Of a stretch of 55,004 nucleotides of DNA, positions 1 to 55,004 are shown piece by piece (the stretch's first letter is position 1; every line of letters begins with the position of its first letter). Location of the stretch: NCBI GenBank assembly GCA_022767125.1, contig JALEPZ010000001.1:1-55004 (forward strand), in the 5' to 3' direction. The position numbers and the translations under genes were made by a program. Source of the DNA: Phocaeicola plebeius. Its GTDB lineage: Bacteria; Bacteroidota; Bacteroidia; Bacteroidales; Bacteroidaceae. The notes below the pieces were generated by a model. The model was not told the DNA's origin. It made no database searches and saw nothing but the letters and a program-made list of their open reading frames with translations.

Positions 1-44
1 AGATTCTCATCCATCGGTCTCCTATATATCGTCGTTTTCTTCAT
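1..44 (-). CDS. Possible N-terminus of a leftward gene, cut by the window edge
   Basis: Reading leftward, an ATG at 44-42 opens a frame that runs off the window after 14 codons (MKKTTIYRRPMDEN...). A second in-frame ATG at 14-12 has AGGAGACCG just before it. A good Bacteroidales -7 box lies upstream on the same strand at 72-65, so some leftward gene probably begins here. Nothing can be said of its function. Either ATG could be the start. Confidence 0.3.
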   Translation of the reverse strand, partial: MKKTTIYRRPMDEN

Positions 45-64
45 GATTACGTCGTTTGGTACTG

Positions 65-72
65 CAAAGGTA
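65..72 (-). promoter_or_regulatory. Leftward promoter -7 box (TACCTTTG)
   Basis: The minus strand reads TACCTTTGCA, a perfect match to the Bacteroidales TAnnTTTG box. Expected transcription start is near 58, 14-44 nt before the candidate start codons. No clear TTG is seen at -33. Confidence 0.5.
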
Positions 73-165
73 CAAAATTATATCGAATTATCGTCAGATA
101 TATCTGACTGTCAGTTAATTAATTTTTAGAACATTCCTAAATATTTTCAGCGTTAACACGGGGGA

Positions 166-332
166 GCCTGTCCGAAAACCTTGGACCACCCTATCCAACT
201 GTCATGCTGAACGGAGTGAAGCATCTGAATACATCCACTTGGTGCTGACAGATTTCTCACTTCGTTCGAAATGACAGGGATGGAAAATGGAAAGCGGAAA
301 AACAATTCTCGGACAGACTGGGGGCAGGCCGC
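166..332. repeat. Intergenic palindromic repeat, family B, copy 1
   Basis: The copy starts GCCTGTCCGAAAACCTTGG and ends near TCGGACAGACTGGGGGCAGGC. An inner inverted repeat pairs CTGTCATGCTGAACGGAGTGA with TCACTTCGTTCGAAATGACAG. A second copy, alike along almost its whole length, lies at 41568-41728. The core (CTGAATACATCCAC...TGGTGCTGACAGAT) is related to the hairpin at 31546-31612. Unlike every other repeat here it lies between a probable leftward start and pfp, not at a convergent junction. No transposase is encoded. Confidence 0.75.
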
Positions 333-409
333 ATCGAATTTTAAAGCACAGTCATGTTGTAAAGGAGTACTTTTTTTATGATAATCTTTCATGTTTTTCA
401 AAAAAACGC

Positions 410-417
410 TATATTTG
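410..417 (+). promoter_or_regulatory. pfp promoter -7 box (TATATTTG)
   Basis: TATATTTGCAG fits TAnnTTTG and lies about 50 nt before the pfp ATG. The -33 region (ATGTTTTTC) is a weak match. Confidence 0.55.
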
Positions 418-466
418 CAGAAAGATAGATTGAGAACACCTTTATTAAAAAGAAATACTGACGATT

Positions 467-2110
467 ATGACAAAAAGTGCATTACAAATTGCAAGAGCTG
501 CTTATCAGCCGAAACTGCCGAAAGCGCTGCTGGGCGCCGTTCAGGTACAGGAAGGCGAACCTACTCAGTCGGTAGCTGACCAGGAAGAAATCAAGAAACT
601 GTTCCCCAACACGTACGGAATGCCGTTGCTGAAGCTGGTGGAAGGCGAAGCCAAGGAATTTGCTCCCATGAACGTGGGTGTCATCCTTTCGGGCGGCCAG
701 GCTCCTGGCGGACACAATGTCATCTCCGGCCTGTTCGACGGAATCAAAAAACTCAATCCGGCCAACAAGCTGTATGGCTTTATCCTGGGCCCGGGCGGTC
801 TGGTAGACCATAAATACAAGGAACTGACTGCCGACATCATCGACGAATACCGCAACACGGGTGGTTTCGACATCATCGGCTCGGGCCGTACCAAACTGGA
901 AAAGGAAGACCAGTTCGAAAAGGGATATGAAATCCTGAAGGAACTGGGCATCAAGGCACTGGTAATCATCGGCGGTGACGACTCCAACACCAACGCTTGC
1001 GTACTCGCTGAATACTATGCTGCTAAGAACTATGGCGTACAGGTTATCGGCTGTCCGAAGACCATCGACGGCGACCTGAAGAACGACATGATTGAGACTT
1101 CTTTCGGCTTCGATACGGCCTGCAAGACCTATTCGGAAGTAATCGGTAACATCGAACGTGACTGTAATTCGGCCCGTAAGTACTGGCACTTCATCAAACT
1201 GATGGGACGTTCTGCTTCTCATATCGCACTGGAATGCGCACTCCAGGTACAGCCGAACATCTGCATCGTATCGGAAGAAGTGGAAGCCAAGAACATGTCG
1301 CTCGATGACATCGTTACCTATATCGCCAAAGTAGTGGCCGACCGCGCTGCCGACGGCAACAACTTCGGTACCGTACTGATTCCGGAAGGCTTGATTGAGT
1401 TCGTTCCTGCCATGAAGCGCCTGATTGCCGAACTGAACGACTTCCTCGCTGCCAACGGCGCAGAATTTGCCAGCATCGAACGTGCACAGCAGCGTGAGTA
1501 CATCATCAGCAAGCTGACTCCTGAGAATGCTGCCATCTATGCTTCGCTGCCCGAAGGCGTAGCCCGTCAGCTCTCGCTTGACCGCGACCCACATGGCAAC
1601 GTACAGGTTTCGCTCATCGAAACAGAAAAGCTGTTGTCTGAAATGGTAGGCAACAAGTTGGCTGAATGGAAGAAGGCAGGCAAGTTTGTCGGCAAGTTCG
1701 CTGCCCAGCATCACTTCTTCGGCTACGAAGGACGCTGCGCTGCTCCGTCGAACTTCGACGCTGACTACTGCTACTCGCTCGGCTTCACGGCTTCTATGCT
1801 GATTGCCAATGGCAAGACCGGTTATATGTCTTCCGTACGCAACACGACAGCTCCGGCTGCTGAATGGATTGCAGGCGGTGTGCCCATCACGATGATGATG
1901 AACATGGAACGCCGAAACGGCGAACTGAAGCCCGTTATCCAGAAGGCTTTGGTGAAACTGGATGGTGCTCCTTTCCAGGCATTTGCTGCTGCACGTGAAA
2001 CATGGGCCAAGGAAACGGCGTACGTATATCCCGGTCCTATCCAGTACTTCGGTCCTACGGAAGTCTGCGACCAGACGACCAAGACCCTGCAGTACGAACA
2101 GCAGAAGTAA
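467..2110 (+). CDS. pfp: Pyrophosphate--fructose 6-phosphate 1-phosphotransferase
   Basis: This 547-residue cytoplasmic enzyme interconverts fructose 6-phosphate and fructose 1,6-bisphosphate using pyrophosphate instead of ATP. The PFK fold is evident from [14 protein letters not shown] (about residues 71-84), GGDDSNTNA (169-177) and [10 protein letters not shown] (197-206). The second Asp in GGDDS and the Lys in PKTIDGD are the residues known to favour PPi over ATP. The length matches the long (about 550-residue) bacterial and plant type. The ATG at 467 follows a -7 box by about 50 nt. The gene looks monocistronic: a hairpin follows the stop. Fermentative Bacteroidales commonly use this PPi-linked step. 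Confidence 0.95.
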
Positions 2111-2131
2111 TTTATCCAGCATGACTTCCTG

Positions 2132-2194
2132 CGAGGGCGTGCCGGCATGCGGCTTCCCGTCTTGACGGACGGGGCTGATTGCGGCACACCCTCG
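2132..2194. terminator. Nested hairpin between pfp and the GH25 gene
   Basis: CGAGGGCGTGCCG (2132-2144) pairs with CGGCACACCCTCG (2182-2194), 12 of 13 positions. A smaller stem, CCCGTC/GACGGG (2157-2162/2168-2173), sits in the loop. There is no strong T-run, so termination is inferred. It supports starting the next gene at 2219, because the earlier in-frame ATG (2147) lies inside this stem-loop. The right arm CACACCCTCG resembles the end of the family A repeats. Confidence 0.45.
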
Positions 2195-2218
2195 TACATT
2201 CCTCTAACCCAGACCAAC

Positions 2219-3142
2219 ATGGTGCACGCATCACCCTCATCGGGGAACTCTCTCACGCGTAAGCCTGCTTCACCACGTAAGAAAAAGGTGGACGGCTCCT
2301 CCGAATCTCCTCGCGCCGCATCGCGCAGGAAGAACTCTCCTGCTCCGAAATCCCGGAAAGGAAAGGGAACGGCGAAGCGGCAGGAAATGCCGGTGTGGGA
2401 GAAATACGTTCTGATGGGTATCGGTGCCGCCGTGTTTGTGTTGGGTTTTTATGTGTTCTGCATCCGCCCGTTTTCCTATCGCTGGAAGCCTTGCTATGGC
2501 ACCAAGGCCTACGGTGTCTGTTTGCCGTCGGGATTTTCAGTCCATGGCTTCGACGTGTCCCATCATCAGGGCGACATCGACTGGGCGCAGCTGCAGCATA
2601 CCCAGGTGGCTCCATCGCCCGTCCGTTTTGTCTTCATGAAGGCGTCGGAGGGAGGCGATTTCAGCGACACCACCTTCCTGCACAACTTTGACATGGCCCG
2701 CAGGTATGGGTTCATACGGGGAGCTTATCATTTCTTCAATCCCAAGACCGACCCCATCCGTCAGGCCGATTTCTTTATCCGCTCGGTGAAGCTGGAGGCC
2801 GGCGACCTGCCTCCCGTGCTCGATATCGAGAAACGGGGCAGCGACGAACAGAGTCTCCGCACTAACCTCAAGCGGTGGCTGGACCGCGTGGAGCAACACT
2901 ATAAGGTGAAGCCCATCCTCTATACTTCCTACAAGTTCAAGAACCGTTATCTGAACGATTCCGTCTTCAACGAGTATCCCTACTGGATCGCCCATTATTA
3001 CGTGGACTCGGTGGAGTATCGCGGAAAATGGACATTCTGGCAACACACCGACGTGGGGAGGCTGCCGGGCATCGACGAACGGGTGGATTTGAATGTGTTC
3101 AACGGCGACCTTGAACAGCTCAAGCAGCTGCTCATCCCTTGA
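2219..3142 (+). CDS. Membrane-anchored GH25 (lysozyme-like) muramidase
   Basis: From the ATG at 2219 the protein is 307 residues. It has a cytoplasmic tail of about 60 residues rich in Lys, Arg, Ser and Pro, one membrane segment (about residues 64-82, VLMGIGAAVFVLGFYVFCI) and a periplasmic GH25 domain. GH25 signatures are GFDVSHHQGDIDW (about 110-122, catalytic Asp), VLDIEKRG (Asp-x-Glu pair) and YWIAHYY. GH25 enzymes cleave the beta-1,4 bond of N-acetylmuramic acid, so cell-wall remodelling is the likely role. An earlier in-frame ATG at 2147 would add 24 residues but lies in a hairpin. The long basic tail before the membrane segment is unusual for a simple secreted lysozyme. Confidence 0.85.
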   Translation: MVHASPSSGNSLTRKPASPRKKKVDGSSESPRAASRRKNSPAPKSRKGKGTAKRQEMPVWEKYVLMGIGAAVFVLGFYVFCIRPFSYRWKPCYGTKAYGVCLPSGFSVHGFDVSHHQGDIDWAQLQHTQVAPSPVRFVFMKASEGGDFSDTTFLHNFDMARRYGFIRGAYHFFNPKTDPIRQADFFIRSVKLEAGDLPPVLDIEKRGSDEQSLRTNLKRWLDRVEQHYKVKPILYTSYKFKNRYLNDSVFNEYPYWIAHYYVDSVEYRGKWTFWQHTDVGRLPGIDERVDLNVFNGDLEQLKQLLIP

Positions 3143-3186
3143 GACAGAGGAACGGGCAGCTACGATTTGTCTTTATTAATCACTAA

Positions 3187-6792
<3,606 letters not shown>

Positions 6793-6838
6793 TGTCCTTT
6801 TCCCTCGATTATCATTCCCTATTCATTATTTAAAGATT

Positions 6839-9313
6839 ATGATAAAAAAGCTGACTACTCTTTTCTTTTGCGGCTGCTTTCCGCTGGCTGTCTGGGCGCA
6901 ACGTAGCGAAACGCTACTTGAACGCGGCTGGAAGTTCACTCAGGGCGATGTGCCCCAAGCCGAGCAACCGACCTGTAACGACAGTCGTTGGCAGACGGTC
7001 CGTGTCCCTCACGACTGGGCCATTTTCGGACCGTTCGACCGGAACAATGACCTTCAGAACGTGGCTGTCACCCAGAATTTCGAAAAACAAGCATCGATTA
7101 AGACGGGGCGTACCGGTGGGCTTCCTTATGTCGGCATCGGCTGGTATCGTACCACCTTCACGGCTCCGGCCGACCGCAAGGCTACCCTGGTCTTCGACGG
7201 TGCCATGAGCGAAGCCCGTGTCTATGTCAACGGACAGGAGGCTTGCTTCTGGCCGTTTGGCTACAACTCCTTCCACTGCGATGTCACGCCTTACCTCACG
7301 ACCGACGGCACTCCCAACGTATTGGCCGTCCGCTTGGAGAACAAGCCCCAATCTTCGCGCTGGTATCCTGGAGCCGGGCTCTACCGCCATGTCCGCCTGG
7401 TTACTACCGGTAACGTCCATGTCCCCGTCTGGGGAACACAGGTCACCACTCCTCATGTAGCTGCCGACTATGCTTCCGTACGGCTATTGACGACGGTGAA
7501 AGGCGATGAAGGCAAGCCTATCCGCATCGTTACCCGTATCCTGGCACCCGACGGCCGGGAAGTGGCTGTCAAGGACAACACCCTCCGTGTCAACCACGGT
7601 AAGCCGCTGGAGCAGAATTTCCTGATTGATGCACCCTGTCTGTGGTCGCCTGAACAGCCCGCCCTCTACCGGGCAGAGTCCGTGCTTTATAGGGACGGCG
7701 AACAGCAAGATACCTATACGACGACCTTCGGTATCCGAAGCATCGAGATCGTGGCCGACAAAGGCTTCTTCCTCAACGGGCGGCACCGCAAGTTCCAGGG
7801 CGTTTGTAACCATCACGACCTTGGCCCGCTGGGAGCAGCCGTCAATGTGGCTGCCCTGCGCCGCCAGCTCACCTTACTCAAGGACATGGGTTGTGACGCG
7901 ATTCGCACATCTCACAACATGCCTGCTCCCGAGCTGGTGCAGCTCTGCGATGAGATGGGTTTCATGATGATGATTGAACCGTTCGACGAGTGGGACATCG
8001 CCAAGTGTGAAAACGGCTACCACCGCTACTTTGCCGAGTGGGCGGAGAAGGACATGGTCAATATGCTGCACCAGTACCGCAACCATCCGTCGGTCGTGAT
8101 GTGGAGCATCGGCAACGAGGTGCCTACTCAGTGCAGTGCCGAAGGCTACAAGGTAGCCTCTTTCCTGCAGGACATCTGTCACCGTGAAGATCCCACCCGT
8201 CCCGTCACCTGTGGCATGGACCAGGTGTCGTGCGTACTCGACAACGGCTTTGCGGCCATGATTGACGTGCCTGGTTTTAACTATCGTACCCACCGCTACC
8301 AGGAAGCCTACCGCCGTCTGCCGCAGAACATCGTACTGGGTTCTGAAACCTCCTCTACGGTCAGCTCGCGCGGCGTGTACAAGTTCCCTGCCGAGCTGAA
8401 GAAGCAGGCCATGTATCCCGACCATCAGTGCTCCGGCTACGACCTGGAGAGCTGCTCGTGGTCGAATGTCCCCGATGAAGACTTCGCCCTCGCCGACGAC
8501 TATCCCTGGACCCTCGGTCAGTTTGTCTGGACCGGTTTCGACTACCTGGGTGAACCTTCTCCTTACGATACCGATGCCTGGCCCAGCCACAGCTCCGTAT
8601 TCGGTATCATCGACCTGGCTTCCTTGCCCAAAGACCGCTATTACCTTTATCGTAGCTTGTGGAACCGGGAGGCCCAGACCCTCCACGTGTTGCCCCACTG
8701 GACCTGGCCGGGCCGCGAAGGCGAAGTGACCCCCGTATTTGTCTATACCAGCTATCCCGAAGCCGAGCTCTTCGTCAACGGCAAGAGCTGTGGCCGCCAG
8801 CACAAGCTCACGGCCGTCGAGGCCAATGCCCTGCGCGGGCAGGATTCGTTGTGGCTACAACGCCGTTACCGCCTGATGTGGACCGATGTGGTCTATCAGC
8901 CCGGCGAATTGAAGGTAGTGGCCTACGATGCCAATGGCAAGGTGGCCGATACCCGGGTGGTCCGTACGGCCGGCAAGCCCCACCATCTGGAACTGGTGTC
9001 CGACCGTATCCGTCTGGTGGCCGATGGCAAAGATCTGGCCTACGTGACCGTCCGCGTGGTGGACAAGGACGGCAACCTTTGTCCGGCCGATCACCGTATG
9101 GTCCGCTTCCGGGTGAAGGGAGCCGGCAGCTATCGGGCAGCAGCCAATGGTGATGCCACCAGCCTCGACCTTTTCCATCTGCCTCAGATGCCCGCTTTCA
9201 GTGGCCAGCTGACGGCCATTGTGCAGAGCGGTGAAACTGCCGGTACTCTGACGTTGGAAGCCACGGCATCGGGGGTGAAAGGAGCTTCCCTTTCGCTGGA
9301 AGTGGCCCCATAG
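6839..9313 (+). CDS. Secreted GH2 glycosidase (beta-galactosidase/beta-glucuronidase-like)
   Basis: This 824-residue protein has a signal peptide (about 1-20, ending AVWA). Domain order is sugar-binding (about 25-190, with RVPHDWAIFGPF), immunoglobulin-like, TIM barrel (about 310-600), a DUF4982-type domain (VFVYTSYPEAELFVNG) and a C-terminal Ig/invasin-like domain. The acid/base Glu lies in WSIGNEVPTQ (about E427) and the nucleophile in VLGSETSS (about E503). This is the common Bacteroides exo-glycosidase layout, usually beta-galactosidase, but family members also act on glucuronides or mannosides. It sits 46 nt after the LacZ-type gene and should work with it. No SusC/SusD pair is in the window. 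Confidence 0.9.
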   Translation: MIKKLTTLFFCGCFPLAVWAQRSETLLERGWKFTQGDVPQAEQPTCNDSRWQTVRVPHDWAIFGPFDRNNDLQNVAVTQNFEKQASIKTGRTGGLPYVGIGWYRTTFTAPADRKATLVFDGAMSEARVYVNGQEACFWPFGYNSFHCDVTPYLTTDGTPNVLAVRLENKPQSSRWYPGAGLYRHVRLVTTGNVHVPVWGTQVTTPHVAADYASVRLLTTVKGDEGKPIRIVTRILAPDGREVAVKDNTLRVNHGKPLEQNFLIDAPCLWSPEQPALYRAESVLYRDGEQQDTYTTTFGIRSIEIVADKGFFLNGRHRKFQGVCNHHDLGPLGAAVNVAALRRQLTLLKDMGCDAIRTSHNMPAPELVQLCDEMGFMMMIEPFDEWDIAKCENGYHRYFAEWAEKDMVNMLHQYRNHPSVVMWSIGNEVPTQCSAEGYKVASFLQDICHREDPTRPVTCGMDQVSCVLDNGFAAMIDVPGFNYRTHRYQEAYRRLPQNIVLGSETSSTVSSRGVYKFPAELKKQAMYPDHQCSGYDLESCSWSNVPDEDFALADDYPWTLGQFVWTGFDYLGEPSPYDTDAWPSHSSVFGIIDLASLPKDRYYLYRSLWNREAQTLHVLPHWTWPGREGEVTPVFVYTSYPEAELFVNGKSCGRQHKLTAVEANALRGQDSLWLQRRYRLMWTDVVYQPGELKVVAYDANGKVADTRVVRTAGKPHHLELVSDRIRLVADGKDLAYVTVRVVDKDGNLCPADHRMVRFRVKGAGSYRAAANGDATSLDLFHLPQMPAFSGQLTAIVQSGETAGTLTLEATASGVKGASLSLEVAP

Positions 9314-9330
9314 AACGAAGTTGAAAACGG

Positions 9331-9358
9331 ACGGGTCGATATGGACTTATCGACCCGT
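9331..9358. terminator. Hairpin just after the second GH2 gene
   Basis: ACGGGTCGAT (9331-9340) pairs perfectly with ATCGACCCGT (9349-9358) around an 8-nt loop, 18 nt after the stop. It is followed by only a short T-rich stretch (TCTTCT). It is the first of two tandem hairpins. Confidence 0.6.
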
Positions 9359-9370
9359 TCTTCTGCCTTC

Positions 9371-9410
9371 AGGGACAAGTCCTTCTATACAAAGGGACTT
9401 GTCCCTGTTT
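9371..9410 (+). terminator. Strong terminator of the GH2 pair
   Basis: AGGGACAAGTCC (9371-9382) pairs perfectly over 12 bp with GGACTTGTCCCT (9395-9406), followed by GTTTTCTTG. This ends the GH2 transcript before the next promoter. Confidence 0.8.
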
Positions 9411-9431
9411 TCTTGTGTCCTGCACAATGTG

Positions 9432-9462
9432 TTGTATTGAACCGTTTTTTGTTGTATCTTTG
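9432..9462 (+). promoter_or_regulatory. Promoter of the HpaII-family gene
   Basis: TTG at 9432-9434 and TATCTTTG at 9455-9462 are separated by 20 nt, a good Bacteroidales promoter. The gene ATG lies 29 nt after the -7 box, so this gene has its own promoter behind a strong terminator. Confidence 0.7.
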
Positions 9463-9490
9463 CCCCCGGATTATACCTAAAGAAGACGAT

Positions 9491-10576
9491 ATGGCATTTG
9501 AAGCAACCAAAAAGGAGTGGGGCGAACTCTACACATTCTTTCGCCTCCTTGCCGACGGCAAGGTATGTGCCGGAAAGCCGGACGGGACGGGCGACACGGA
9601 GGTGGTATTGCCCGTAGCCATGATACAGCGGGAGGAGCACGATGGCACCCGCCGCTATGTGGTGGAAAAAGACGAGATACACATCGTAGGCGATCAGTTG
9701 GACAAGCGGGTGCCGCGCGAGGATTTCGCTACCGTGGCCGACCTCGTATTGCAGGCACTGCGCGAGAGCAGGGGCAACGATGTCAGTTCGCCCGATGGGG
9801 TGGAGGAGTTTCTGGACGAAGTGGCGATCTTCGACCTGGAGGCGAAGACCGATGACCGTACGGACTTCAGTGTGGCCTTCTATCGTGTGGATGCTCCGCT
9901 GACCGGCTTCTGTGTGCGTTCGCGCCTCGGCTCTATGACCCCCTTGCTCGACGGCGGACGGGCCGCCAATTTTAAGTTCGAACAGACGGGTATCAAGTTC
10001 TCCGCACCTACCGTGAACAAGATCAATGCGTTTGGCGCACCCGACGGTGTAACCGACCGTCTGCTGATGATTGAGCGGCTGGGCGGTGTGCTGAAGTACA
10101 GTGACGTGGCGGACAAGGTGTTTCGCAGCAACCTGTCCCTCATCGACCTGCACATGGGTCGGCTGCTGGGAGAGATGGTACGGCTGATGTGGCTGGACGA
10201 CATTACCAAGGTATCGGAACTGACGGAGGAGGTGAAGAAGCTGAATCCGCTCAAAATCAAGGACGAACTGATTACCAAGCACGGTTATTACGAATGCAAG
10301 GTGAAGGAACTGCTGCTGGCACTGGCGCAGGGTTTGCGCCCGGCAAAGATCTACAACGGCACCGATTCGGCCATTGCCGGTTTCCTGTTCGTGACGGGTA
10401 CGGGTGAAGTGTTGTGCTACCAGCGGGCGTTTCGCCAGATTTTTGCCGACTTCCTGTTCTGCAACACCCGCCTCGAACGCGGCTCGACAGAGAAGGACAA
10501 GTATGGTTTTTTGGAAAAAGAGAACGGCGTCTATTATTTCAAGCTGAACCTGAAAATCGGTTTGCTGAAACGCTGA
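9491..10576 (+). CDS. HpaII-family type II restriction endonuclease-like protein, solitary
   Basis: The protein has 361 residues from the ATG at 9491, about the length of R.HpaII, which cuts CCGG. I recognise the family from the KEWGELYTFFRLLADGK start (8-24), the LTGFCVRSRLGSMTPLLDG segment (137-155) and the ENGVYYFKLNLKIGLLKR end. An upstream in-frame ATG at 9341 is rejected because it lies before the promoter, within a terminator loop. No DNA methyltransferase lies beside it or elsewhere in the window. As I recall, family members carry a Lys where GFCVRSRLG here has Arg143, so the nuclease may be altered or inactive. CCGG is common throughout the window, including just before the gene (9466). 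Codon use resembles its neighbours, so recent transfer is not evident. Confidence 0.75.
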   Translation: MAFEATKKEWGELYTFFRLLADGKVCAGKPDGTGDTEVVLPVAMIQREEHDGTRRYVVEKDEIHIVGDQLDKRVPREDFATVADLVLQALRESRGNDVSSPDGVEEFLDEVAIFDLEAKTDDRTDFSVAFYRVDAPLTGFCVRSRLGSMTPLLDGGRAANFKFEQTGIKFSAPTVNKINAFGAPDGVTDRLLMIERLGGVLKYSDVADKVFRSNLSLIDLHMGRLLGEMVRLMWLDDITKVSELTEEVKKLNPLKIKDELITKHGYYECKVKELLLALAQGLRPAKIYNGTDSAIAGFLFVTGTGEVLCYQRAFRQIFADFLFCNTRLERGSTEKDKYGFLEKENGVYYFKLNLKIGLLKR

Positions 10577-10603
10577 TGGCTCACTAAGGGCTGTCCGGTA
10601 GGA

Positions 10604-10647
10604 GGTGTACACCCGTAATTGCTAACTCAAGTTTGCGTTCCGGGTGT
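10604..10647. terminator. Hairpin after the HpaII-family gene
   Basis: ACACCCG (10609-10615) pairs with CGGGTGT (10641-10647), followed by TAAAAAG. The left arm overlaps a 10-bp perfect palindrome, GGTGTACACC (10604-10613). A weak terminator is the likeliest role; a binding site is possible. Confidence 0.35.
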
Positions 10648-10715
10648 TAAAAAGCGGTAAAGCGGCCGACGAAATGGTGAAAATTAATGAGAAACGCAAA
10701 AAAAACGCGTTTTCA

Positions 10716-10746
10716 TTGAGGTGATAGGACTTTTTTCGTACTTTTG
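10716..10746 (+). promoter_or_regulatory. Promoter of the acyl-CoA carboxylase operon
   Basis: TTG at 10716-10718 and TACTTTTG at 10739-10746 are separated by 20 nt. The expected start near 10753 leaves a leader of about 105 nt before accC. Confidence 0.65.
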
Positions 10747-10755
10747 CACAGATTT

Positions 10756-10857
10756 CGTCAAGGTGTGCCAAAATATAGCGGGACACCCGACGGATTCTGC
10801 CGGTACCGAGAGTAGGTTTCGGCAATAAAGTAAAAGATACTAACTAAAACGTAGAGC
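10756..10857 (+). other. Structured 5' leader of the carboxylase operon
   Basis: Two stem-loops can form before the accC ATG: CGTC/GACG continuing into GGTGT/ACACC (10756-10792), and TGCCG/CGGCA downstream. It matches no riboswitch class I know. Whether it regulates anything is open. Confidence 0.3.
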
Positions 10858-12369
10858 ATGATACACAAAGTGTTAATCGCTAACCGTGGGGAAATTGCCG
10901 TACGCGTGATGCGTTCCTGCCGTGAGATGGGGATCCACACCGTAGCCGTATTCTCAGAAGCCGACAGAACGGCTCGCCACGTACTGTATGCCGACGAAGC
11001 CTGTCTCATCGGACCGGCCGCCTCGCGCGAGAGTTATCTGAACATTGACAAGATTATCGCTGCCGCCAAGCGGATGGGAGCCGATGCTATCCATCCGGGT
11101 TACGGCTTTTTGTCCGAGAATTCCGAATTTGCCCGACGCTGTCGCAAGGAGGGAATCATTTTCATTGGTCCCGATCCAGAAACGATGGAAGCCATGGGCG
11201 ACAAGATTTCAGCCCGCAAGCACATGATTGCAGCGGGTGTACCGGTCGTACCGGGTACCGAACAGCCGCTGCAGAGTGTGGAGGAAGCGAAGGAAATCTG
11301 CAACCGCATCGGCTATCCTGTCATGCTGAAAGCCTCTATGGGAGGTGGCGGTAAGGGAATGCGTCTTATTCACTCCATTGATGAGGTGGAGGAAGCCTAT
11401 AACACCGCCCGCTCGGAATCGATGTCGTCGTTCGGCGACGATACGGTCTATCTGGAAAAGTTCGTGGAAGAGCCTCATCATATTGAGTTCCAGATTCTGG
11501 GTGATAACTTCGGCAATGCCGTCCACTTGTTCGAACGCGAGTGCTCCATCCAGCGCCGCAACCAGAAAATTGTGGAAGAGACTCCTTCGCCTTTCGTTAC
11601 TCCCGAGTTGCGCCAGAAAATGGGCGAGGCAGCCGTTGCCGCCGCCAAGGCGGTCCACTACAAGGGAGCCGGCACCATCGAATTCCTTGTGGACAAACAC
11701 CGCAATTTCTATTTCCTGGAGATGAACACCCGTCTGCAGGTGGAGCACCCCATTACGGAGGAAGTGGTGGGCGTTGACCTCGTGAAGGAGCAGCTCCGCA
11801 TTGCCAGCGGACAGCCCCTGCATTTCCGTCAGGAAGATCTCTATCAGCGCGGCCATGCCATCGAGTGCCGTATCTGTGCCGAAGATACCGACAATAACTT
11901 CATGCCTTCGCCGGGCATCATCCGCCAGCTGGTGGAACCCAATGGCATCGGTGTCCGCATTGACAGCTATGTCTACGATGGCTACGAAATACCTATTTAT
12001 TATGACCCGATGATCGGTAAGCTCATTGTCTGGGCCACGACCCGCCAGTTTGCCATCGAGCGCATGCGGCGCGTGCTCTACGAGTACAAGATTACCGGCA
12101 TGAAGACGAATATCAGCTACCTGCGCCACATCATGCACGTGCCCGATTTCGTAGAGGGCCGTTACAATACCCTGTTCATCCCCAAGCATCAGGATATGCT
12201 GCGCAAGTGGGCCGGCATCAAGGAGGAGGAGACGGAGAACATTGCCATGATTGCCGCCTATATCGACTACCTGATGAATCTGGAGGAAAACAAGTCGGCC
12301 ACGGGCGACAACCGCCCCATCAGCCGCTGGCGTGAGTTCGGATTGAAGAAGGGCGTACTGCGGATTTGA
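10858..12369 (+). CDS. accC: Biotin carboxylase subunit of acyl-CoA carboxylase
   Basis: This 503-residue ATP-grasp enzyme carboxylates the biotin on the carrier protein encoded next. Visible motifs are the N-terminal HKVLIANRGEIAVRVMRSC, the glycine-rich ATP loop KASMGGGGKGM, ECSIQRRNQK and EMNTRLQVEHPITE, all typical of biotin carboxylase. It is about 50 residues longer than E. coli AccC, with an added C-terminus. It is first of three genes (63 nt to the carrier, 51 nt more to the carboxyltransferase) with its own promoter and leader. The carboxyltransferase points to propionyl-CoA or a related short acyl-CoA as substrate, not only acetyl-CoA. Confidence 0.93.
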   Translation: MIHKVLIANRGEIAVRVMRSCREMGIHTVAVFSEADRTARHVLYADEACLIGPAASRESYLNIDKIIAAAKRMGADAIHPGYGFLSENSEFARRCRKEGIIFIGPDPETMEAMGDKISARKHMIAAGVPVVPGTEQPLQSVEEAKEICNRIGYPVMLKASMGGGGKGMRLIHSIDEVEEAYNTARSESMSSFGDDTVYLEKFVEEPHHIEFQILGDNFGNAVHLFERECSIQRRNQKIVEETPSPFVTPELRQKMGEAAVAAAKAVHYKGAGTIEFLVDKHRNFYFLEMNTRLQVEHPITEEVVGVDLVKEQLRIASGQPLHFRQEDLYQRGHAIECRICAEDTDNNFMPSPGIIRQLVEPNGIGVRIDSYVYDGYEIPIYYDPMIGKLIVWATTRQFAIERMRRVLYEYKITGMKTNISYLRHIMHVPDFVEGRYNTLFIPKHQDMLRKWAGIKEEETENIAMIAAYIDYLMNLEENKSATGDNRPISRWREFGLKKGVLRI

Positions 12370-12432
12370 GTCCGCCAACAGCGTCCTACCGAGGAAAAAC
12401 ATGAGGTTTAATCATTAACAAGGAAGATTTTT

Positions 12433-12951
12433 ATGGAAATACATATTGGAGACAGAGTGGCAGATGTGAGCCTGGTGAGCAAGGAAGGCAACCTGGTACA
12501 GCTGACCATTGACGGAGTGCCCTATGATGTAGATATCGTGATGGCGGAAAACGGCAGCTGCTCCATTCTGCACGACGGACACTCGTTCAATGCCGAACTG
12601 ATCCGCAAGGAAGGTGGCAAGAGCTATACGGTGAACGCACACTACCAGCAGTACAATGTCGACATCATTGACTCTCAGGCCAAGTTCCTGCGCATGCGCA
12701 AGGGCGGTGAGGAGAAGCAGGACGACAAGATTGTGTCGCCGATGCCCGGCAAGGTGGTCAAGATTCCCGTCAAGGTGGGCGACCGCCTGCAGGCCGGCGA
12801 CATCGTAGTGGTCATCGAAGCCATGAAGATGCAGAGCAACTACAAGGTGAACAGCGAATGTGTGGTCAAGGAGATTCTGGTCAATGAGGGTGACTCGGTG
12901 AACAGCAACCAGACTATCATGACGCTCGACCTCGTGGAAGGGGAGGAGTGA
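12433..12951 (+). CDS. Biotin carboxyl carrier protein
   Basis: The protein has 172 residues. The C-terminal half is a biotinyl/lipoyl domain (about 98-170) with the biotinylation motif EAMKM at 129-133, so Lys132 carries biotin. The N-terminal 90 residues form the small beta-rich domain seen in Bacteroidales carriers (LVQLTIDGVPYDVDIV). It shuttles CO2 between the biotin carboxylase and the carboxyltransferase on either side. It lacks the long Ala/Pro linker of decarboxylase gamma subunits. Confidence 0.92.
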   Translation: MEIHIGDRVADVSLVSKEGNLVQLTIDGVPYDVDIVMAENGSCSILHDGHSFNAELIRKEGGKSYTVNAHYQQYNVDIIDSQAKFLRMRKGGEEKQDDKIVSPMPGKVVKIPVKVGDRLQAGDIVVVIEAMKMQSNYKVNSECVVKEILVNEGDSVNSNQTIMTLDLVEGEE

Positions 12952-13002
12952 ATCAGGAACCGCTTGAACATAGTGTAACAACTTTAAAACAAAACAATTC
13001 AC

Positions 13003-14526
13003 ATGGAACAATATAAGATATTCGAGGAACTCGACAAGGCGGCTACGCTGGGCGGCGGTGTCGACCGCATCGAACGCCAGCACGCCAACGGCCATATGAC
13101 CGCACGCGAACGTATCGACACGCTGCTTGACAAGGGTACGTTCAATGAAATGGACAAACTGGTGATTCACCATTGCACCGACTTCGGGATGGAAAAGAAC
13201 CATATTCCCGGCGACGGCATTGTGTGCGGGTACGGAAAGATTGACGGACGTCTGGTCTATGTCTATGCCTACGACTTCACCGTCTACGGCGGTACACTGA
13301 GCGAGACGGGTGCCCGCAAGATTGAGAAGGTGCAGCAGCTGGCCTTGCGCAACGGGGCACCGGTGATTGCCCTCAACGACTCGGGAGGTGCCCGCATCCA
13401 GGAAGGGGTGGGCAGCATTTCGGGATATGCCTCCATCTTCTACCAGAACACCATTGCTTCGGGAGTGATTCCGCAGATTTCTGCCATTCTCGGCCCTTGC
13501 GCCGGCGGTGCGTGCTATTCTCCTGCGCTTACCGATTTCATCTTCATGGTGAAGGAGAAGAGCCATATGTTCATCACCGGTCCCGATGTGGTGAAGGCTG
13601 TGACCCACGAAGAGGTGGACAAGGAAGAATTGGGTGGTGCCTATACTCATAGCAGCAAGAGCGGTGTCAGCCATTTCTTGTGCGATACCGAGGAGGAAAC
13701 CCTGATGAGCATCCGTGAGTTGCTCAGCTTCCTGCCGTCGAACAACATGGACGATGCGCCTGTTATCCCCTGTACCGATGATATCCGCCGTGCTGAAGAG
13801 TCGCTGATGAGCGTCATTCCTGCCGACCCCAATATGCCGTATGACATCAAGAACATCATTGAACCCGTGGTAGACAACCATTACTTCTTCGAGGTCATGC
13901 CCCATTTTGCCAAGAACATCGTGGTGGGGTTTGCCCGCATGAACGGGCGTTCGGTAGGCATCGTGGCCAACCAGCCTGCTTTCCTGGCCGGCGTGCTCGA
14001 CATTGATGCTTCCGACAAGGCCGCCCGCTTCATCCGCTTCTGCGACTGTTTCAATATTCCGCTCATCACCTTCGAGGATGTACCCGGCTTCTTGCCTGGC
14101 TGCACCCAGGAGCACAACGGCATTATCCGCCACGGCGCGAAGATTGTCTATGCTTTTGCCGAAGCCACCGTGCCCAAGATCACGGTCATCACCCGGAAGG
14201 CCTACGGAGGAGCTTACATCGTGATGAACAGCAAGCCCATTGGGGCCGATGTGAACTTCTCGTACCCCAGTGCCGAAATCGCCGTGATGGGAGCCGACGG
14301 GGCCGTGAACATCCTCTACCGCAAGGCCACTCCCGAAGAGAAGGCCAAGGCCATCGAAGACTATAAGGAAAAGTTCTCGAATCCCTACCGCGCTGCCGAG
14401 AAGGGATATATCGACGAAATCATCCTGCCGAAGGATACCCGCTACAAGCTGATCCAGGCGTTGGAGATGACCCAGAACAAGAGCCAGAGCAATCCGCCGA
14501 AGAAACACGGTAACATGCCGCTCTAA
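13003..14526 (+). CDS. Acyl-CoA carboxylase beta subunit (carboxyltransferase; propionyl-CoA carboxylase/methylmalonyl-CoA decarboxylase alpha type)
   Basis: This 507-residue crotonase-fold carboxyltransferase moves CO2 between biotin and acyl-CoA. NDSGGARIQEGVGSISGY and GPCAGGACYSPALTDF are the two acyl-CoA/biotin oxyanion regions of the PccB/MmdA family; KAYGGAYIVMN follows in the second half. The same family serves both propionyl-CoA carboxylase and sodium-pumping methylmalonyl-CoA decarboxylase. A soluble biotin carboxylase in the same operon favours the ATP-driven carboxylase. No membrane decarboxylase beta subunit is present. A link to the succinate-propionate pathway of Bacteroidales is inferred. 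Confidence 0.9.
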   Translation: MEQYKIFEELDKAATLGGGVDRIERQHANGHMTARERIDTLLDKGTFNEMDKLVIHHCTDFGMEKNHIPGDGIVCGYGKIDGRLVYVYAYDFTVYGGTLSETGARKIEKVQQLALRNGAPVIALNDSGGARIQEGVGSISGYASIFYQNTIASGVIPQISAILGPCAGGACYSPALTDFIFMVKEKSHMFITGPDVVKAVTHEEVDKEELGGAYTHSSKSGVSHFLCDTEEETLMSIRELLSFLPSNNMDDAPVIPCTDDIRRAEESLMSVIPADPNMPYDIKNIIEPVVDNHYFFEVMPHFAKNIVVGFARMNGRSVGIVANQPAFLAGVLDIDASDKAARFIRFCDCFNIPLITFEDVPGFLPGCTQEHNGIIRHGAKIVYAFAEATVPKITVITRKAYGGAYIVMNSKPIGADVNFSYPSAEIAVMGADGAVNILYRKATPEEKAKAIEDYKEKFSNPYRAAEKGYIDEIILPKDTRYKLIQALEMTQNKSQSNPPKKHGNMPL

Positions 14527-14547
14527 TCAAGGAAAGGAGGAAGCGTC

Positions 14548-15093
14548 ATGAAGAGAATATGGGCCTGTATGGCTATAATAGGGGGGCTGCTTTTCGCGGC
14601 TCCCGCTCTCCAGGCACAGGAGGCGGCCACTCCTGATGCTGTGGGCTATATCGTAAAGGTGGGCCAGACGGCTCCCGACTTCGAGATGACCCTTGCCGAC
14701 GGAAGTTCCGTGAAACTGAAGGACTTGCGGGGAAAGGTCGTCATGCTACAGTTCACGGCCAGCTGGTGTGGTGTCTGCCGTAAGGAGATGCCCTTCATCG
14801 AAAGCGATATTTGGCAGAAGCACAAGGACAATGCTGGATTTGCCCTCTTTGGCATCGACCGCGACGAACCGTTGGCCAAGGTGCAGGCGTTCGCCCGGCA
14901 GACCAAGATTACGTATCCGCTGGCACTGGATCCCGGAGCCGACATATTTGCCCTCTTTGCCGACCGGAAGGCGGGGGTGACCCGCAACGTGTTGATAGGC
15001 CGTGACGGTAAGATTGTCCTGATGACCCGTCTGTACAACGAGGAGGAGTTTGCCTCGCTGTGCCGGAAAATCGATGAATTGTTGGCAGAATGA
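14548..15093 (+). CDS. TlpA/ResA-like periplasmic thiol-disulfide oxidoreductase
   Basis: The protein has 181 residues with a signal peptide (about 1-24, ending ALQAQ). The thioredoxin fold is clear from GQTAPDFEMTLADGSSVKLKD and the redox motif ASWCGVCRKEMP (Cys74, Cys77). It should reduce or oxidise disulfides in exported proteins; the CGVC pair suggests a reductant like TlpA. It begins 21 nt after the carboxylase gene and its stop overlaps the next start (ATGA), so the amidase is probably translationally coupled to it. Confidence 0.85.
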   Translation: MKRIWACMAIIGGLLFAAPALQAQEAATPDAVGYIVKVGQTAPDFEMTLADGSSVKLKDLRGKVVMLQFTASWCGVCRKEMPFIESDIWQKHKDNAGFALFGIDRDEPLAKVQAFARQTKITYPLALDPGADIFALFADRKAGVTRNVLIGRDGKIVLMTRLYNEEEFASLCRKIDELLAE

Positions 15094-15923
15094 CGGCAAA
15101 TGGCATGAAACGACATTGGAAGTGCATTCTGCTGGGGCTGCTGCTTTGCCTGCCGGCTTATCCGGACAAGAAAAAGGGCCTTTCCGAACCGCTGTTCGGG
15201 AAGGTCCATGCGGCTTATAGTGTCACCTCTTCCGAACTGAAAGGGGCGGTGTTCTATCTGGTGAGCGGGCATGGCGGGCCGGATCCCGGCTGCATCGGCC
15301 GTTACAACGGGAAAGAACTGCATGAAGACGAGTATGCCTACGACATCGTGCTCCGACTCGGCCGTGAACTCTTGCGGCGGGGGGCAACTGTTCATTTCAT
15401 CATCCAGGATGCCAAGGATGGCATCCGCGACGAGGCTATCCTGAAGAACAGCAAACGCGAAACCTGCATGGGAAAGACGATTCCTCTGAACCAAGTGGCC
15501 CGCCTGCAGCAGCGTTGCCAAGCCATCAATGCACTCGACAAGAAGGCGGGAGGCACCTACCGGAGGGCAGTTTTCGTTCATGTGGACAGCCGTAGCCGGG
15601 GCAAACAGACCGATGTGTTCTTCTACCATGCCAAAGGAAGCCAGAAGGGACTGCGGCTGGCCAAGTGCCTCCAGTCTACGTTCGCAGCCAAATACAGCCT
15701 CCATCAGCCTAACCGTGGATTTCGGGGTACGGTGAGCGAGCGCGACCTCTATGTATTGCGCAATACGGCTCCCGTGGGTGTGTTCCTGGAGTTGGGAAAC
15801 ATCCAGAATGCCCGCGACCAGCAGCGACTCGTCATTCCCGGCAACCGGCAGGCACTGGCCAACTGGATTGTGCAAGGTATTGTGAGCGACTTTAAAGCAA
15901 AAAACAAATCCAAAAAGAAATAG
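15090..15923 (+). CDS. N-acetylmuramoyl-L-alanine amidase (Amidase_3)
   Basis: The protein has 277 residues from the overlapping ATG, or 272 from the ATG at 15105, which directly precedes a signal-peptide-like stretch (WKCILLGLLLCLPAYP). Amidase_3 zinc-site motifs are SGHGGPDPGCIG (first His), LHEDEYAYDI (Glu) and VHVDSRSRG (second His). The catalytic Glu fits GVFLELGNIQN. It should cut the amide between MurNAc and the stem peptide during wall turnover or division. HVDS replaces the more usual HADA/HANA. Confidence 0.85.
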   Translation: MTANGMKRHWKCILLGLLLCLPAYPDKKKGLSEPLFGKVHAAYSVTSSELKGAVFYLVSGHGGPDPGCIGRYNGKELHEDEYAYDIVLRLGRELLRRGATVHFIIQDAKDGIRDEAILKNSKRETCMGKTIPLNQVARLQQRCQAINALDKKAGGTYRRAVFVHVDSRSRGKQTDVFFYHAKGSQKGLRLAKCLQSTFAAKYSLHQPNRGFRGTVSERDLYVLRNTAPVGVFLELGNIQNARDQQRLVIPGNRQALANWIVQGIVSDFKAKNKSKKK

Positions 15924-15928
15924 CCACT

Positions 15929-16420
15929 ATGAAATTCAATAACGAACAAGTGCGTCGTCAGGACCGCTTGATGGACGAAAATAAAGCGTTTGACCTCCTC
16001 AAGAAGGCAGAGTATGGAGTGCTTTCCATGCGTTCGGAAGACGGTGAGGGGGCCTATGGCATTCCTGTCAGCTACGTATGGGACAAGGGCAACTCTATCT
16101 ACATTCATTGCGCCCCGGTAGGTCGGAAACTCCGTTGCATGGATGCCTGTTCCGAGGTGTCCTTCTGCGTGGTGGGGCGTACGCGGGTCATTCCCTCTGA
16201 GTTCACCACGGCCTATGAGAGTGTGGTGATGCGCTGCACGGCTCATCGCAGCCTGCACGAGGCAGAGCGGATGTCGGCCCTCTCGCTGCTCATCAGCAAA
16301 TACGCGCCCGATGACCGCATGCGGGGCATCGACTACGCCAACCGCTCCTTCCATCGTACGGAAATCATCCGCCTCGACATTTTGGAAATCAGTGCGAAGC
16401 AGAAGGACCGTTTCGAATAG
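15929..16420 (+). CDS. Pyridoxamine 5'-phosphate oxidase-like flavoprotein (NimA-like)
   Basis: This 163-residue, single-domain FMN-binding split-barrel protein has AEYGVLSMRSEDGEGAYGIP (about 27-46), YIHCAPVGRKL and SFCVVGRTRVIP, typical of the Nim-like branch of the PNPOx superfamily. Nim proteins reduce nitroimidazoles to harmless amines, but most relatives are uncharacterised flavin enzymes, so resistance cannot be assumed. It follows the amidase stop by 5 nt and is part of the same run of genes. Confidence 0.8.
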   Translation: MKFNNEQVRRQDRLMDENKAFDLLKKAEYGVLSMRSEDGEGAYGIPVSYVWDKGNSIYIHCAPVGRKLRCMDACSEVSFCVVGRTRVIPSEFTTAYESVVMRCTAHRSLHEAERMSALSLLISKYAPDDRMRGIDYANRSFHRTEIIRLDILEISAKQKDRFE

Positions 16421-16472
16421 GGGAAACCTCGACGGACGACAGTAAGAAAACAAATAACCAGTCAATAGTAGT

Positions 16473-16679
16473 ATGAAAACCTACGACATTTATTTTACAG
16501 ACGGTTCAACGACCGACAATAAGGGGTTCTCCATCAAACTGGAGGAGAAAGCCATCCGGATGGCTCAGGATATGCTGGCCAAGGGACACACCTTGGTAGA
16601 AGAATATGCAGGCGGAACCATTTCAGTGGTCTGCTCCGACGGCACCACGGTGTGGAGCCAGCCGATTCCGAAGAAATAA
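16473..16679 (+). CDS. Small conserved-looking hypothetical protein (68 aa)
   Basis: I do not recognise this protein. It has 68 residues, starts MKTYDIYFTDGSTTDNKGFS, has a central helix-like stretch (EEKAIRMAQDMLAKG) and a C-terminal strand pair (GGTISVVCSDGTTVWSQP). There is no signal peptide or membrane segment. Codon use and spacing (52 nt after the flavoprotein, 27 nt before ribE) suggest a real gene co-transcribed with its neighbours. Confidence 0.65.
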   Translation: MKTYDIYFTDGSTTDNKGFSIKLEEKAIRMAQDMLAKGHTLVEEYAGGTISVVCSDGTTVWSQPIPKK

Positions 16680-16706
16680 CGATTCAACCAACTAATAGAA
16701 GAAACT

Positions 16707-17321
16707 ATGTTCTCAGGTATTGTAGAAGAATATGCAGAAGTGGTAGGGGTAGTGAAAGATCAGGAAAACCTGCACCTTACCTTGACATGCTCGTTTGTGG
16801 ACGAGCTGAAGATTGACCAGAGCGTATCCCACAACGGTGTCTGTCTTACAGTGGTGCGCATAGAAAATGGTACGTATACGGTGACGGCCATGAAGGAGAC
16901 CATCGAACGCTCGAACATCGGGCTACTGAAGGTGGGAGACAAGGTGAATGTGGAACGGAGTATGTTGATGAACGGCCGTCTGGACGGCCACATCGTGCAG
17001 GGTCATGTTGACCAGACGGCGGTATGCACGTCGGTCGAGGATGCTGAAGGCAGCTGGTACTACACGTTCCGTTACGATTTTCGTCCCGAGATGGCCCGTC
17101 GTGGCTATTTCACGGTAGACAAGGGTTCAGTGACGGTGAATGGTGTCAGCCTGACTGTCTGCAATCCCACGCGTGACACGTTTCAGGTGGCCATCATTCC
17201 CTATACGTTTGAGCACACGAATTTCCACACGCTGAAGGTGGGCAGTATTGTCAATCTGGAGTTCGACATTATCGGCAAATATATTTGTCGGATGAAGGAA
17301 GTTGTAAATAATGAGGAATAA
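16707..17321 (+). CDS. ribE: Riboflavin synthase, alpha chain
   Basis: This 204-residue cytoplasmic enzyme dismutates two 6,7-dimethyl-8-ribityllumazines to riboflavin. It shows the two-repeat structure: MFSGIVEE and SVSHNGVCLTVV in the first half, GSVTVNGVSLTV in the second, plus GHIVQGHVDQTA at the domain boundary. Length is normal. No FMN riboswitch is visible upstream; the gene appears to be read with the genes before it. It is last in the run, and a large palindromic repeat follows within 11 nt. Confidence 0.95.
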   Translation: MFSGIVEEYAEVVGVVKDQENLHLTLTCSFVDELKIDQSVSHNGVCLTVVRIENGTYTVTAMKETIERSNIGLLKVGDKVNVERSMLMNGRLDGHIVQGHVDQTAVCTSVEDAEGSWYYTFRYDFRPEMARRGYFTVDKGSVTVNGVSLTVCNPTRDTFQVAIIPYTFEHTNFHTLKVGSIVNLEFDIIGKYICRMKEVVNNEE

Positions 17322-17331
17322 AAAATAAAAA

Positions 17332-17504
17332 GAAGGTGTGTCAAATAATTCAGCATCGCCTATCTAATTGTCATTCTGAGCGTAGCGAAGAATCTGAATA
17401 CATGCACTGACGCTTTACAGATTGACTTCGCCGAACGTTGTTTCTTCACTTCGTTCAGAATGACAAGCACAATAACAGGCGTTTTTAATTTTTGACACAC
17501 CCTC
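17332..17504. repeat. Palindromic repeat family A, copy 1 (full length, 173 bp)
   Basis: The ends are GAAGGTGTGTCAAA and TTTGACACACCCTC. Inside, TTGTCATTCTGAGCG...GCGAAGAA pairs with TTCTTCACTTCGTTCAGAATGACAA, and AATCTG with CAGATT. It lies between convergent ribE and lysA. The flanks are A-rich on the left and T-rich on the right, extending the stem, so it could terminate transcription from both sides. Other copies: 23947-24052, 31634-31803 and 48061-48122. Confidence 0.85.
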
Positions 17505-17512
17505 TTTTTCAT

Positions 17513-18673
17513 TTATAAAATCTCCTCTGAAAGGAAGCCTTTCGGCAGTTCCCGGCAGTTATAGACGGAAGCCATAATTTCGCCATAGGCACCGGCAGAA
17601 CGGATGGCGAGGAAATCACCCCGTTTCGTGCGGTTCATGTCGATAGCTTTGCCGAACACGTCCGATGATTCGCAAATCGGGCCTACTACATCGTACGTCT
17701 CCATCGGTTCCTCTGATGAGACATTCTCGATTTTATGGTAGGCCTGGTACAGCGCTGGACGAATCAAGTCCGACATACCTGCATCTACAATGGCAAACTG
17801 CTTGTTCGTACCCTGTTTCACATACGTTACCCGGGTGATGAGGCTGCCGCACTGTGCCACTACCGAGCGGCCCAGTTCGAAGTGCAGCGTCTGCTGCGGA
17901 CGCAGGCGCAGGTGCTTGTGGTACGTGGCAAAATACCCTGCGAAGTCGGGAATCGGCTGGCGGTTCGGATGCGCATAGTCAATGCCCAGTCCGCCGCCCA
18001 CGTTGATATGCTCCACGATAATCTGGCGGGCATACAGCTGCTCCTGCAACTCGTTGATCCGGTTACACAATGCCACGAAGTCGCCCATGTCGAGAATTTG
18101 CGAGCCGATGTGGAAATGCAGGCCCACGAACTTCACGTGTTTCATCTCCAGTGCCAAGTCGATAACCCGGTTCATGTCAGCCATGCTGATGCCGAACTTG
18201 TTCTCGGCCAGTCCCGTTGTGATATTGGCATGTGTATGTGCTCCCACATCCGGATTGATGCGGAATGCCACGCGGGCAATCTTGTTTTTTGCCGCTGCCA
18301 GTTCGTTGATGACTTCCAGCTCCGGAATCGACTCCACGTTGAAGCAGAAAATGTCGTAGTCCAGACCCAGGTTGATCTCCCAGTCTGTCTTGCCCACACC
18401 GGCATATACGATCTTGCTGGCCGGGAAACCCGCTTTGACCGCAGCCTTGATTTCACCGCCGCTCACGCAGTCTACCCCCAGTCCGCTTTCGCGGATGATG
18501 CCCAGCACCTTAGGGTTGGCATTCGCCTTCACGGCATAATGCACACAGAATTTGTTGTATTTGCCTGCTTCCTCCTGAATGGTCTTCAAGGTGTTGCGGA
18601 GCAGGGTTGCATCGTAGTAGTAAAAGGGGGTTTGTAAAGCCCCGAACTTTTCAATGGGAAAGGTTCCTTTCAT
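17513..18673 (-). CDS. lysA: Diaminopimelate decarboxylase
   Basis: This 386-residue PLP enzyme makes lysine from meso-diaminopimelate, the last step of lysine synthesis. PLP Lys lies in HYAVKANANPKVL (about residues 45-57); GVDCVSGGEIK, HFHIGSQI, NVGGGLGIDYAH and the active-site CESSDVFGK are present. It starts 9 nt after lysC ends, so the first and last enzymes of the pathway form one leftward operon. Confidence 0.95.
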   Translation of the reverse strand: MKGTFPIEKFGALQTPFYYYDATLLRNTLKTIQEEAGKYNKFCVHYAVKANANPKVLGIIRESGLGVDCVSGGEIKAAVKAGFPASKIVYAGVGKTDWEINLGLDYDIFCFNVESIPELEVINELAAAKNKIARVAFRINPDVGAHTHANITTGLAENKFGISMADMNRVIDLALEMKHVKFVGLHFHIGSQILDMGDFVALCNRINELQEQLYARQIIVEHINVGGGLGIDYAHPNRQPIPDFAGYFATYHKHLRLRPQQTLHFELGRSVVAQCGSLITRVTYVKQGTNKQFAIVDAGMSDLIRPALYQAYHKIENVSSEEPMETYDVVGPICESSDVFGKAIDMNRTKRGDFLAIRSAGAYGEIMASVYNCRELPKGFLSEEIL

Positions 18674-18682
18674 ATTGTAGTA

Positions 18683-19999
18683 TTACTTGTTAAAGAGTTC
18701 ATCGCTCAGTGCCTGCAAGGCTGCCTTCTTGTCGGATTCACGCACCAGGAAGGAGATGTTATAGTTGCTGCCTCCGAAGGAAATCATGCGTACCGGAATG
18801 TTGCGCATGGCATCGAGGGCTTTCGTTTCAAAGCCCACATTCTCCCATTCGAGGTCGCCTACTACGCAGATGATGCACATATCGTGGTCTACGGTCACCG
18901 TGCCATACTTCTTCAGGTCGTCCACGATTTCGTGCAGGTGCTTCGTGTTGTCGATGGACATGGACACACCCACCTCCGAGGTACAGATCATATCGATTGA
19001 CGTCTGGTAGCTCTCGAAGATTTCGAATACCTTGCGCAGGAACCCGTGGGCCAGCAGCATACGGCTCGACTTGATTTTGATGGCCGTAATGTTGTCTTTG
19101 GCGGCTACGGCCTTAATCTTTCCCTTTTCCGTCTCGTTGCTGATGAGTGTGCCCGGAGCGGACGGCTCCATGGTATTGAGCAGACGGACAGGAATATTGG
19201 CATATTTGGCCGGCTGTACGCACGTGGGATGCAGAATCTTTGCCCCGAAGTACGCCAGTTCGGCTGCCTCTTCGAAGTGGAGGTGGCGGACAGGCGATGT
19301 CTTGTCGACGATGCGCGGGTCATTGTCGTGCATGCCGTCGATGTCTGTCCAGATCTGGATTTCGGAAGCCTGGATGGCAGCACCGATGAGCGAAGCCGTA
19401 TAGTCACTGCCTCCGCGTTGCAGATTGTCAATTTCGCCGTACGCATTGCGGCAGATGAATCCCTGCGTGATGTAGATGTCTGCGTCGGGCTGTGCCTCCA
19501 ACTGCATGCGCAGCTTCTCGCCGATATATGTCAGGTCGGGCTCGCTGTTCTTGTCGGTACGCATGAATTCCAGTGCCGGAATCAGTACCGCCTTCACGCC
19601 CTGTTCCAGCAAGTAGTTAGTCACCATGTTGGTTGACATGATTTCCCCTTGCGCCAGAATGACCTTTTCCTCGAACAAGGTAAAGATATCTTTCGTGTAC
19701 GAACGGATGTAGTCGAATACCGATTTCACGAAATCCAGTGTCAGCTGCTTGTATTCGTCGGTAGCGAACAGCTCGTTGATGTGCTGTCTGTATTTCGACT
19801 CCAGCTTGTTGATGATTTCGTTGGCCCCTTCGGGATTCTTCTGGTAGAGGTAATCAGAAATCTCCACCAGGGTATTGGTGGTACCCGACATGGCGGACAA
19901 TACCACAATCTTCTTCTCACCGTCAGTAATCAATTTGGCCACATCTTTCATGCGCTGTGCAGAGCCTACGGATGTTCCTCCAAACTTTAAAACCTTCAT
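18683..19999 (-). CDS. lysC: Aspartate kinase
   Basis: This 438-residue enzyme phosphorylates aspartate, the first step toward lysine, threonine, methionine and diaminopimelate. The N-terminal KFGGTSVGSAQRM (3-15) and RGGSDYTASLIGAA are kinase-domain motifs; two ACT domains follow (about 300-438), the usual site of amino-acid feedback. It is monofunctional, without homoserine dehydrogenase. Co-transcription with lysA suggests a lysine-responsive isozyme, but this is inference. Confidence 0.95.
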   Translation of the reverse strand: MKVLKFGGTSVGSAQRMKDVAKLITDGEKKIVVLSAMSGTTNTLVEISDYLYQKNPEGANEIINKLESKYRQHINELFATDEYKQLTLDFVKSVFDYIRSYTKDIFTLFEEKVILAQGEIMSTNMVTNYLLEQGVKAVLIPALEFMRTDKNSEPDLTYIGEKLRMQLEAQPDADIYITQGFICRNAYGEIDNLQRGGSDYTASLIGAAIQASEIQIWTDIDGMHDNDPRIVDKTSPVRHLHFEEAAELAYFGAKILHPTCVQPAKYANIPVRLLNTMEPSAPGTLISNETEKGKIKAVAAKDNITAIKIKSSRMLLAHGFLRKVFEIFESYQTSIDMICTSEVGVSMSIDNTKHLHEIVDDLKKYGTVTVDHDMCIICVVGDLEWENVGFETKALDAMRNIPVRMISFGGSNYNISFLVRESDKKAALQALSDELFNK

Positions 20000-20049
20000 T
20001 TCTCGTCTTGTTTTAGATAATTGTTCAATAATAAATCTGTTCCAGTGCG

Positions 20050-20057
20050 CAAATATA
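20050..20057 (-). promoter_or_regulatory. lysC-lysA promoter -7 box (TATATTTG)
   Basis: The minus strand reads TATATTTG, about 50 nt before the lysC ATG, with TTG 18 nt further upstream (20078-20076). It lies between the end of the ftsE-like gene and lysC. Confidence 0.55.
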
Positions 20058-20098
20058 ATGCAAATCGGCTACACTGCAATGCAAAATGTCATTTTTTC

Positions 20099-20770
20099 TC
20101 ACACTTCTGCCAGATGATGGTCTTCGCAGCGGTACACTTTTCCCGGATACTCGGCCAAGAGGTTCAGGTTGTGGGTTGTCAGGATGATGGACGAACCCGC
20201 TGCGCAGATTTCGCGCAGCAGTTCCACAATGTTCCGTCCCGTCTCTACGTCGAGGTTGCCGGTAGGTTCGTCGGCCAGGATGATGGCCGGCTTGTTCAGG
20301 ATGGCACGGGCAATGACGATGCGCTGCTGTTCGCCGCCCGACAGCTCGTTGGGTAGCTTGTAGCCTTTGCTCTCCATCCCCACCAGCTCCAGAACCTCCC
20401 GAATGCGATCCTCAATGGCTGCCTTGTTTTTCCAGCCCGTGGCCCGCAATACGAACGACAGGTTGTCGTGTACCGTTCGGTCGGTCAGCAGCTGGAAATC
20501 CTGGAACACGATACCCAGCCGGCGGCGCAGGTCGGCTATGTGCTTGCGCTTCATCCTGCGCAGGTCGAATCCCAGCACATGAGCCTCACCCTCGGCGATG
20601 TCCACTTCACCATAGATGGTCTTGAGGAAAGTGCTCTTGCCCGAACCGACTTTCCCGATGAGGTAGACAAACTCCCCCTGACGCAACTCGAAGTCCACAC
20701 TTTTCAGTACGCCGAGTGCCTGCTGGTAGATGTCTACGCTCTTGTAACGGATGAGGGGTCCCTGGTCCAT
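20099..20770 (-). CDS. ftsE: FtsE-like ABC transporter ATP-binding protein
   Basis: This 223-residue ABC ATPase has Walker A GKVGSGKST (39-47), signature LSGGEQQR, Walker B ILADEPTGNLD and H-loop TTHN. It fits the FtsE/LolD/MacB group; short length and VDIYQQALGVLKSVDFELRQ favour FtsE. FtsE pairs with the membrane protein FtsX to control wall hydrolases at division, but no ftsX lies in the window. It starts 6 nt after hisIE and is last in the his transcript, an odd partner for histidine genes. Confidence 0.8.
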   Translation of the reverse strand: MDQGPLIRYKSVDIYQQALGVLKSVDFELRQGEFVYLIGKVGSGKSTFLKTIYGEVDIAEGEAHVLGFDLRRMKRKHIADLRRRLGIVFQDFQLLTDRTVHDNLSFVLRATGWKNKAAIEDRIREVLELVGMESKGYKLPNELSGGEQQRIVIARAILNKPAIILADEPTGNLDVETGRNIVELLREICAAGSSIILTTHNLNLLAEYPGKVYRCEDHHLAEV

Positions 20771-20776
20771 GGCCGA

Positions 20777-21391
20777 TCAGTGTTTTTTCCAGGTCGAACT
20801 GTGGCGTTCCTTCAATTCGCGGGCCAGGTCCTCAATGCGGTATCCTTTCGAAGTGAGCAGTACGATGAGGTGGTAAATCAGGTCTGCACCCTCGTAGATG
20901 AGCCGGTCGTCTGTGCCGTTGCAGGCCTCGATAACCGTTTCCACGGCTTCTTCGCCCACCTTCTGGGCCATCTTGTTCACGCCCGACCGGAACAGGCTGG
21001 TGGTGTACGAGCCCTCTGGCATCTCTTCATGGCGGCGGCAGATGAAGTCCTGCAACTCCTTCAGGAACATTACGTCCTCCTGCGCGTTGCTCTCTCCCCA
21101 GCAGGTATCCGTTCCCGTGTGGCACACCGGTCCGTCGGGATGCACCTTCACCAATAGCGTGTCGTTGTCGCAGTCGGCGGCCATCGACACCACGTGCAGG
21201 AAGTTGCCGCTTGTTTCGCCCTTCGTCCACAAGCAGTTGCGGGTGCGGCTGAAAAATGTCACCTTCCCCGTTTCCTGTGTCTTCGCCACGGCCTCCTCGT
21301 TCATGAATCCCAGCATCAGTACGTTGCGCGTTTCCGCGTCTTGGATGATGGCAGGCACCAACCCGCCCATCTTGTCAAAATTGAGTTCCAT
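20777..21391 (-). CDS. hisIE: Bifunctional phosphoribosyl-AMP cyclohydrolase / phosphoribosyl-ATP pyrophosphatase
   Basis: This 204-residue fusion carries out steps 2 and 3 of histidine synthesis. The N-terminal HisI domain (1 to about 110) has WTKGETSGNFLHV and the zinc ligands in CDNDTLLVKVHPDGPVCHTG. The C-terminal HisE domain (about 115-204) has the pyrophosphatase helix EEAVETVIEACNG. It lies between hisF and the ftsE-like gene in the leftward his operon. Confidence 0.95.
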   Translation of the reverse strand: MELNFDKMGGLVPAIIQDAETRNVLMLGFMNEEAVAKTQETGKVTFFSRTRNCLWTKGETSGNFLHVVSMAADCDNDTLLVKVHPDGPVCHTGTDTCWGESNAQEDVMFLKELQDFICRRHEEMPEGSYTTSLFRSGVNKMAQKVGEEAVETVIEACNGTDDRLIYEGADLIYHLIVLLTSKGYRIEDLARELKERHSSTWKKH

Positions 21392-21434
21392 CTCTATCTT
21401 GTTGTTAATGGTTATATTTCTGAAAATAAGTGCA

Positions 21435-22190
21435 TCAAAGGCGCACAGCTATCCCTTCCTTCCGCAGGTATTCCTTTAGGGTGGGGATGGGAATTTCGCC
21501 GAAATGGAAGACGCTGGCGGCGAGGGCTGCATCGGCCTTCCCTTCCACGAATGCTTCCTTGAAATGCTCTTTCTGTCCGGCCCCCCCCGATGCGATGACT
21601 GGGATGTCCAGTTCGTCGCTCAGTCGGGCCAATGCCCGGTTCGCGTAGCCCGTCTTCACGCCGTCGTGGTCCATGCTCGTGAACAGGATTTCCCCGGCTC
21701 CACGGTCGTTGACTTCCCGGGCCCACTCAAAGAGGTAGCGGTCGGTTTCCACACGCCCTCCGTTGAGGAAGCATTTCCAGCCCTGCGGGGTTTGTCGGGC
21801 ATCGATGGCCACCACGCACACCTGAGAGCCGAAATGGCGGGCAATCTCATCCACCAGTCCAGGTCTTCGGAGGGCCGCCGAATTGATGGACACTTTGTCG
21901 GCCCCTGCGTTCAGCAGGCGGTCCACATCGGCCAGTTCATGGATGCCTCCCCCCACGGTGAAGGGGATGCTGATGTGTGCGGCAATACGCTTCACCAGTT
22001 CGGTGAACGTTTTCCGTCCTTCGTGGCTGGCGGTAATGTCGAGGTAGACCAGTTCGTCTGCCCCTTGCTCGCTGTAGGCCTTGCCCAGTTCTATCGGGTC
22101 GCCCGCCTGCCGCAGATTCACGAAGTGAGTCCCCTTTACGGTCTGTCCGTCCTTGATGTCCAGACAGGGTATAATTCGTTTCGCTAACAT
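21435..22190 (-). CDS. hisF: Imidazole glycerol phosphate synthase, cyclase subunit
   Basis: This 251-residue TIM barrel uses ammonia from HisH to form imidazole glycerol phosphate and [20 protein letters not shown] contains the catalytic Asp11; a second Asp is in [12 protein letters not shown] and SGGAG phosphate loops are present. Its partner hisH lies two genes upstream, with hisA between. Confidence 0.96.
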
Positions 22191-22256
22191 CCTCTTTCTT
22201 TTATTCTGTTCGTTACCTTAATTATTATACTGCAATCTGTCATTCCGCTGCAGGAC

Positions 22257-22976
22257 TCAGATCCACTGGCTGAGATCCTGCAGTGCGATGCGTCCCTCGT
22301 AGAGGGCCTTGCCGAAGACAACGGCAGGTACACCGGCCTCTTCCAGCCGCCGGATGTCATCGAGGCAGCTCACTCCACCGCTGGCGATGAGGTGCAGTCC
22401 CGGATGCGCCTTCAGCATCTCGGCATACAGTTCCGTGGCCGGTCCTTCCAGCATTCCGTCGCGGTCGATGTCGGTGCAGAGCACTTTCGTCACCCCCTTC
22501 TTCACATAACCGTCGAGGAAAGGCAACAGTTCCTGCCGGCTTTCCTCCTTCCATCCGCTCACGGCAATGTTCCGTCCCTTCACGTCTGCTCCCAGAATCA
22601 TCTTCTCCGGTCCGTACTGCTCCAGCCATTTGCCGAATAGATCCGGTTGCTTCACGGCGATGCTGCCCACAGTGACCATCTGCGCCCCGTTGTCGAAGGC
22701 AATCACCAGGTCCTCGTCGCTTTTAACGCCCCCTCCGAAGTCAATGATCAGTCCCGTGGCGCTTGCGATGCGCTCCAGCGTGCGGTAGTTCACTACGTGT
22801 TGCGATGCAGCTCCGTCCAGGTCCACCACGTGCAGTCGTCGTATGCCATACGCTTCGATTTCCTTGGCTACTTCCACGGGGTTCTCGTTATACACTTTCT
22901 TAGAGGCATAGTCCCCCTTCGAGAGGCGGACACACTTGCCATCGATGAGGTCGATGGCGGGAATCAGTTCAATCAT
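22257..22976 (-). CDS. hisA: Phosphoribosylformimino-5-aminoimidazole carboxamide ribotide isomerase
   Basis: This 239-residue TIM barrel performs the Amadori rearrangement before the HisFH step. Catalytic Asp is in LIPAIDLIDGKCVRLSKGDY (about Asp8), with GGGVKSDED and SGGVS phosphate loops and LGADVKGR. It starts 6 nt after the end of hisH, and hisF follows after about 66 nt. Confidence 0.96.
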   Translation of the reverse strand: MIELIPAIDLIDGKCVRLSKGDYASKKVYNENPVEVAKEIEAYGIRRLHVVDLDGAASQHVVNYRTLERIASATGLIIDFGGGVKSDEDLVIAFDNGAQMVTVGSIAVKQPDLFGKWLEQYGPEKMILGADVKGRNIAVSGWKEESRQELLPFLDGYVKKGVTKVLCTDIDRDGMLEGPATELYAEMLKAHPGLHLIASGGVSCLDDIRRLEEAGVPAVVFGKALYEGRIALQDLSQWI

Positions 22977-22982
22977 AATTCA

Positions 22983-23573
22983 TCAGAGATTTAGGAAATT
23001 CGTAAGAATCCGTTCGCCCACCTTCCCGCTCTTCTCGGGGTGGAACTGTGTGGCGTAGAAATTATCCTTGTGCAGGGCCGAGCAGTAGCGCACAATATAG
23101 TCGGTCTGTGCGGCCGCATATTCGTTCACCGGAACGTAGAAGCTGTGTACGAAATAGACAAACTCCTCCCGATCGAAGCCCTTGAAGAGCGGACCGCACG
23201 TATGGTGCAGCGTGTTCCAGCCCATGTGGGGTACCTTGTCGGCATGACACTGCGGGCGGAACCGCTTCACATCGGTGTCGAAGATGCCGAGGCAGTCTGC
23301 GTCGCCCTCCTCCGAGTGGCGGCACATCAGCTGCATCCCGAGGCAGATGCCCAGTACGGGCTGGCGCAGGTCCTTGATGAGCCTGTCCAGCTGTTGCTCC
23401 TTCAGAAAGCGCATGGTGGTCGCCGCTTCGCCCACACCGGGGAAGATTACGCGGTCGGCCTTCATCAGGGTTTCCTTGTCGGCTGTCACCACCGGTTCTA
23501 CTCCCAGCCGGCGCAAGGCATGGTCTACCGAGAAAATATTGCCGGCGTTGTATTTGATGATTGCTACGTTCAT
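22983..23573 (-). CDS. hisH: Imidazole glycerol phosphate synthase, glutaminase subunit
   Basis: From the ATG at 23573 the protein is 196 residues and begins MNVAIIKYNAGNIFSV, the standard HisH start; an ATG 30 nt earlier adds non-homologous residues and sits close to the promoter. The class I glutaminase triad is in LGICLGMQLM (about Cys77) and TQFHPEKSGK (His, Glu). It passes ammonia to HisF. It is first in the leftward operon hisH-hisA-hisF-hisIE-ftsE. Confidence 0.94.
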   Translation of the reverse strand: MNVAIIKYNAGNIFSVDHALRRLGVEPVVTADKETLMKADRVIFPGVGEAATTMRFLKEQQLDRLIKDLRQPVLGICLGMQLMCRHSEEGDADCLGIFDTDVKRFRPQCHADKVPHMGWNTLHHTCGPLFKGFDREEFVYFVHSFYVPVNEYAAAQTDYIVRYCSALHKDNFYATQFHPEKSGKVGERILTNFLNL

Positions 23574-23600
23574 GTCTTTTTTTCTGTTTGATACCGGATG

Positions 23601-23608
23601 CAAAAATA
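23601..23608 (-). promoter_or_regulatory. his operon promoter -7 box (TATTTTTG)
   Basis: TATTTTTGCATCC on the minus strand lies 28 nt before the hisH start. No clear -33 TTG is seen. The short leader leaves no room for a histidine attenuator. Confidence 0.5.
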
Positions 23609-23691
23609 GCGAATTAATTTAGAGAAGCGCACGACTTTAGGGCTTTTTCTACGTCTGGATGAAAAAATCAGAAAAAAATATCATCCAACTC

Positions 23692-23721
23692 TTGCAGATT
23701 CAAAAAATAGTCGTACCTTTG
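23692..23721 (+). promoter_or_regulatory. tRNA-Asp promoter
   Basis: TTG (23692-23694) and TACCTTTG (23714-23721) are 19 nt apart. The tRNA begins 42 nt downstream. Confidence 0.7.
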
Positions 23722-23763
23722 CAACCGCAATCGAGAGAGATGGCAACGGTATGATGACAATTG

Positions 23764-23837
23764 GGTGCGTTAGTTCAGTTGGTTAGAATACATGCCTGTC
23801 ACGCATGGGGTCACGGGTTCGAGTCCCGTACGCACCG
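23764..23837 (+). tRNA. tRNA-Asp (anticodon GTC)
   Basis: A full cloverleaf folds: acceptor GGTGCGT/ACGCACC with discriminator G, D stem GTTC/GAAT, anticodon stem CATGC/GCATG around CTGTCAC, T arm ACGGG-TTCGAGT-CCCGT. The encoded 3' end is not a full CCA. Confidence 0.96.
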
Positions 23838-23845
23838 CAATCTTT

Positions 23846-23881
23846 ATCCGAATCTGTAGCAGAAACAGATTCGGATATTTT
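23846..23881 (+). terminator. Terminator of tRNA-Asp
   Basis: ATCCGAATCTGT (23846-23857) pairs perfectly with ACAGATTCGGAT (23865-23876), followed by ATTTTAT. Confidence 0.85.
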
Positions 23882-23946
23882 ATGTATCCGATTCCGAAAA
23901 AGTTTTCCTGAACCTCTGGAGGCAGAATCTTTATGAAGTGTCTTAT

Positions 23947-24052
23947 TATGAGGGTGTGTCAAATTTAGCGTCGCCTATCTAATTGTCATTCTGAGCTGCG
24001 TTCAGAATGACAAGCAAAACGACAGGCGTTTTAAATTTGACACACCCTCATA
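23947..24052. repeat. Palindromic repeat family A, copy 2 (internally deleted)
   Basis: Perfect 21-bp terminal inverted repeats (23947-23967 and 24032-24052) begin TATGAGGGTGTGTCAAA. The middle keeps TTGTCATTCTGAGC...GTTCAGAATGACAAGC but lacks about 70 bp of the core found in copy 1. The element runs TA-TGAGGG...CCCTCA-TA, which could reflect a TA target duplication. It lies between tRNA-Asp and the convergent pbp1A gene. Confidence 0.85.
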
Positions 24053-24073
24053 GCTTTGTGTGGAGTGCGGACG

Positions 24074-26401
24074 TCAGTTGAAAAAGACATCGTCCAGGCG
24101 ACTGGCGTTCTGCTCTTCCATTTCCGTGAGTTTGTCCTTACAGGGGTCGAAATCCTCCGGAACATCGAAACATTCGTCTTGCGAGTAACCCAGCGACTTG
24201 TCGGCATAAACCTTCTGCATGTACAGGCCCCATATCGGCAGAGCCATTGAGGCCCCCTGTCCATCGGCCATGCGGTCGAAGTGGATATCGCGCTCCTCGC
24301 CGCCGACCCAGCAGCCCGATACCAGCGACGGGGTGAAGCCCATGAACCATCCGTCGGAGTTGCGGTTGGTTGTGCCCGTCTTGCCACCCATGTCGGCCGT
24401 GATGTGGTACAGTCGGCGGATGCGTCCACCTGTTCCCTCGTTGATGACCGCCCGCAGCATTACCAGCATCTTGTAGGCACTCGACTCGCTGATGACCTCA
24501 TCCACCTGCGGGGTGAATGTCGCTACCACGTTGCCTTCGTTGTCCTCGATGCGGGAAACGAAAAGCGGAGCCGTGCGGATGCCCCGGTTGGCGAAGGCCG
24601 TATAGGCACTCACCATTTCGCCCACGGAAATCTCGCAAGGACCCAGGCAGAGCGAAATGGTGGGCTGGATGTCCTGGTTCATGACCCCGAAGGCATGGAT
24701 TAGGCGCACCAGCGAGTAGGGGCTGAGCTTGCTCATCAGGTAGGCCGAGATCCAGTTGTTCGAGTTGGCCAGTCCCCATTTTAGGGTCACCACCTCTCCG
24801 TAGTGAGCCTTCGACGAGTTGTTGGGCGACCAGGCCCGGCCGTTCTCGTCGAACAGGGTCAGCTCTACGTTGCGCACCGGGTCGCAGGGCGAGAACCCGT
24901 TCTCCATAGCCAGCGAGTAGAGGTAGGGCTTGATGGTTGACCCTACCTGACGGCGGCCCTTCATGGCCATGTCATACTGGAAATAGTTGTAGTTGGGACC
25001 ACCGACATATGCCTTTACGTAGCCGGTAATGGGGTCCATCGACATGAAGCCCGTACGCAGGAAATGCTTGTAATACTTGATGCTGTCCAACGGTGACATA
25101 AGCGTATCCTTGTCTCCGCTATAGGAGAACACGGTCATGGGTACCTTCGTGTTGAACGCCTTGCGGATTTCAGATTCCGAACAGCCGCCGGCTTTCATCG
25201 TGCGGTAACGGTCGGTCTGTTTCATCGATCGGTCCAGTATCTGGTCCACCTCTTCCTGTGTCAGCACGTTCGTGTAGGGGGCCGTCTTCCGTCCCTGCTT
25301 TTCCTTGAAAAAGCGCGGCTGCAGGTAGCCTGCCACGTGCTCGGCCACTGCCTCTTCGGCATACTGCTGCATGCGCGAATTGATCGTGGTGTAGATTTTC
25401 AGTCCGTCGGTGTAGATATTGTAGGGGGTGCCGTCCTTCTTCTTGTTCTTGTGGCACCAGCCAAAGAGCGGATTGTTCTTCCAGTTGACGGAGTCTTCGT
25501 AATATTGCTGCATCTGCCATCCGCGGTATTGGCTGCGTTGCGGCTCCTTGGCTGTTATGAACCAGCGCAGGTATTCGCGGAAGTAGGTGGCCAGTCCGTC
25601 CTTGTGGTCGACGGGCTGGAATTTCAGGGTCAGCGGGAGTGCCTGGAGCGAATCGCAGTCTGCTGCGCTGAGGTAGCCCGCCTTGCGCATCTGGTCGAGC
25701 ACCGTGTTGCGCCGTCCGCGGCACCGCTCGTTGAACCGGCGCGGGTTGAAGAACGAGGGATTCTTGCACATCCCCACGAGGGTGGCCGCCTCCTCGATAC
25801 TCAATTCCTTGGGGCTCTTGGCAAAATAGGTCTTTGCCGCCGTCTGTATACCTACCGCATTGTTCAGGAAGTCGAACTTGTTGAGGTACATGGTAAGGAT
25901 TTCCTCTTTGGTATAATAGCGCTCGAGCTTCACGGCAATGACCCACTCGATGGGCTTCTGCAAGGCCCGCTCCATGAGGTTGTCGGCCGTGGGCGAATAG
26001 AACTGCTTGGCCAGCTGCTGGGTGATGGTACTGCCGCCGCCCGCATTCTTCTGCATCAGTACCCCGCGCTTGATGAGGGCTCGGAAGAAGGCCCTCATGT
26101 CCACGCCCGAATGCTCGCTGAAGCGGACATCCTCGGTGGCGATGAGCGCGTTGACCAGATGGGGCGAGAGGTCCTGATAGCCCACATATACACGGTTTTC
26201 CTTGCTGAGCGACCAAGTGCCCAGCAGCTGTCCGTCGTCGGAGATGATTTGTGTGGCAAACTTCAGGTTGGGATTCTCCAGTTCCTCTACAGGCGGCACA
26301 TAGCCGATTCGTCCCTGGGCGATGGCCGTGAAGACAGCTGCCACGGCCCCCGCCGTCAGCACCAGTACCACCCACAGGCAAACAATCAGTTTCTTTCTCA
26401 T
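24074..26401 (-). CDS. Class A penicillin-binding protein 1A (transglycosylase/transpeptidase)
   Basis: This 775-residue inner-membrane enzyme polymerises and cross-links peptidoglycan. One N-terminal membrane segment (about 4-26) is followed by a GT51 domain with ATEDVRFSEHSG (catalytic Glu90) and GGSTITQQLAKQFY, then a transpeptidase domain with the SxxK box GSTIKPYLY (about 485), an SxN-type ANSNNW and KTGTTN (about 670). Length and order are normal for Bacteroidales PBP1A. It is transcribed alone, divergent from pyrB. Confidence 0.95.
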   Translation of the reverse strand: MRKKLIVCLWVVLVLTAGAVAAVFTAIAQGRIGYVPPVEELENPNLKFATQIISDDGQLLGTWSLSKENRVYVGYQDLSPHLVNALIATEDVRFSEHSGVDMRAFFRALIKRGVLMQKNAGGGSTITQQLAKQFYSPTADNLMERALQKPIEWVIAVKLERYYTKEEILTMYLNKFDFLNNAVGIQTAAKTYFAKSPKELSIEEAATLVGMCKNPSFFNPRRFNERCRGRRNTVLDQMRKAGYLSAADCDSLQALPLTLKFQPVDHKDGLATYFREYLRWFITAKEPQRSQYRGWQMQQYYEDSVNWKNNPLFGWCHKNKKKDGTPYNIYTDGLKIYTTINSRMQQYAEEAVAEHVAGYLQPRFFKEKQGRKTAPYTNVLTQEEVDQILDRSMKQTDRYRTMKAGGCSESEIRKAFNTKVPMTVFSYSGDKDTLMSPLDSIKYYKHFLRTGFMSMDPITGYVKAYVGGPNYNYFQYDMAMKGRRQVGSTIKPYLYSLAMENGFSPCDPVRNVELTLFDENGRAWSPNNSSKAHYGEVVTLKWGLANSNNWISAYLMSKLSPYSLVRLIHAFGVMNQDIQPTISLCLGPCEISVGEMVSAYTAFANRGIRTAPLFVSRIEDNEGNVVATFTPQVDEVISESSAYKMLVMLRAVINEGTGGRIRRLYHITADMGGKTGTTNRNSDGWFMGFTPSLVSGCWVGGEERDIHFDRMADGQGASMALPIWGLYMQKVYADKSLGYSQDECFDVPEDFDPCKDKLTEMEEQNASRLDDVFFN

Positions 26402-26466
26402 ATACCTATCTATAATGTTTATCCATTCTGCCGGAAGGCAATGCGTCTTCCTTCTTTATCAGGTCG

Positions 26467-26474
26467 CAAAATTA
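26467..26474 (-). promoter_or_regulatory. pbp1A promoter -7 box (TAATTTTG)
   Basis: TAATTTTGCGACC on the minus strand lies about 65 nt before the pbp1A start. No convincing -33 element. Confidence 0.45.
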
Positions 26475-26559
26475 GGGAAAAACTTTGAATTCTCCATCTA
26501 TCTGGAAAAACTTCGTTGAAATATTCCTGAAAAGCGTAGGCTGTTCCGTTTTTTTTGAA

Positions 26560-26567
26560 TATCTTTG
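26560..26567 (+). promoter_or_regulatory. pyrBI promoter -7 box (TATCTTTG)
   Basis: TATCTTTGAAC lies 54 nt before the pyrB ATG. The leader is short, without a visible pyrimidine attenuator. Confidence 0.55.
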
Positions 26568-26621
26568 AACTCTGATAGAGAATCTATCGCCTGACAGAGA
26601 AGCAACTTATCAACCAAGCAT

Positions 26622-27581
26622 ATGGAAAATAGAAGTTTAGTAACGATTGCGAACCATTCCAAGGAACGGATTATGTACCTGCTGGATATGGCCCGAGAAT
26701 TTGAGAAGCAGCCCAACCGGCACCTGCTGGATGGGAAGGTGGTGGCCACCCTTTTCTTTGAACCCTCTACCCGTACACGGCTGAGCTTTGAGACAGCGGC
26801 TAACCGGCTGGGAGCAAGGGTAATCGGCTTTACAGACCCTAAGGTGACCAGCTCGTCGAAAGGGGAAACACTGAAGGATACCATTCTCATGGTGAGCAAC
26901 TATGCGGATATCATCGTGATGCGCCATTTTCTCGAAGGGGCGGCCCGTTATGCCAGCGAGGTGGCTCCCGTACCCATCGTGAACGCAGGCGACGGGGCCA
27001 ACCAGCACCCCTCGCAAACCATGCTCGACCTGTATTCCATCTATAAGACCCAGGGCACGCTGGAGAACCTGAACATTTATCTGGTGGGCGACCTGAAATA
27101 CGGACGTACCGTCCACTCGCTGCTCATGGCCATGCGCCACTTCAATCCCACTTTCCACTTCATCGCTCCCGAGGAGCTCAAGATGCCGGAAGAATACAAG
27201 CTCTACTGCAAGGAGAACGACATCCGCTTCTTCGAGCACACGGAGTTTGACGAGGACGTGATTGCCGATGCCGACATCCTCTATATGACGCGCGTGCAGC
27301 GCGAGCGATTCACGGACCTCATGGAGTATGAACGGGTGAAGGACGTGTACATCCTCCACAACCGGATGCTGGAGAAGACCCGTCCCAACCTGCGCATCCT
27401 GCACCCTCTGCCGCGTGTGAACGAAATCGCCTACGACGTGGACGAGAACGAAAAGGCCTACTACTTCCGTCAGGCACAGAACGGGCTGTATGCCCGCGAA
27501 GCCATCCTCTGCGATGTGTTGGGAATCACGCTCGACGAGGTAAAGGCTGATACCGAGAACTATCAACATCCCCACCTTTAA
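26622..27581 (+). CDS. pyrB: Aspartate carbamoyltransferase, catalytic subunit
   Basis: This 319-residue enzyme joins carbamoyl phosphate and aspartate, the committed step of pyrimidine synthesis. The carbamoyl-phosphate loop FEPSTRTR is at 46-53; [10 protein letters not shown] and [10 protein letters not shown] are also diagnostic. The regulatory-chain gene follows after 19 nt, so the product should be the allosteric dodecamer. Confidence 0.97.
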
Positions 27582-27600
27582 TCATTTTTTTTGAACCATC

Positions 27601-28059
27601 ATGACGACGAAGAAAGAACTCCAGGTGGCCGCCCTGCAGAACGGGACGGTAATCGATCATATCCCCTCTGACAAGCTGTTTACGGTGGTGGCCCTGCTCG
27701 ACCTGCAGCACATGGACACGAACATCACTATCGGCAACAATTTCGAGAGCAAGAAGCTGGGGCGAAAAGGCATCATCAAGATTGCCGACCGATTCTTCAG
27801 CGAAGAGGAAATCAGCCGGCTCTCGGTGGTGGCCCCGAATATTAAGCTGAACATTATCCGCAACTATGAGGTGGTGGAGAAGAAATGCGTGGTGATGCCC
27901 GATGAGCTGAGGGGCATCGTGAAGTGCAATAACCCCAAGTGCATTACCAACAACGAACCGATGCAGACGTACTTTCATGTCGTGGACAAGGAAGGTGGCC
28001 TGCTGAAGTGCCACTACTGCGAGAAGGAGCAGAGTGTGGAAAACATCAAGCTGCTCTGA
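27601..28059 (+). CDS. pyrI: Aspartate carbamoyltransferase, regulatory subunit
   Basis: This 152-residue protein binds nucleotide effectors and links PyrB trimers. The N-terminal allosteric domain has [15 protein letters not shown]. The C-terminal zinc domain shows four cysteines, C109, C114, C137 and C140 (CNNPKC and CHYC). Full length and intact. Confidence 0.96.
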
Positions 28060-28063
28060 ACGC

Positions 28064-28660
28064 ATGAAACAGGACTGGAAGCCGGGAACGATGATTTATC
28101 CCGTGCCGGCCGCCCTGGTGAGCTGCGGCAGCACGGAGGAGGACTATAACCTGATTACGGTGGCATGGGTGGGTACCGTATGTACCAACCCGCCCATGTG
28201 TTCTATCTCTGTCAGGCCTGAACGCCACTCGTATGCGCTGCTGAAGAAGAATATGGAGTTTGTCATCAACCTCACTACCGAGGAGATGGCCCGTGCTACC
28301 GACTGGTGCGGGGTGCGGTCGGGGAGGGACTACAACAAGTTCCGCGAAACGGGACTGACACCGGGTAAGGCCAGCTGCGTCAGTGCGCCTCTTGTCGAAG
28401 AGTCGCCCCTGTGCATCGAATGTCGCGTGAAGGATATCATCGCTCTGGGCTCGCACCACCTGTTCATTGCCGATGTGGTGAACGTGAAGGCCGATGAACG
28501 CTACCTGAACAGCGAGACCGGCCAGTTTGAACTGGCGCAGGCCCATCTGATGGCCTATGTCCATGGGGGCTATTATGCCCTGGGCGAGAAGATCGGCAAG
28601 TTCGGATGGTCGGTGGAGAAGAAACCGGTGAGGAAGAAACCGGAGGAAAAGAAGGAATAA
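28064..28660 (+). CDS. Flavin reductase-like FMN-binding protein
   Basis: The ATG at 28064, 5 nt after pyrI, gives 198 residues; the ATG at 28034 overlaps pyrI and adds nothing family-like. The flavin reductase-like split-barrel fold is suggested by MIYPVPAALVSCGS, NLITVAWVGTVCTNPPMCSI and FVINLTTEEMARATDWCG. Such proteins reduce or bind FMN; the partner is unknown. The C-terminus is Lys/Glu-rich. It may join the pyrBI transcript, though no pyrimidine role is implied. Confidence 0.8.
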   Translation: MKQDWKPGTMIYPVPAALVSCGSTEEDYNLITVAWVGTVCTNPPMCSISVRPERHSYALLKKNMEFVINLTTEEMARATDWCGVRSGRDYNKFRETGLTPGKASCVSAPLVEESPLCIECRVKDIIALGSHHLFIADVVNVKADERYLNSETGQFELAQAHLMAYVHGGYYALGEKIGKFGWSVEKKPVRKKPEEKKE

Positions 28661-28667
28661 ACCAACA

Positions 28668-29423
28668 ATGACGGTGCTGCGGATGATAGACAAGAGAATG
28701 TATACGATGGTAGTGGCGGGAGGACTTCTCGTCGGCCAGCCGGGAGCCGCCCAGACCGGGACGGAGGATTCTCCGACAACCGACCGACCGGGGGTCAACA
28801 TGGGCCTGAAGGCGGGCTTCAACTCCACCATGTTCATTATCCACGAACTGACGGTCGGGGGGCAGAAACTGGAGCACCTGCAGAATAACTATAAGGTGGG
28901 CTATTTCGGTACGCTCTTCTTCCGCTTCAACCTGCGCCATCATCATTTCCTGCAGACCGAGGCCACGTATTCGGTATCGAAGGGAAGCATCGCGGCGGCC
29001 GACTGGCGAGAAAACGATCCGTTGCTGCGCACGGACATGCTGGTGAAGAGCCAGATACACAGCGTTGCCATCCCCTTGCTCTACGGCTACAAGTTTGTAG
29101 ATGCCGCCCCCTATCAGATGTCGTTCTTTGTCGGTCCGCAGGTCACCTACATCTGGAAGAAGCATACCAGCAATACCTATACGGGCTTCTACCAGCAGGA
29201 CATCGAGGAACGCTTCCGGCCCTTCTCGTACAGCCTGACGGGAGGACTGGCCGTCAGCATCACCAATATCTTCTTCGACTTCCGCTATGAGACGGGGCTG
29301 CATAACCTGACTCGCTCGGTGAACTTCGACCGTACGGCCACCGAGGCTCCCTACGACCGGCAGGACATCCGCATCCGTCGGCGGAGGAACGTGCTGAGCT
29401 TCTCGCTCGGCGTGATATTTTGA
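28668..29423 (+). CDS. PorT-like outer-membrane beta-barrel protein
   Basis: The protein has 251 residues from 28668; ATGs at 28683 and 28698 are also possible, each in front of a signal peptide ending QPGAAQ. Alternating strands such as VNMGLKAGFNSTMF, YKVGYFGTLFFRFNL and HHFLQTEATYSVSKG, and a final aromatic strand LSFSLGVIF, indicate an eight- to ten-strand barrel of the PorT type. PorT of P. gingivalis serves the type IX secretion system, but many relatives occur without it, and no other T9SS gene is here. It starts 7 nt after the flavin reductase. Confidence 0.7.
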   Translation: MTVLRMIDKRMYTMVVAGGLLVGQPGAAQTGTEDSPTTDRPGVNMGLKAGFNSTMFIIHELTVGGQKLEHLQNNYKVGYFGTLFFRFNLRHHHFLQTEATYSVSKGSIAAADWRENDPLLRTDMLVKSQIHSVAIPLLYGYKFVDAAPYQMSFFVGPQVTYIWKKHTSNTYTGFYQQDIEERFRPFSYSLTGGLAVSITNIFFDFRYETGLHNLTRSVNFDRTATEAPYDRQDIRIRRRRNVLSFSLGVIF

Positions 29424-29460
29424 GAAAATAGAATATAAACCATAAACAACAACGAAAAGA

Positions 29461-30741
29461 ATGAAAAAAGACAACGTAATTTTCGACATCATCGAAAGAG
29501 AGCACCAGCGTCAGCTGAAGGGCATCGAACTGATTGCCTCCGAAAACTTTGTCAGTGACGAGGTCATGCAAGCCATGGGCTCCTGTCTGACCAACAAGTA
29601 CGCAGAAGGCTATCCGGGCAAACGCTACTACGGCGGCTGCGAAGTGGTGGACGAGAGCGAACGCATCGCCATCGACCGCCTGAAGCAGATCTTCGGCGCC
29701 GAATGGGCCAACGTGCAGCCCCACTCGGGTGCACAGGCCAACGCTGCCGTTTTCCTGGCCGTGTTGAATCCCGGTGACAAGTTCATGGGACTGAACTTGG
29801 CACACGGCGGTCACCTGTCGCACGGCTCTTTGGTGAACACGTCGGGCATCATCTACTCGCCCTGTGAATACAATCTGAACAAGGAGACCGGACGGGTCGA
29901 CTACGACCAGATGGAGGAAGTGGCCCTGCGCGAACGGCCGAAGCTCATCATCGGCGGTGGGTCTGCCTATTCCCGGGAATGGGATTACCGTCGCATGCGC
30001 GACATCGCCGACAAGGTGGGTGCACTGCTGATGATTGATATGGCCCATCCCGCCGGCCTCATTGCTGCCGGTGTGCTCGACAACCCTGTGAAGTATGCCC
30101 ACATCGTCACTTCCACGACTCACAAGACCCTGCGAGGACCGCGTGGCGGCGTCATCATGATGGGCAAGGACTTCCCCAATCCGTGGGGCAAGAAGACCCC
30201 GAAGGGGGAAATCAAGATGATGTCGCAGCTGCTTGACTCGGCAGTCTTCCCCGGCATCCAGGGCGGACCGCTGGAACACGTCATCGCGGCCAAGGCCGTG
30301 GCATTCGGCGAAATCCTGCAGCCCGAATGGAAGGAATATGCCGTGCAGGTGCAGAAGAATGCAAGGGCACTGGCCAAGGCCCTCATGGACCGCGGATTTA
30401 CCATCGTATCGGGCGGTACGGACAACCACTCCATGCTGGTAGACTTGCGCAGCAAATACCCTGACCTCACCGGTAAGGTGGCCGAAAAGGCCTTGGTATC
30501 GGCCGATATCACCGTGAACAAGAACATGGTGCCGTTTGATACGCGTTCGGCCTTCCAGACATCGGGTATCCGTCTGGGTACACCGGCCATCACCACCCGC
30601 GGTGCGAAGGAAGCCTTTATGGAAGAGATTGCGGAAATGATTGAGACCGTTCTCTCGAACGTCGACAACGAGGCCGTCATTGCCGGTGTCCGTGCTCGCG
30701 TGAACGAAACCATGAAGCAGTATCCGCTGTTTGCGTATTGA
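29461..30741 (+). CDS. glyA: Serine hydroxymethyltransferase
   Basis: This 426-residue PLP enzyme interconverts serine and glycine with tetrahydrofolate, the main source of one-carbon units. [16 protein letters not shown], the ligand stretch [15 protein letters not shown] and the PLP-lysine motif [13 protein letters not shown] are intact. It starts 37 nt after the PorT-like gene. GGAAAA/TTTTCC with a T-run (30744-30765) after the stop may be a weak terminator. Confidence 0.97.
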
Positions 30742-30800
30742 TGGAAAACCAAGTGTTTTTTCCGATAATGTTTCAATTTAACTAACAAATGACTTAACGT

Positions 30801-31520
30801 ATGAGAAAGACAAACTGTATGGCTATACTGCTGAGCGGATGCTTGGTGGTGAGCAGTTGCGGAAGCATGAGCAATACCGCCAAGGGCGGTCTGATAGGAG
30901 GCGGCAGCGGTGCGGCTCTGGGTGCCATCATCGGCGGCATTGCCGGACATGGTAAGGGAGCTGCCATCGGAGCGGCCGTTGGAGCAGCCGTCGGTACAGG
31001 TGCCGGTGTGTTGATTGGCAAGAAGATGGACAAGGCAGCCGAACAGGCAGCTGCCATCGAAGGCGCACAGGTGGAACAGGTGGTGGATAACAACGGGTTG
31101 CAGGCCGTCAAAGTGACCTTCGACTCGGGTATCCTCTACAACACGGGCAGTGCCGAACTGAGCAGTGGTGCCAAGGCTTCGCTGAGTAAGTTCGCCAACA
31201 ATGTACTGAAGCTGAATGCCGACATGGACGTGGACATCTATGGCTATACCGATAATCAGGGCTGGCGCAACAGCACGGCTGCCGAGAGCCAGCAGAAGAA
31301 CCTGAACCTGTCGCAGGAGCGTGCCCAGAGCGTATCGTCGTATCTGATGCAGTGCGGAGCCGCCAGCAGTCAGATCAAGACGGTGCAGGGCAAGGGCGAA
31401 GCTGATCCCGTGGCCGACAACGCTACGGAAGCGGGCCGCAAGGAAAACCGTCGGGTAGAGGTCTACATGTATGCCAGCCAGGCGATGATCCAGCAGGCAG
31501 AGGCCGGAACGCTCCAGTAA
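30801..31520 (+). CDS. OmpA-family lipoprotein with glycine zipper
   Basis: This 239-residue lipoprotein has a lipobox ending VVSSC (about Cys20). Residues about 30-75 are a glycine-zipper stretch of GxxxG repeats ([19 protein letters not shown]). The C-terminal OmpA-like domain (about 105-230) has [25 protein letters not shown] and the peptidoglycan-binding RKENRRVEV. It should tether the outer membrane to the wall, like the YiaD/Pal group. It lies 59 nt after glyA and is the last rightward gene before a convergent junction. Confidence 0.9.
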
Positions 31521-31545
31521 TCGGCTGCTAAGGTCGACTGGTTAT

Positions 31546-31612
31546 TCCAAACGAAGTGAGGAATCTGAAGGCATCCACGTGGTGCTCTATCAGATTCCTC
31601 ACTTCGTTTGGA
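31546..31612. repeat. Perfect 23-bp-stem hairpin (repeat type C)
   Basis: The arms 31546-31568 and 31590-31612 are exact reverse complements over 23 bp (TCCAAACGAAGTGAGGAATC at the left), around a 21-nt loop. The loop (GGCATCCACGTGGTGCTC) is close to the core of family B. There is no T-run. It starts 26 nt after the OmpA-family gene. Confidence 0.85.
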
Positions 31613-31633
31613 GTATATGAACAATAAGGAGAG

Positions 31634-31803
31634 TTAAAAAACGCCAAATTCAGCGTCGCCTATCCAATTGTCATTCTGAGCGCAGCGAAGAATCTGAATA
31701 CATGTACTGACGCTTACAGATTGACTTCGTCGAACGTTGTTTCTTCACTTCGTCCAGAATGACAAGCAAGATGACAGGCGTTTTTTGTTTTGACACACCC
31801 TCA
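31634..31803. repeat. Palindromic repeat family A, copy 3 (left end altered)
   Basis: The body matches copy 1 from GCGTCGCCTATC to the right end TTTTGACACACCCTC. The left end lacks GAGGGTGTGTCAAA and reads TTAAAAAACGCC, which matches the inverted right-end interior (AAAAAACGCCTGTCAT), as if copied from the other arm. It lies between convergent ompA-like and TRIC genes. Confidence 0.8.
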
Positions 31804-31822
31804 TCCCTGTCGGAGAATCGGG

Positions 31823-32467
31823 TCAGTTGATGAGATGGTGCTCATTCCCGCTCTCGTCGCCCTTCAGGATGGGCAGGGTGAGGTGGTATTTAACGGCCAG
31901 GATGCGCGTCAGGAAAACCGTTGTTCCCCCCAAGATCTGGGAGAGATAGTTCTCAATGCCCGACTGCAGGCATAACCAGTAGACCAGTCCGCCCACCACA
32001 CAGGCCATGGCATAGATTTCCTTGCGGAAAATCAGCGGAATCTCGTTGATGAAGACATCGCGCAGCACACCGCCGGCGGCACCCGTGATGCTGCCCATGA
32101 TGATGGACACCCAGAAGGGATAGCCCAGGGCCATGCTCTTGTCGAACCCTACCACCGTAAACAGGGCCAGTCCGATGCTGTCGAACAGGAAAAATGTGTT
32201 GTTCAGGTGGATAAGGTACTTGCCGAACATGATGACAAACAGCAGGGAAAATCCCGTACACAAGAGGTAGAAGGAGTCGGTCATCCACACCGGGGGCACA
32301 TCCAGCAGCACGTCGCGGATGGTACCTCCCCCGATGGCTGTGGCCAGTCCCACAATGTAGGCGCCAAACCAGTCGAACCGCTTGGCCGAAGCCAGGCGGA
32401 TACCACTGATGGCGAACGCGAAAGTTCCGATGAAGTCCAGTATCTGGACAAACGAAGGCATTTCCAT
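31823..32467 (-). CDS. TRIC-type cation channel family membrane protein (UPF0126)
   Basis: This 214-residue protein has about seven hydrophobic segments arranged as two similar halves. Each half carries the family signature: GLATAIGGGTIRDVLL and GSITGAAGGVLRDVFI. Prokaryotic TRIC homologues form trimeric potassium-permeable channels; the role here is unknown. It follows the DUF3078 gene by 55 nt on the same strand. Confidence 0.85.
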   Translation of the reverse strand: MEMPSFVQILDFIGTFAFAISGIRLASAKRFDWFGAYIVGLATAIGGGTIRDVLLDVPPVWMTDSFYLLCTGFSLLFVIMFGKYLIHLNNTFFLFDSIGLALFTVVGFDKSMALGYPFWVSIIMGSITGAAGGVLRDVFINEIPLIFRKEIYAMACVVGGLVYWLCLQSGIENYLSQILGGTTVFLTRILAVKYHLTLPILKGDESGNEHHLIN

Positions 32468-32522
32468 AATCGGTTTATAGAGTAATAGGGTTAATAAAAG
32501 TCAGAATCTATCCCGTGTGCTC

Positions 32523-34091
32523 TTACCACTTGTAGGTCAGTCCCAGACTCAGCTGCTCCTGGAGCTGGAAATAGCTGGTGTCGGGGGCCCGGTTCACGCT
32601 GTCATCGAAGCGGGTGTGTACGAACAGGTTGGTCGAGAAATACTTGTTGAACGAGAAGGTGAAGGTGTTTTCCCATTCCGAGAGCACCTTCTTATAGTCG
32701 GTATTGTAGGAGAAGCGCGATTCCCACATCAGGTTCTGTTGTATCTTCCATTTCAGGGTCGACTCGATACGCGAACCGATCTGGTTCTTCACCTTCTTGC
32801 CTGCCTCGATGTTGAACTTGGTGGGGTCCACCTGGCTGCTGGCCACACTGTAGCGGGTGTAGTTCAGGGGGTTCATCAGCACGGACAGGTTGCACACCGC
32901 GTTTTTCACATACTTGAAGTCCATACCGATACCGAGGTTCAGTTCGGCCGGCGAGAAGAAGGTCGAGATCAGGTCGTCCGAGTTCGTCGCATAGCTGGGG
33001 AAGAGCTGGGTCTTGAACTCTCCCGACAGCGTGTAATACCAGTTCTGGAAGGCCTTGATACCCAACTTCGAACTGATGCGCAACAGGTCGTTGTTGGCTT
33101 TGTAGTGGTGGACAGTGTCCGAAGGCGTGGTGATGAATCCCAGTCTCCACTCGATTTTGTTCTCGAACTGCACGTTCTGCTTGTTGTCGTAGTTGAACTG
33201 CCATTCCAGCTGGGCAAAGAGCGATTTCGTGCTCTCACCACCCTTGTACCAGTTGTCCGAGATGTGGTTCTGCGAGAAGCGCAACTCCGCCTTTCCCCCC
33301 ACAGTCCAGAAGTTCGGTTTCATCACCAGCAGGTCCTTGTCGCCCTCCAGTCCCGACGGTGTGGCGCTCACGTGGGCAAATGTCATCATCTTCTCCGTGC
33401 GCTGTTCCTTCACCACGTAGCGGTCGGCCAGCGGCTCCAGGCCTCTCATGTGCAGTTCGTTCTTCTTCACCAGTTGCGGATACTCCACGTAGAAGCTGAG
33501 CAACTGGCGGTTGATGGCGCGGTCGATGGCCTTCGAATGCTCCAGGTCGGGTACCTGGAAGACCAGCTGGCGCAGGGTGTCCTGCTTGAGGAAGGGAATG
33601 GTCGGTTCCCACTGCTCGATGCTGACGGCCTGCTCGATGGCAGCCGGATAATAGGTGGCCGGCATCGACAGCTTGTAGTAATCGGGGTTGGAGCGAACCC
33701 CCGCCGGTGCCGGCAGGTAGATGTCGTCCCACCGCTGCAGGCGGTCGTCGTACCAGCTGCGGAAGGTGGCTAAGCGGGTCTGGAAGACTTCGGCAGCCGA
33801 AACGGTCGGGAGGCCTGTCGTCAGTGTGTCCGTTGTCAGGGTGTCTGCCGCCGGCAGGGCCGGTACGGCCACGGGCTGCACCGTCTGTGGCGCGGGCACC
33901 GTGTCGCGCAGCAGTTCTTCGATGATGCTGACCCCGTCGATGGTAGTCAGTGTATCGATCCGCACCACCTGGTAGTCTTCCGAAGTGGTCTGCGATTGGT
34001 TCGTCTGATGGGTAGTTGTTTGCAATACTTGAGCGTGTGTGCCGTTCGCTGCCAAGAGTATGAACAGCACCATAATCGTTAATCGTTCCAT
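32523..34091 (-). CDS. DUF3078 outer-membrane protein
   Basis: This 522-residue protein has a signal peptide (about 1-20, ending NGTHAQ). A Thr/Val-rich low-complexity stretch (about 60-100) precedes a region rich in beta strands with SQNHISDNWYKGGESTKSLFAQL and a final SLGLTYKW strand, as in DUF3078 proteins of Bacteroidales. The last aromatic residue fits an outer-membrane barrel. Function is not established. It leads a leftward pair with the TRIC gene and is divergent from pyrG. Confidence 0.8.
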   Translation of the reverse strand: MERLTIMVLFILLAANGTHAQVLQTTTHQTNQSQTTSEDYQVVRIDTLTTIDGVSIIEELLRDTVPAPQTVQPVAVPALPAADTLTTDTLTTGLPTVSAAEVFQTRLATFRSWYDDRLQRWDDIYLPAPAGVRSNPDYYKLSMPATYYPAAIEQAVSIEQWEPTIPFLKQDTLRQLVFQVPDLEHSKAIDRAINRQLLSFYVEYPQLVKKNELHMRGLEPLADRYVVKEQRTEKMMTFAHVSATPSGLEGDKDLLVMKPNFWTVGGKAELRFSQNHISDNWYKGGESTKSLFAQLEWQFNYDNKQNVQFENKIEWRLGFITTPSDTVHHYKANNDLLRISSKLGIKAFQNWYYTLSGEFKTQLFPSYATNSDDLISTFFSPAELNLGIGMDFKYVKNAVCNLSVLMNPLNYTRYSVASSQVDPTKFNIEAGKKVKNQIGSRIESTLKWKIQQNLMWESRFSYNTDYKKVLSEWENTFTFSFNKYFSTNLFVHTRFDDSVNRAPDTSYFQLQEQLSLGLTYKW

Positions 34092-34122
34092 TTCAATTTA
34101 TGTGTTATCTTCGTTTCGTCTG

Positions 34123-34130
34123 CAAAATTA
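34123..34130 (-). promoter_or_regulatory. DUF3078 gene promoter -7 box (TAATTTTG)
   Basis: TAATTTTGCAG on the minus strand lies 31 nt before the start codon. Confidence 0.5.
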
Positions 34131-34173
34131 CGATATTTTTTGGTTTTGCCGATACTATTTCGCCTTTTTTGAT

Positions 34174-34181
34174 TACATTTG
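34174..34181 (+). promoter_or_regulatory. pyrG promoter -7 box (TACATTTG)
   Basis: TACATTTGCAGC lies 57 nt before the pyrG ATG; the -33 element is weak. Confidence 0.5.
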
Positions 34182-34238
34182 CAGCTTGAAAGAAAATAAG
34201 GTAACAAGATTGACTGAACATTATTAAACTCTACTATT

Positions 34239-35837
34239 GTGGCAGAAACAAAGTACATTTTCGTAACAGGTGGTGTGGCCTCTTCGCTCGGAAAAGGCAT
34301 TATCTCATCATCTATCGGTAAGTTGCTGCAAGCCAGGGGCTACAGCGTGACCATCCAAAAGTTTGACCCGTATATCAATATCGATCCGGGCACTCTGAAT
34401 CCCTACGAACACGGAGAGTGTTACGTCACCGTGGACGGTCATGAGGCCGACCTCGACCTGGGTCACTACGAGCGTTTCCTCGGCATACAGACCACCAAGG
34501 CGAACAACATCACCACGGGGCGCATCTACAAGAGCGTCATTGACAAGGAGCGCAGAGGCGACTACCTGGGAAAGACCATCCAGATCATCCCTCATATCAC
34601 CGACGAAATCAAGCGCAACGTCAAGTTGCTGGGCAACAAGTATAAGTATGACTTCGTGATTACGGAAATCGGTGGCACCGTGGGCGACATCGAGTCGCTG
34701 CCGTATCTGGAGAGCATCCGCCAGCTGAAGTGGGAGTTGGGCCGCAATGCCGTGTGTGTCCATCTCACCTACGTGCCCTATCTGGCGGCTGCCGGCGAGT
34801 TGAAGACCAAGCCTACCCAGCACTCCGTCAAGGAACTGCAGTCGGTAGGTATCCAGCCCGACATCCTGGTGCTGCGCACTGAGCACGACCTGAGTCTGAA
34901 CCTGCGCAAGAAGGTGGCTCTGTTCTGTAATGTCGACGAGACCGCCGTCATCCAGTCGAAGGACCAGCCCACGATTTACGAAGTGCCCCTGCGGATGCAG
35001 GAACAGCACCTCGACGAGATTATTCTCCGCAAGGTGGGCCTGCCTGTGGGCGAAACACCCGCACTGGGTCCTTGGCGCGACTTCCTGGACCGCCGCCATC
35101 GGGCCACCGAGGCCGTCCACATCGGTCTGGTGGGCAAGTACGACCTGCAGGATGCCTACAAGTCCATCCTCGAAGCCCTGTCGCAGGCCGCTACCTATAA
35201 CGACCGCAAGGCCGACATCCATTTCATCAACAGCGAGAAGCTCAACGAACAGAACGTCGAAGAACAGTTGTCTCCCATGGACGGCGTCATCATCTGTCCG
35301 GGCTTCGGACAGCGCGGTATCGAAGGGAAGTTCGTGGCCCTGAAATATTGCCGCACCCACAACGTGCCCACCTTTGGCATCTGTCTCGGCATGCAGTGCA
35401 TGGCCATCGAGTTCGCCCGTAACGTGCTGGGGTATGCCGATGCCAACAGCCGCGAGATGGACGAGAAGACGCCCCACAATGTCATCGACATCATGGAAGA
35501 GCAGAAGTCGATTACCCACATGGGCGGAACGATGCGTCTGGGGGCCTACGAATGTATCCTCAAGCCGGGTTCGAGAGCCATGGAGGCTTACCAGACCGAC
35601 CACATCCAGGAGCGCCACCGTCATCGTTATGAATTCAACAACGACTTCAAGGCCGAGTTCGAGAAGGCCGGTATGAACTGTGTGGGACTGAATCCCGAAT
35701 CGGACCTGGTGGAAATCATCGAAATCCCTACCCTGAAATGGTACATCGGCACGCAGTTCCATCCCGAATACAGCAGCACGGTGCTCAAGCCCCATCCGCT
35801 GTTCCTCTCGTTCGTCAAGGCCGCCATCGCTCAATGA
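34239..35837 (+). CDS. pyrG: CTP synthase
   Basis: This 532-residue enzyme aminates UTP to CTP with glutamine. The N-terminal synthase domain has FVTGGVASSLGKGI (P-loop), YINIDPGTLNPYEHGE and EIGGTVGDIESLP. The C-terminal class I glutaminase has the nucleophile Cys in FGICLGMQCMAIE and the His-Glu pair in GTQFHPEYSS. Full length. yidC follows after 79 nt. Confidence 0.97.
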   Translation: MAETKYIFVTGGVASSLGKGIISSSIGKLLQARGYSVTIQKFDPYINIDPGTLNPYEHGECYVTVDGHEADLDLGHYERFLGIQTTKANNITTGRIYKSVIDKERRGDYLGKTIQIIPHITDEIKRNVKLLGNKYKYDFVITEIGGTVGDIESLPYLESIRQLKWELGRNAVCVHLTYVPYLAAAGELKTKPTQHSVKELQSVGIQPDILVLRTEHDLSLNLRKKVALFCNVDETAVIQSKDQPTIYEVPLRMQEQHLDEIILRKVGLPVGETPALGPWRDFLDRRHRATEAVHIGLVGKYDLQDAYKSILEALSQAATYNDRKADIHFINSEKLNEQNVEEQLSPMDGVIICPGFGQRGIEGKFVALKYCRTHNVPTFGICLGMQCMAIEFARNVLGYADANSREMDEKTPHNVIDIMEEQKSITHMGGTMRLGAYECILKPGSRAMEAYQTDHIQERHRHRYEFNNDFKAEFEKAGMNCVGLNPESDLVEIIEIPTLKWYIGTQFHPEYSSTVLKPHPLFLSFVKAAIAQ

Positions 35838-35916
35838 TCAATACCTTATTTATAGTTTTATAGTTAGAAAGAAAAGTAGTACAAATAACCTCATAAGAAT
35901 AGCAACGTAAAGAACC

Positions 35917-37770
35917 ATGGATAAAAATACCTTAGTGGGATTCGCCCTGATGGGAGCCGTCATCGTCGGCTTCGGCATCTATAACCGTCCGAGCCAGGAA
36001 GAGATGGAGCGTGCCCAGCATTACCGCGACTCCATACAGGCAGTGGCCGAACAGCAGGAAGAACTGGAAAAGGCCCGCGAGGCGCAAGCCGCCCTGCCGG
36101 TAGCCCTCGACTCTACCTCCAGCTTCTTCCAGGCTTCCAGCGGTACCGAACAGACCGTTACCCTTGAAAACGACCGCATTACCCTGACTCTTTCCAATAA
36201 GGGCGCACGCATCTGCAAGGCGGTGCTGAAAGACTATAACGACCAGCAACACCAGCCGCTCACCCTCTTCGAGGGCGACGATACCCGCCTCAATTTCGGC
36301 TTTGAGGGCAAGCAGGAGAACATCCTGACGAGCCAGCTCTATTTCCAGACGGCACAGGTCACCGACACCACGGTGACTTTCCGTCTGCCGGCTACCGGGG
36401 GCGGTGAACTCGACTTCACCTACCGTCTGCTGCCCAATTCCTACCTTGTCGACCTCACCGTGCAGGCCAGGGGAATGCAGAACTTCTTCTCGCCGTCTGT
36501 GAAGCGGATGAGCATCGACTGGACGCAGCGGGCCCGCCAGATGGAGAAGGGCTATACCTTCGAACAGCGCTACACCAGCCTGACTTACAAGCCCTCTGAC
36601 GATAGTTTCGATTACCTCAGCGAGACCAAGGACGACAAGAAATCCGTCGCCGAACCGCTGCAGTGGATTGCCTTCAAGAACCAGTACTTTTCGTGCGTCT
36701 TCCTGGCCGAACAGAACTTCGAGAACGCTACCCTCGAATCGAAGATGGAGGAACAGGGCAGCGGGTACATGAAGCGCTATGCGGCCGATGTGACCGCCGC
36801 CTTCGACCCTACAGGAGCGCAACCTTCGCGATTCCAGTTCTATCTGGGTCCTAACCACTTCAAGACCCTGCTCGCCACCAACGACTTGAGCTTCACCGAG
36901 AAAGACCAGGAGCTCGAAGACCTTGTCTATCTGGGTTGGCCCATCATCCGCTGGATCAACCGTTGGTTCACCATCAACCTGTTCGACTGGCTCCTCGGCT
37001 GGGGACTGAGCATGGGGGTAGTCATTCTGCTCATGACCATCATCGTCAAGATCCTGGTGCTGCCCACCACCTGGAAGTCCTTCCTCTCGTCGGCCAAGAT
37101 GCGGGCCCTGAAACCCTACATTGACAAGATTAACGCCAAGTATCCGGCCCGGGAAGACGCGCTGAAGAAGCAGCAGGAGACCATGGCCCTTTACAGCCAG
37201 TACGGGGTCAGCCCCATGGGCGGCTGCCTGCCGATGCTCATCCAGACCCCTGTCTTCATGGCCCTGTTCTTCTTTGTGCCGAACGCCATCGAACTGCGCC
37301 AGCAGAGTTTCCTCTGGGCAGATGACCTCTCGGCCTACGACGACCTCATCAGCTGGAGCACCAACATCCCCTTGCTGGGCAATCACCTCAGCCTGTTCTG
37401 CCTGCTCTTCAGTGCAGCTACCATTGTCAACCAAATGGTCATGATGAAGCAACAGAATGCCGCTATGGGCGATAACCAGCAGATGGCCGCCATGAAATGG
37501 ATGATGTATCTCATGCCCGTCATGTTCTTCTTCATCTTCAATGAATATGCCTCCGGACTGAGCTACTACTACTTCATTTCCAGCCTTATCAGCATCCTCA
37601 TCATGTGGGCCATGCGCCGCATGACGGACGAGAAGAAGCTGCTGGCCCAGCTCGAAGCCAACAAGAAAGAACCCTCGCAGCAGCGTCAGAGCGGTCTGAT
37701 GGCCAAGCTCGAAGCCTTGCAGAAAGAGCAGGAACGCTTGCAGCAGGAACGTCAGAAGCGGGGCAAGTAA
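35917..37770 (+). CDS. yidC: Membrane protein insertase YidC
   Basis: This 617-residue inner-membrane protein has an N-terminal membrane anchor (about 5-20), a large periplasmic beta-sandwich domain (about 70-330), and a conserved core of about five membrane segments (about 350-575) with SPMGGCLPMLIQTPVFMALF. The C-terminal tail is Lys/Glu/Gln-rich and may contact ribosomes. It inserts and folds inner-membrane proteins with or without Sec. It probably shares a transcript with pyrG, as often in Bacteroidales. Confidence 0.95.
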   Translation: MDKNTLVGFALMGAVIVGFGIYNRPSQEEMERAQHYRDSIQAVAEQQEELEKAREAQAALPVALDSTSSFFQASSGTEQTVTLENDRITLTLSNKGARICKAVLKDYNDQQHQPLTLFEGDDTRLNFGFEGKQENILTSQLYFQTAQVTDTTVTFRLPATGGGELDFTYRLLPNSYLVDLTVQARGMQNFFSPSVKRMSIDWTQRARQMEKGYTFEQRYTSLTYKPSDDSFDYLSETKDDKKSVAEPLQWIAFKNQYFSCVFLAEQNFENATLESKMEEQGSGYMKRYAADVTAAFDPTGAQPSRFQFYLGPNHFKTLLATNDLSFTEKDQELEDLVYLGWPIIRWINRWFTINLFDWLLGWGLSMGVVILLMTIIVKILVLPTTWKSFLSSAKMRALKPYIDKINAKYPAREDALKKQQETMALYSQYGVSPMGGCLPMLIQTPVFMALFFFVPNAIELRQQSFLWADDLSAYDDLISWSTNIPLLGNHLSLFCLLFSAATIVNQMVMMKQQNAAMGDNQQMAAMKWMMYLMPVMFFFIFNEYASGLSYYYFISSLISILIMWAMRRMTDEKKLLAQLEANKKEPSQQRQSGLMAKLEALQKEQERLQQERQKRGK

Positions 37771-37821
37771 GGCGCGGACATCCGTGAGTTGCGATTGAAT
37801 TACCTAAAAACATACCATTCT

Positions 37822-39927
37822 ATGAATCATCTTATGTCCATTACCGCAGCCATGATGATGGTGGCTGCCACGACGGCCTGTACTGAGGCCTCGCAGGAGG
37901 GCCCCGTCATCGGCAAACAAGAGATTACCGTGAAGGACGGACGCCTCACCCCCGAAGCCTTGTGGGCCATGGGGCGTATCGGCAGTTCCTGTGCTTCGCC
38001 CGACGGCCAGCGCATCGTCTATACGGTGACTTACTACAGTGTCAAGGAAAACAAGAGCCATCAGGTCATCTGTCTGATGAATGCCGACGGAACGGGCCAG
38101 ACTCAGCTCACCACCACTTCCGCCAGCGAAGGCCAGCCGGCCTGGATCAAGGGAGGCAGTAAGATTGCTTTCCTCACCTCGGCAGGCGGAAGCAGCCAGA
38201 TTTGGGAAATGAACCCCGACGGCACCGGTCGCCGACAGCTCTCCGTCTACGACGGCGACATTGAGGGCTTCAGCTTTTCGCCCGACGAGAGCAAGGTGCT
38301 CTTCATCGCCCAGGTGAAGTACGGCCAGCGCACCACAGACCTTTACCCCGACCTCGACAAGGCGACGGGCAGGGTCATCGACGACCTCATGTACAAGCAT
38401 TGGGATGAGTGGGTGGAGACCGTTCCTCATCCGTTCGTGGCTGCTTTCGACGGCAACCAGACCGGTCCGGCCGTCGATGTGATAGAAGGCGAACCGTATG
38501 AGGCTCCCATGAAGCCGTTCGGCGGCATCGAACAGCTGGCCTGGAGCACCGACTCGAAGCAGGTGGCCTATACGTGCCGCAAGAAGACGGGGCTGGAGTA
38601 CTCTGTCTCGACCGACTCGGACATCTATCTCTACGATACGGAAACGCGCCAGACACGCAACCTTTGCAAGGAGGATGCGGCCGACCCCAACAGCGGTTAC
38701 GACACCAATCCGCAGTTCTCGCCCGACGGCAGCCGCATCGCCTGGCAAAGCATGGAGCGCGACGGTTACGAGAGCGACCGCAACCGCCTCTGTGTCATGG
38801 AACTGGCTACAGGAAAGAAGACCTATGTCACCGAGAGCTTCCAGTCGGGTGTAGACGGCTTCTGCTGGGCCCCCGACAGTGAGACCCTCTATTTCGTGGG
38901 CGTATGGCACGGCACCAGCATGGTCTATAGCACCAACCTGCAGGGAGAGGTGAAGCAGCTCACCGAAGGCCAGTACGACTACGCTTCTGTAGCCCTGCTT
39001 GACGACAGCCGCCTGCTCACCAAGCGTCACTCCATGAGCGAGGCCGACGAACTGTTCACCGTCAACCTCAAGAGCGGGAACGAGGTGACCCGTATCACGG
39101 CAGAGAACGACCATATCTTCAGCCAGCTGAAGATTGGTAAGGTGGAACCCCGCTGGACCAAGACGGTCGACGGCAAAGAGCTCCTTTCGTGGGTCATCTA
39201 TCCGTCCGATTTTGATCCGAGCAAAAAATACCCCACACTGCTGTTCTGTGAGGGCGGTCCACAGAGTCCCGTCAGCCAGTTCTGGAGCTACCGCTGGAAC
39301 TTCCAGATCATGGCGGCCAATGACTACATCATCATTGCCCCCAACCGCCGCGGCCTGCCGGGATTCGGCATGGAATGGCTGGAGGAAATCAGCACCAACT
39401 ACGGCGGACACTGCATGGACGATTACTTGAGTGCCATCGACGACATCGCCACCGAGCCATATGTCGACAAAGACCGCTTGGGATGTGTAGGCGCCAGCTT
39501 CGGCGGCTATTCTGTCTACTGGCTGGCCGGCCACCACAACAAGCGTTTCAAGGCATTCATCGCCCACGACGGCTTCTTCAACATGGAGCAGCAGTACCTC
39601 GAAACCGAAGAACTGTGGTTCACCAACTGGGACCTCGGCGGTCCGTACTGGGAAAAGAACAATCCTGCCGTGCAGCGCAGCTATGCCAACTCGCCCCATC
39701 TCTTTGTAGATAAATGGGATACCCCCATCCTCTGTATCCATGGCGAGAAGGACTTCCGCATTCTCGGTTCGCAGGGCATGGCCGCCTTTAATGCCGCCCG
39801 CTTGCGCGGTGTTCCGGCCGAACTGCTGATCTATCCCGACGAGAACCACTGGGTGCTCGGTCCTCAGAACGGCATACTCTGGCAACGTACGTTCTTCCGC
39901 TGGCTTGACAAGTGGCTGAAGAAATAA
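37822..39927 (+). CDS. S9-family prolyl oligopeptidase/dipeptidyl peptidase, lipoprotein
   Basis: From the ATG at 37822 the protein is 701 residues and begins with a lipoprotein-type signal (MSITAAMMMVAATTAC). The middle is a seven-blade beta-propeller built from WD-like repeats (SPDGQRIVYTV, SPDESKVLFIA, SPDGSRIAWQS). The C-terminal alpha/beta hydrolase has the nucleophile in CVGASFGGYS and the His in YPDENHW. The order suggests a DPP5/acylaminoacyl-peptidase-like enzyme that trims peptides in the periplasm. An ATG at 37789 adds 11 residues unlike a signal peptide. It follows yidC by about 50 nt. Confidence 0.88.
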   Translation: MNHLMSITAAMMMVAATTACTEASQEGPVIGKQEITVKDGRLTPEALWAMGRIGSSCASPDGQRIVYTVTYYSVKENKSHQVICLMNADGTGQTQLTTTSASEGQPAWIKGGSKIAFLTSAGGSSQIWEMNPDGTGRRQLSVYDGDIEGFSFSPDESKVLFIAQVKYGQRTTDLYPDLDKATGRVIDDLMYKHWDEWVETVPHPFVAAFDGNQTGPAVDVIEGEPYEAPMKPFGGIEQLAWSTDSKQVAYTCRKKTGLEYSVSTDSDIYLYDTETRQTRNLCKEDAADPNSGYDTNPQFSPDGSRIAWQSMERDGYESDRNRLCVMELATGKKTYVTESFQSGVDGFCWAPDSETLYFVGVWHGTSMVYSTNLQGEVKQLTEGQYDYASVALLDDSRLLTKRHSMSEADELFTVNLKSGNEVTRITAENDHIFSQLKIGKVEPRWTKTVDGKELLSWVIYPSDFDPSKKYPTLLFCEGGPQSPVSQFWSYRWNFQIMAANDYIIIAPNRRGLPGFGMEWLEEISTNYGGHCMDDYLSAIDDIATEPYVDKDRLGCVGASFGGYSVYWLAGHHNKRFKAFIAHDGFFNMEQQYLETEELWFTNWDLGGPYWEKNNPAVQRSYANSPHLFVDKWDTPILCIHGEKDFRILGSQGMAAFNAARLRGVPAELLIYPDENHWVLGPQNGILWQRTFFRWLDKWLKK

Positions 39928-39941
39928 CTACTGATTTTTTC

Positions 39942-40028
39942 GGTCTGGTTCCATAGAGGGAGGGTGTGTCAAGGCAAGAAGGAAATCCTTCGGGTCCTTG
40001 TGCAACCCTCCCTCTATGGGGTCAGACC
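39942..40028. repeat. 87-nt nearly perfect hairpin at a convergent junction
   Basis: The arms pair in blocks: GGTCTG/CAGACC, CCATAGAGGGAGGGT/ACCCTCCCTCTATGG, CAAGG/CCTTG and GAAGG/CCTTC, separated by internal loops of 3+3, 4+4 and 3 to 4 nt and closed by AAAT. It starts 14 nt after the peptidase stop, and its right arm covers the stop codon of the CBM9-like gene. The left arm contains GAGGGTGTGTCAA, the family A end. Probable bidirectional terminator. Confidence 0.85.
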
Positions 40029-40693
40029 GCTTTCTCCTCCGGACCGTCGAACGCAATCTGGCCGAAGAAGTCGGGGCAGTGGAAGCAGGGTTCCGGCAAG
40101 TCAATCGGATTCCATGACAGGAAATGAGGGGTCTGCAGCAAGTCGCCACATTTGTAGAAGTTCGCCTTCCACACCTTTCCGTCGAGCGACGTTACCCGGT
40201 CGGCAAACAGGGCCGATACGGGAAACACCTCCACCAGCTCCCACGAACAGGTCCCCTTCCGTTCCTCGAACGGTGCCCTGCCCAGCGAAGCCCAGCGGCC
40301 TACGCTTTCCATCACTTCCCGGCTGGCGTGTGTACGCTGTCCGCGTATGCCGTGACCTATCAACAAGGTACCGGCACAGTTGCATTCTATGTTATAATAA
40401 AGAGGCTCCCGCTCGTCCGTCTGTATAAAAAATTCCACGCACGCATCTTCCCACACTCTTCCGTTGTCCTCGGCAGCAACTGCTCTTACGCTGGCCTCAG
40501 TCACCCGGAAATGCAGCAGGAGACTGTCTCCCGTATGCGCTATCCGGAACGCTACCTGCGGCCGGTAGGGATAGTCCGGCCAGTTCACCTGGTCAATCGG
40601 CTGGAACCCTATGCCCTGAGCGTCCAGCAAGGCCGGCACTCCTTCGGCCAGTAATCCCTGGGCCGATACTTTCGGTACAAATAATGTTTTCAT
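40022..40693 (-). CDS. Carbohydrate-binding family 9-like protein
   Basis: This 223-residue protein has no signal peptide. It shows the beta-sandwich pattern of CBM9-like domains: VAFRIAHTGDSLLLHFRVTE, RVWEDACVEFFIQ and LYYNIECNCAGTLLIG. Related Bacteroidales proteins are annotated as carbohydrate-binding without known ligand. The lack of a signal peptide makes a cell-surface role doubtful. Its last codons lie in the right arm of the hairpin at 39942-40028. It is divergent from the HAD gene with nearly touching promoters. Confidence 0.75.
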   Translation of the reverse strand: MKTLFVPKVSAQGLLAEGVPALLDAQGIGFQPIDQVNWPDYPYRPQVAFRIAHTGDSLLLHFRVTEASVRAVAAEDNGRVWEDACVEFFIQTDEREPLYYNIECNCAGTLLIGHGIRGQRTHASREVMESVGRWASLGRAPFEERKGTCSWELVEVFPVSALFADRVTSLDGKVWKANFYKCGDLLQTPHFLSWNPIDLPEPCFHCPDFFGQIAFDGPEEKAV

Positions 40694-40715
40694 ATAGATT
40701 GTTTTTTGGTTTCTG

Positions 40716-40723
40716 CAAATTTA
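40716..40723 (-). promoter_or_regulatory. CBM9-like gene promoter -7 box (TAAATTTG)
   Basis: TAAATTTGCAG on the minus strand lies 22 nt before the start codon. It is only 3 bp from the -7 box of the divergent HAD gene. Confidence 0.5.
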
Positions 40724-40726
40724 GCG

Positions 40727-40734
40727 TATCTTTG
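40727..40734 (+). promoter_or_regulatory. HAD gene promoter -7 box (TATCTTTG)
   Basis: TATCTTTGTG is preceded by TTG at 40706-40708 (18 nt gap) and lies 20 nt before the ATG at 40755. The two divergent promoters overlap. Confidence 0.55.
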
Positions 40735-40754
40735 TGAGAAACAAAAAGAATAGT

Positions 40755-41378
40755 ATGATTAAAAATCTCGTTTTCGATTTTGGGGGTGTCATCGTTTCCC
40801 TCGACCGCGATGCAGCCGTCCGGGCTTTTGTGCAGCTGGGACTGGCCGATGCGGAGCACATTCTCGACAAGTATCACCAGACCGGCATCTTCCTGGCTTT
40901 GGAAGAGGGTCGCCTTAGCGAAGAGGAATTCCGCCGCCAGCTGGGGGGACTGTGCGGTCGTCCGCTCACCTACGATGAAGTGCAGCAGGCCTGGCTCAGC
41001 TTCCTCTCCGGCCTCGACCACCAGCAGCTCGATTACCTGCAGCAGTTGCGGCCCCATTACCGGTTGTTCATCCTCAGTAATACCAACCCCTACATCGGCG
41101 GCTGGGCCTGCAGTCCGCAGTTTACTCCCGAAGGCCGGTCCCTCGATACCTTCTTCGACGGCCTGTTCTTTTCCTACCGCATGGGGCTTACTAAGCCCGA
41201 TCCGCGCATCTTCCATCAGCTGATCGACCAGGCCGGCCTGAATCCCGAAGAGACCCTTTTTGTGGACGACGGAGCCGCCAATATCGCAGCCGGACAGGCT
41301 GCCGGCTTTCACACCTTGCTGGCCGAGAATGGTCGTTCGTGGGTGCCACAGCTTAAAAAAGTATTGGGGACAGAATAA
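40755..41378 (+). CDS. HAD-superfamily phosphatase (HAD-IA, YihX-like)
   Basis: From the ATG at 40755 (207 residues) the protein starts MIKNLVFDFGGVIVSLDR, motif I with FDFGGV in place of DxD, as in YihX-like enzymes. Motif II is FILSNTNP, motif III the Lys in GLTKPDPRIF, motif IV FVDDGAANI. The cap is small and helical. It probably dephosphorylates a small sugar phosphate. The ATG at 40734 overlaps the promoter and is rejected. Confidence 0.85.
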   Translation: MIKNLVFDFGGVIVSLDRDAAVRAFVQLGLADAEHILDKYHQTGIFLALEEGRLSEEEFRRQLGGLCGRPLTYDEVQQAWLSFLSGLDHQQLDYLQQLRPHYRLFILSNTNPYIGGWACSPQFTPEGRSLDTFFDGLFFSYRMGLTKPDPRIFHQLIDQAGLNPEETLFVDDGAANIAAGQAAGFHTLLAENGRSWVPQLKKVLGTE

Positions 41379-41393
41379 AAATGGACGTTTTGC

Positions 41394-41424
41394 TTGCATA
41401 ATTGGACAAAAAGCCCTACCTTTG
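41394..41424 (+). promoter_or_regulatory. tRNA-Pro promoter
   Basis: TTG (41394-41396) and TACCTTTG (41417-41424) are separated by 20 nt; the tRNA starts 23 nt after the box. Confidence 0.7.
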
Positions 41425-41446
41425 CATCGCTTTTCAGAAAAGCCTT

Positions 41447-41521
41447 CGGGGTGTAGCGCAGTCCGGTTAGCGCACCTGCTTTGGGAGCAGGGGGTCGTGG
41501 GTTCGAATCCCGCTACCCCGA
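41447..41521 (+). tRNA. tRNA-Pro (anticodon TGG)
   Basis: Cloverleaf: acceptor CGGGGTG/TACCCCG (one G-T pair) with discriminator A, anticodon stem CCTGC/GCAGG around TTTGGGA, T arm GTGGG-TTCGAAT-CCCGC. CCA is not fully encoded. Confidence 0.96.
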
Positions 41522-41531
41522 CAGAGAGTCA

Positions 41532-41562
41532 AGGAGTTACTTTTAGAGTAGCTCCTTTTTTT
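41532..41562 (+). terminator. Terminator of tRNA-Pro
   Basis: AGGAGTTAC (41532-41540) pairs with GTAGCTCCT (41548-41556), one T-G pair, followed by seven or more T. Confidence 0.85.
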
Positions 41563-41567
41563 AGGTT

Positions 41568-41732
41568 TGCCTGTCCGAAAACCTTGGGCCACCTATCCAA
41601 CTGTCATGCTGAACATCGTGAAGCATCTGAATACATCCCTTTTGCGCTAACAGATTTCTCACTTCGTTCGAAATGACAGGAAAAAAGGAAAATGGAAAAC
41701 AATTCTAGGAAAGCCTGGGGGAGGTGTGTCAA
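41568..41732. repeat. Intergenic palindromic repeat, family B, copy 2
   Basis: It aligns with copy 1 (166-332) from GCCTGTCCGAAAACCTTGG to AACAATTCT and GCCTGGGGG. CTGTCATGCTGAAC...GTGAAG pairs with CACTTCGTTCGAAATGACAG. The right end runs into GGGGGAGGTGTGTCAA, a near-match to the family A end. It lies between convergent tRNA-Pro and tRNA-Arg. Confidence 0.8.
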
Positions 41733-41782
41733 TCATCAAGACTTCCCTAGTCAGTATGGGGCAGAAGAAAGAAACGGAGCAG

Positions 41783-41823
41783 AAAAAAAAGGATTCCGCT
41801 TGGGCAACTTGCCGGCAGAATCC
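41783..41823 (-). terminator. Terminator of tRNA-Arg (leftward)
   Basis: On the minus strand GGATTCTGC pairs with GCGGAATCC (one mismatch) and is followed by eight T. Confidence 0.85.
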
Positions 41824-41840
41824 CTTGTTTCGGGGAGGAG

Positions 41841-41914
41841 TGATTCGGCTGCGACTCGAACGCAGAACCGTCGCCTTAGAAGGGCGATGCTCTATCCAGT
41901 TGAGCTACCGAACC
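41841..41914 (-). tRNA. tRNA-Arg (anticodon TCT)
   Basis: Minus-strand cloverleaf: acceptor GGTTCGG/CCGAATC (one G-T pair) with discriminator A, D stem GCTC/GAGC, anticodon stem TCGCC/GGCGA around CTTCTAA, T arm CTGCG-TTCGAGT-CGCAG. It decodes AGA, a codon rare in most genes here but frequent in the partial gene at the right end. Confidence 0.96.
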
Positions 41915-41930
41915 AGCCTTAATTGCGGTG

Positions 41931-41961
41931 CAAAGGTACAACCTTTTTTGGACTTCTCCAA
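41931..41961 (-). promoter_or_regulatory. tRNA-Arg promoter
   Basis: On the minus strand TTG (41961-41959) and TACCTTTG (41938-41931) are 20 nt apart, with the tRNA starting 17 nt further on. Confidence 0.65.
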
Positions 41962-42005
41962 CTTTCCAGGCAAATTTCTGTGCTTCTTTTGCCTACATTC
42001 GTCGT

Positions 42006-43301
42006 TTACGAATATTTTCGCGGATAACGGACCACGATGCTGCCCAGGACAAACAGCGCCAAGGCCATCGGATAATACAGATGACGGATGATGGCGATGG
42101 GGGAGAGCTGGGACAGTTCGGCGGCAATCAGCATCTGTGCGCCGTAGGGAATGACCCCTTGCACGATACACGAGAACGTGTCGAGCAGACTCGCGCTTTT
42201 CCGTTTGTCCACCTTGAACCGTTCGGCAATGTCGCTGGCCAGCGGGCCGACGGTGATGATGGCGATGGTGTTGTTGGCCGTACACAGGTTGGCCAGCCCC
42301 ACCAGGGCCGCGATGCTCAGTTCCGCCCCGCGCTTGCTGTTTACGCGGCGTGTCAGGGTGTGCAGGATGTAGTCCACCCCTCCATTGAAACGGATCAGTT
42401 CCAGCATTCCGCCGGCCATCAGGGTCACAATGATCAGTTCGCCCATGCCCAGCATTCCTTCCGACAGCGCGTTGAACCACCCGAACACATCGTAGCTGCC
42501 TTCCGCCAGGCCGATGCAGCCCGTCGACAGGATGCCCAGCAGCAGGACCAGCGTGACATTCACGCCTGCAAACGCCGTGCCCAGCACGATGAGGTAAGGA
42601 ATCACTTTCACCCACTCGATGGCCACCGGTGCGTCTGATACCTGGATGTTCCATCCCCTCACCGTGTAGTAGGCCACTACCAGGAGTGCAGCCGGCAGGG
42701 CAATCAGGAAGTTGACCCGGAACTTGTCGCGCATGGCGCAACCCTGCGTGCGGGTGGCCGCAATGGTGGTGTCGGAGATGAACGACAGGTTGTCGCCGAA
42801 GAAGGCGCCGCCTACCACCAGGGCTGTCATGAAACTGGCTTCCATGCCTGTCCGTTCGGCAATGCCGGCCGCGACGGGCACGAGGGCGACGATGGTGCCT
42901 ACCGACGTGCCGATAGACAGCGATACGAAGCAGGCGGCCAGGAAGATGCCTCCCAGCAGCAGCTGGCCGGGCAGCAGGAAGAGGGTGAGGTTGACCGTAG
43001 CGTCTATCGCCCCGATGCTTTTGGCCGACTGGGCAAAGGCACCTGCCAGGATGAAGATCCAGATCATGAGCAAGATGTTCTTGTTGGCGGCTCCTGCCGA
43101 GTATTGCAGGATGCGGTCGTTCAGGCTCAGCCCTCGGGTGATGGCCACGGCATAGACCGAGGCAACTAGGAAGGCGATGGTGATGGGTACTTTGTAGAAA
43201 TCGCCCACGATGAGGGAGGTAACCAGATAAAGGCAGAGGAATACCAGCAAGGGCGACAAGGCCCAGAGGCTGGGCCGAGGAGTAATGGAAGTCAGTTTCA
43301 T
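42006..43301 (-). CDS. NhaC-family Na+/H+ antiporter-like membrane protein
   Basis: This 431-residue protein has about eleven hydrophobic segments, starting LLVFLCLYLVTSLIVG and ending YYPMALALFVLGSIVV. The family region GAFFGDNLSFISDTTIAATR, with acidic and polar residues inside a membrane segment, is well kept, as is ACFVSLSIGTSVGTIVA. It should exchange sodium and protons, but some NhaC proteins exchange organic acids. It lies 130 nt after the altronate dehydratase gene on the same strand, so an anion-exchange role for sugar-acid metabolites is possible. Confidence 0.85.
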   Translation of the reverse strand: MKLTSITPRPSLWALSPLLVFLCLYLVTSLIVGDFYKVPITIAFLVASVYAVAITRGLSLNDRILQYSAGAANKNILLMIWIFILAGAFAQSAKSIGAIDATVNLTLFLLPGQLLLGGIFLAACFVSLSIGTSVGTIVALVPVAAGIAERTGMEASFMTALVVGGAFFGDNLSFISDTTIAATRTQGCAMRDKFRVNFLIALPAALLVVAYYTVRGWNIQVSDAPVAIEWVKVIPYLIVLGTAFAGVNVTLVLLLGILSTGCIGLAEGSYDVFGWFNALSEGMLGMGELIIVTLMAGGMLELIRFNGGVDYILHTLTRRVNSKRGAELSIAALVGLANLCTANNTIAIITVGPLASDIAERFKVDKRKSASLLDTFSCIVQGVIPYGAQMLIAAELSQLSPIAIIRHLYYPMALALFVLGSIVVRYPRKYS

Positions 43302-43430
43302 AAACGTTCTGAAGGTTAGAGGGGAGACACAGCGATACGGAGGAGGCCCCGGCGTTCCGGCCGGGAGGGGGAGGACAGGACCGCTTCCCTGTCGCTGTGT
43401 CCGTGTTTGCTTGGATAAAATGGCTGGCTG

Positions 43431-44927
43431 TTACAGCGTCACGCCCGTCTTGAAGATGGCAATTTCGCGGTAGCCTTTCTTTTCGTTGTTCACCGGTTCG
43501 CCGCTGGCCACACGGATGACATAGTCGATGAAGCGCCGGCAGGTCTGGTCCATCGGTTCGTCTTCCACGATGACGCCCGCATTGAAGTCAATCCATCCCG
43601 GCTTGTGGGCGGCCAGACGCGAGTTGGTCGACACCTTCATGGTCGGTACGTACGTGCCGAAGGGAGTTCCGCGTCCGGTGGTGAAGAGCACCAGGTGACA
43701 GCCGCAGGAGGCCAGGGCCGTGGCGGCCACCAGGTCGTTTCCTGGAGCTGAGAGCAGGTTCAGTCCCTTGGTCTGCAGGCGTTCGCCGTAGGGCATCACC
43801 CCTTGCACATAGCTCTTTCCGCATTTCTGCGTACAGCCCAGCGCCTTCTCTTCCAGGGTAGAGATGCCGCCTGCCTTGTTGCCCGGCGACGGATTTTCGC
43901 CCACCGGTTCGCCGTGCGAGAGGAAGTACTCCTTGAAATCGTTGATGAGGTGCACCGTCTGGTTGAACAGCTCGGGCGTCTTGCAGCGGTTCATCAGGAT
44001 GGTTTCGGCACCGAACATTTCCGGCACTTCGGTCAGTACCGACGTGCCTCCCTGGGCCACCAGATAGTCCGAGAACATGCCCAGCAGGGGGTTGGCCGTG
44101 ATGCCCGAGAAACCGTCCGATCCGCCACACTTCAGGCCCACCCGCAGTTCCGACAGCGGGATGTCCGTGCGCACGTCGGTCTTGCATCGGGCGTAGAGGT
44201 CGCGCAGGATGGCCATGCCTTCCTCGAACTCGTCGTCCACCTTCTGGGCCACCATGAAGCGGATGCGCTCTTCGTCGTAAGGACCCACGAACTCGCGGAA
44301 GATGTCCGGCTGGTTGTTCTCGCAGCCCAGTCCCACTACCAGCACACCGCCGGCATTGGGATGGAGCACCATGTCGCGCAGAATCTTCTTCGTGTTCTCA
44401 TGATCGTCGCCCAGCTGCGAGCAGCCATAATTGTGGGGGAAAGCCACGATGGCATCCACACCTTCGCCCTTCGTCTCCTGGCGCAAAGCCTCGGCCAGCT
44501 GGTTTACGATGCCGTTCACACAGCCCACGGTGGGAATAATCCACAGTTCGTTGCGCACTCCCACGTCGCCGTTCTTCCGCCGGTAGCCCTTAAAGGTACG
44601 GCCCTCCTGGGCGATGTCCAGGTTCACCTCTACCGGCTGGTACGTGTATTCCAGCAGTCCGGCCAGGTTGGTCTTGATGTCCTTCTCGCAGATCCACACC
44701 CCCTGGGGGACCGGCCGGATGGCATGTCCGATGGGGTAGCCATACTTGATGATGTCTTCGCCTTCGGCCAGGTCCTTCAGCGTGACCTTGTGTCCGGCAG
44801 GTACATCCGTTTTCAAGACGATGCATTGTCCGTCCGTTTCGATGGTTTCGCCGCATTTCAGCGGAGCAATCGCCACTGCCACATTGTCGGCAGGGTTGAT
44901 TTTCAGGTAAGTTTTTTCCATTGTCAA
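43431..44927 (-). CDS. uxaA: Altronate dehydratase
   Basis: The protein has 498 residues, like E. coli UxaA. The N-terminal SAF domain (about 1-95, DNVAVAIAPLKCG, GEDIIKYGYPIGHAI) and the C-terminal dehydratase domain (GYRRKNGDVGVRNELWIIPT, LKCGGSDGFSG, GCTQKCGKSYVQGVMPYGE) are both present. It converts D-altronate to 2-keto-3-deoxygluconate in galacturonate breakdown. It starts 15 nt after the LacI regulator. The next two steps are encoded by the divergent kdgK and eda. uxaB and uxaC are not in the window. Other acid dehydratases in this family (e.g. galactarate) are less likely given the neighbours. Confidence 0.9.
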   Translation of the reverse strand: MTMEKTYLKINPADNVAVAIAPLKCGETIETDGQCIVLKTDVPAGHKVTLKDLAEGEDIIKYGYPIGHAIRPVPQGVWICEKDIKTNLAGLLEYTYQPVEVNLDIAQEGRTFKGYRRKNGDVGVRNELWIIPTVGCVNGIVNQLAEALRQETKGEGVDAIVAFPHNYGCSQLGDDHENTKKILRDMVLHPNAGGVLVVGLGCENNQPDIFREFVGPYDEERIRFMVAQKVDDEFEEGMAILRDLYARCKTDVRTDIPLSELRVGLKCGGSDGFSGITANPLLGMFSDYLVAQGGTSVLTEVPEMFGAETILMNRCKTPELFNQTVHLINDFKEYFLSHGEPVGENPSPGNKAGGISTLEEKALGCTQKCGKSYVQGVMPYGERLQTKGLNLLSAPGNDLVAATALASCGCHLVLFTTGRGTPFGTYVPTMKVSTNSRLAAHKPGWIDFNAGVIVEDEPMDQTCRRFIDYVIRVASGEPVNNEKKGYREIAIFKTGVTL

Positions 44928-44942
44928 TTCCTTCTTTATATC

Positions 44943-46028
44943 CTAAAATTGTGAATACTGTTTCTTGTGTTCACTTAGGTAGAATTCAATGTTCTCCACG
45001 CTCAGCAGGTGGATGGGCATGTAGTTGCACTCGCAGATGGGCTTGCGCAGGATGAGGTGGTTACACAGGCTCTCCACGCAGCTGAATCCCTGCAGGGTGG
45101 GCTGTTGCGCGATGATGAAGTCGATGTAGCCCTTCCGCAGGCAGTCCACGTTGCGTTTCAGCAGGTCGTAGCCCATCAGGTGGAAGCCCGTGCGTCGGCG
45201 TTTCATCATATACTCGCCCACGATATACGCCTTCGAGTTGAACGTGATGCCGTGGCTGACGTCCGGATGCTGGTTGAAGAACTCGTCGAGGGCGGCTTCG
45301 TTGCGCGAGGGGTCCTTCGGGTCCAGGTTCATCTCCCAGGTCCTGAGCCGGTAGCTGTGCTGGGCCAGATAAGCCTGGAATCCTTCCTCCCGGTGCAGCT
45401 GCTGGTTCGAGCCGAGCCGGCTTTCGTAGAGCTGCCGGAAGAGGACAATCTCGTTGCATTCGCCCGTCATGAGCTTCATCATCCTGGCGGCAAAGTAGCC
45501 GCTCTGGCTGGCATGCTGCCCATAGAACGTGAGAGGACGCAGTTCGGGAATGTTCGAGTCGATGAACACGAATGGCACATTCAGCCGGTGCAGTTCGCTC
45601 GTCACGAGTTCGGTTTCACTCTTTTCGGTCGGCGCGATGACCATTCCGTCGGGCGGCGACAGCAGCAGGTGCAGTCCGACCCGGGTGAATGAGCCGTATT
45701 CGTACTGGTCGTAGTATTCGATGGCGATGGAAATGTTGAAATCGGAATACTCGCGGATACAGTTCCGGAATCCGGCTTCCACATCGTCCCAATACTCGCT
45801 TTCCTGATGCTGGGGAATCAGGCACACAAAGTTGTACTTCTTGTTCGAAGCTAATGCACTGGCATACATGTTGGGCTGGTAGTCGAGTTGCTGAAGGATG
45901 GCTTCCACCTTCTTGCGGCTGGCTTCCGATACGCCCGACCGATCGTGTAGCACTCTGTCGACAGTGCCAACCGATACTCCGGCCTGTTGGGCAATGTCCT
46001 TGATGCGTATTCTCTCGTTCTGTTTCAT
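44943..46028 (-). CDS. LacI-family transcriptional regulator
   Basis: This 361-residue protein has an N-terminal helix-turn-helix and hinge (IRIKDIAQQAGVSVGTVDRVLH, LDYQPNMYASALAS) and a periplasmic-binding-like effector domain. It heads the leftward uxaA transcript and faces kdgK-eda, so it most likely controls sugar-acid use. The effector could be a hexuronate or KDG. A fitting palindrome lies at 46133-46152 over the kdgK promoter. Confidence 0.92.
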   Translation of the reverse strand: MKQNERIRIKDIAQQAGVSVGTVDRVLHDRSGVSEASRKKVEAILQQLDYQPNMYASALASNKKYNFVCLIPQHQESEYWDDVEAGFRNCIREYSDFNISIAIEYYDQYEYGSFTRVGLHLLLSPPDGMVIAPTEKSETELVTSELHRLNVPFVFIDSNIPELRPLTFYGQHASQSGYFAARMMKLMTGECNEIVLFRQLYESRLGSNQQLHREEGFQAYLAQHSYRLRTWEMNLDPKDPSRNEAALDEFFNQHPDVSHGITFNSKAYIVGEYMMKRRRTGFHLMGYDLLKRNVDCLRKGYIDFIIAQQPTLQGFSCVESLCNHLILRKPICECNYMPIHLLSVENIEFYLSEHKKQYSQF

Positions 46029-46090
46029 GTCTCTACCTTATTTATATATAAAGAGGTTATCCACTATTTAGGTTAGAAAAAAATTCGTCA

Positions 46091-46098
46091 CAAATATA
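46091..46098 (-). promoter_or_regulatory. lacI-type gene/uxaA promoter -7 box (TATATTTG)
   Basis: TATATTTGTGACG on the minus strand lies 62 nt before the regulator ATG. Its upstream part overlaps the kdgK promoter. Confidence 0.45.
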
Positions 46099-46107
46099 TA
46101 ACTTTTT

Positions 46108-46137
46108 TTGGTATATAAAAAATAAATCGTACCTTTG
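46108..46137 (+). promoter_or_regulatory. kdgK-eda promoter
   Basis: TTG (46108-46110) and TACCTTTG (46130-46137) are 19 nt apart. The expected transcription start is near 46144, in the middle of a palindrome. The leader is about 100 nt. Confidence 0.7.
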
Positions 46138-46152
46138 TGTGCGTACACAAAG
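46133..46152. promoter_or_regulatory. Probable LacI-family operator over the kdgK promoter
   Basis: CTTTGTGTGCGTACACAAAG is a 20-bp palindrome with 9 of 10 matched pairs and a central CG, the usual form of LacI-family operators. It overlaps the -7 box and likely start site, so binding would block kdgK-eda. Confidence 0.65.
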
Positions 46153-46244
46153 CATTTATTTCTGCTGTCAGCTGAAAAGTTGAACCAGGAATGGGGCTTT
46201 TGGCGAGAACTTTACAACTTATTTATCAATAAAAATACTCTACG

Positions 46245-47267
46245 ATGGGAAAAATTGTAACTTTAGGCGAAATCATGTTGCGGTTGTCGACTCCGGGAAA
46301 CACCCGTTTCGTACAATCCGATAGTTTTGATGTGGTATATGGCGGCGGCGAAGCCAATGTGGCGGTCAGCTGTGCCAACTATGGCCATGATGCCTACTTT
46401 GTCACGAAATTGCCGAAACACGAAATCGGCCAGTCGGCCGTGAACGCCCTGCGCAAATACGGCGTGAAGACCGACTTCATTGCCCGCGGCGGAGACCGTG
46501 TGGGCATTTATTATCTCGAAACCGGCGCTTCCATGCGTCCCAGCAAGGTCATCTACGACCGCGCTCATTCTTCGATTGCCGAAGCCGACCCGAGTGACTT
46601 CGATTTTGATGCCGTAATGGAAGGGGCCGACTGGTTCCACTGGTCGGGCATTACTCCGGCCATTTCCGACAAGGCGGCCGAACTCACCCGCCTGGCCTGT
46701 GAGGCTGCGAAGCGCCACGGCGTCACGGTATCTGTCGACCTGAACTTCCGCAAGAAGCTGTGGACCAAGGAAAAAGCACAGTCCATCATGCGCCCTCTCA
46801 TGCAGTATGTGGATGTCTGCATCGGCAATGAAGAAGATGCCGAACTCTGCCTCGGCTTCAAGCCCGATGCGGATGTGGAAGGCGGCAAGACCGATGCCGA
46901 AGGCTACAAGGGCATCTTTACCGCCATGGCCAAGGAATTCGGCTTCAAGTATGTCATCTCTACGCTGCGCGAATCCTTCTCGGCTACCCACAACGGCTGG
47001 AAGGCCATGATCTACAACGGCGAAGAGTTCTATACTTCCAAGCGCTACGACATCAACCCCATCATCGACCGTGTGGGCGGCGGCGACTCGTTCTCAGGTG
47101 GCATCATCCACGGCCTGCTCACCAAGCCCAACCAGGGGGCTGCCCTCGAATTTGCCGTGGCTGCTTCGGCCCTGAAGCATACTATCAACGGCGACTTCAA
47201 CCTCGTTTCCGCCGAAGAAGTGGAGGCATTGGCCGGTGGCGATGCCAGCGGACGTGTACAGCGTTAA
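46245..47267 (+). CDS. kdgK: 2-Dehydro-3-deoxygluconokinase
   Basis: This 340-residue PfkB-family kinase phosphorylates KDG to KDPG. MGKIVTLGEIMLRLSTPG and YGGGEANVAVSCANYG form the N-terminal sugar site; DRVGGGDSFSGGIIHG (about 279-294) is the PfkB signature with the catalytic Asp, having GGGDSF instead of GAGDAF. The eda gene follows after 38 nt. It stands behind the LacI-type operator. Confidence 0.93.
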   Translation: MGKIVTLGEIMLRLSTPGNTRFVQSDSFDVVYGGGEANVAVSCANYGHDAYFVTKLPKHEIGQSAVNALRKYGVKTDFIARGGDRVGIYYLETGASMRPSKVIYDRAHSSIAEADPSDFDFDAVMEGADWFHWSGITPAISDKAAELTRLACEAAKRHGVTVSVDLNFRKKLWTKEKAQSIMRPLMQYVDVCIGNEEDAELCLGFKPDADVEGGKTDAEGYKGIFTAMAKEFGFKYVISTLRESFSATHNGWKAMIYNGEEFYTSKRYDINPIIDRVGGGDSFSGGIIHGLLTKPNQGAALEFAVAASALKHTINGDFNLVSAEEVEALAGGDASGRVQR

Positions 47268-47305
47268 TTCAACCAATCGTTAATCATTAAGTACGTAATA
47301 TAAAC

Positions 47306-47974
47306 GTGGCAAGATTTGACAAGATAGCCGTGTTGGACAAGATCGGTTCGACCGGCATGGTGCCTGTGTTCTATCACAAGGACGCCGAAGTGGCCAAGAA
47401 AGTAGTAAAGGCCTGTTATGAGGGCGGAGTCCGCGCCTTCGAGTTCACCAACCGTGGCGATTTCGCCCACGAAGTGTTTGCAGAAGTGGTGAAGTTCGCC
47501 GCCAAGGAGTGTCCCGAAATGGCCATGGGCGTAGGCTCTGTTGTTGACCCGGCTACGGCTGCCCTTTACCTGCAGCTTGGGGCCAACTTCATCGTGGGTC
47601 CGCTCTTCAATCCCGAAATTGCCAAGGTCTGCAACCGTCGGCTGGTGGCTTACACTCCCGGTTGCGGCAGTGTGTCCGAAGTAGGTGCTGCCCAGGAAGT
47701 GGGCTGCGACCTCTGCAAGATTTTCCCCGGCGATGTGCTCGGTCCGAAACTGGTGAAGGGGCTGCTGGCTCCGATGCCGTGGTCCAAGCTGATGGTCACC
47801 GGTGGCGTGGAGCCTACTCAGGAGAACCTCACCCAATGGATCAAGGCCGGCGTGTTCTGCGTGGGCATGGGCTCCAAGCTCTTCCCCAAGGACAAGGTGG
47901 CTGCCGAAGACTGGGCCTACGTCACGGACAAGTGTCGGGAAGCGCTGGGCTACATTGCTGAAGCCCGGAAATAA
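47306..47974 (+). CDS. eda: KDPG/KHG aldolase (2-dehydro-3-deoxyphosphogluconate aldolase)
   Basis: This 222-residue class I aldolase splits KDPG into pyruvate and glyceraldehyde 3-phosphate. Catalytic residues lie in AFEFTNRG (Glu) and [16 protein letters not shown] (Schiff-base Lys about 138). [16 protein letters not shown] is the phosphate site. The start is GTG at 47306; no in-frame ATG fits. With uxaA and kdgK it completes the altronate-to-pyruvate route. Confidence 0.93.
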
Positions 47975-48019
47975 GTCCAGGGAACTATTTCATTTTGTTT
48001 AAAGGTGTATAAAGCGGAA

Positions 48020-48055
48020 AACGTCGCAGGGGAAACTTCCCTTGCGGCGTTTTTT
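48020..48055 (+). terminator. Terminator of kdgK-eda
   Basis: AACGTCGCAGGGGAA pairs with TTCCCTTGCGGCGTT (two non-canonical positions) around a short loop and runs into TTTTTT. It lies about 45 nt after the eda stop. Confidence 0.85.
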
Positions 48056-48060
48056 CATGA

Positions 48061-48122
48061 GAGGGTGTGTCAAATTCAGCATCGCCTATCTAATTGTCAT
48101 CCTTTTATTTTCACACACCCTC
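48061..48122. repeat. Palindromic repeat family A, copy 4 (62 bp, mostly deleted)
   Basis: It begins GAGGGTGTGTCAAATTCAGC, keeps ATCGCCTATCTAATTGTCAT, then jumps to TTTTCACACACCCTC. The right end has TCACACA where the others read TGACACA. The whole central hairpin is gone. It lies just behind the eda terminator, between eda and the convergent gcvP. Confidence 0.8.
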
Positions 48123-48154
48123 ATGGATATATAACTACCTGTTTCACACAGCGC

Positions 48155-51004
48155 TTACTCCTCAAATCTGCCGTAGCGGGTCGGCAGCAGCTTGCGGTCA
48201 CCCAGCGTATTGTCCACGCGTGCCACGTTCACCCAGAACTTGTTGTCGCGGACACTCCCGATGGGGTACGCCGCCTTCTCGCGGCTGTAGGCATGGTGCC
48301 ATTCGCCCACTATCTCATATTCCGGATGCGGAGCATTCACCAGCACGTTGTCTTCCTTCGACGCCTCGCCGTTCTCCACCTCCTTGATTTCCTGCCAGAT
48401 GGCCAGCATCGTGTCCACGAAATTGTCCAGTTCCGCCTTGCTCTCGCTCTCGGTCGGCTCAATCATCAGCGTACCATGAACGGGGAAGGAGAGGGTAGGA
48501 GCATGATAGCCGTAGTCCATCAGCCGCTTGGCGATATCGTTCTCGCTGATGCCACTCTTCTCGTGGATGGGCCGGCATTCCAGAATCATCTCGTGGCCCA
48601 CATAGCCCGTCGTCCCGCTGTAGACAATGCCGTAGGTATCCTTCAGCCGGGCTGCCAGGTAGTTGGCGTTCAGGATGGCCGTCTTCGTGGCCTGCTCCAG
48701 TCCTGCGGTGCCCATCATGCAGATGTAGGCATACGTGATGGGCAGGATGCCGGCACTGCCGAACGGAGCGGCAGCCACCTCATTGCGGTCGTTCCCGAAC
48801 AGGGAATGTCCCGGCAGGAAGGGCAGCAGATGTTCGCGCACGCACACGGGTCCCACTCCCGGGCCGCCGCCGCCGTGCGGACTGGCAAAGGTCTTGTGCA
48901 GGTTCAGGTGGCACACGTCGGCCCCGATGGTGCCCGGATTGGTCAGTCCCACCTGCGCGTTCATGTTGGCTCCGTCCATATACACCTGCGCCCCGCAGCG
49001 GTGGATAATCTGGCAGATTTCCACGATGTCCGCCTCGAAGATGCCGTGGGTCGACGGATAGGTAATCATCAGGGCCGCCAGTTCGTCCTTGTGAGCCTCA
49101 GCCTTCCGGCGCAGGTCTTCCACATCCACGTTCCCCCGCTCGTCGCAGGCGCAGGTCAGGGTCTGGTAGCCGGCCTGTACGGCCGACGCCGGGTTAGTGC
49201 CGTGGGCCGATGCCGGAATCAGAATCAGGTTCCGGTGTCCCTGCCCGATGCTCTCCAGGTAGCTGCGGATGATGCGCAGTCCCGTATATTCGCCGGCGGC
49301 GCCCGAGTTGGGCTGCAGCGTCACGCCCTGGAATCCCGTGATGGTCTTCAGCTGTTCCGACAGGTTCTCGATGAGCTGTCGGTAGCCTTGCGCCTGGTCT
49401 TCCGGCACCAGCGGATGGAGGTTCATCCAGGCCGCCTGGCTCAGCGGCAGCATTTCCGAGGCGGCGTTCAGCTTCATGGTGCACGAGCCGAGCGAAATCA
49501 TGGAGTGGGTCAGCGAGATGTCCTTGCGGTCCAGCCGCTTGATGTAGCGCATCATCTCCGTTTCGGTATGGTAGCGGTTGAACACCTCGTGGGTCAGGAA
49601 CGACGTGCGGCGGCGCAGGTCGCGGTTCAGCGACGAAGCTTCGGGGATGTCGGCCGTTTCCTGCACCGGTTCTTCGGCGGCGATGGCAAAGATGGCCAGC
49701 AGGCGGTTGGCATCGGCCACGGTGGTGGCTTCGTCGATGCTCAGGCCCACCTCCCCGTTCTCGAAGTAGCGCAGGTTCACTTCCTTGCTCAAGGCGATGG
49801 TGCGGATTTTCTGCGGCGACACGTGGTCGGGCAAGGCTAGTCGGAGGGTGTCGAAGAAGAGGCTGTTCTTCTGGGTGTAGCCCAGATGCGTCAGCTGCTT
49901 GTTCAGCCAGGTGGCGATGCTGTGGATGCGCTTGGCAATGTCCTTGATGCCTTCCGGGCCGTGGTAGATGGCATAGAAGCCGGCCATGCTAGCCAGCAAT
50001 GCCTGGGCCGTACAGATGTTCGAGGTGGCCTTCTCGCGCTTGATGTGCTGTTCGCGGGTCTGCAGGGCCATGCGGTAGCACAGGTGGCCATACTTGTCCT
50101 TCGACAGGCCGATGATGCGTCCCGGTATGTTGCGTTTGTATGCTTCCAGCGTAGCGAAATAGGCGGCCGACGGTCCGCCGTAGAACATCGGGATTCCCAG
50201 CCGCTGCGTGCTGCCGAACACGATGTCGGCCCCCCATTCGCCGGGAGGCACTAGCAGGGCCAGGCTCAGGATGTCGGCATCCACCGCCACCTTGGCGCCC
50301 GCTTCGTGGGCCTTGGCGGTAAATCCGCGGTAGTCCTCGATGCTGCCGCTGTTGTTAGGATACTGGAGGATGCAGCCGAAGATGTCGGGGGTCAGTTCCA
50401 CGTCGCGGTAGCTGCCCGTGCGGATCACGATGCCCTGGGGGGCGGTGCGCGTGCGCAGCACGGCCAGGTTCTGCGGGAAGATCTCTTCGTCCACAAAGAG
50501 GACGTTCGCCCCGGCCTTCTGCTGGGCGCGGCTGCGGAGTCCGTACATCATGGTGGCCGCTTCGGCCGCTGCTGTCGCTTCGTCCAGCAGCGAGCAGTTG
50601 GCCAGCGGCATGGCCGTGAGGTCGCTCACCACCGTCTGGAAGTTGAGCAGGGCCTCCAGTCGTCCCTGCGAGATTTCCGTCTGGTAGGGCGTGTACGACG
50701 TGTACCATACGGGGTTCTCGAACACGTTGCGCTGGATGACGGCCGGGGTGACCGAATCATACCAGCCCTGTCCGATGTACGTCTTGTACAGCTTGTTCTG
50801 TGCGGCAAGGTGCGCAATGTGTCCGGCAAATTCCCGTTCGGTCATGGCCGGAGCCAGTCCGAGGGGTTCCTTCAGCCGGATCTGTCGGGGGATGGTCTTG
50901 TCAATCAGTTCGTCCAAGGTCTCCACGCCGATGGCTGCCAGCATGTCGGGAAGTTCTGTTTCCGAAATGCCATTGTGGCGGTTGGCAAAAACGTCTGTTT
51001 TCAT
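48155..51004 (-). CDS. gcvP: Glycine dehydrogenase (decarboxylating), P protein
   Basis: This 949-residue homodimeric-type P protein decarboxylates glycine and passes the aminomethyl group to lipoyl-GcvH. The start FANRHNGISETELPDML and the PLP-lysine motif NLHKTFASPHGGGGPG (about 700) are diagnostic; both halves of the fold are complete. gcvT and gcvH are not in the window. It is last in a leftward run (DUF3298 gene, rsmG, MBL, gcvP) with 12, 12 and 33 nt gaps. Confidence 0.96.
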   Translation of the reverse strand: MKTDVFANRHNGISETELPDMLAAIGVETLDELIDKTIPRQIRLKEPLGLAPAMTEREFAGHIAHLAAQNKLYKTYIGQGWYDSVTPAVIQRNVFENPVWYTSYTPYQTEISQGRLEALLNFQTVVSDLTAMPLANCSLLDEATAAAEAATMMYGLRSRAQQKAGANVLFVDEEIFPQNLAVLRTRTAPQGIVIRTGSYRDVELTPDIFGCILQYPNNSGSIEDYRGFTAKAHEAGAKVAVDADILSLALLVPPGEWGADIVFGSTQRLGIPMFYGGPSAAYFATLEAYKRNIPGRIIGLSKDKYGHLCYRMALQTREQHIKREKATSNICTAQALLASMAGFYAIYHGPEGIKDIAKRIHSIATWLNKQLTHLGYTQKNSLFFDTLRLALPDHVSPQKIRTIALSKEVNLRYFENGEVGLSIDEATTVADANRLLAIFAIAAEEPVQETADIPEASSLNRDLRRRTSFLTHEVFNRYHTETEMMRYIKRLDRKDISLTHSMISLGSCTMKLNAASEMLPLSQAAWMNLHPLVPEDQAQGYRQLIENLSEQLKTITGFQGVTLQPNSGAAGEYTGLRIIRSYLESIGQGHRNLILIPASAHGTNPASAVQAGYQTLTCACDERGNVDVEDLRRKAEAHKDELAALMITYPSTHGIFEADIVEICQIIHRCGAQVYMDGANMNAQVGLTNPGTIGADVCHLNLHKTFASPHGGGGPGVGPVCVREHLLPFLPGHSLFGNDRNEVAAAPFGSAGILPITYAYICMMGTAGLEQATKTAILNANYLAARLKDTYGIVYSGTTGYVGHEMILECRPIHEKSGISENDIAKRLMDYGYHAPTLSFPVHGTLMIEPTESESKAELDNFVDTMLAIWQEIKEVENGEASKEDNVLVNAPHPEYEIVGEWHHAYSREKAAYPIGSVRDNKFWVNVARVDNTLGDRKLLPTRYGRFEE

Positions 51005-51037
51005 GTATAGGCTTTTAAGTTCTTTGAGAGTGTTTTG

Positions 51038-51676
51038 TTATCTGAAATAAGGGTTGTCTTTCATCTCTTTGCCGATGGTGGTGGACTCGTCGTGTCCGGG
51101 GTAGACCACCGTTTCGGGCGGCAGGGTGAAGAGGCGGCTGCGGATGGCCTCGCGCAGCTCGTCAAAGCTGCCTCCCGCCAGGTCCGTCCGTCCGATGCTG
51201 CCCTGGAAAAGCGAGTCGCCGCTGAACAGGCAGCCGTCTTCGGCATTGTAGAAGGCCATGCCGCCGGGCGAGTGGCCGGGAATGGCGATGGCCTGCAGCT
51301 TCGTGTGGCCGAACTCCACCACATCGCCCTGCTTCAGGTAGCCGCCCAGTGCCACGGTGGGTTCGTTGATCTCGAATCCGAACATCCGGCATTGGGCCGG
51401 TGCCTGCTCCAGCAGGAACTCGTCGGCAGCGTTTGCCTGCGGCCGGATTCCCCAGGTGCGGTAGACAAAGGCATTGCCGAACAGGTGGTCGAAGTGGAGA
51501 TGGGTGTTGAGCAACACTTTCGGCTGCAGCCCGTTGCTGTCGATGAAGCGTTTCAGGGTCTGCTGCTCGTTGGCGGTGAAGCAGCCCGCGTCAATCAGGG
51601 CCGCCTCGTTTGTTTCGTCCCACAACACGTAGGTGTTGACCGGGAGCATATTAAATTCAAACCGTTTGATTTTCAT
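51038..51676 (-). CDS. Metallo-beta-lactamase-fold hydrolase (glyoxalase II-like)
   Basis: The protein has 212 residues without a signal peptide. The metal-binding motif THLHFDHLFGN (about 58-68), PGHSPGGMAFY, FSGDSLFQGSIGRTDLAGG and YPGHDEST are all in place. This is the small GloB-like group, acting on thioesters such as S-lactoylglutathione or related compounds; the substrate in Bacteroidales is unclear. It lies between rsmG and gcvP in one transcript. Confidence 0.88.
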   Translation of the reverse strand: MKIKRFEFNMLPVNTYVLWDETNEAALIDAGCFTANEQQTLKRFIDSNGLQPKVLLNTHLHFDHLFGNAFVYRTWGIRPQANAADEFLLEQAPAQCRMFGFEINEPTVALGGYLKQGDVVEFGHTKLQAIAIPGHSPGGMAFYNAEDGCLFSGDSLFQGSIGRTDLAGGSFDELREAIRSRLFTLPPETVVYPGHDESTTIGKEMKDNPYFR

Positions 51677-51688
51677 AGATCTTACAGA

Positions 51689-52318
51689 TTATTGTCGGGA
51701 AATGGGTACATAAACCACTTTCTTGGTCTCGAAATACGTTTCGCTGAAAAAGTCGCTCAGGTCGGTGATGACGGCCTTCCGCTTCACGGGCAGCACCTCG
51801 CGCTCCAGTTCGCCGCCCTTCAGGCAAATCAGTCCGTTGGACAGGGCATTCTTCTGTTCAGACGCGATGTTCTTCCTCACGATTTTCAGCAGGTCGGCCA
51901 GGGGCATCACGGCCCGGCTCACCACGAAGTCGAACAGCTGTTTCTCTTCCTCGGCCCGGCAGTGGCGGGTCGTCACGTTCTCCAGTCCGATGGCCGAGGC
52001 AATCTCCGTCGCCACCTTCACCTTCTTGCCGATGCTGTCCACCAGGTGAAACTGCGTGTCGGGGAAGACGATGGCCAGGGGAATGCCCGGAAAGCCGCCC
52101 CCTGTGCCCAGGTCCATCACCCGGGTGCCGGGGCTGAAATGGACAAAGCGGGCAATGCCCAGCGAGTGGAGCACATGGTGTTCGTAGAGGTTCGTGATGT
52201 CCTTGCGCGAAATCACGTTGATTTTGCTGTTCCAGTCGGTATAGAGGTCATACAGGGCGGCCATCTGTTCTTTCTGCCGGCCGGTCAGTTGCGGAAAATA
52301 GCGGAGTAGCTGGTCCAT
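51689..52318 (-). CDS. rsmG: 16S rRNA (guanine527-N7) methyltransferase
   Basis: This 209-residue SAM-dependent enzyme has the SAM loop MDLGTGGGFPGIPLAI (about 67-82), FHLVDSIGKKVKVA and CRAEEE, with the NVISRKDITNLYEHHVLHSL start of RsmG. It methylates G527 in the 530 loop of 16S rRNA; loss in other bacteria gives low-level streptomycin resistance. It starts 12 nt after the DUF3298 gene ends. Confidence 0.95.
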   Translation of the reverse strand: MDQLLRYFPQLTGRQKEQMAALYDLYTDWNSKINVISRKDITNLYEHHVLHSLGIARFVHFSPGTRVMDLGTGGGFPGIPLAIVFPDTQFHLVDSIGKKVKVATEIASAIGLENVTTRHCRAEEEKQLFDFVVSRAVMPLADLLKIVRKNIASEQKNALSNGLICLKGGELEREVLPVKRKAVITDLSDFFSETYFETKKVVYVPISRQ

Positions 52319-52330
52319 AGGCGTTGCGGG

Positions 52331-53191
52331 TTAGTTCAGGGATTTCAGGTAAGGGGTCAGCTCTTCGTTGGTCACGTCGAGCAGGAAGTCGCCGGCCGAG
52401 TAGGGAGCGATGTCGTAGCGGTTGAAGACGAAGGTGACATGGTCTTCCTTCAGGAAGAAGTTGTCGGGGACAAAGAGTCCGCCGTCGTTCAGCAGCATCC
52501 CGTTCTCCTGCAGGCCCTCTGCCGAGGTGATGGTGTCGGTCTCCAGCCGGCGGTTGGCTTCGGCAATCAGCTCTTTCAGGATGAGGCGGCAGATGTCGCT
52601 CTCGTGGTTCAGGTCGAACACCTCCTCCTTGCTATAGATGTGTCCGTTCTCCGTGTCGATGTTCATGCACTGGCGGTAGGTCATGGGGTGCGCTCCTCCC
52701 GTGTAGGCGAAGCTCAGCACCGAGAAGTTCCAGATGGTTCCCTTCCCCGGCAGCAGCTGGGTCTGGAAGTCGAACTCGTAGTTGTACCACATGGGCAGGT
52801 CCTTCGGTGCCGTCCCCCGGGCCATGTCCTCGCGGTAGAGGGCCTCCACATCCTCGCGGTAGTCCGACAGATAGTTGGCAGCCAGTTTCTTCACGAAGTC
52901 GGCCGGTGCCAGTCCTTCATACTGTTCTCCGAAACCGGCCTTCCTCAGCCGGCCGTTGAGCCAGTGGGCCAGCGTGTCGTCCGCGGCCGACGGGCGGAAG
53001 AAGACATAGCTGCACGACAGGCTGCAGGCCGGTCCCTCTCCGTTCTCGTTCAGCCGGCACACCGTGTCCAGGCGCAGGCTGTCGGTCTGCCGGCTGGCAT
53101 TTTGGCGGCTCCCACTGCACGAGGGGAACAAAAAGTTAGCGCATACGCATCCTATGGCAAAAGGAAGCAGGTATTTTTTGGTATTCATCAT
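52331..53191 (-). CDS. DUF3298 (RsiV-like) lipoprotein
   Basis: The protein has 286 residues and starts with a lipoprotein signal (LLPFAIGCVCANFLFPSC, lipidated Cys about 25). The middle resembles DUF4163 (VCRLNENGEGPACSLSCSY), and the end the DUF3298 fold shared with the anti-sigma factor RsiV (VTFVFNRYDIAPYSAGDFLL). There is no membrane or cytoplasmic anti-sigma part, so it is probably a periplasmic-facing lipoprotein of unknown function. It leads the leftward transcript and is divergent from lipB. Confidence 0.8.
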   Translation of the reverse strand: MMNTKKYLLPFAIGCVCANFLFPSCSGSRQNASRQTDSLRLDTVCRLNENGEGPACSLSCSYVFFRPSAADDTLAHWLNGRLRKAGFGEQYEGLAPADFVKKLAANYLSDYREDVEALYREDMARGTAPKDLPMWYNYEFDFQTQLLPGKGTIWNFSVLSFAYTGGAHPMTYRQCMNIDTENGHIYSKEEVFDLNHESDICRLILKELIAEANRRLETDTITSAEGLQENGMLLNDGGLFVPDNFFLKEDHVTFVFNRYDIAPYSAGDFLLDVTNEELTPYLKSLN

Positions 53192-53235
53192 CTTTTCTTC
53201 TGTTTTAAGCGGTTGTCAGCAATGCTGCGTATGGA

Positions 53236-53243
53236 CAAATATA
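53236..53243 (-). promoter_or_regulatory. DUF3298-rsmG-MBL-gcvP promoter -7 box (TATATTTG)
   Basis: TATATTTGTCC on the minus strand lies about 45 nt before the first gene. Confidence 0.5.
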
Positions 53244-53298
53244 CGACTTCTTCTTGAATAATGGCTCAAAAAAAAAGAGAAAAAATCCCTAAATTCGT

Positions 53299-53315
53299 CT
53301 CTGGCAAAGCCAGAG
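53299..53315. promoter_or_regulatory. Palindrome upstream of the lipB promoter
   Basis: CTCTGGC-AAA-GCCAGAG is a perfect 7-bp inverted repeat 7 bp before the lipB -7 box, covering the -33 zone. It could be a repressor site; it cannot terminate a known upstream gene because the next gene is divergent. Confidence 0.3.
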
Positions 53316-53321
53316 GTCTGC

Positions 53322-53329
53322 TATTTTTG
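53322..53329 (+). promoter_or_regulatory. lipB promoter -7 box (TATTTTTG)
   Basis: TATTTTTGCC lies 38 nt before the lipB ATG. A second, poorer box (TATCTTCG) follows at 53332. Confidence 0.45.
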
Positions 53330-53366
53330 CCTATCTTCGCAACCGACAAGAAAAAGCAACGATACG

Positions 53367-54056
53367 ATGGATTTGAAGACTGAAGCATGGGGCCTGGTGC
53401 CCTACAAGGAAGCGTGGGAGCGGCAGACGCTCCTGTTCGACCGGCTGGTGGCCGCCAAGCAGGCCGGCCAGCCGTATGTGAACCGGCTGGTGTTCTGTGA
53501 GCATCCGCATGTATATACGCTGGGCCGTCACGGCAAGGCGGGCAACCTGCTGATGGGGGAGGAGCAGTTGCGGCGCATTCATGCCGAGCTGTTCCACATC
53601 GACCGGGGCGGTGACATCACGTACCACGGACCGGGTCAGCTGGTCTGTTATCCCATCCTGAACCTGGAGGAAGCGCAGCTGGGCCTGAAGGAATACATCC
53701 ATCGGCTGGAGGAGGCCGTCATCCGGGTCTGCGCGTCGTATGGGGTGACAGCCGGACGGGTAGAGGGGGCTACAGGAGTGTGGCTCGACACCGGAACGCC
53801 CCGTGAACGCAAGATCTGTGCTATCGGAGTGAGGAGCAGCCATTTCGTCACCATGCACGGGCTGGCGCTCAATGTGAACACCAATCTGGATTATTTCCGC
53901 TATATCCACCCCTGCGGATTCATCGACAAGGGCGTCACTTCGCTGCAGCGCGAGACGGGGCACGAAATCGCGATGAAGGAAGTGGTGCAGCGGTTGGATG
54001 CCGCCTTGCGCGAGTTGCTCGGGCGGGTGTGTTTGCACAACAAACAACAATCTTGA
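53367..54056 (+). CDS. lipB: Lipoyl(octanoyl) transferase
   Basis: This 229-residue enzyme transfers octanoyl from acyl carrier protein to lipoyl domains such as GcvH. RGGDITYHGPGQLVCYPIL, RKICAIGVRSSHFVTMHG (catalytic Lys) and HPCGFIDKGVTSL (catalytic Cys about 182) are intact. lipA is not in the window. It neighbours the gcvP transcript, whose partner GcvH needs lipoate, though the two are divergent. Confidence 0.95.
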   Translation: MDLKTEAWGLVPYKEAWERQTLLFDRLVAAKQAGQPYVNRLVFCEHPHVYTLGRHGKAGNLLMGEEQLRRIHAELFHIDRGGDITYHGPGQLVCYPILNLEEAQLGLKEYIHRLEEAVIRVCASYGVTAGRVEGATGVWLDTGTPRERKICAIGVRSSHFVTMHGLALNVNTNLDYFRYIHPCGFIDKGVTSLQRETGHEIAMKEVVQRLDAALRELLGRVCLHNKQQS

Positions 54057-54104
54057 AGTGCGTCAAATATATCTGCCGTGATCTACGAATATAACTGCAC
54101 CACT

Positions 54105-54147
54105 GATAAGGTTAATACCTTACGGCTGAAAGGTTATTAACCTTATC
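54105..54147. terminator. Hairpin between lipB and the MutS-like gene
   Basis: GATAAGGTTAATA (54105-54117) pairs perfectly with TATTAACCTTATC (54135-54147), and an inner CCTT/AAGG extends it. There is no T-run. It may end lipB or be a binding site before the next gene. Confidence 0.5.
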
Positions 54148-54231
54148 GGCAATGAAGCCAACATGCACAGGCCACGCAGCAATATTCTTTTATCACTGAT
54201 TAACCGTAACTTTATACTTTATTTGGTCACA

Positions 54232-55004
54232 ATGGACAGAGTTGGAATACTGAAACAGCTTGGAGAACAGAAGAGCGCTATTTATTGCCAATACGAAGAG
54301 AAAGCGGAGGAAGTGACTGGGGAGATACGCCACTGCAAGAAGAAGGGCAGATGGTTTGTTGCAGCCCAGTTGTCGACATTCCTTTTAGCTGTGGTTTCTA
54401 TCGCCATATATGCCACGTATTATGCCGAAATGATTATTGTTGCGTCGGGCATATTCTTTGTCTTGGCTTATATCGCAGCCCGAAGGCTGGATGATGCCAA
54501 TAGTGAGAAATTGGAGAGGTTGAGGGCTGTGCGTGCTGTGTATATGAATGAGACGGCTTATCTCAATGGTAATCTCACGGCATTTCGCGATGGAAAGAAA
54601 TATGTCAATCCACATCATGAGTTCTCTTTCGATATGGATGTTTTTGGAGAGCAGTCGCTCTTCCATCGCATTAACCGTACTGTCACATCGGGTGGTAGCG
54701 ACCTCCTTGCCAGGCAGCTTTGTATGACTGGAACAAGAACAAAGCTAGAAATAGAAAACCAAAGGGATGCTGTCAACGAACTTGCCATAGACGAGAGTTT
54801 GCGAACCTCATTCATGGCTGTGGGGCAGTTGAGAGGAGACTTAATAGATACAGACAAGGTCGTGGCAGTTGTGGAAAAGGCAAAATCACTGCCGTTGCCC
54901 TCGTTTGCATCTTCTTCCGTGTCGATGGCGGTTGCCGTGGTCTCTGTTGCCGGGTTCCTTTCTTCCTTCATTGCCGCTTTGCTGGATGTCGTTCCGTCGA
55001 GTGT
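54232..55004 (+). CDS. MutS-family membrane-anchored ATPase, 5' part (runs off the window)
   Basis: An open frame from ATG 54232 (MDRVGILKQLGEQKSAIYCQ) continues 257 codons to the window end without a stop. Two hydrophobic segments (about residues 43-80) are followed by FDMDVFGEQSLFHRINRTVTSGG and DLLARQL, which match the core-domain start of MutS-related proteins with N-terminal membrane helices; another hydrophobic stretch is at about 230-252. The MutS ATPase part lies beyond the window. The role is unlikely to be ordinary mismatch repair. Codon use differs from its neighbours: about 9 of 16 arginines are AGA/AGG, and ATA is frequent. This suggests transfer or different selection. Confidence 0.75.
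   Translation, partial: MDRVGILKQLGEQKSAIYCQYEEKAEEVTGEIRHCKKKGRWFVAAQLSTFLLAVVSIAIYATYYAEMIIVASGIFFVLAYIAARRLDDANSEKLERLRAVRAVYMNETAYLNGNLTAFRDGKKYVNPHHEFSFDMDVFGEQSLFHRINRTVTSGGSDLLARQLCMTGTRTKLEIENQRDAVNELAIDESLRTSFMAVGQLRGDLIDTDKVVAVVEKAKSLPLPSFASSSVSMAVAVVSVAGFLSSFIAALLDVVPSS

Follow-up and report, generated by a model that had tools for sequence, protein, structure and literature searches.

Most palindromes between the facing genes of a 55-kb window resemble short relics of a transposon that probably lands on stop hairpins

Why should a large palindrome lie at every place where two genes of one stretch of DNA point at each other? The window analyzed here is that whole stretch (55,004 nt, the entire contig C3). 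Its genes were called with a caller trained on this genome together with ARAGORN, and nhmmer and hairpin analyses confirmed the original prediction that each of its six convergent junctions carries a large palindrome. The convergent gaps lie at 17322-17512, 23839-24073, 31521-31822, 39928-40021, 41523-41839 and 47975-48154. Most of these palindromes resemble cut-down copies of a jumping gene whose relatives target the hairpins at which transcription stops and carry in a stop hairpin of their own; this would make them collect where genes meet end to end.

Palindromes at the convergent junctions

The following elements are relevant to the analysis.

B1, 160..340: family B element next to the beginning of the contig, with a phosphofructokinase-like gene downstream
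A1, 17332..17504: complete family A element, 173 nt, between a ribE-like (+) and a lysA-like (-) gene
A2, 23950..24049: family A element of 100 nt; 23 nt separate it from the pbp1A stop
Core-type palindrome, 31538..31638: second palindrome of the OmpA/TRIC gap, before A3; nhmmer match to B1
A3, 31646..31804: family A element, left end lost; the TRIC-like gene stops 19 nt from its right end
Hairpin, 39941..40029: between an S9 peptidase (+) and a CBM9-like (-) gene
B2, 41567..41724: family B element; the terminator-like site of tRNA-Pro (41531-41557) comes before it
A4, 48061..48122: family A element of 62 nt with an internal deletion, 31 nt from the gcvP stop

The six palindromes had been described as four family A copies, one family B copy and one hairpin of another kind. 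The A and B assignments stood, but the hairpin at 39941-40029 is no separate kind; its inner part (39960-40010) is a degenerate pair of family A ends, with the A end GAGGGTGTGTCAA at 39960, and a palindromic flank of 19 nt (outward pairing run, G-U allowed) extends beyond this pair. Five palindromes are thus of A type and one is of B type. A1 is located 9 nt from the ribE-like and 7 nt from the lysA-like stop codon, with an A-tract on its left and a T-tract on its right. The tRNA-Asp terminator-like site (23845-23877) is outside A2, and A4 lies beyond the hairpin and T-run of eda. The latter hairpin, and a hairpin with an A-run on the tRNA-Arg side of B2, were recognized by eye and are absent from the terminator scan. 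Rfam at gathering thresholds returned three tRNAs only in the window.

At nhmmer E<1e-3, A or B sequence was detected in 5 of the 6 convergent gaps, the sixth being that with the 34-nt-arm hairpin 39941-40029, versus none of the 34 co-directional and none of the 6 divergent gaps of the window (Fisher p=4e-6). Elsewhere in the genome such sequence occurred in 18 of the 80 convergent gaps that were sampled, partly from contigs with known matches, and the window is an outlier in this comparison (Fisher p=0.005). Because most of the sampled gaps elsewhere (62/80) are without A and B, the window is a cluster of these elements.

Family A and a probable IS1182-family parent

The copies of family A are short, there are several of them, and they have no transposase gene. 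The genome contains 21 places with an A end; the elements measure 30-173 nt in the 16 places where both ends were recognized. Judged by sequence, family A is bounded by GAGGGTGTGTCAAA, the terminal repeats of an insertion sequence (IS) of the IS1182 family, which is intact in relatives. The relative G041 contains an intact copy of 1.85 kb with the ends GAGGGTGTGTCAAAATGATGC and a transposase frame of 531 residues, which matches NF033551 (IS1182) with 466 bits against a cut-off of 270, and also PF13751 and PF05598. The GAGGGTGTGTCAAA ends are common to the A copies and to the ISs of G041, G001 and G051.

An intact IS1182 transposase was not found in the window's own genome (assembly 92.8% complete, 125 contigs). 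The search for an autonomous partner inside this genome gave no match to PF13751 and only four weak or partial matches to NF033551, including an N-terminal IS1182 remnant at C62, and this candidate was rejected. The A copies are therefore relics, or the IS sits in an assembly gap. The absence of a partner does not exclude descent of family A from the IS, since non-autonomous relics can outlive their partner.

The ends of the parent IS have a feature of their own. Forty of 42 ends (15 of 17 distinct ones) form a hairpin followed by T's that resembles a terminator, compared with 0 of 420 internal windows; the T's of these hairpins read into the IS. This suggests that insertion swaps one terminator for another.

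The position of the elements is equally distinctive. The original prediction had raised the question of whether family A is spread in proportion to gap length; it is not, because of the 18 places with an A end that could be classified, 14 are convergent (10 of 14 outside the window) while convergent gaps make up 15% of the intergenic bases. The excess persists when the null gives all gene 3' ends the same weight (expected 26-31%, p 6e-6 to 5e-5). When all A/B clusters outside the window are pooled, only 18 of the 46 in gaps are convergent; the strong convergent bias is a property of the places that keep an A end. The nearest facing stop is at most 35 nt away in 13 of 18 own A copies, compared with 17% of random intergenic positions of this genome; for the other five the distance is 47-253 nt.

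The same distance was found in 16 of 21 IS copies in relatives, where the gene context was obtained with a gene model trained on these relatives. There 10 of 21 IS copies are convergent, as are 5 of 10 other elements of G002 and G015, with convergent gaps accounting for ~30% of gap bases. The parent ISs sit between an A-tract and a T-tract: reading outward, the 8 nt nearest the IS contain at least four T's on each strand in 17 of 21 copies, and nt 13-20 do so in none of 21. The flanks of the own A copies are modestly T-rich (at least four T's on both sides in 5/16, versus 3/16 further out). Of the element-free hairpins flanked by A/T tracts on either side, 60-78% already lie in convergent gaps (sampled part of the genome; 9-20 hairpins per setting). 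This value matches 14/18, and extra selection is hence not needed for the bias of family A; target preference alone reproduces it.

Probable replacement of hairpins at the insertion sites

The sequences that flank the elements on either side are complementary to each other. In 46 insertions the mean outward pairing run was 3.11, versus 1.51 with permuted partners, a value reached in 0 of 20,000 permutations. The own A copies alone (n=16) gave 2.44 versus 1.02 (11/20,000 permutations), and for the IS copies alone (n=21) the observed pairing was reached in 150/20,000. The signal was weak in the eight short elements of relatives alone (840/20,000 for the run, 1,743 to 14,718/20,000 for pair counts). 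An exact target duplication of 3-8 nt was absent from all 45 insertions tested, and one of 9-150 nt at ≥85% was absent from 45 of 46. The exception is the IS copy L245; its duplicated 66-bp target is an entire hairpin, which was not replaced.

Relatives, represented by one genome per species, indicate what stands at these places when the element is missing. Where no IS1182-type end was present, the flank contained a hairpin scoring above the 99th percentile of shuffled sequences in 23 of 28 cases downstream of lysA and in 25 of 28 downstream of pbp1A. The ribE/lysA junction recurs in the sister species G013, with a long plain hairpin and no element. A point against the explanation favoured here is that the first 100 nt after lysA at A1 contain no strong local hairpin (score 16, threshold 23). 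Other IS1182-type short elements occupy the same two places in G001 (lysA) and G003 (pbp1A). Because a hairpin is usually found at the lysA and pbp1A places in species without them, the A elements probably replaced terminators. The prediction that the repeats insert behind terminators came close for family A; judging from the flank pairing and the sites in G013, G001 and G003, the elements seem to stand where the terminator hairpin itself would be. A2 and A4 may have replaced the terminator of the opposite-strand gene, pbp1A and gcvP respectively; their distances of 23 and 31 nt from the opposite-strand stops mean that the remaining tRNA-Asp and eda terminators fit such a replacement.

These data can be combined in one scheme. 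Family A would consist of non-autonomous (MITE-like) derivatives of an IS1182-family IS whose targets would be hairpins, mainly intrinsic terminators preceded by an A-tract and followed by a T-tract. The IS would usually replace part or all of the stem-loop without target duplication, and as symmetric hairpins are mostly found between convergent genes, the elements would end up there too. Most IS ends are hairpins with inward T's and the short derivatives keep the inverted ends, so that an insertion probably swaps one terminator for another. We consider this combination of IS1182-derived MITEs, hairpin-replacing insertion, convergent bias via the target and a probable terminator swap to be likely correct as a whole. 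We infer both that transposition itself replaces the hairpins and that termination persists; two-way termination by the elements would be plausible. On a bolder version our opinion is evenly balanced: the IS1182-type elements of the genus might be mobile terminators, which erase a hairpin, supply one per end and are transcriptionally neutral for both convergent genes, and their collapsed descendants might be working two-way terminators of orthologous genes, independently replaced across species.

A quite possible alternative, which we place slightly short of even, is compatible with the IS1182 explanation: palindromes of any origin may be kept as two-way terminators between facing genes. Some short copies do resemble intrinsic terminators (e.g. 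C11:39227, a stem plus eight T's), and pairing beyond the element ends exceeds chance. However, 62 of the 80 convergent gaps sampled outside the window do without A/B elements, and target preference alone yields the convergent bias.

It is improbable that the elements are REP/BIME-like repeats that insert without preference and persist only behind genes, away from promoters they could disturb. The inverted cores of A and B are 64-67% similar, matches limited to this core are frequent in genome and genus, and REPs of other bacteria are, in the accessible text of PMC3733652, mostly located between convergent and co-directional genes. The placement of family B (11/26 convergent, 12/26 near a stop) also fits such survival. 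But survival alone predicts neither the complementary flanks nor the A/T tracts abutting the parent IS copies, and family A exceeds the null with equal 3' ends. As it does not predict flank pairing, survival bias on its own was rejected. REPs driven by a RAYT transposase were rejected as well, with no match to PF01797 in the genome and a control positive in 5/14.

That the hairpins formed in place via template switching or inverted duplication, with no insertion, is hardly credible: there are flank palindromes of 9 nt at C48, of 19 nt at 39941 and of 11 nt at C60 (the last recognized by eye if an offset of one base is allowed; scored run 0), but an identical end sequence at unrelated sites and in the intact IS (33 exact ends in the genome versus 1 for the reversed control) already disfavoured this origin.

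Known systems and family B

The closest parallel to the IS1182 scheme comes from staphylococci. The accessible parts of two reports (PMC4923244; PMC5678879) describe that IS1272 and TnSha1, of the IS1182 family, target hairpins or inverted repeats, several of them confirmed terminators and often just downstream of genes; the hairpin is partly or wholly removed, and target duplication is not reported in these parts. The elements studied here share with them the transposase family, the hairpin target and the lack of target duplication (45/46). They differ in the Bacteroidaceae-like host, in that the copies of the window's genome are short derivatives without transposase, in the convergent-gene bias explained here and in the one IS copy that duplicated its hairpin. 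Inward-reading terminator-like hairpins occur at most parent IS ends; we met no such description for IS1272 or TnSha1 in the same texts.

Like the REP/BIME elements covered by the accessible text of PMC3733652, the repeats are intergenic palindromes with inverted core arms and a bias for convergent and co-directional gaps; unlike those, they are larger, have IS1182-type ends (family A) and occur in a genome in which no RAYT gene was found. BrickBuilt of Porphyromonas gingivalis is also an intergenic MITE in Bacteroidales, with a minisatellite interior and a length of up to 991 nt; the part of PMC4596501 that was accessible does not describe terminator replacement. Titles and the beginnings of abstracts, with most subscription papers outside this coverage, contained no IS1182-type MITEs in Bacteroidales and no IS1182 ends acting as terminators.

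The positional puzzle in this way becomes a mechanism open to testing, namely terminator swapping by a transposon. If true, transposition that replaces inverted repeats would extend from staphylococci to Bacteroidaceae-like bacteria; this would suggest how such insertions escape selection and would be a source of terminator turnover in bacteria. It is also a warning that repeats at convergent junctions are not necessarily selected there, since the target can account for their placement.

Family B stands apart as a separate element. With ends resembling GAGGCTGTCTCAAA, it was tried as an IS1182 element and left unassigned because its flank pairing is at chance and no partner IS occurs among the matches listed. 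Pairing equaled that of permuted partners in 23 full-length rows, two of which (L032, L054) are the same place. Exact AGNCTGTCCGARAA was found in 20 of 60 other genomes of the genus, with at most six per genome and no facing pair of IS size among the matches listed. The convergent bias is weaker than in A, and none of the three earlier readings (insertion behind terminators, promoter-safe survival, two-way barriers) could be established for this family, in which 11 of 26 are convergent. Family B is enriched near stops (p=5e-4) without flank pairing; nearness to stops is thus not specific to family A.

Convergent junctions in the window and the genome

As the original prediction held, the window has six convergent gene junctions with a palindrome in each. 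Sequences matching A1 (family A) or B1 (family B) occur in 5 of the 6 convergent gaps and in none of the 34 co-directional or 6 divergent ones. The elements named below, of which B1 lies beside the contig start, are:

17332-17504, A1, family A, palindrome with IS1182-type ends
23950-24049, A2, family A
160-340, B1, family B, a second palindromic family with other ends
41567-41724, B2, family B
39941-40029, the hairpin at the sixth convergent junction

The gene names assigned earlier agree with Pfam for all nine junction proteins tested:

Lum_binding (riboflavin-synthase type), Orn/DAP decarboxylase, transglycosylase/transpeptidase, OmpA, glycine transporter (TRIC-like)
peptidase S9, CBM9_2, KDPG aldolase, GDC-P

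The window makes up the entire contig C3 of its genome (3.12 Mb in 125 contigs, 92.8% complete). This genome was sampled as 40 stretches picked by contig number and 20 on contigs with known matches, plus the window; genes were predicted with a purpose-written script, not a standard annotator. This sample contains 59 A/B clusters; copy numbers are lower bounds, since the searches scored 40 of 153 candidates for A1 and 40 of 144 for B1. Eight clusters lie at edges; the other 51 could be assigned to a gap type, with 23 convergent, 21 co-directional and 7 divergent. The convergent share compares with 15% of intergenic bases (p=2.8e-7); in the contig-number sample alone it is 7/20 against 16% (p=0.03). 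Elsewhere in the sample, A/B sequence is present in 18 of 80 convergent gaps, which makes the window a cluster (p=0.005).

The orientation bias differs between the families. The exact family A end has 33 matches at 21 places in this genome (reversed-pattern control, 1), of which 14 are convergent, 4 co-directional and none divergent, while 3 lie on contig edges; with the window left out, the convergent count is 10 of 14. Where a single end was recognised, it stood for the whole element. The best 30 copies of family B were 11 convergent, 12 co-directional, 3 divergent and 4 at edges. The convergent excess is strong for family A (14/18) and weaker for family B (11/26). Two family A places, L146 (contig C63) and L154 (C78), have about 40 nt in common beyond the element, which looks like the duplication of a larger unit.

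Family A ends and the parent insertion sequences

The family A end pair is GAGGGTGTGTCAAA / TTTGACACACCCTC, with one side degenerate in some copies. Copies with both ends recognised (n=16) measure 30-173 nt and their interiors differ greatly in length. The 12-nt end was found in 38 of 61 genus genomes, and in G041 one such pair encloses a 1.85-kb element that encodes a transposase of the IS1182 family. IS1182 copies above the cut-off of the transposase profile NF033551 were found in 10 of the 61 genomes; IS ends related to the family A end read GAAGGTGTGTC and GAGGCTGTCTCAAA. The window's own genome retains an IS1182-type transposase N-terminal remnant (L042, C62:11606-11785), close to which an IS1182-like end was seen by eye.

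Gene context is less one-sided in the relatives; at the loci compared there, convergent gaps make up about 30% of gap bases, element gaps counted in. Here the IS copies were 10 convergent, 10 co-directional and 1 divergent; 181-nt MITEs were 4 convergent, 1 co-directional and 2 at edges; the one short G008 element was co-directional; and ten further elements, from G002 and G015, were split 5 to 5 between convergent and co-directional gaps.

Terminator-like hairpins as probable insertion targets

Flanks were compared for 16 of the 21 own family A places, the 39941 hairpin, 8 short elements of relatives and 21 IS copies (from 32 listed copies above cut-off, 22 were retrieved and one, with its left end unrecognised, was excluded). 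Pairing of left and right flanks outside the ends exceeded permuted pairing, the observed value being reached in 0 of 20,000 permutations; the 8 short elements taken alone paired weakly. The IS copies have an A-tract on one side and a T-tract on the other: on each strand, 17/21 carry at least 4 T among the 8 nt next to the end, and 0/21 do so at nt 13-20. Own A copies are far less T-flanked (5/16 vs 3/16 further out), which may be due to age; they lend no support on this point. The nearest facing stop lies within 35 nt for 16/21 IS copies, 13/18 own A and 12/26 B copies, and for 17% of random intergenic positions in the window's genome.

No exact 3-8 nt repeat abutted the ends in 45 insertions. 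A search for longer repeats gave one duplication among 46: at L245 (in G011) an IS1182 copy is flanked by two perfect 66-bp copies of a whole hairpin (2322-2387 and 4228-4293); at this site insertion doubled the target hairpin and did not replace it. Taken as a whole, the case is a variation on a known type, since IS1272 of staphylococci, also of the IS1182 family, is described in PMC4923244 as targeting hairpins, several terminators among them, with a blunt loss of part of the hairpin. Transposition by inverted-repeat replacement without target duplication is what PMC5678879 proposes for IS1272. REPs are placed chiefly between convergent and co-directional genes in PMC3733652, and some ISs target REPs according to PMC1525189.

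The 3' flanks of lysA and pbp1A were compared at the best 30 loci of 61 genomes for each gene. IS1182-type ends were present at 2/30 lysA flanks (own and G001) and 2/30 pbp1A flanks (own and G003); thus both places are occupied in different species. Of the remaining flanks, 23/28 at lysA and 25/28 at pbp1A hold a hairpin that scores beyond the 99th percentile of dinucleotide shuffles, with starts 5-42 and 0-59 nt past the stop. Over the first 100 nt past the stop, A1 scored 16, below its threshold of 23, and A2 28, above 25. In G013, the closest sister, ribE and lysA are likewise convergent, and their junction carries a long hairpin and lacks the element; at the other 28 lysA loci ribE was not found adjacent, so the comparison covers the lysA side alone.

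Reading inward from the first bases of the IS, a hairpin with T's behind it forms at 40/42 parent IS ends (15/17 distinct ends) and in 0/420 internal IS windows; two of the distinct end types, covering 7 ends, have a weak T-run. At C11:39227 a short A copy likewise consists of a stem and then a T-run. These features suggest that insertion swaps one putative terminator for another.

In the element-free gaps sampled from the window's genome, strong hairpins bordered by A/T tracts on either side are 60-78% convergent (varying by threshold, with 9-20 hairpins at each setting), compared with 28-50% of all strong hairpins. Family A, at 14/18, shows no difference from the two-sided class. The target therefore explains the position of the elements without selection for a barrier: the original prediction had offered two-way transcription barriers as one reading, and such selection is not needed when the target hairpins are themselves mostly convergent.

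Family B and the common core

The interiors of A and B share an inverted core, 64-67% similar (17347-17447 vs 178-278), and their ends differ; by sequence, one interior stands between two different end pairs. No flank pairing was seen in the B copies compared. G-runs lie outside the B ends in most copies (160-340, 41567-41724 and others), and in most of those shown they are direct, not inverted (GGGGGA left, TGGGGG right). A 35-nt core pattern is common to nine stretches of named records, among which near kin of the window are perhaps missing: Bacteroides and Bacteroidaceae MAGs, a Chlorobiales MAG and Mucilaginibacter. Exact copies of this pattern occur far outside the bacterial family of the window, in the Chlorobiales MAG (four loci) and Mucilaginibacter (L341, L342, L343, L344 and L347 together).
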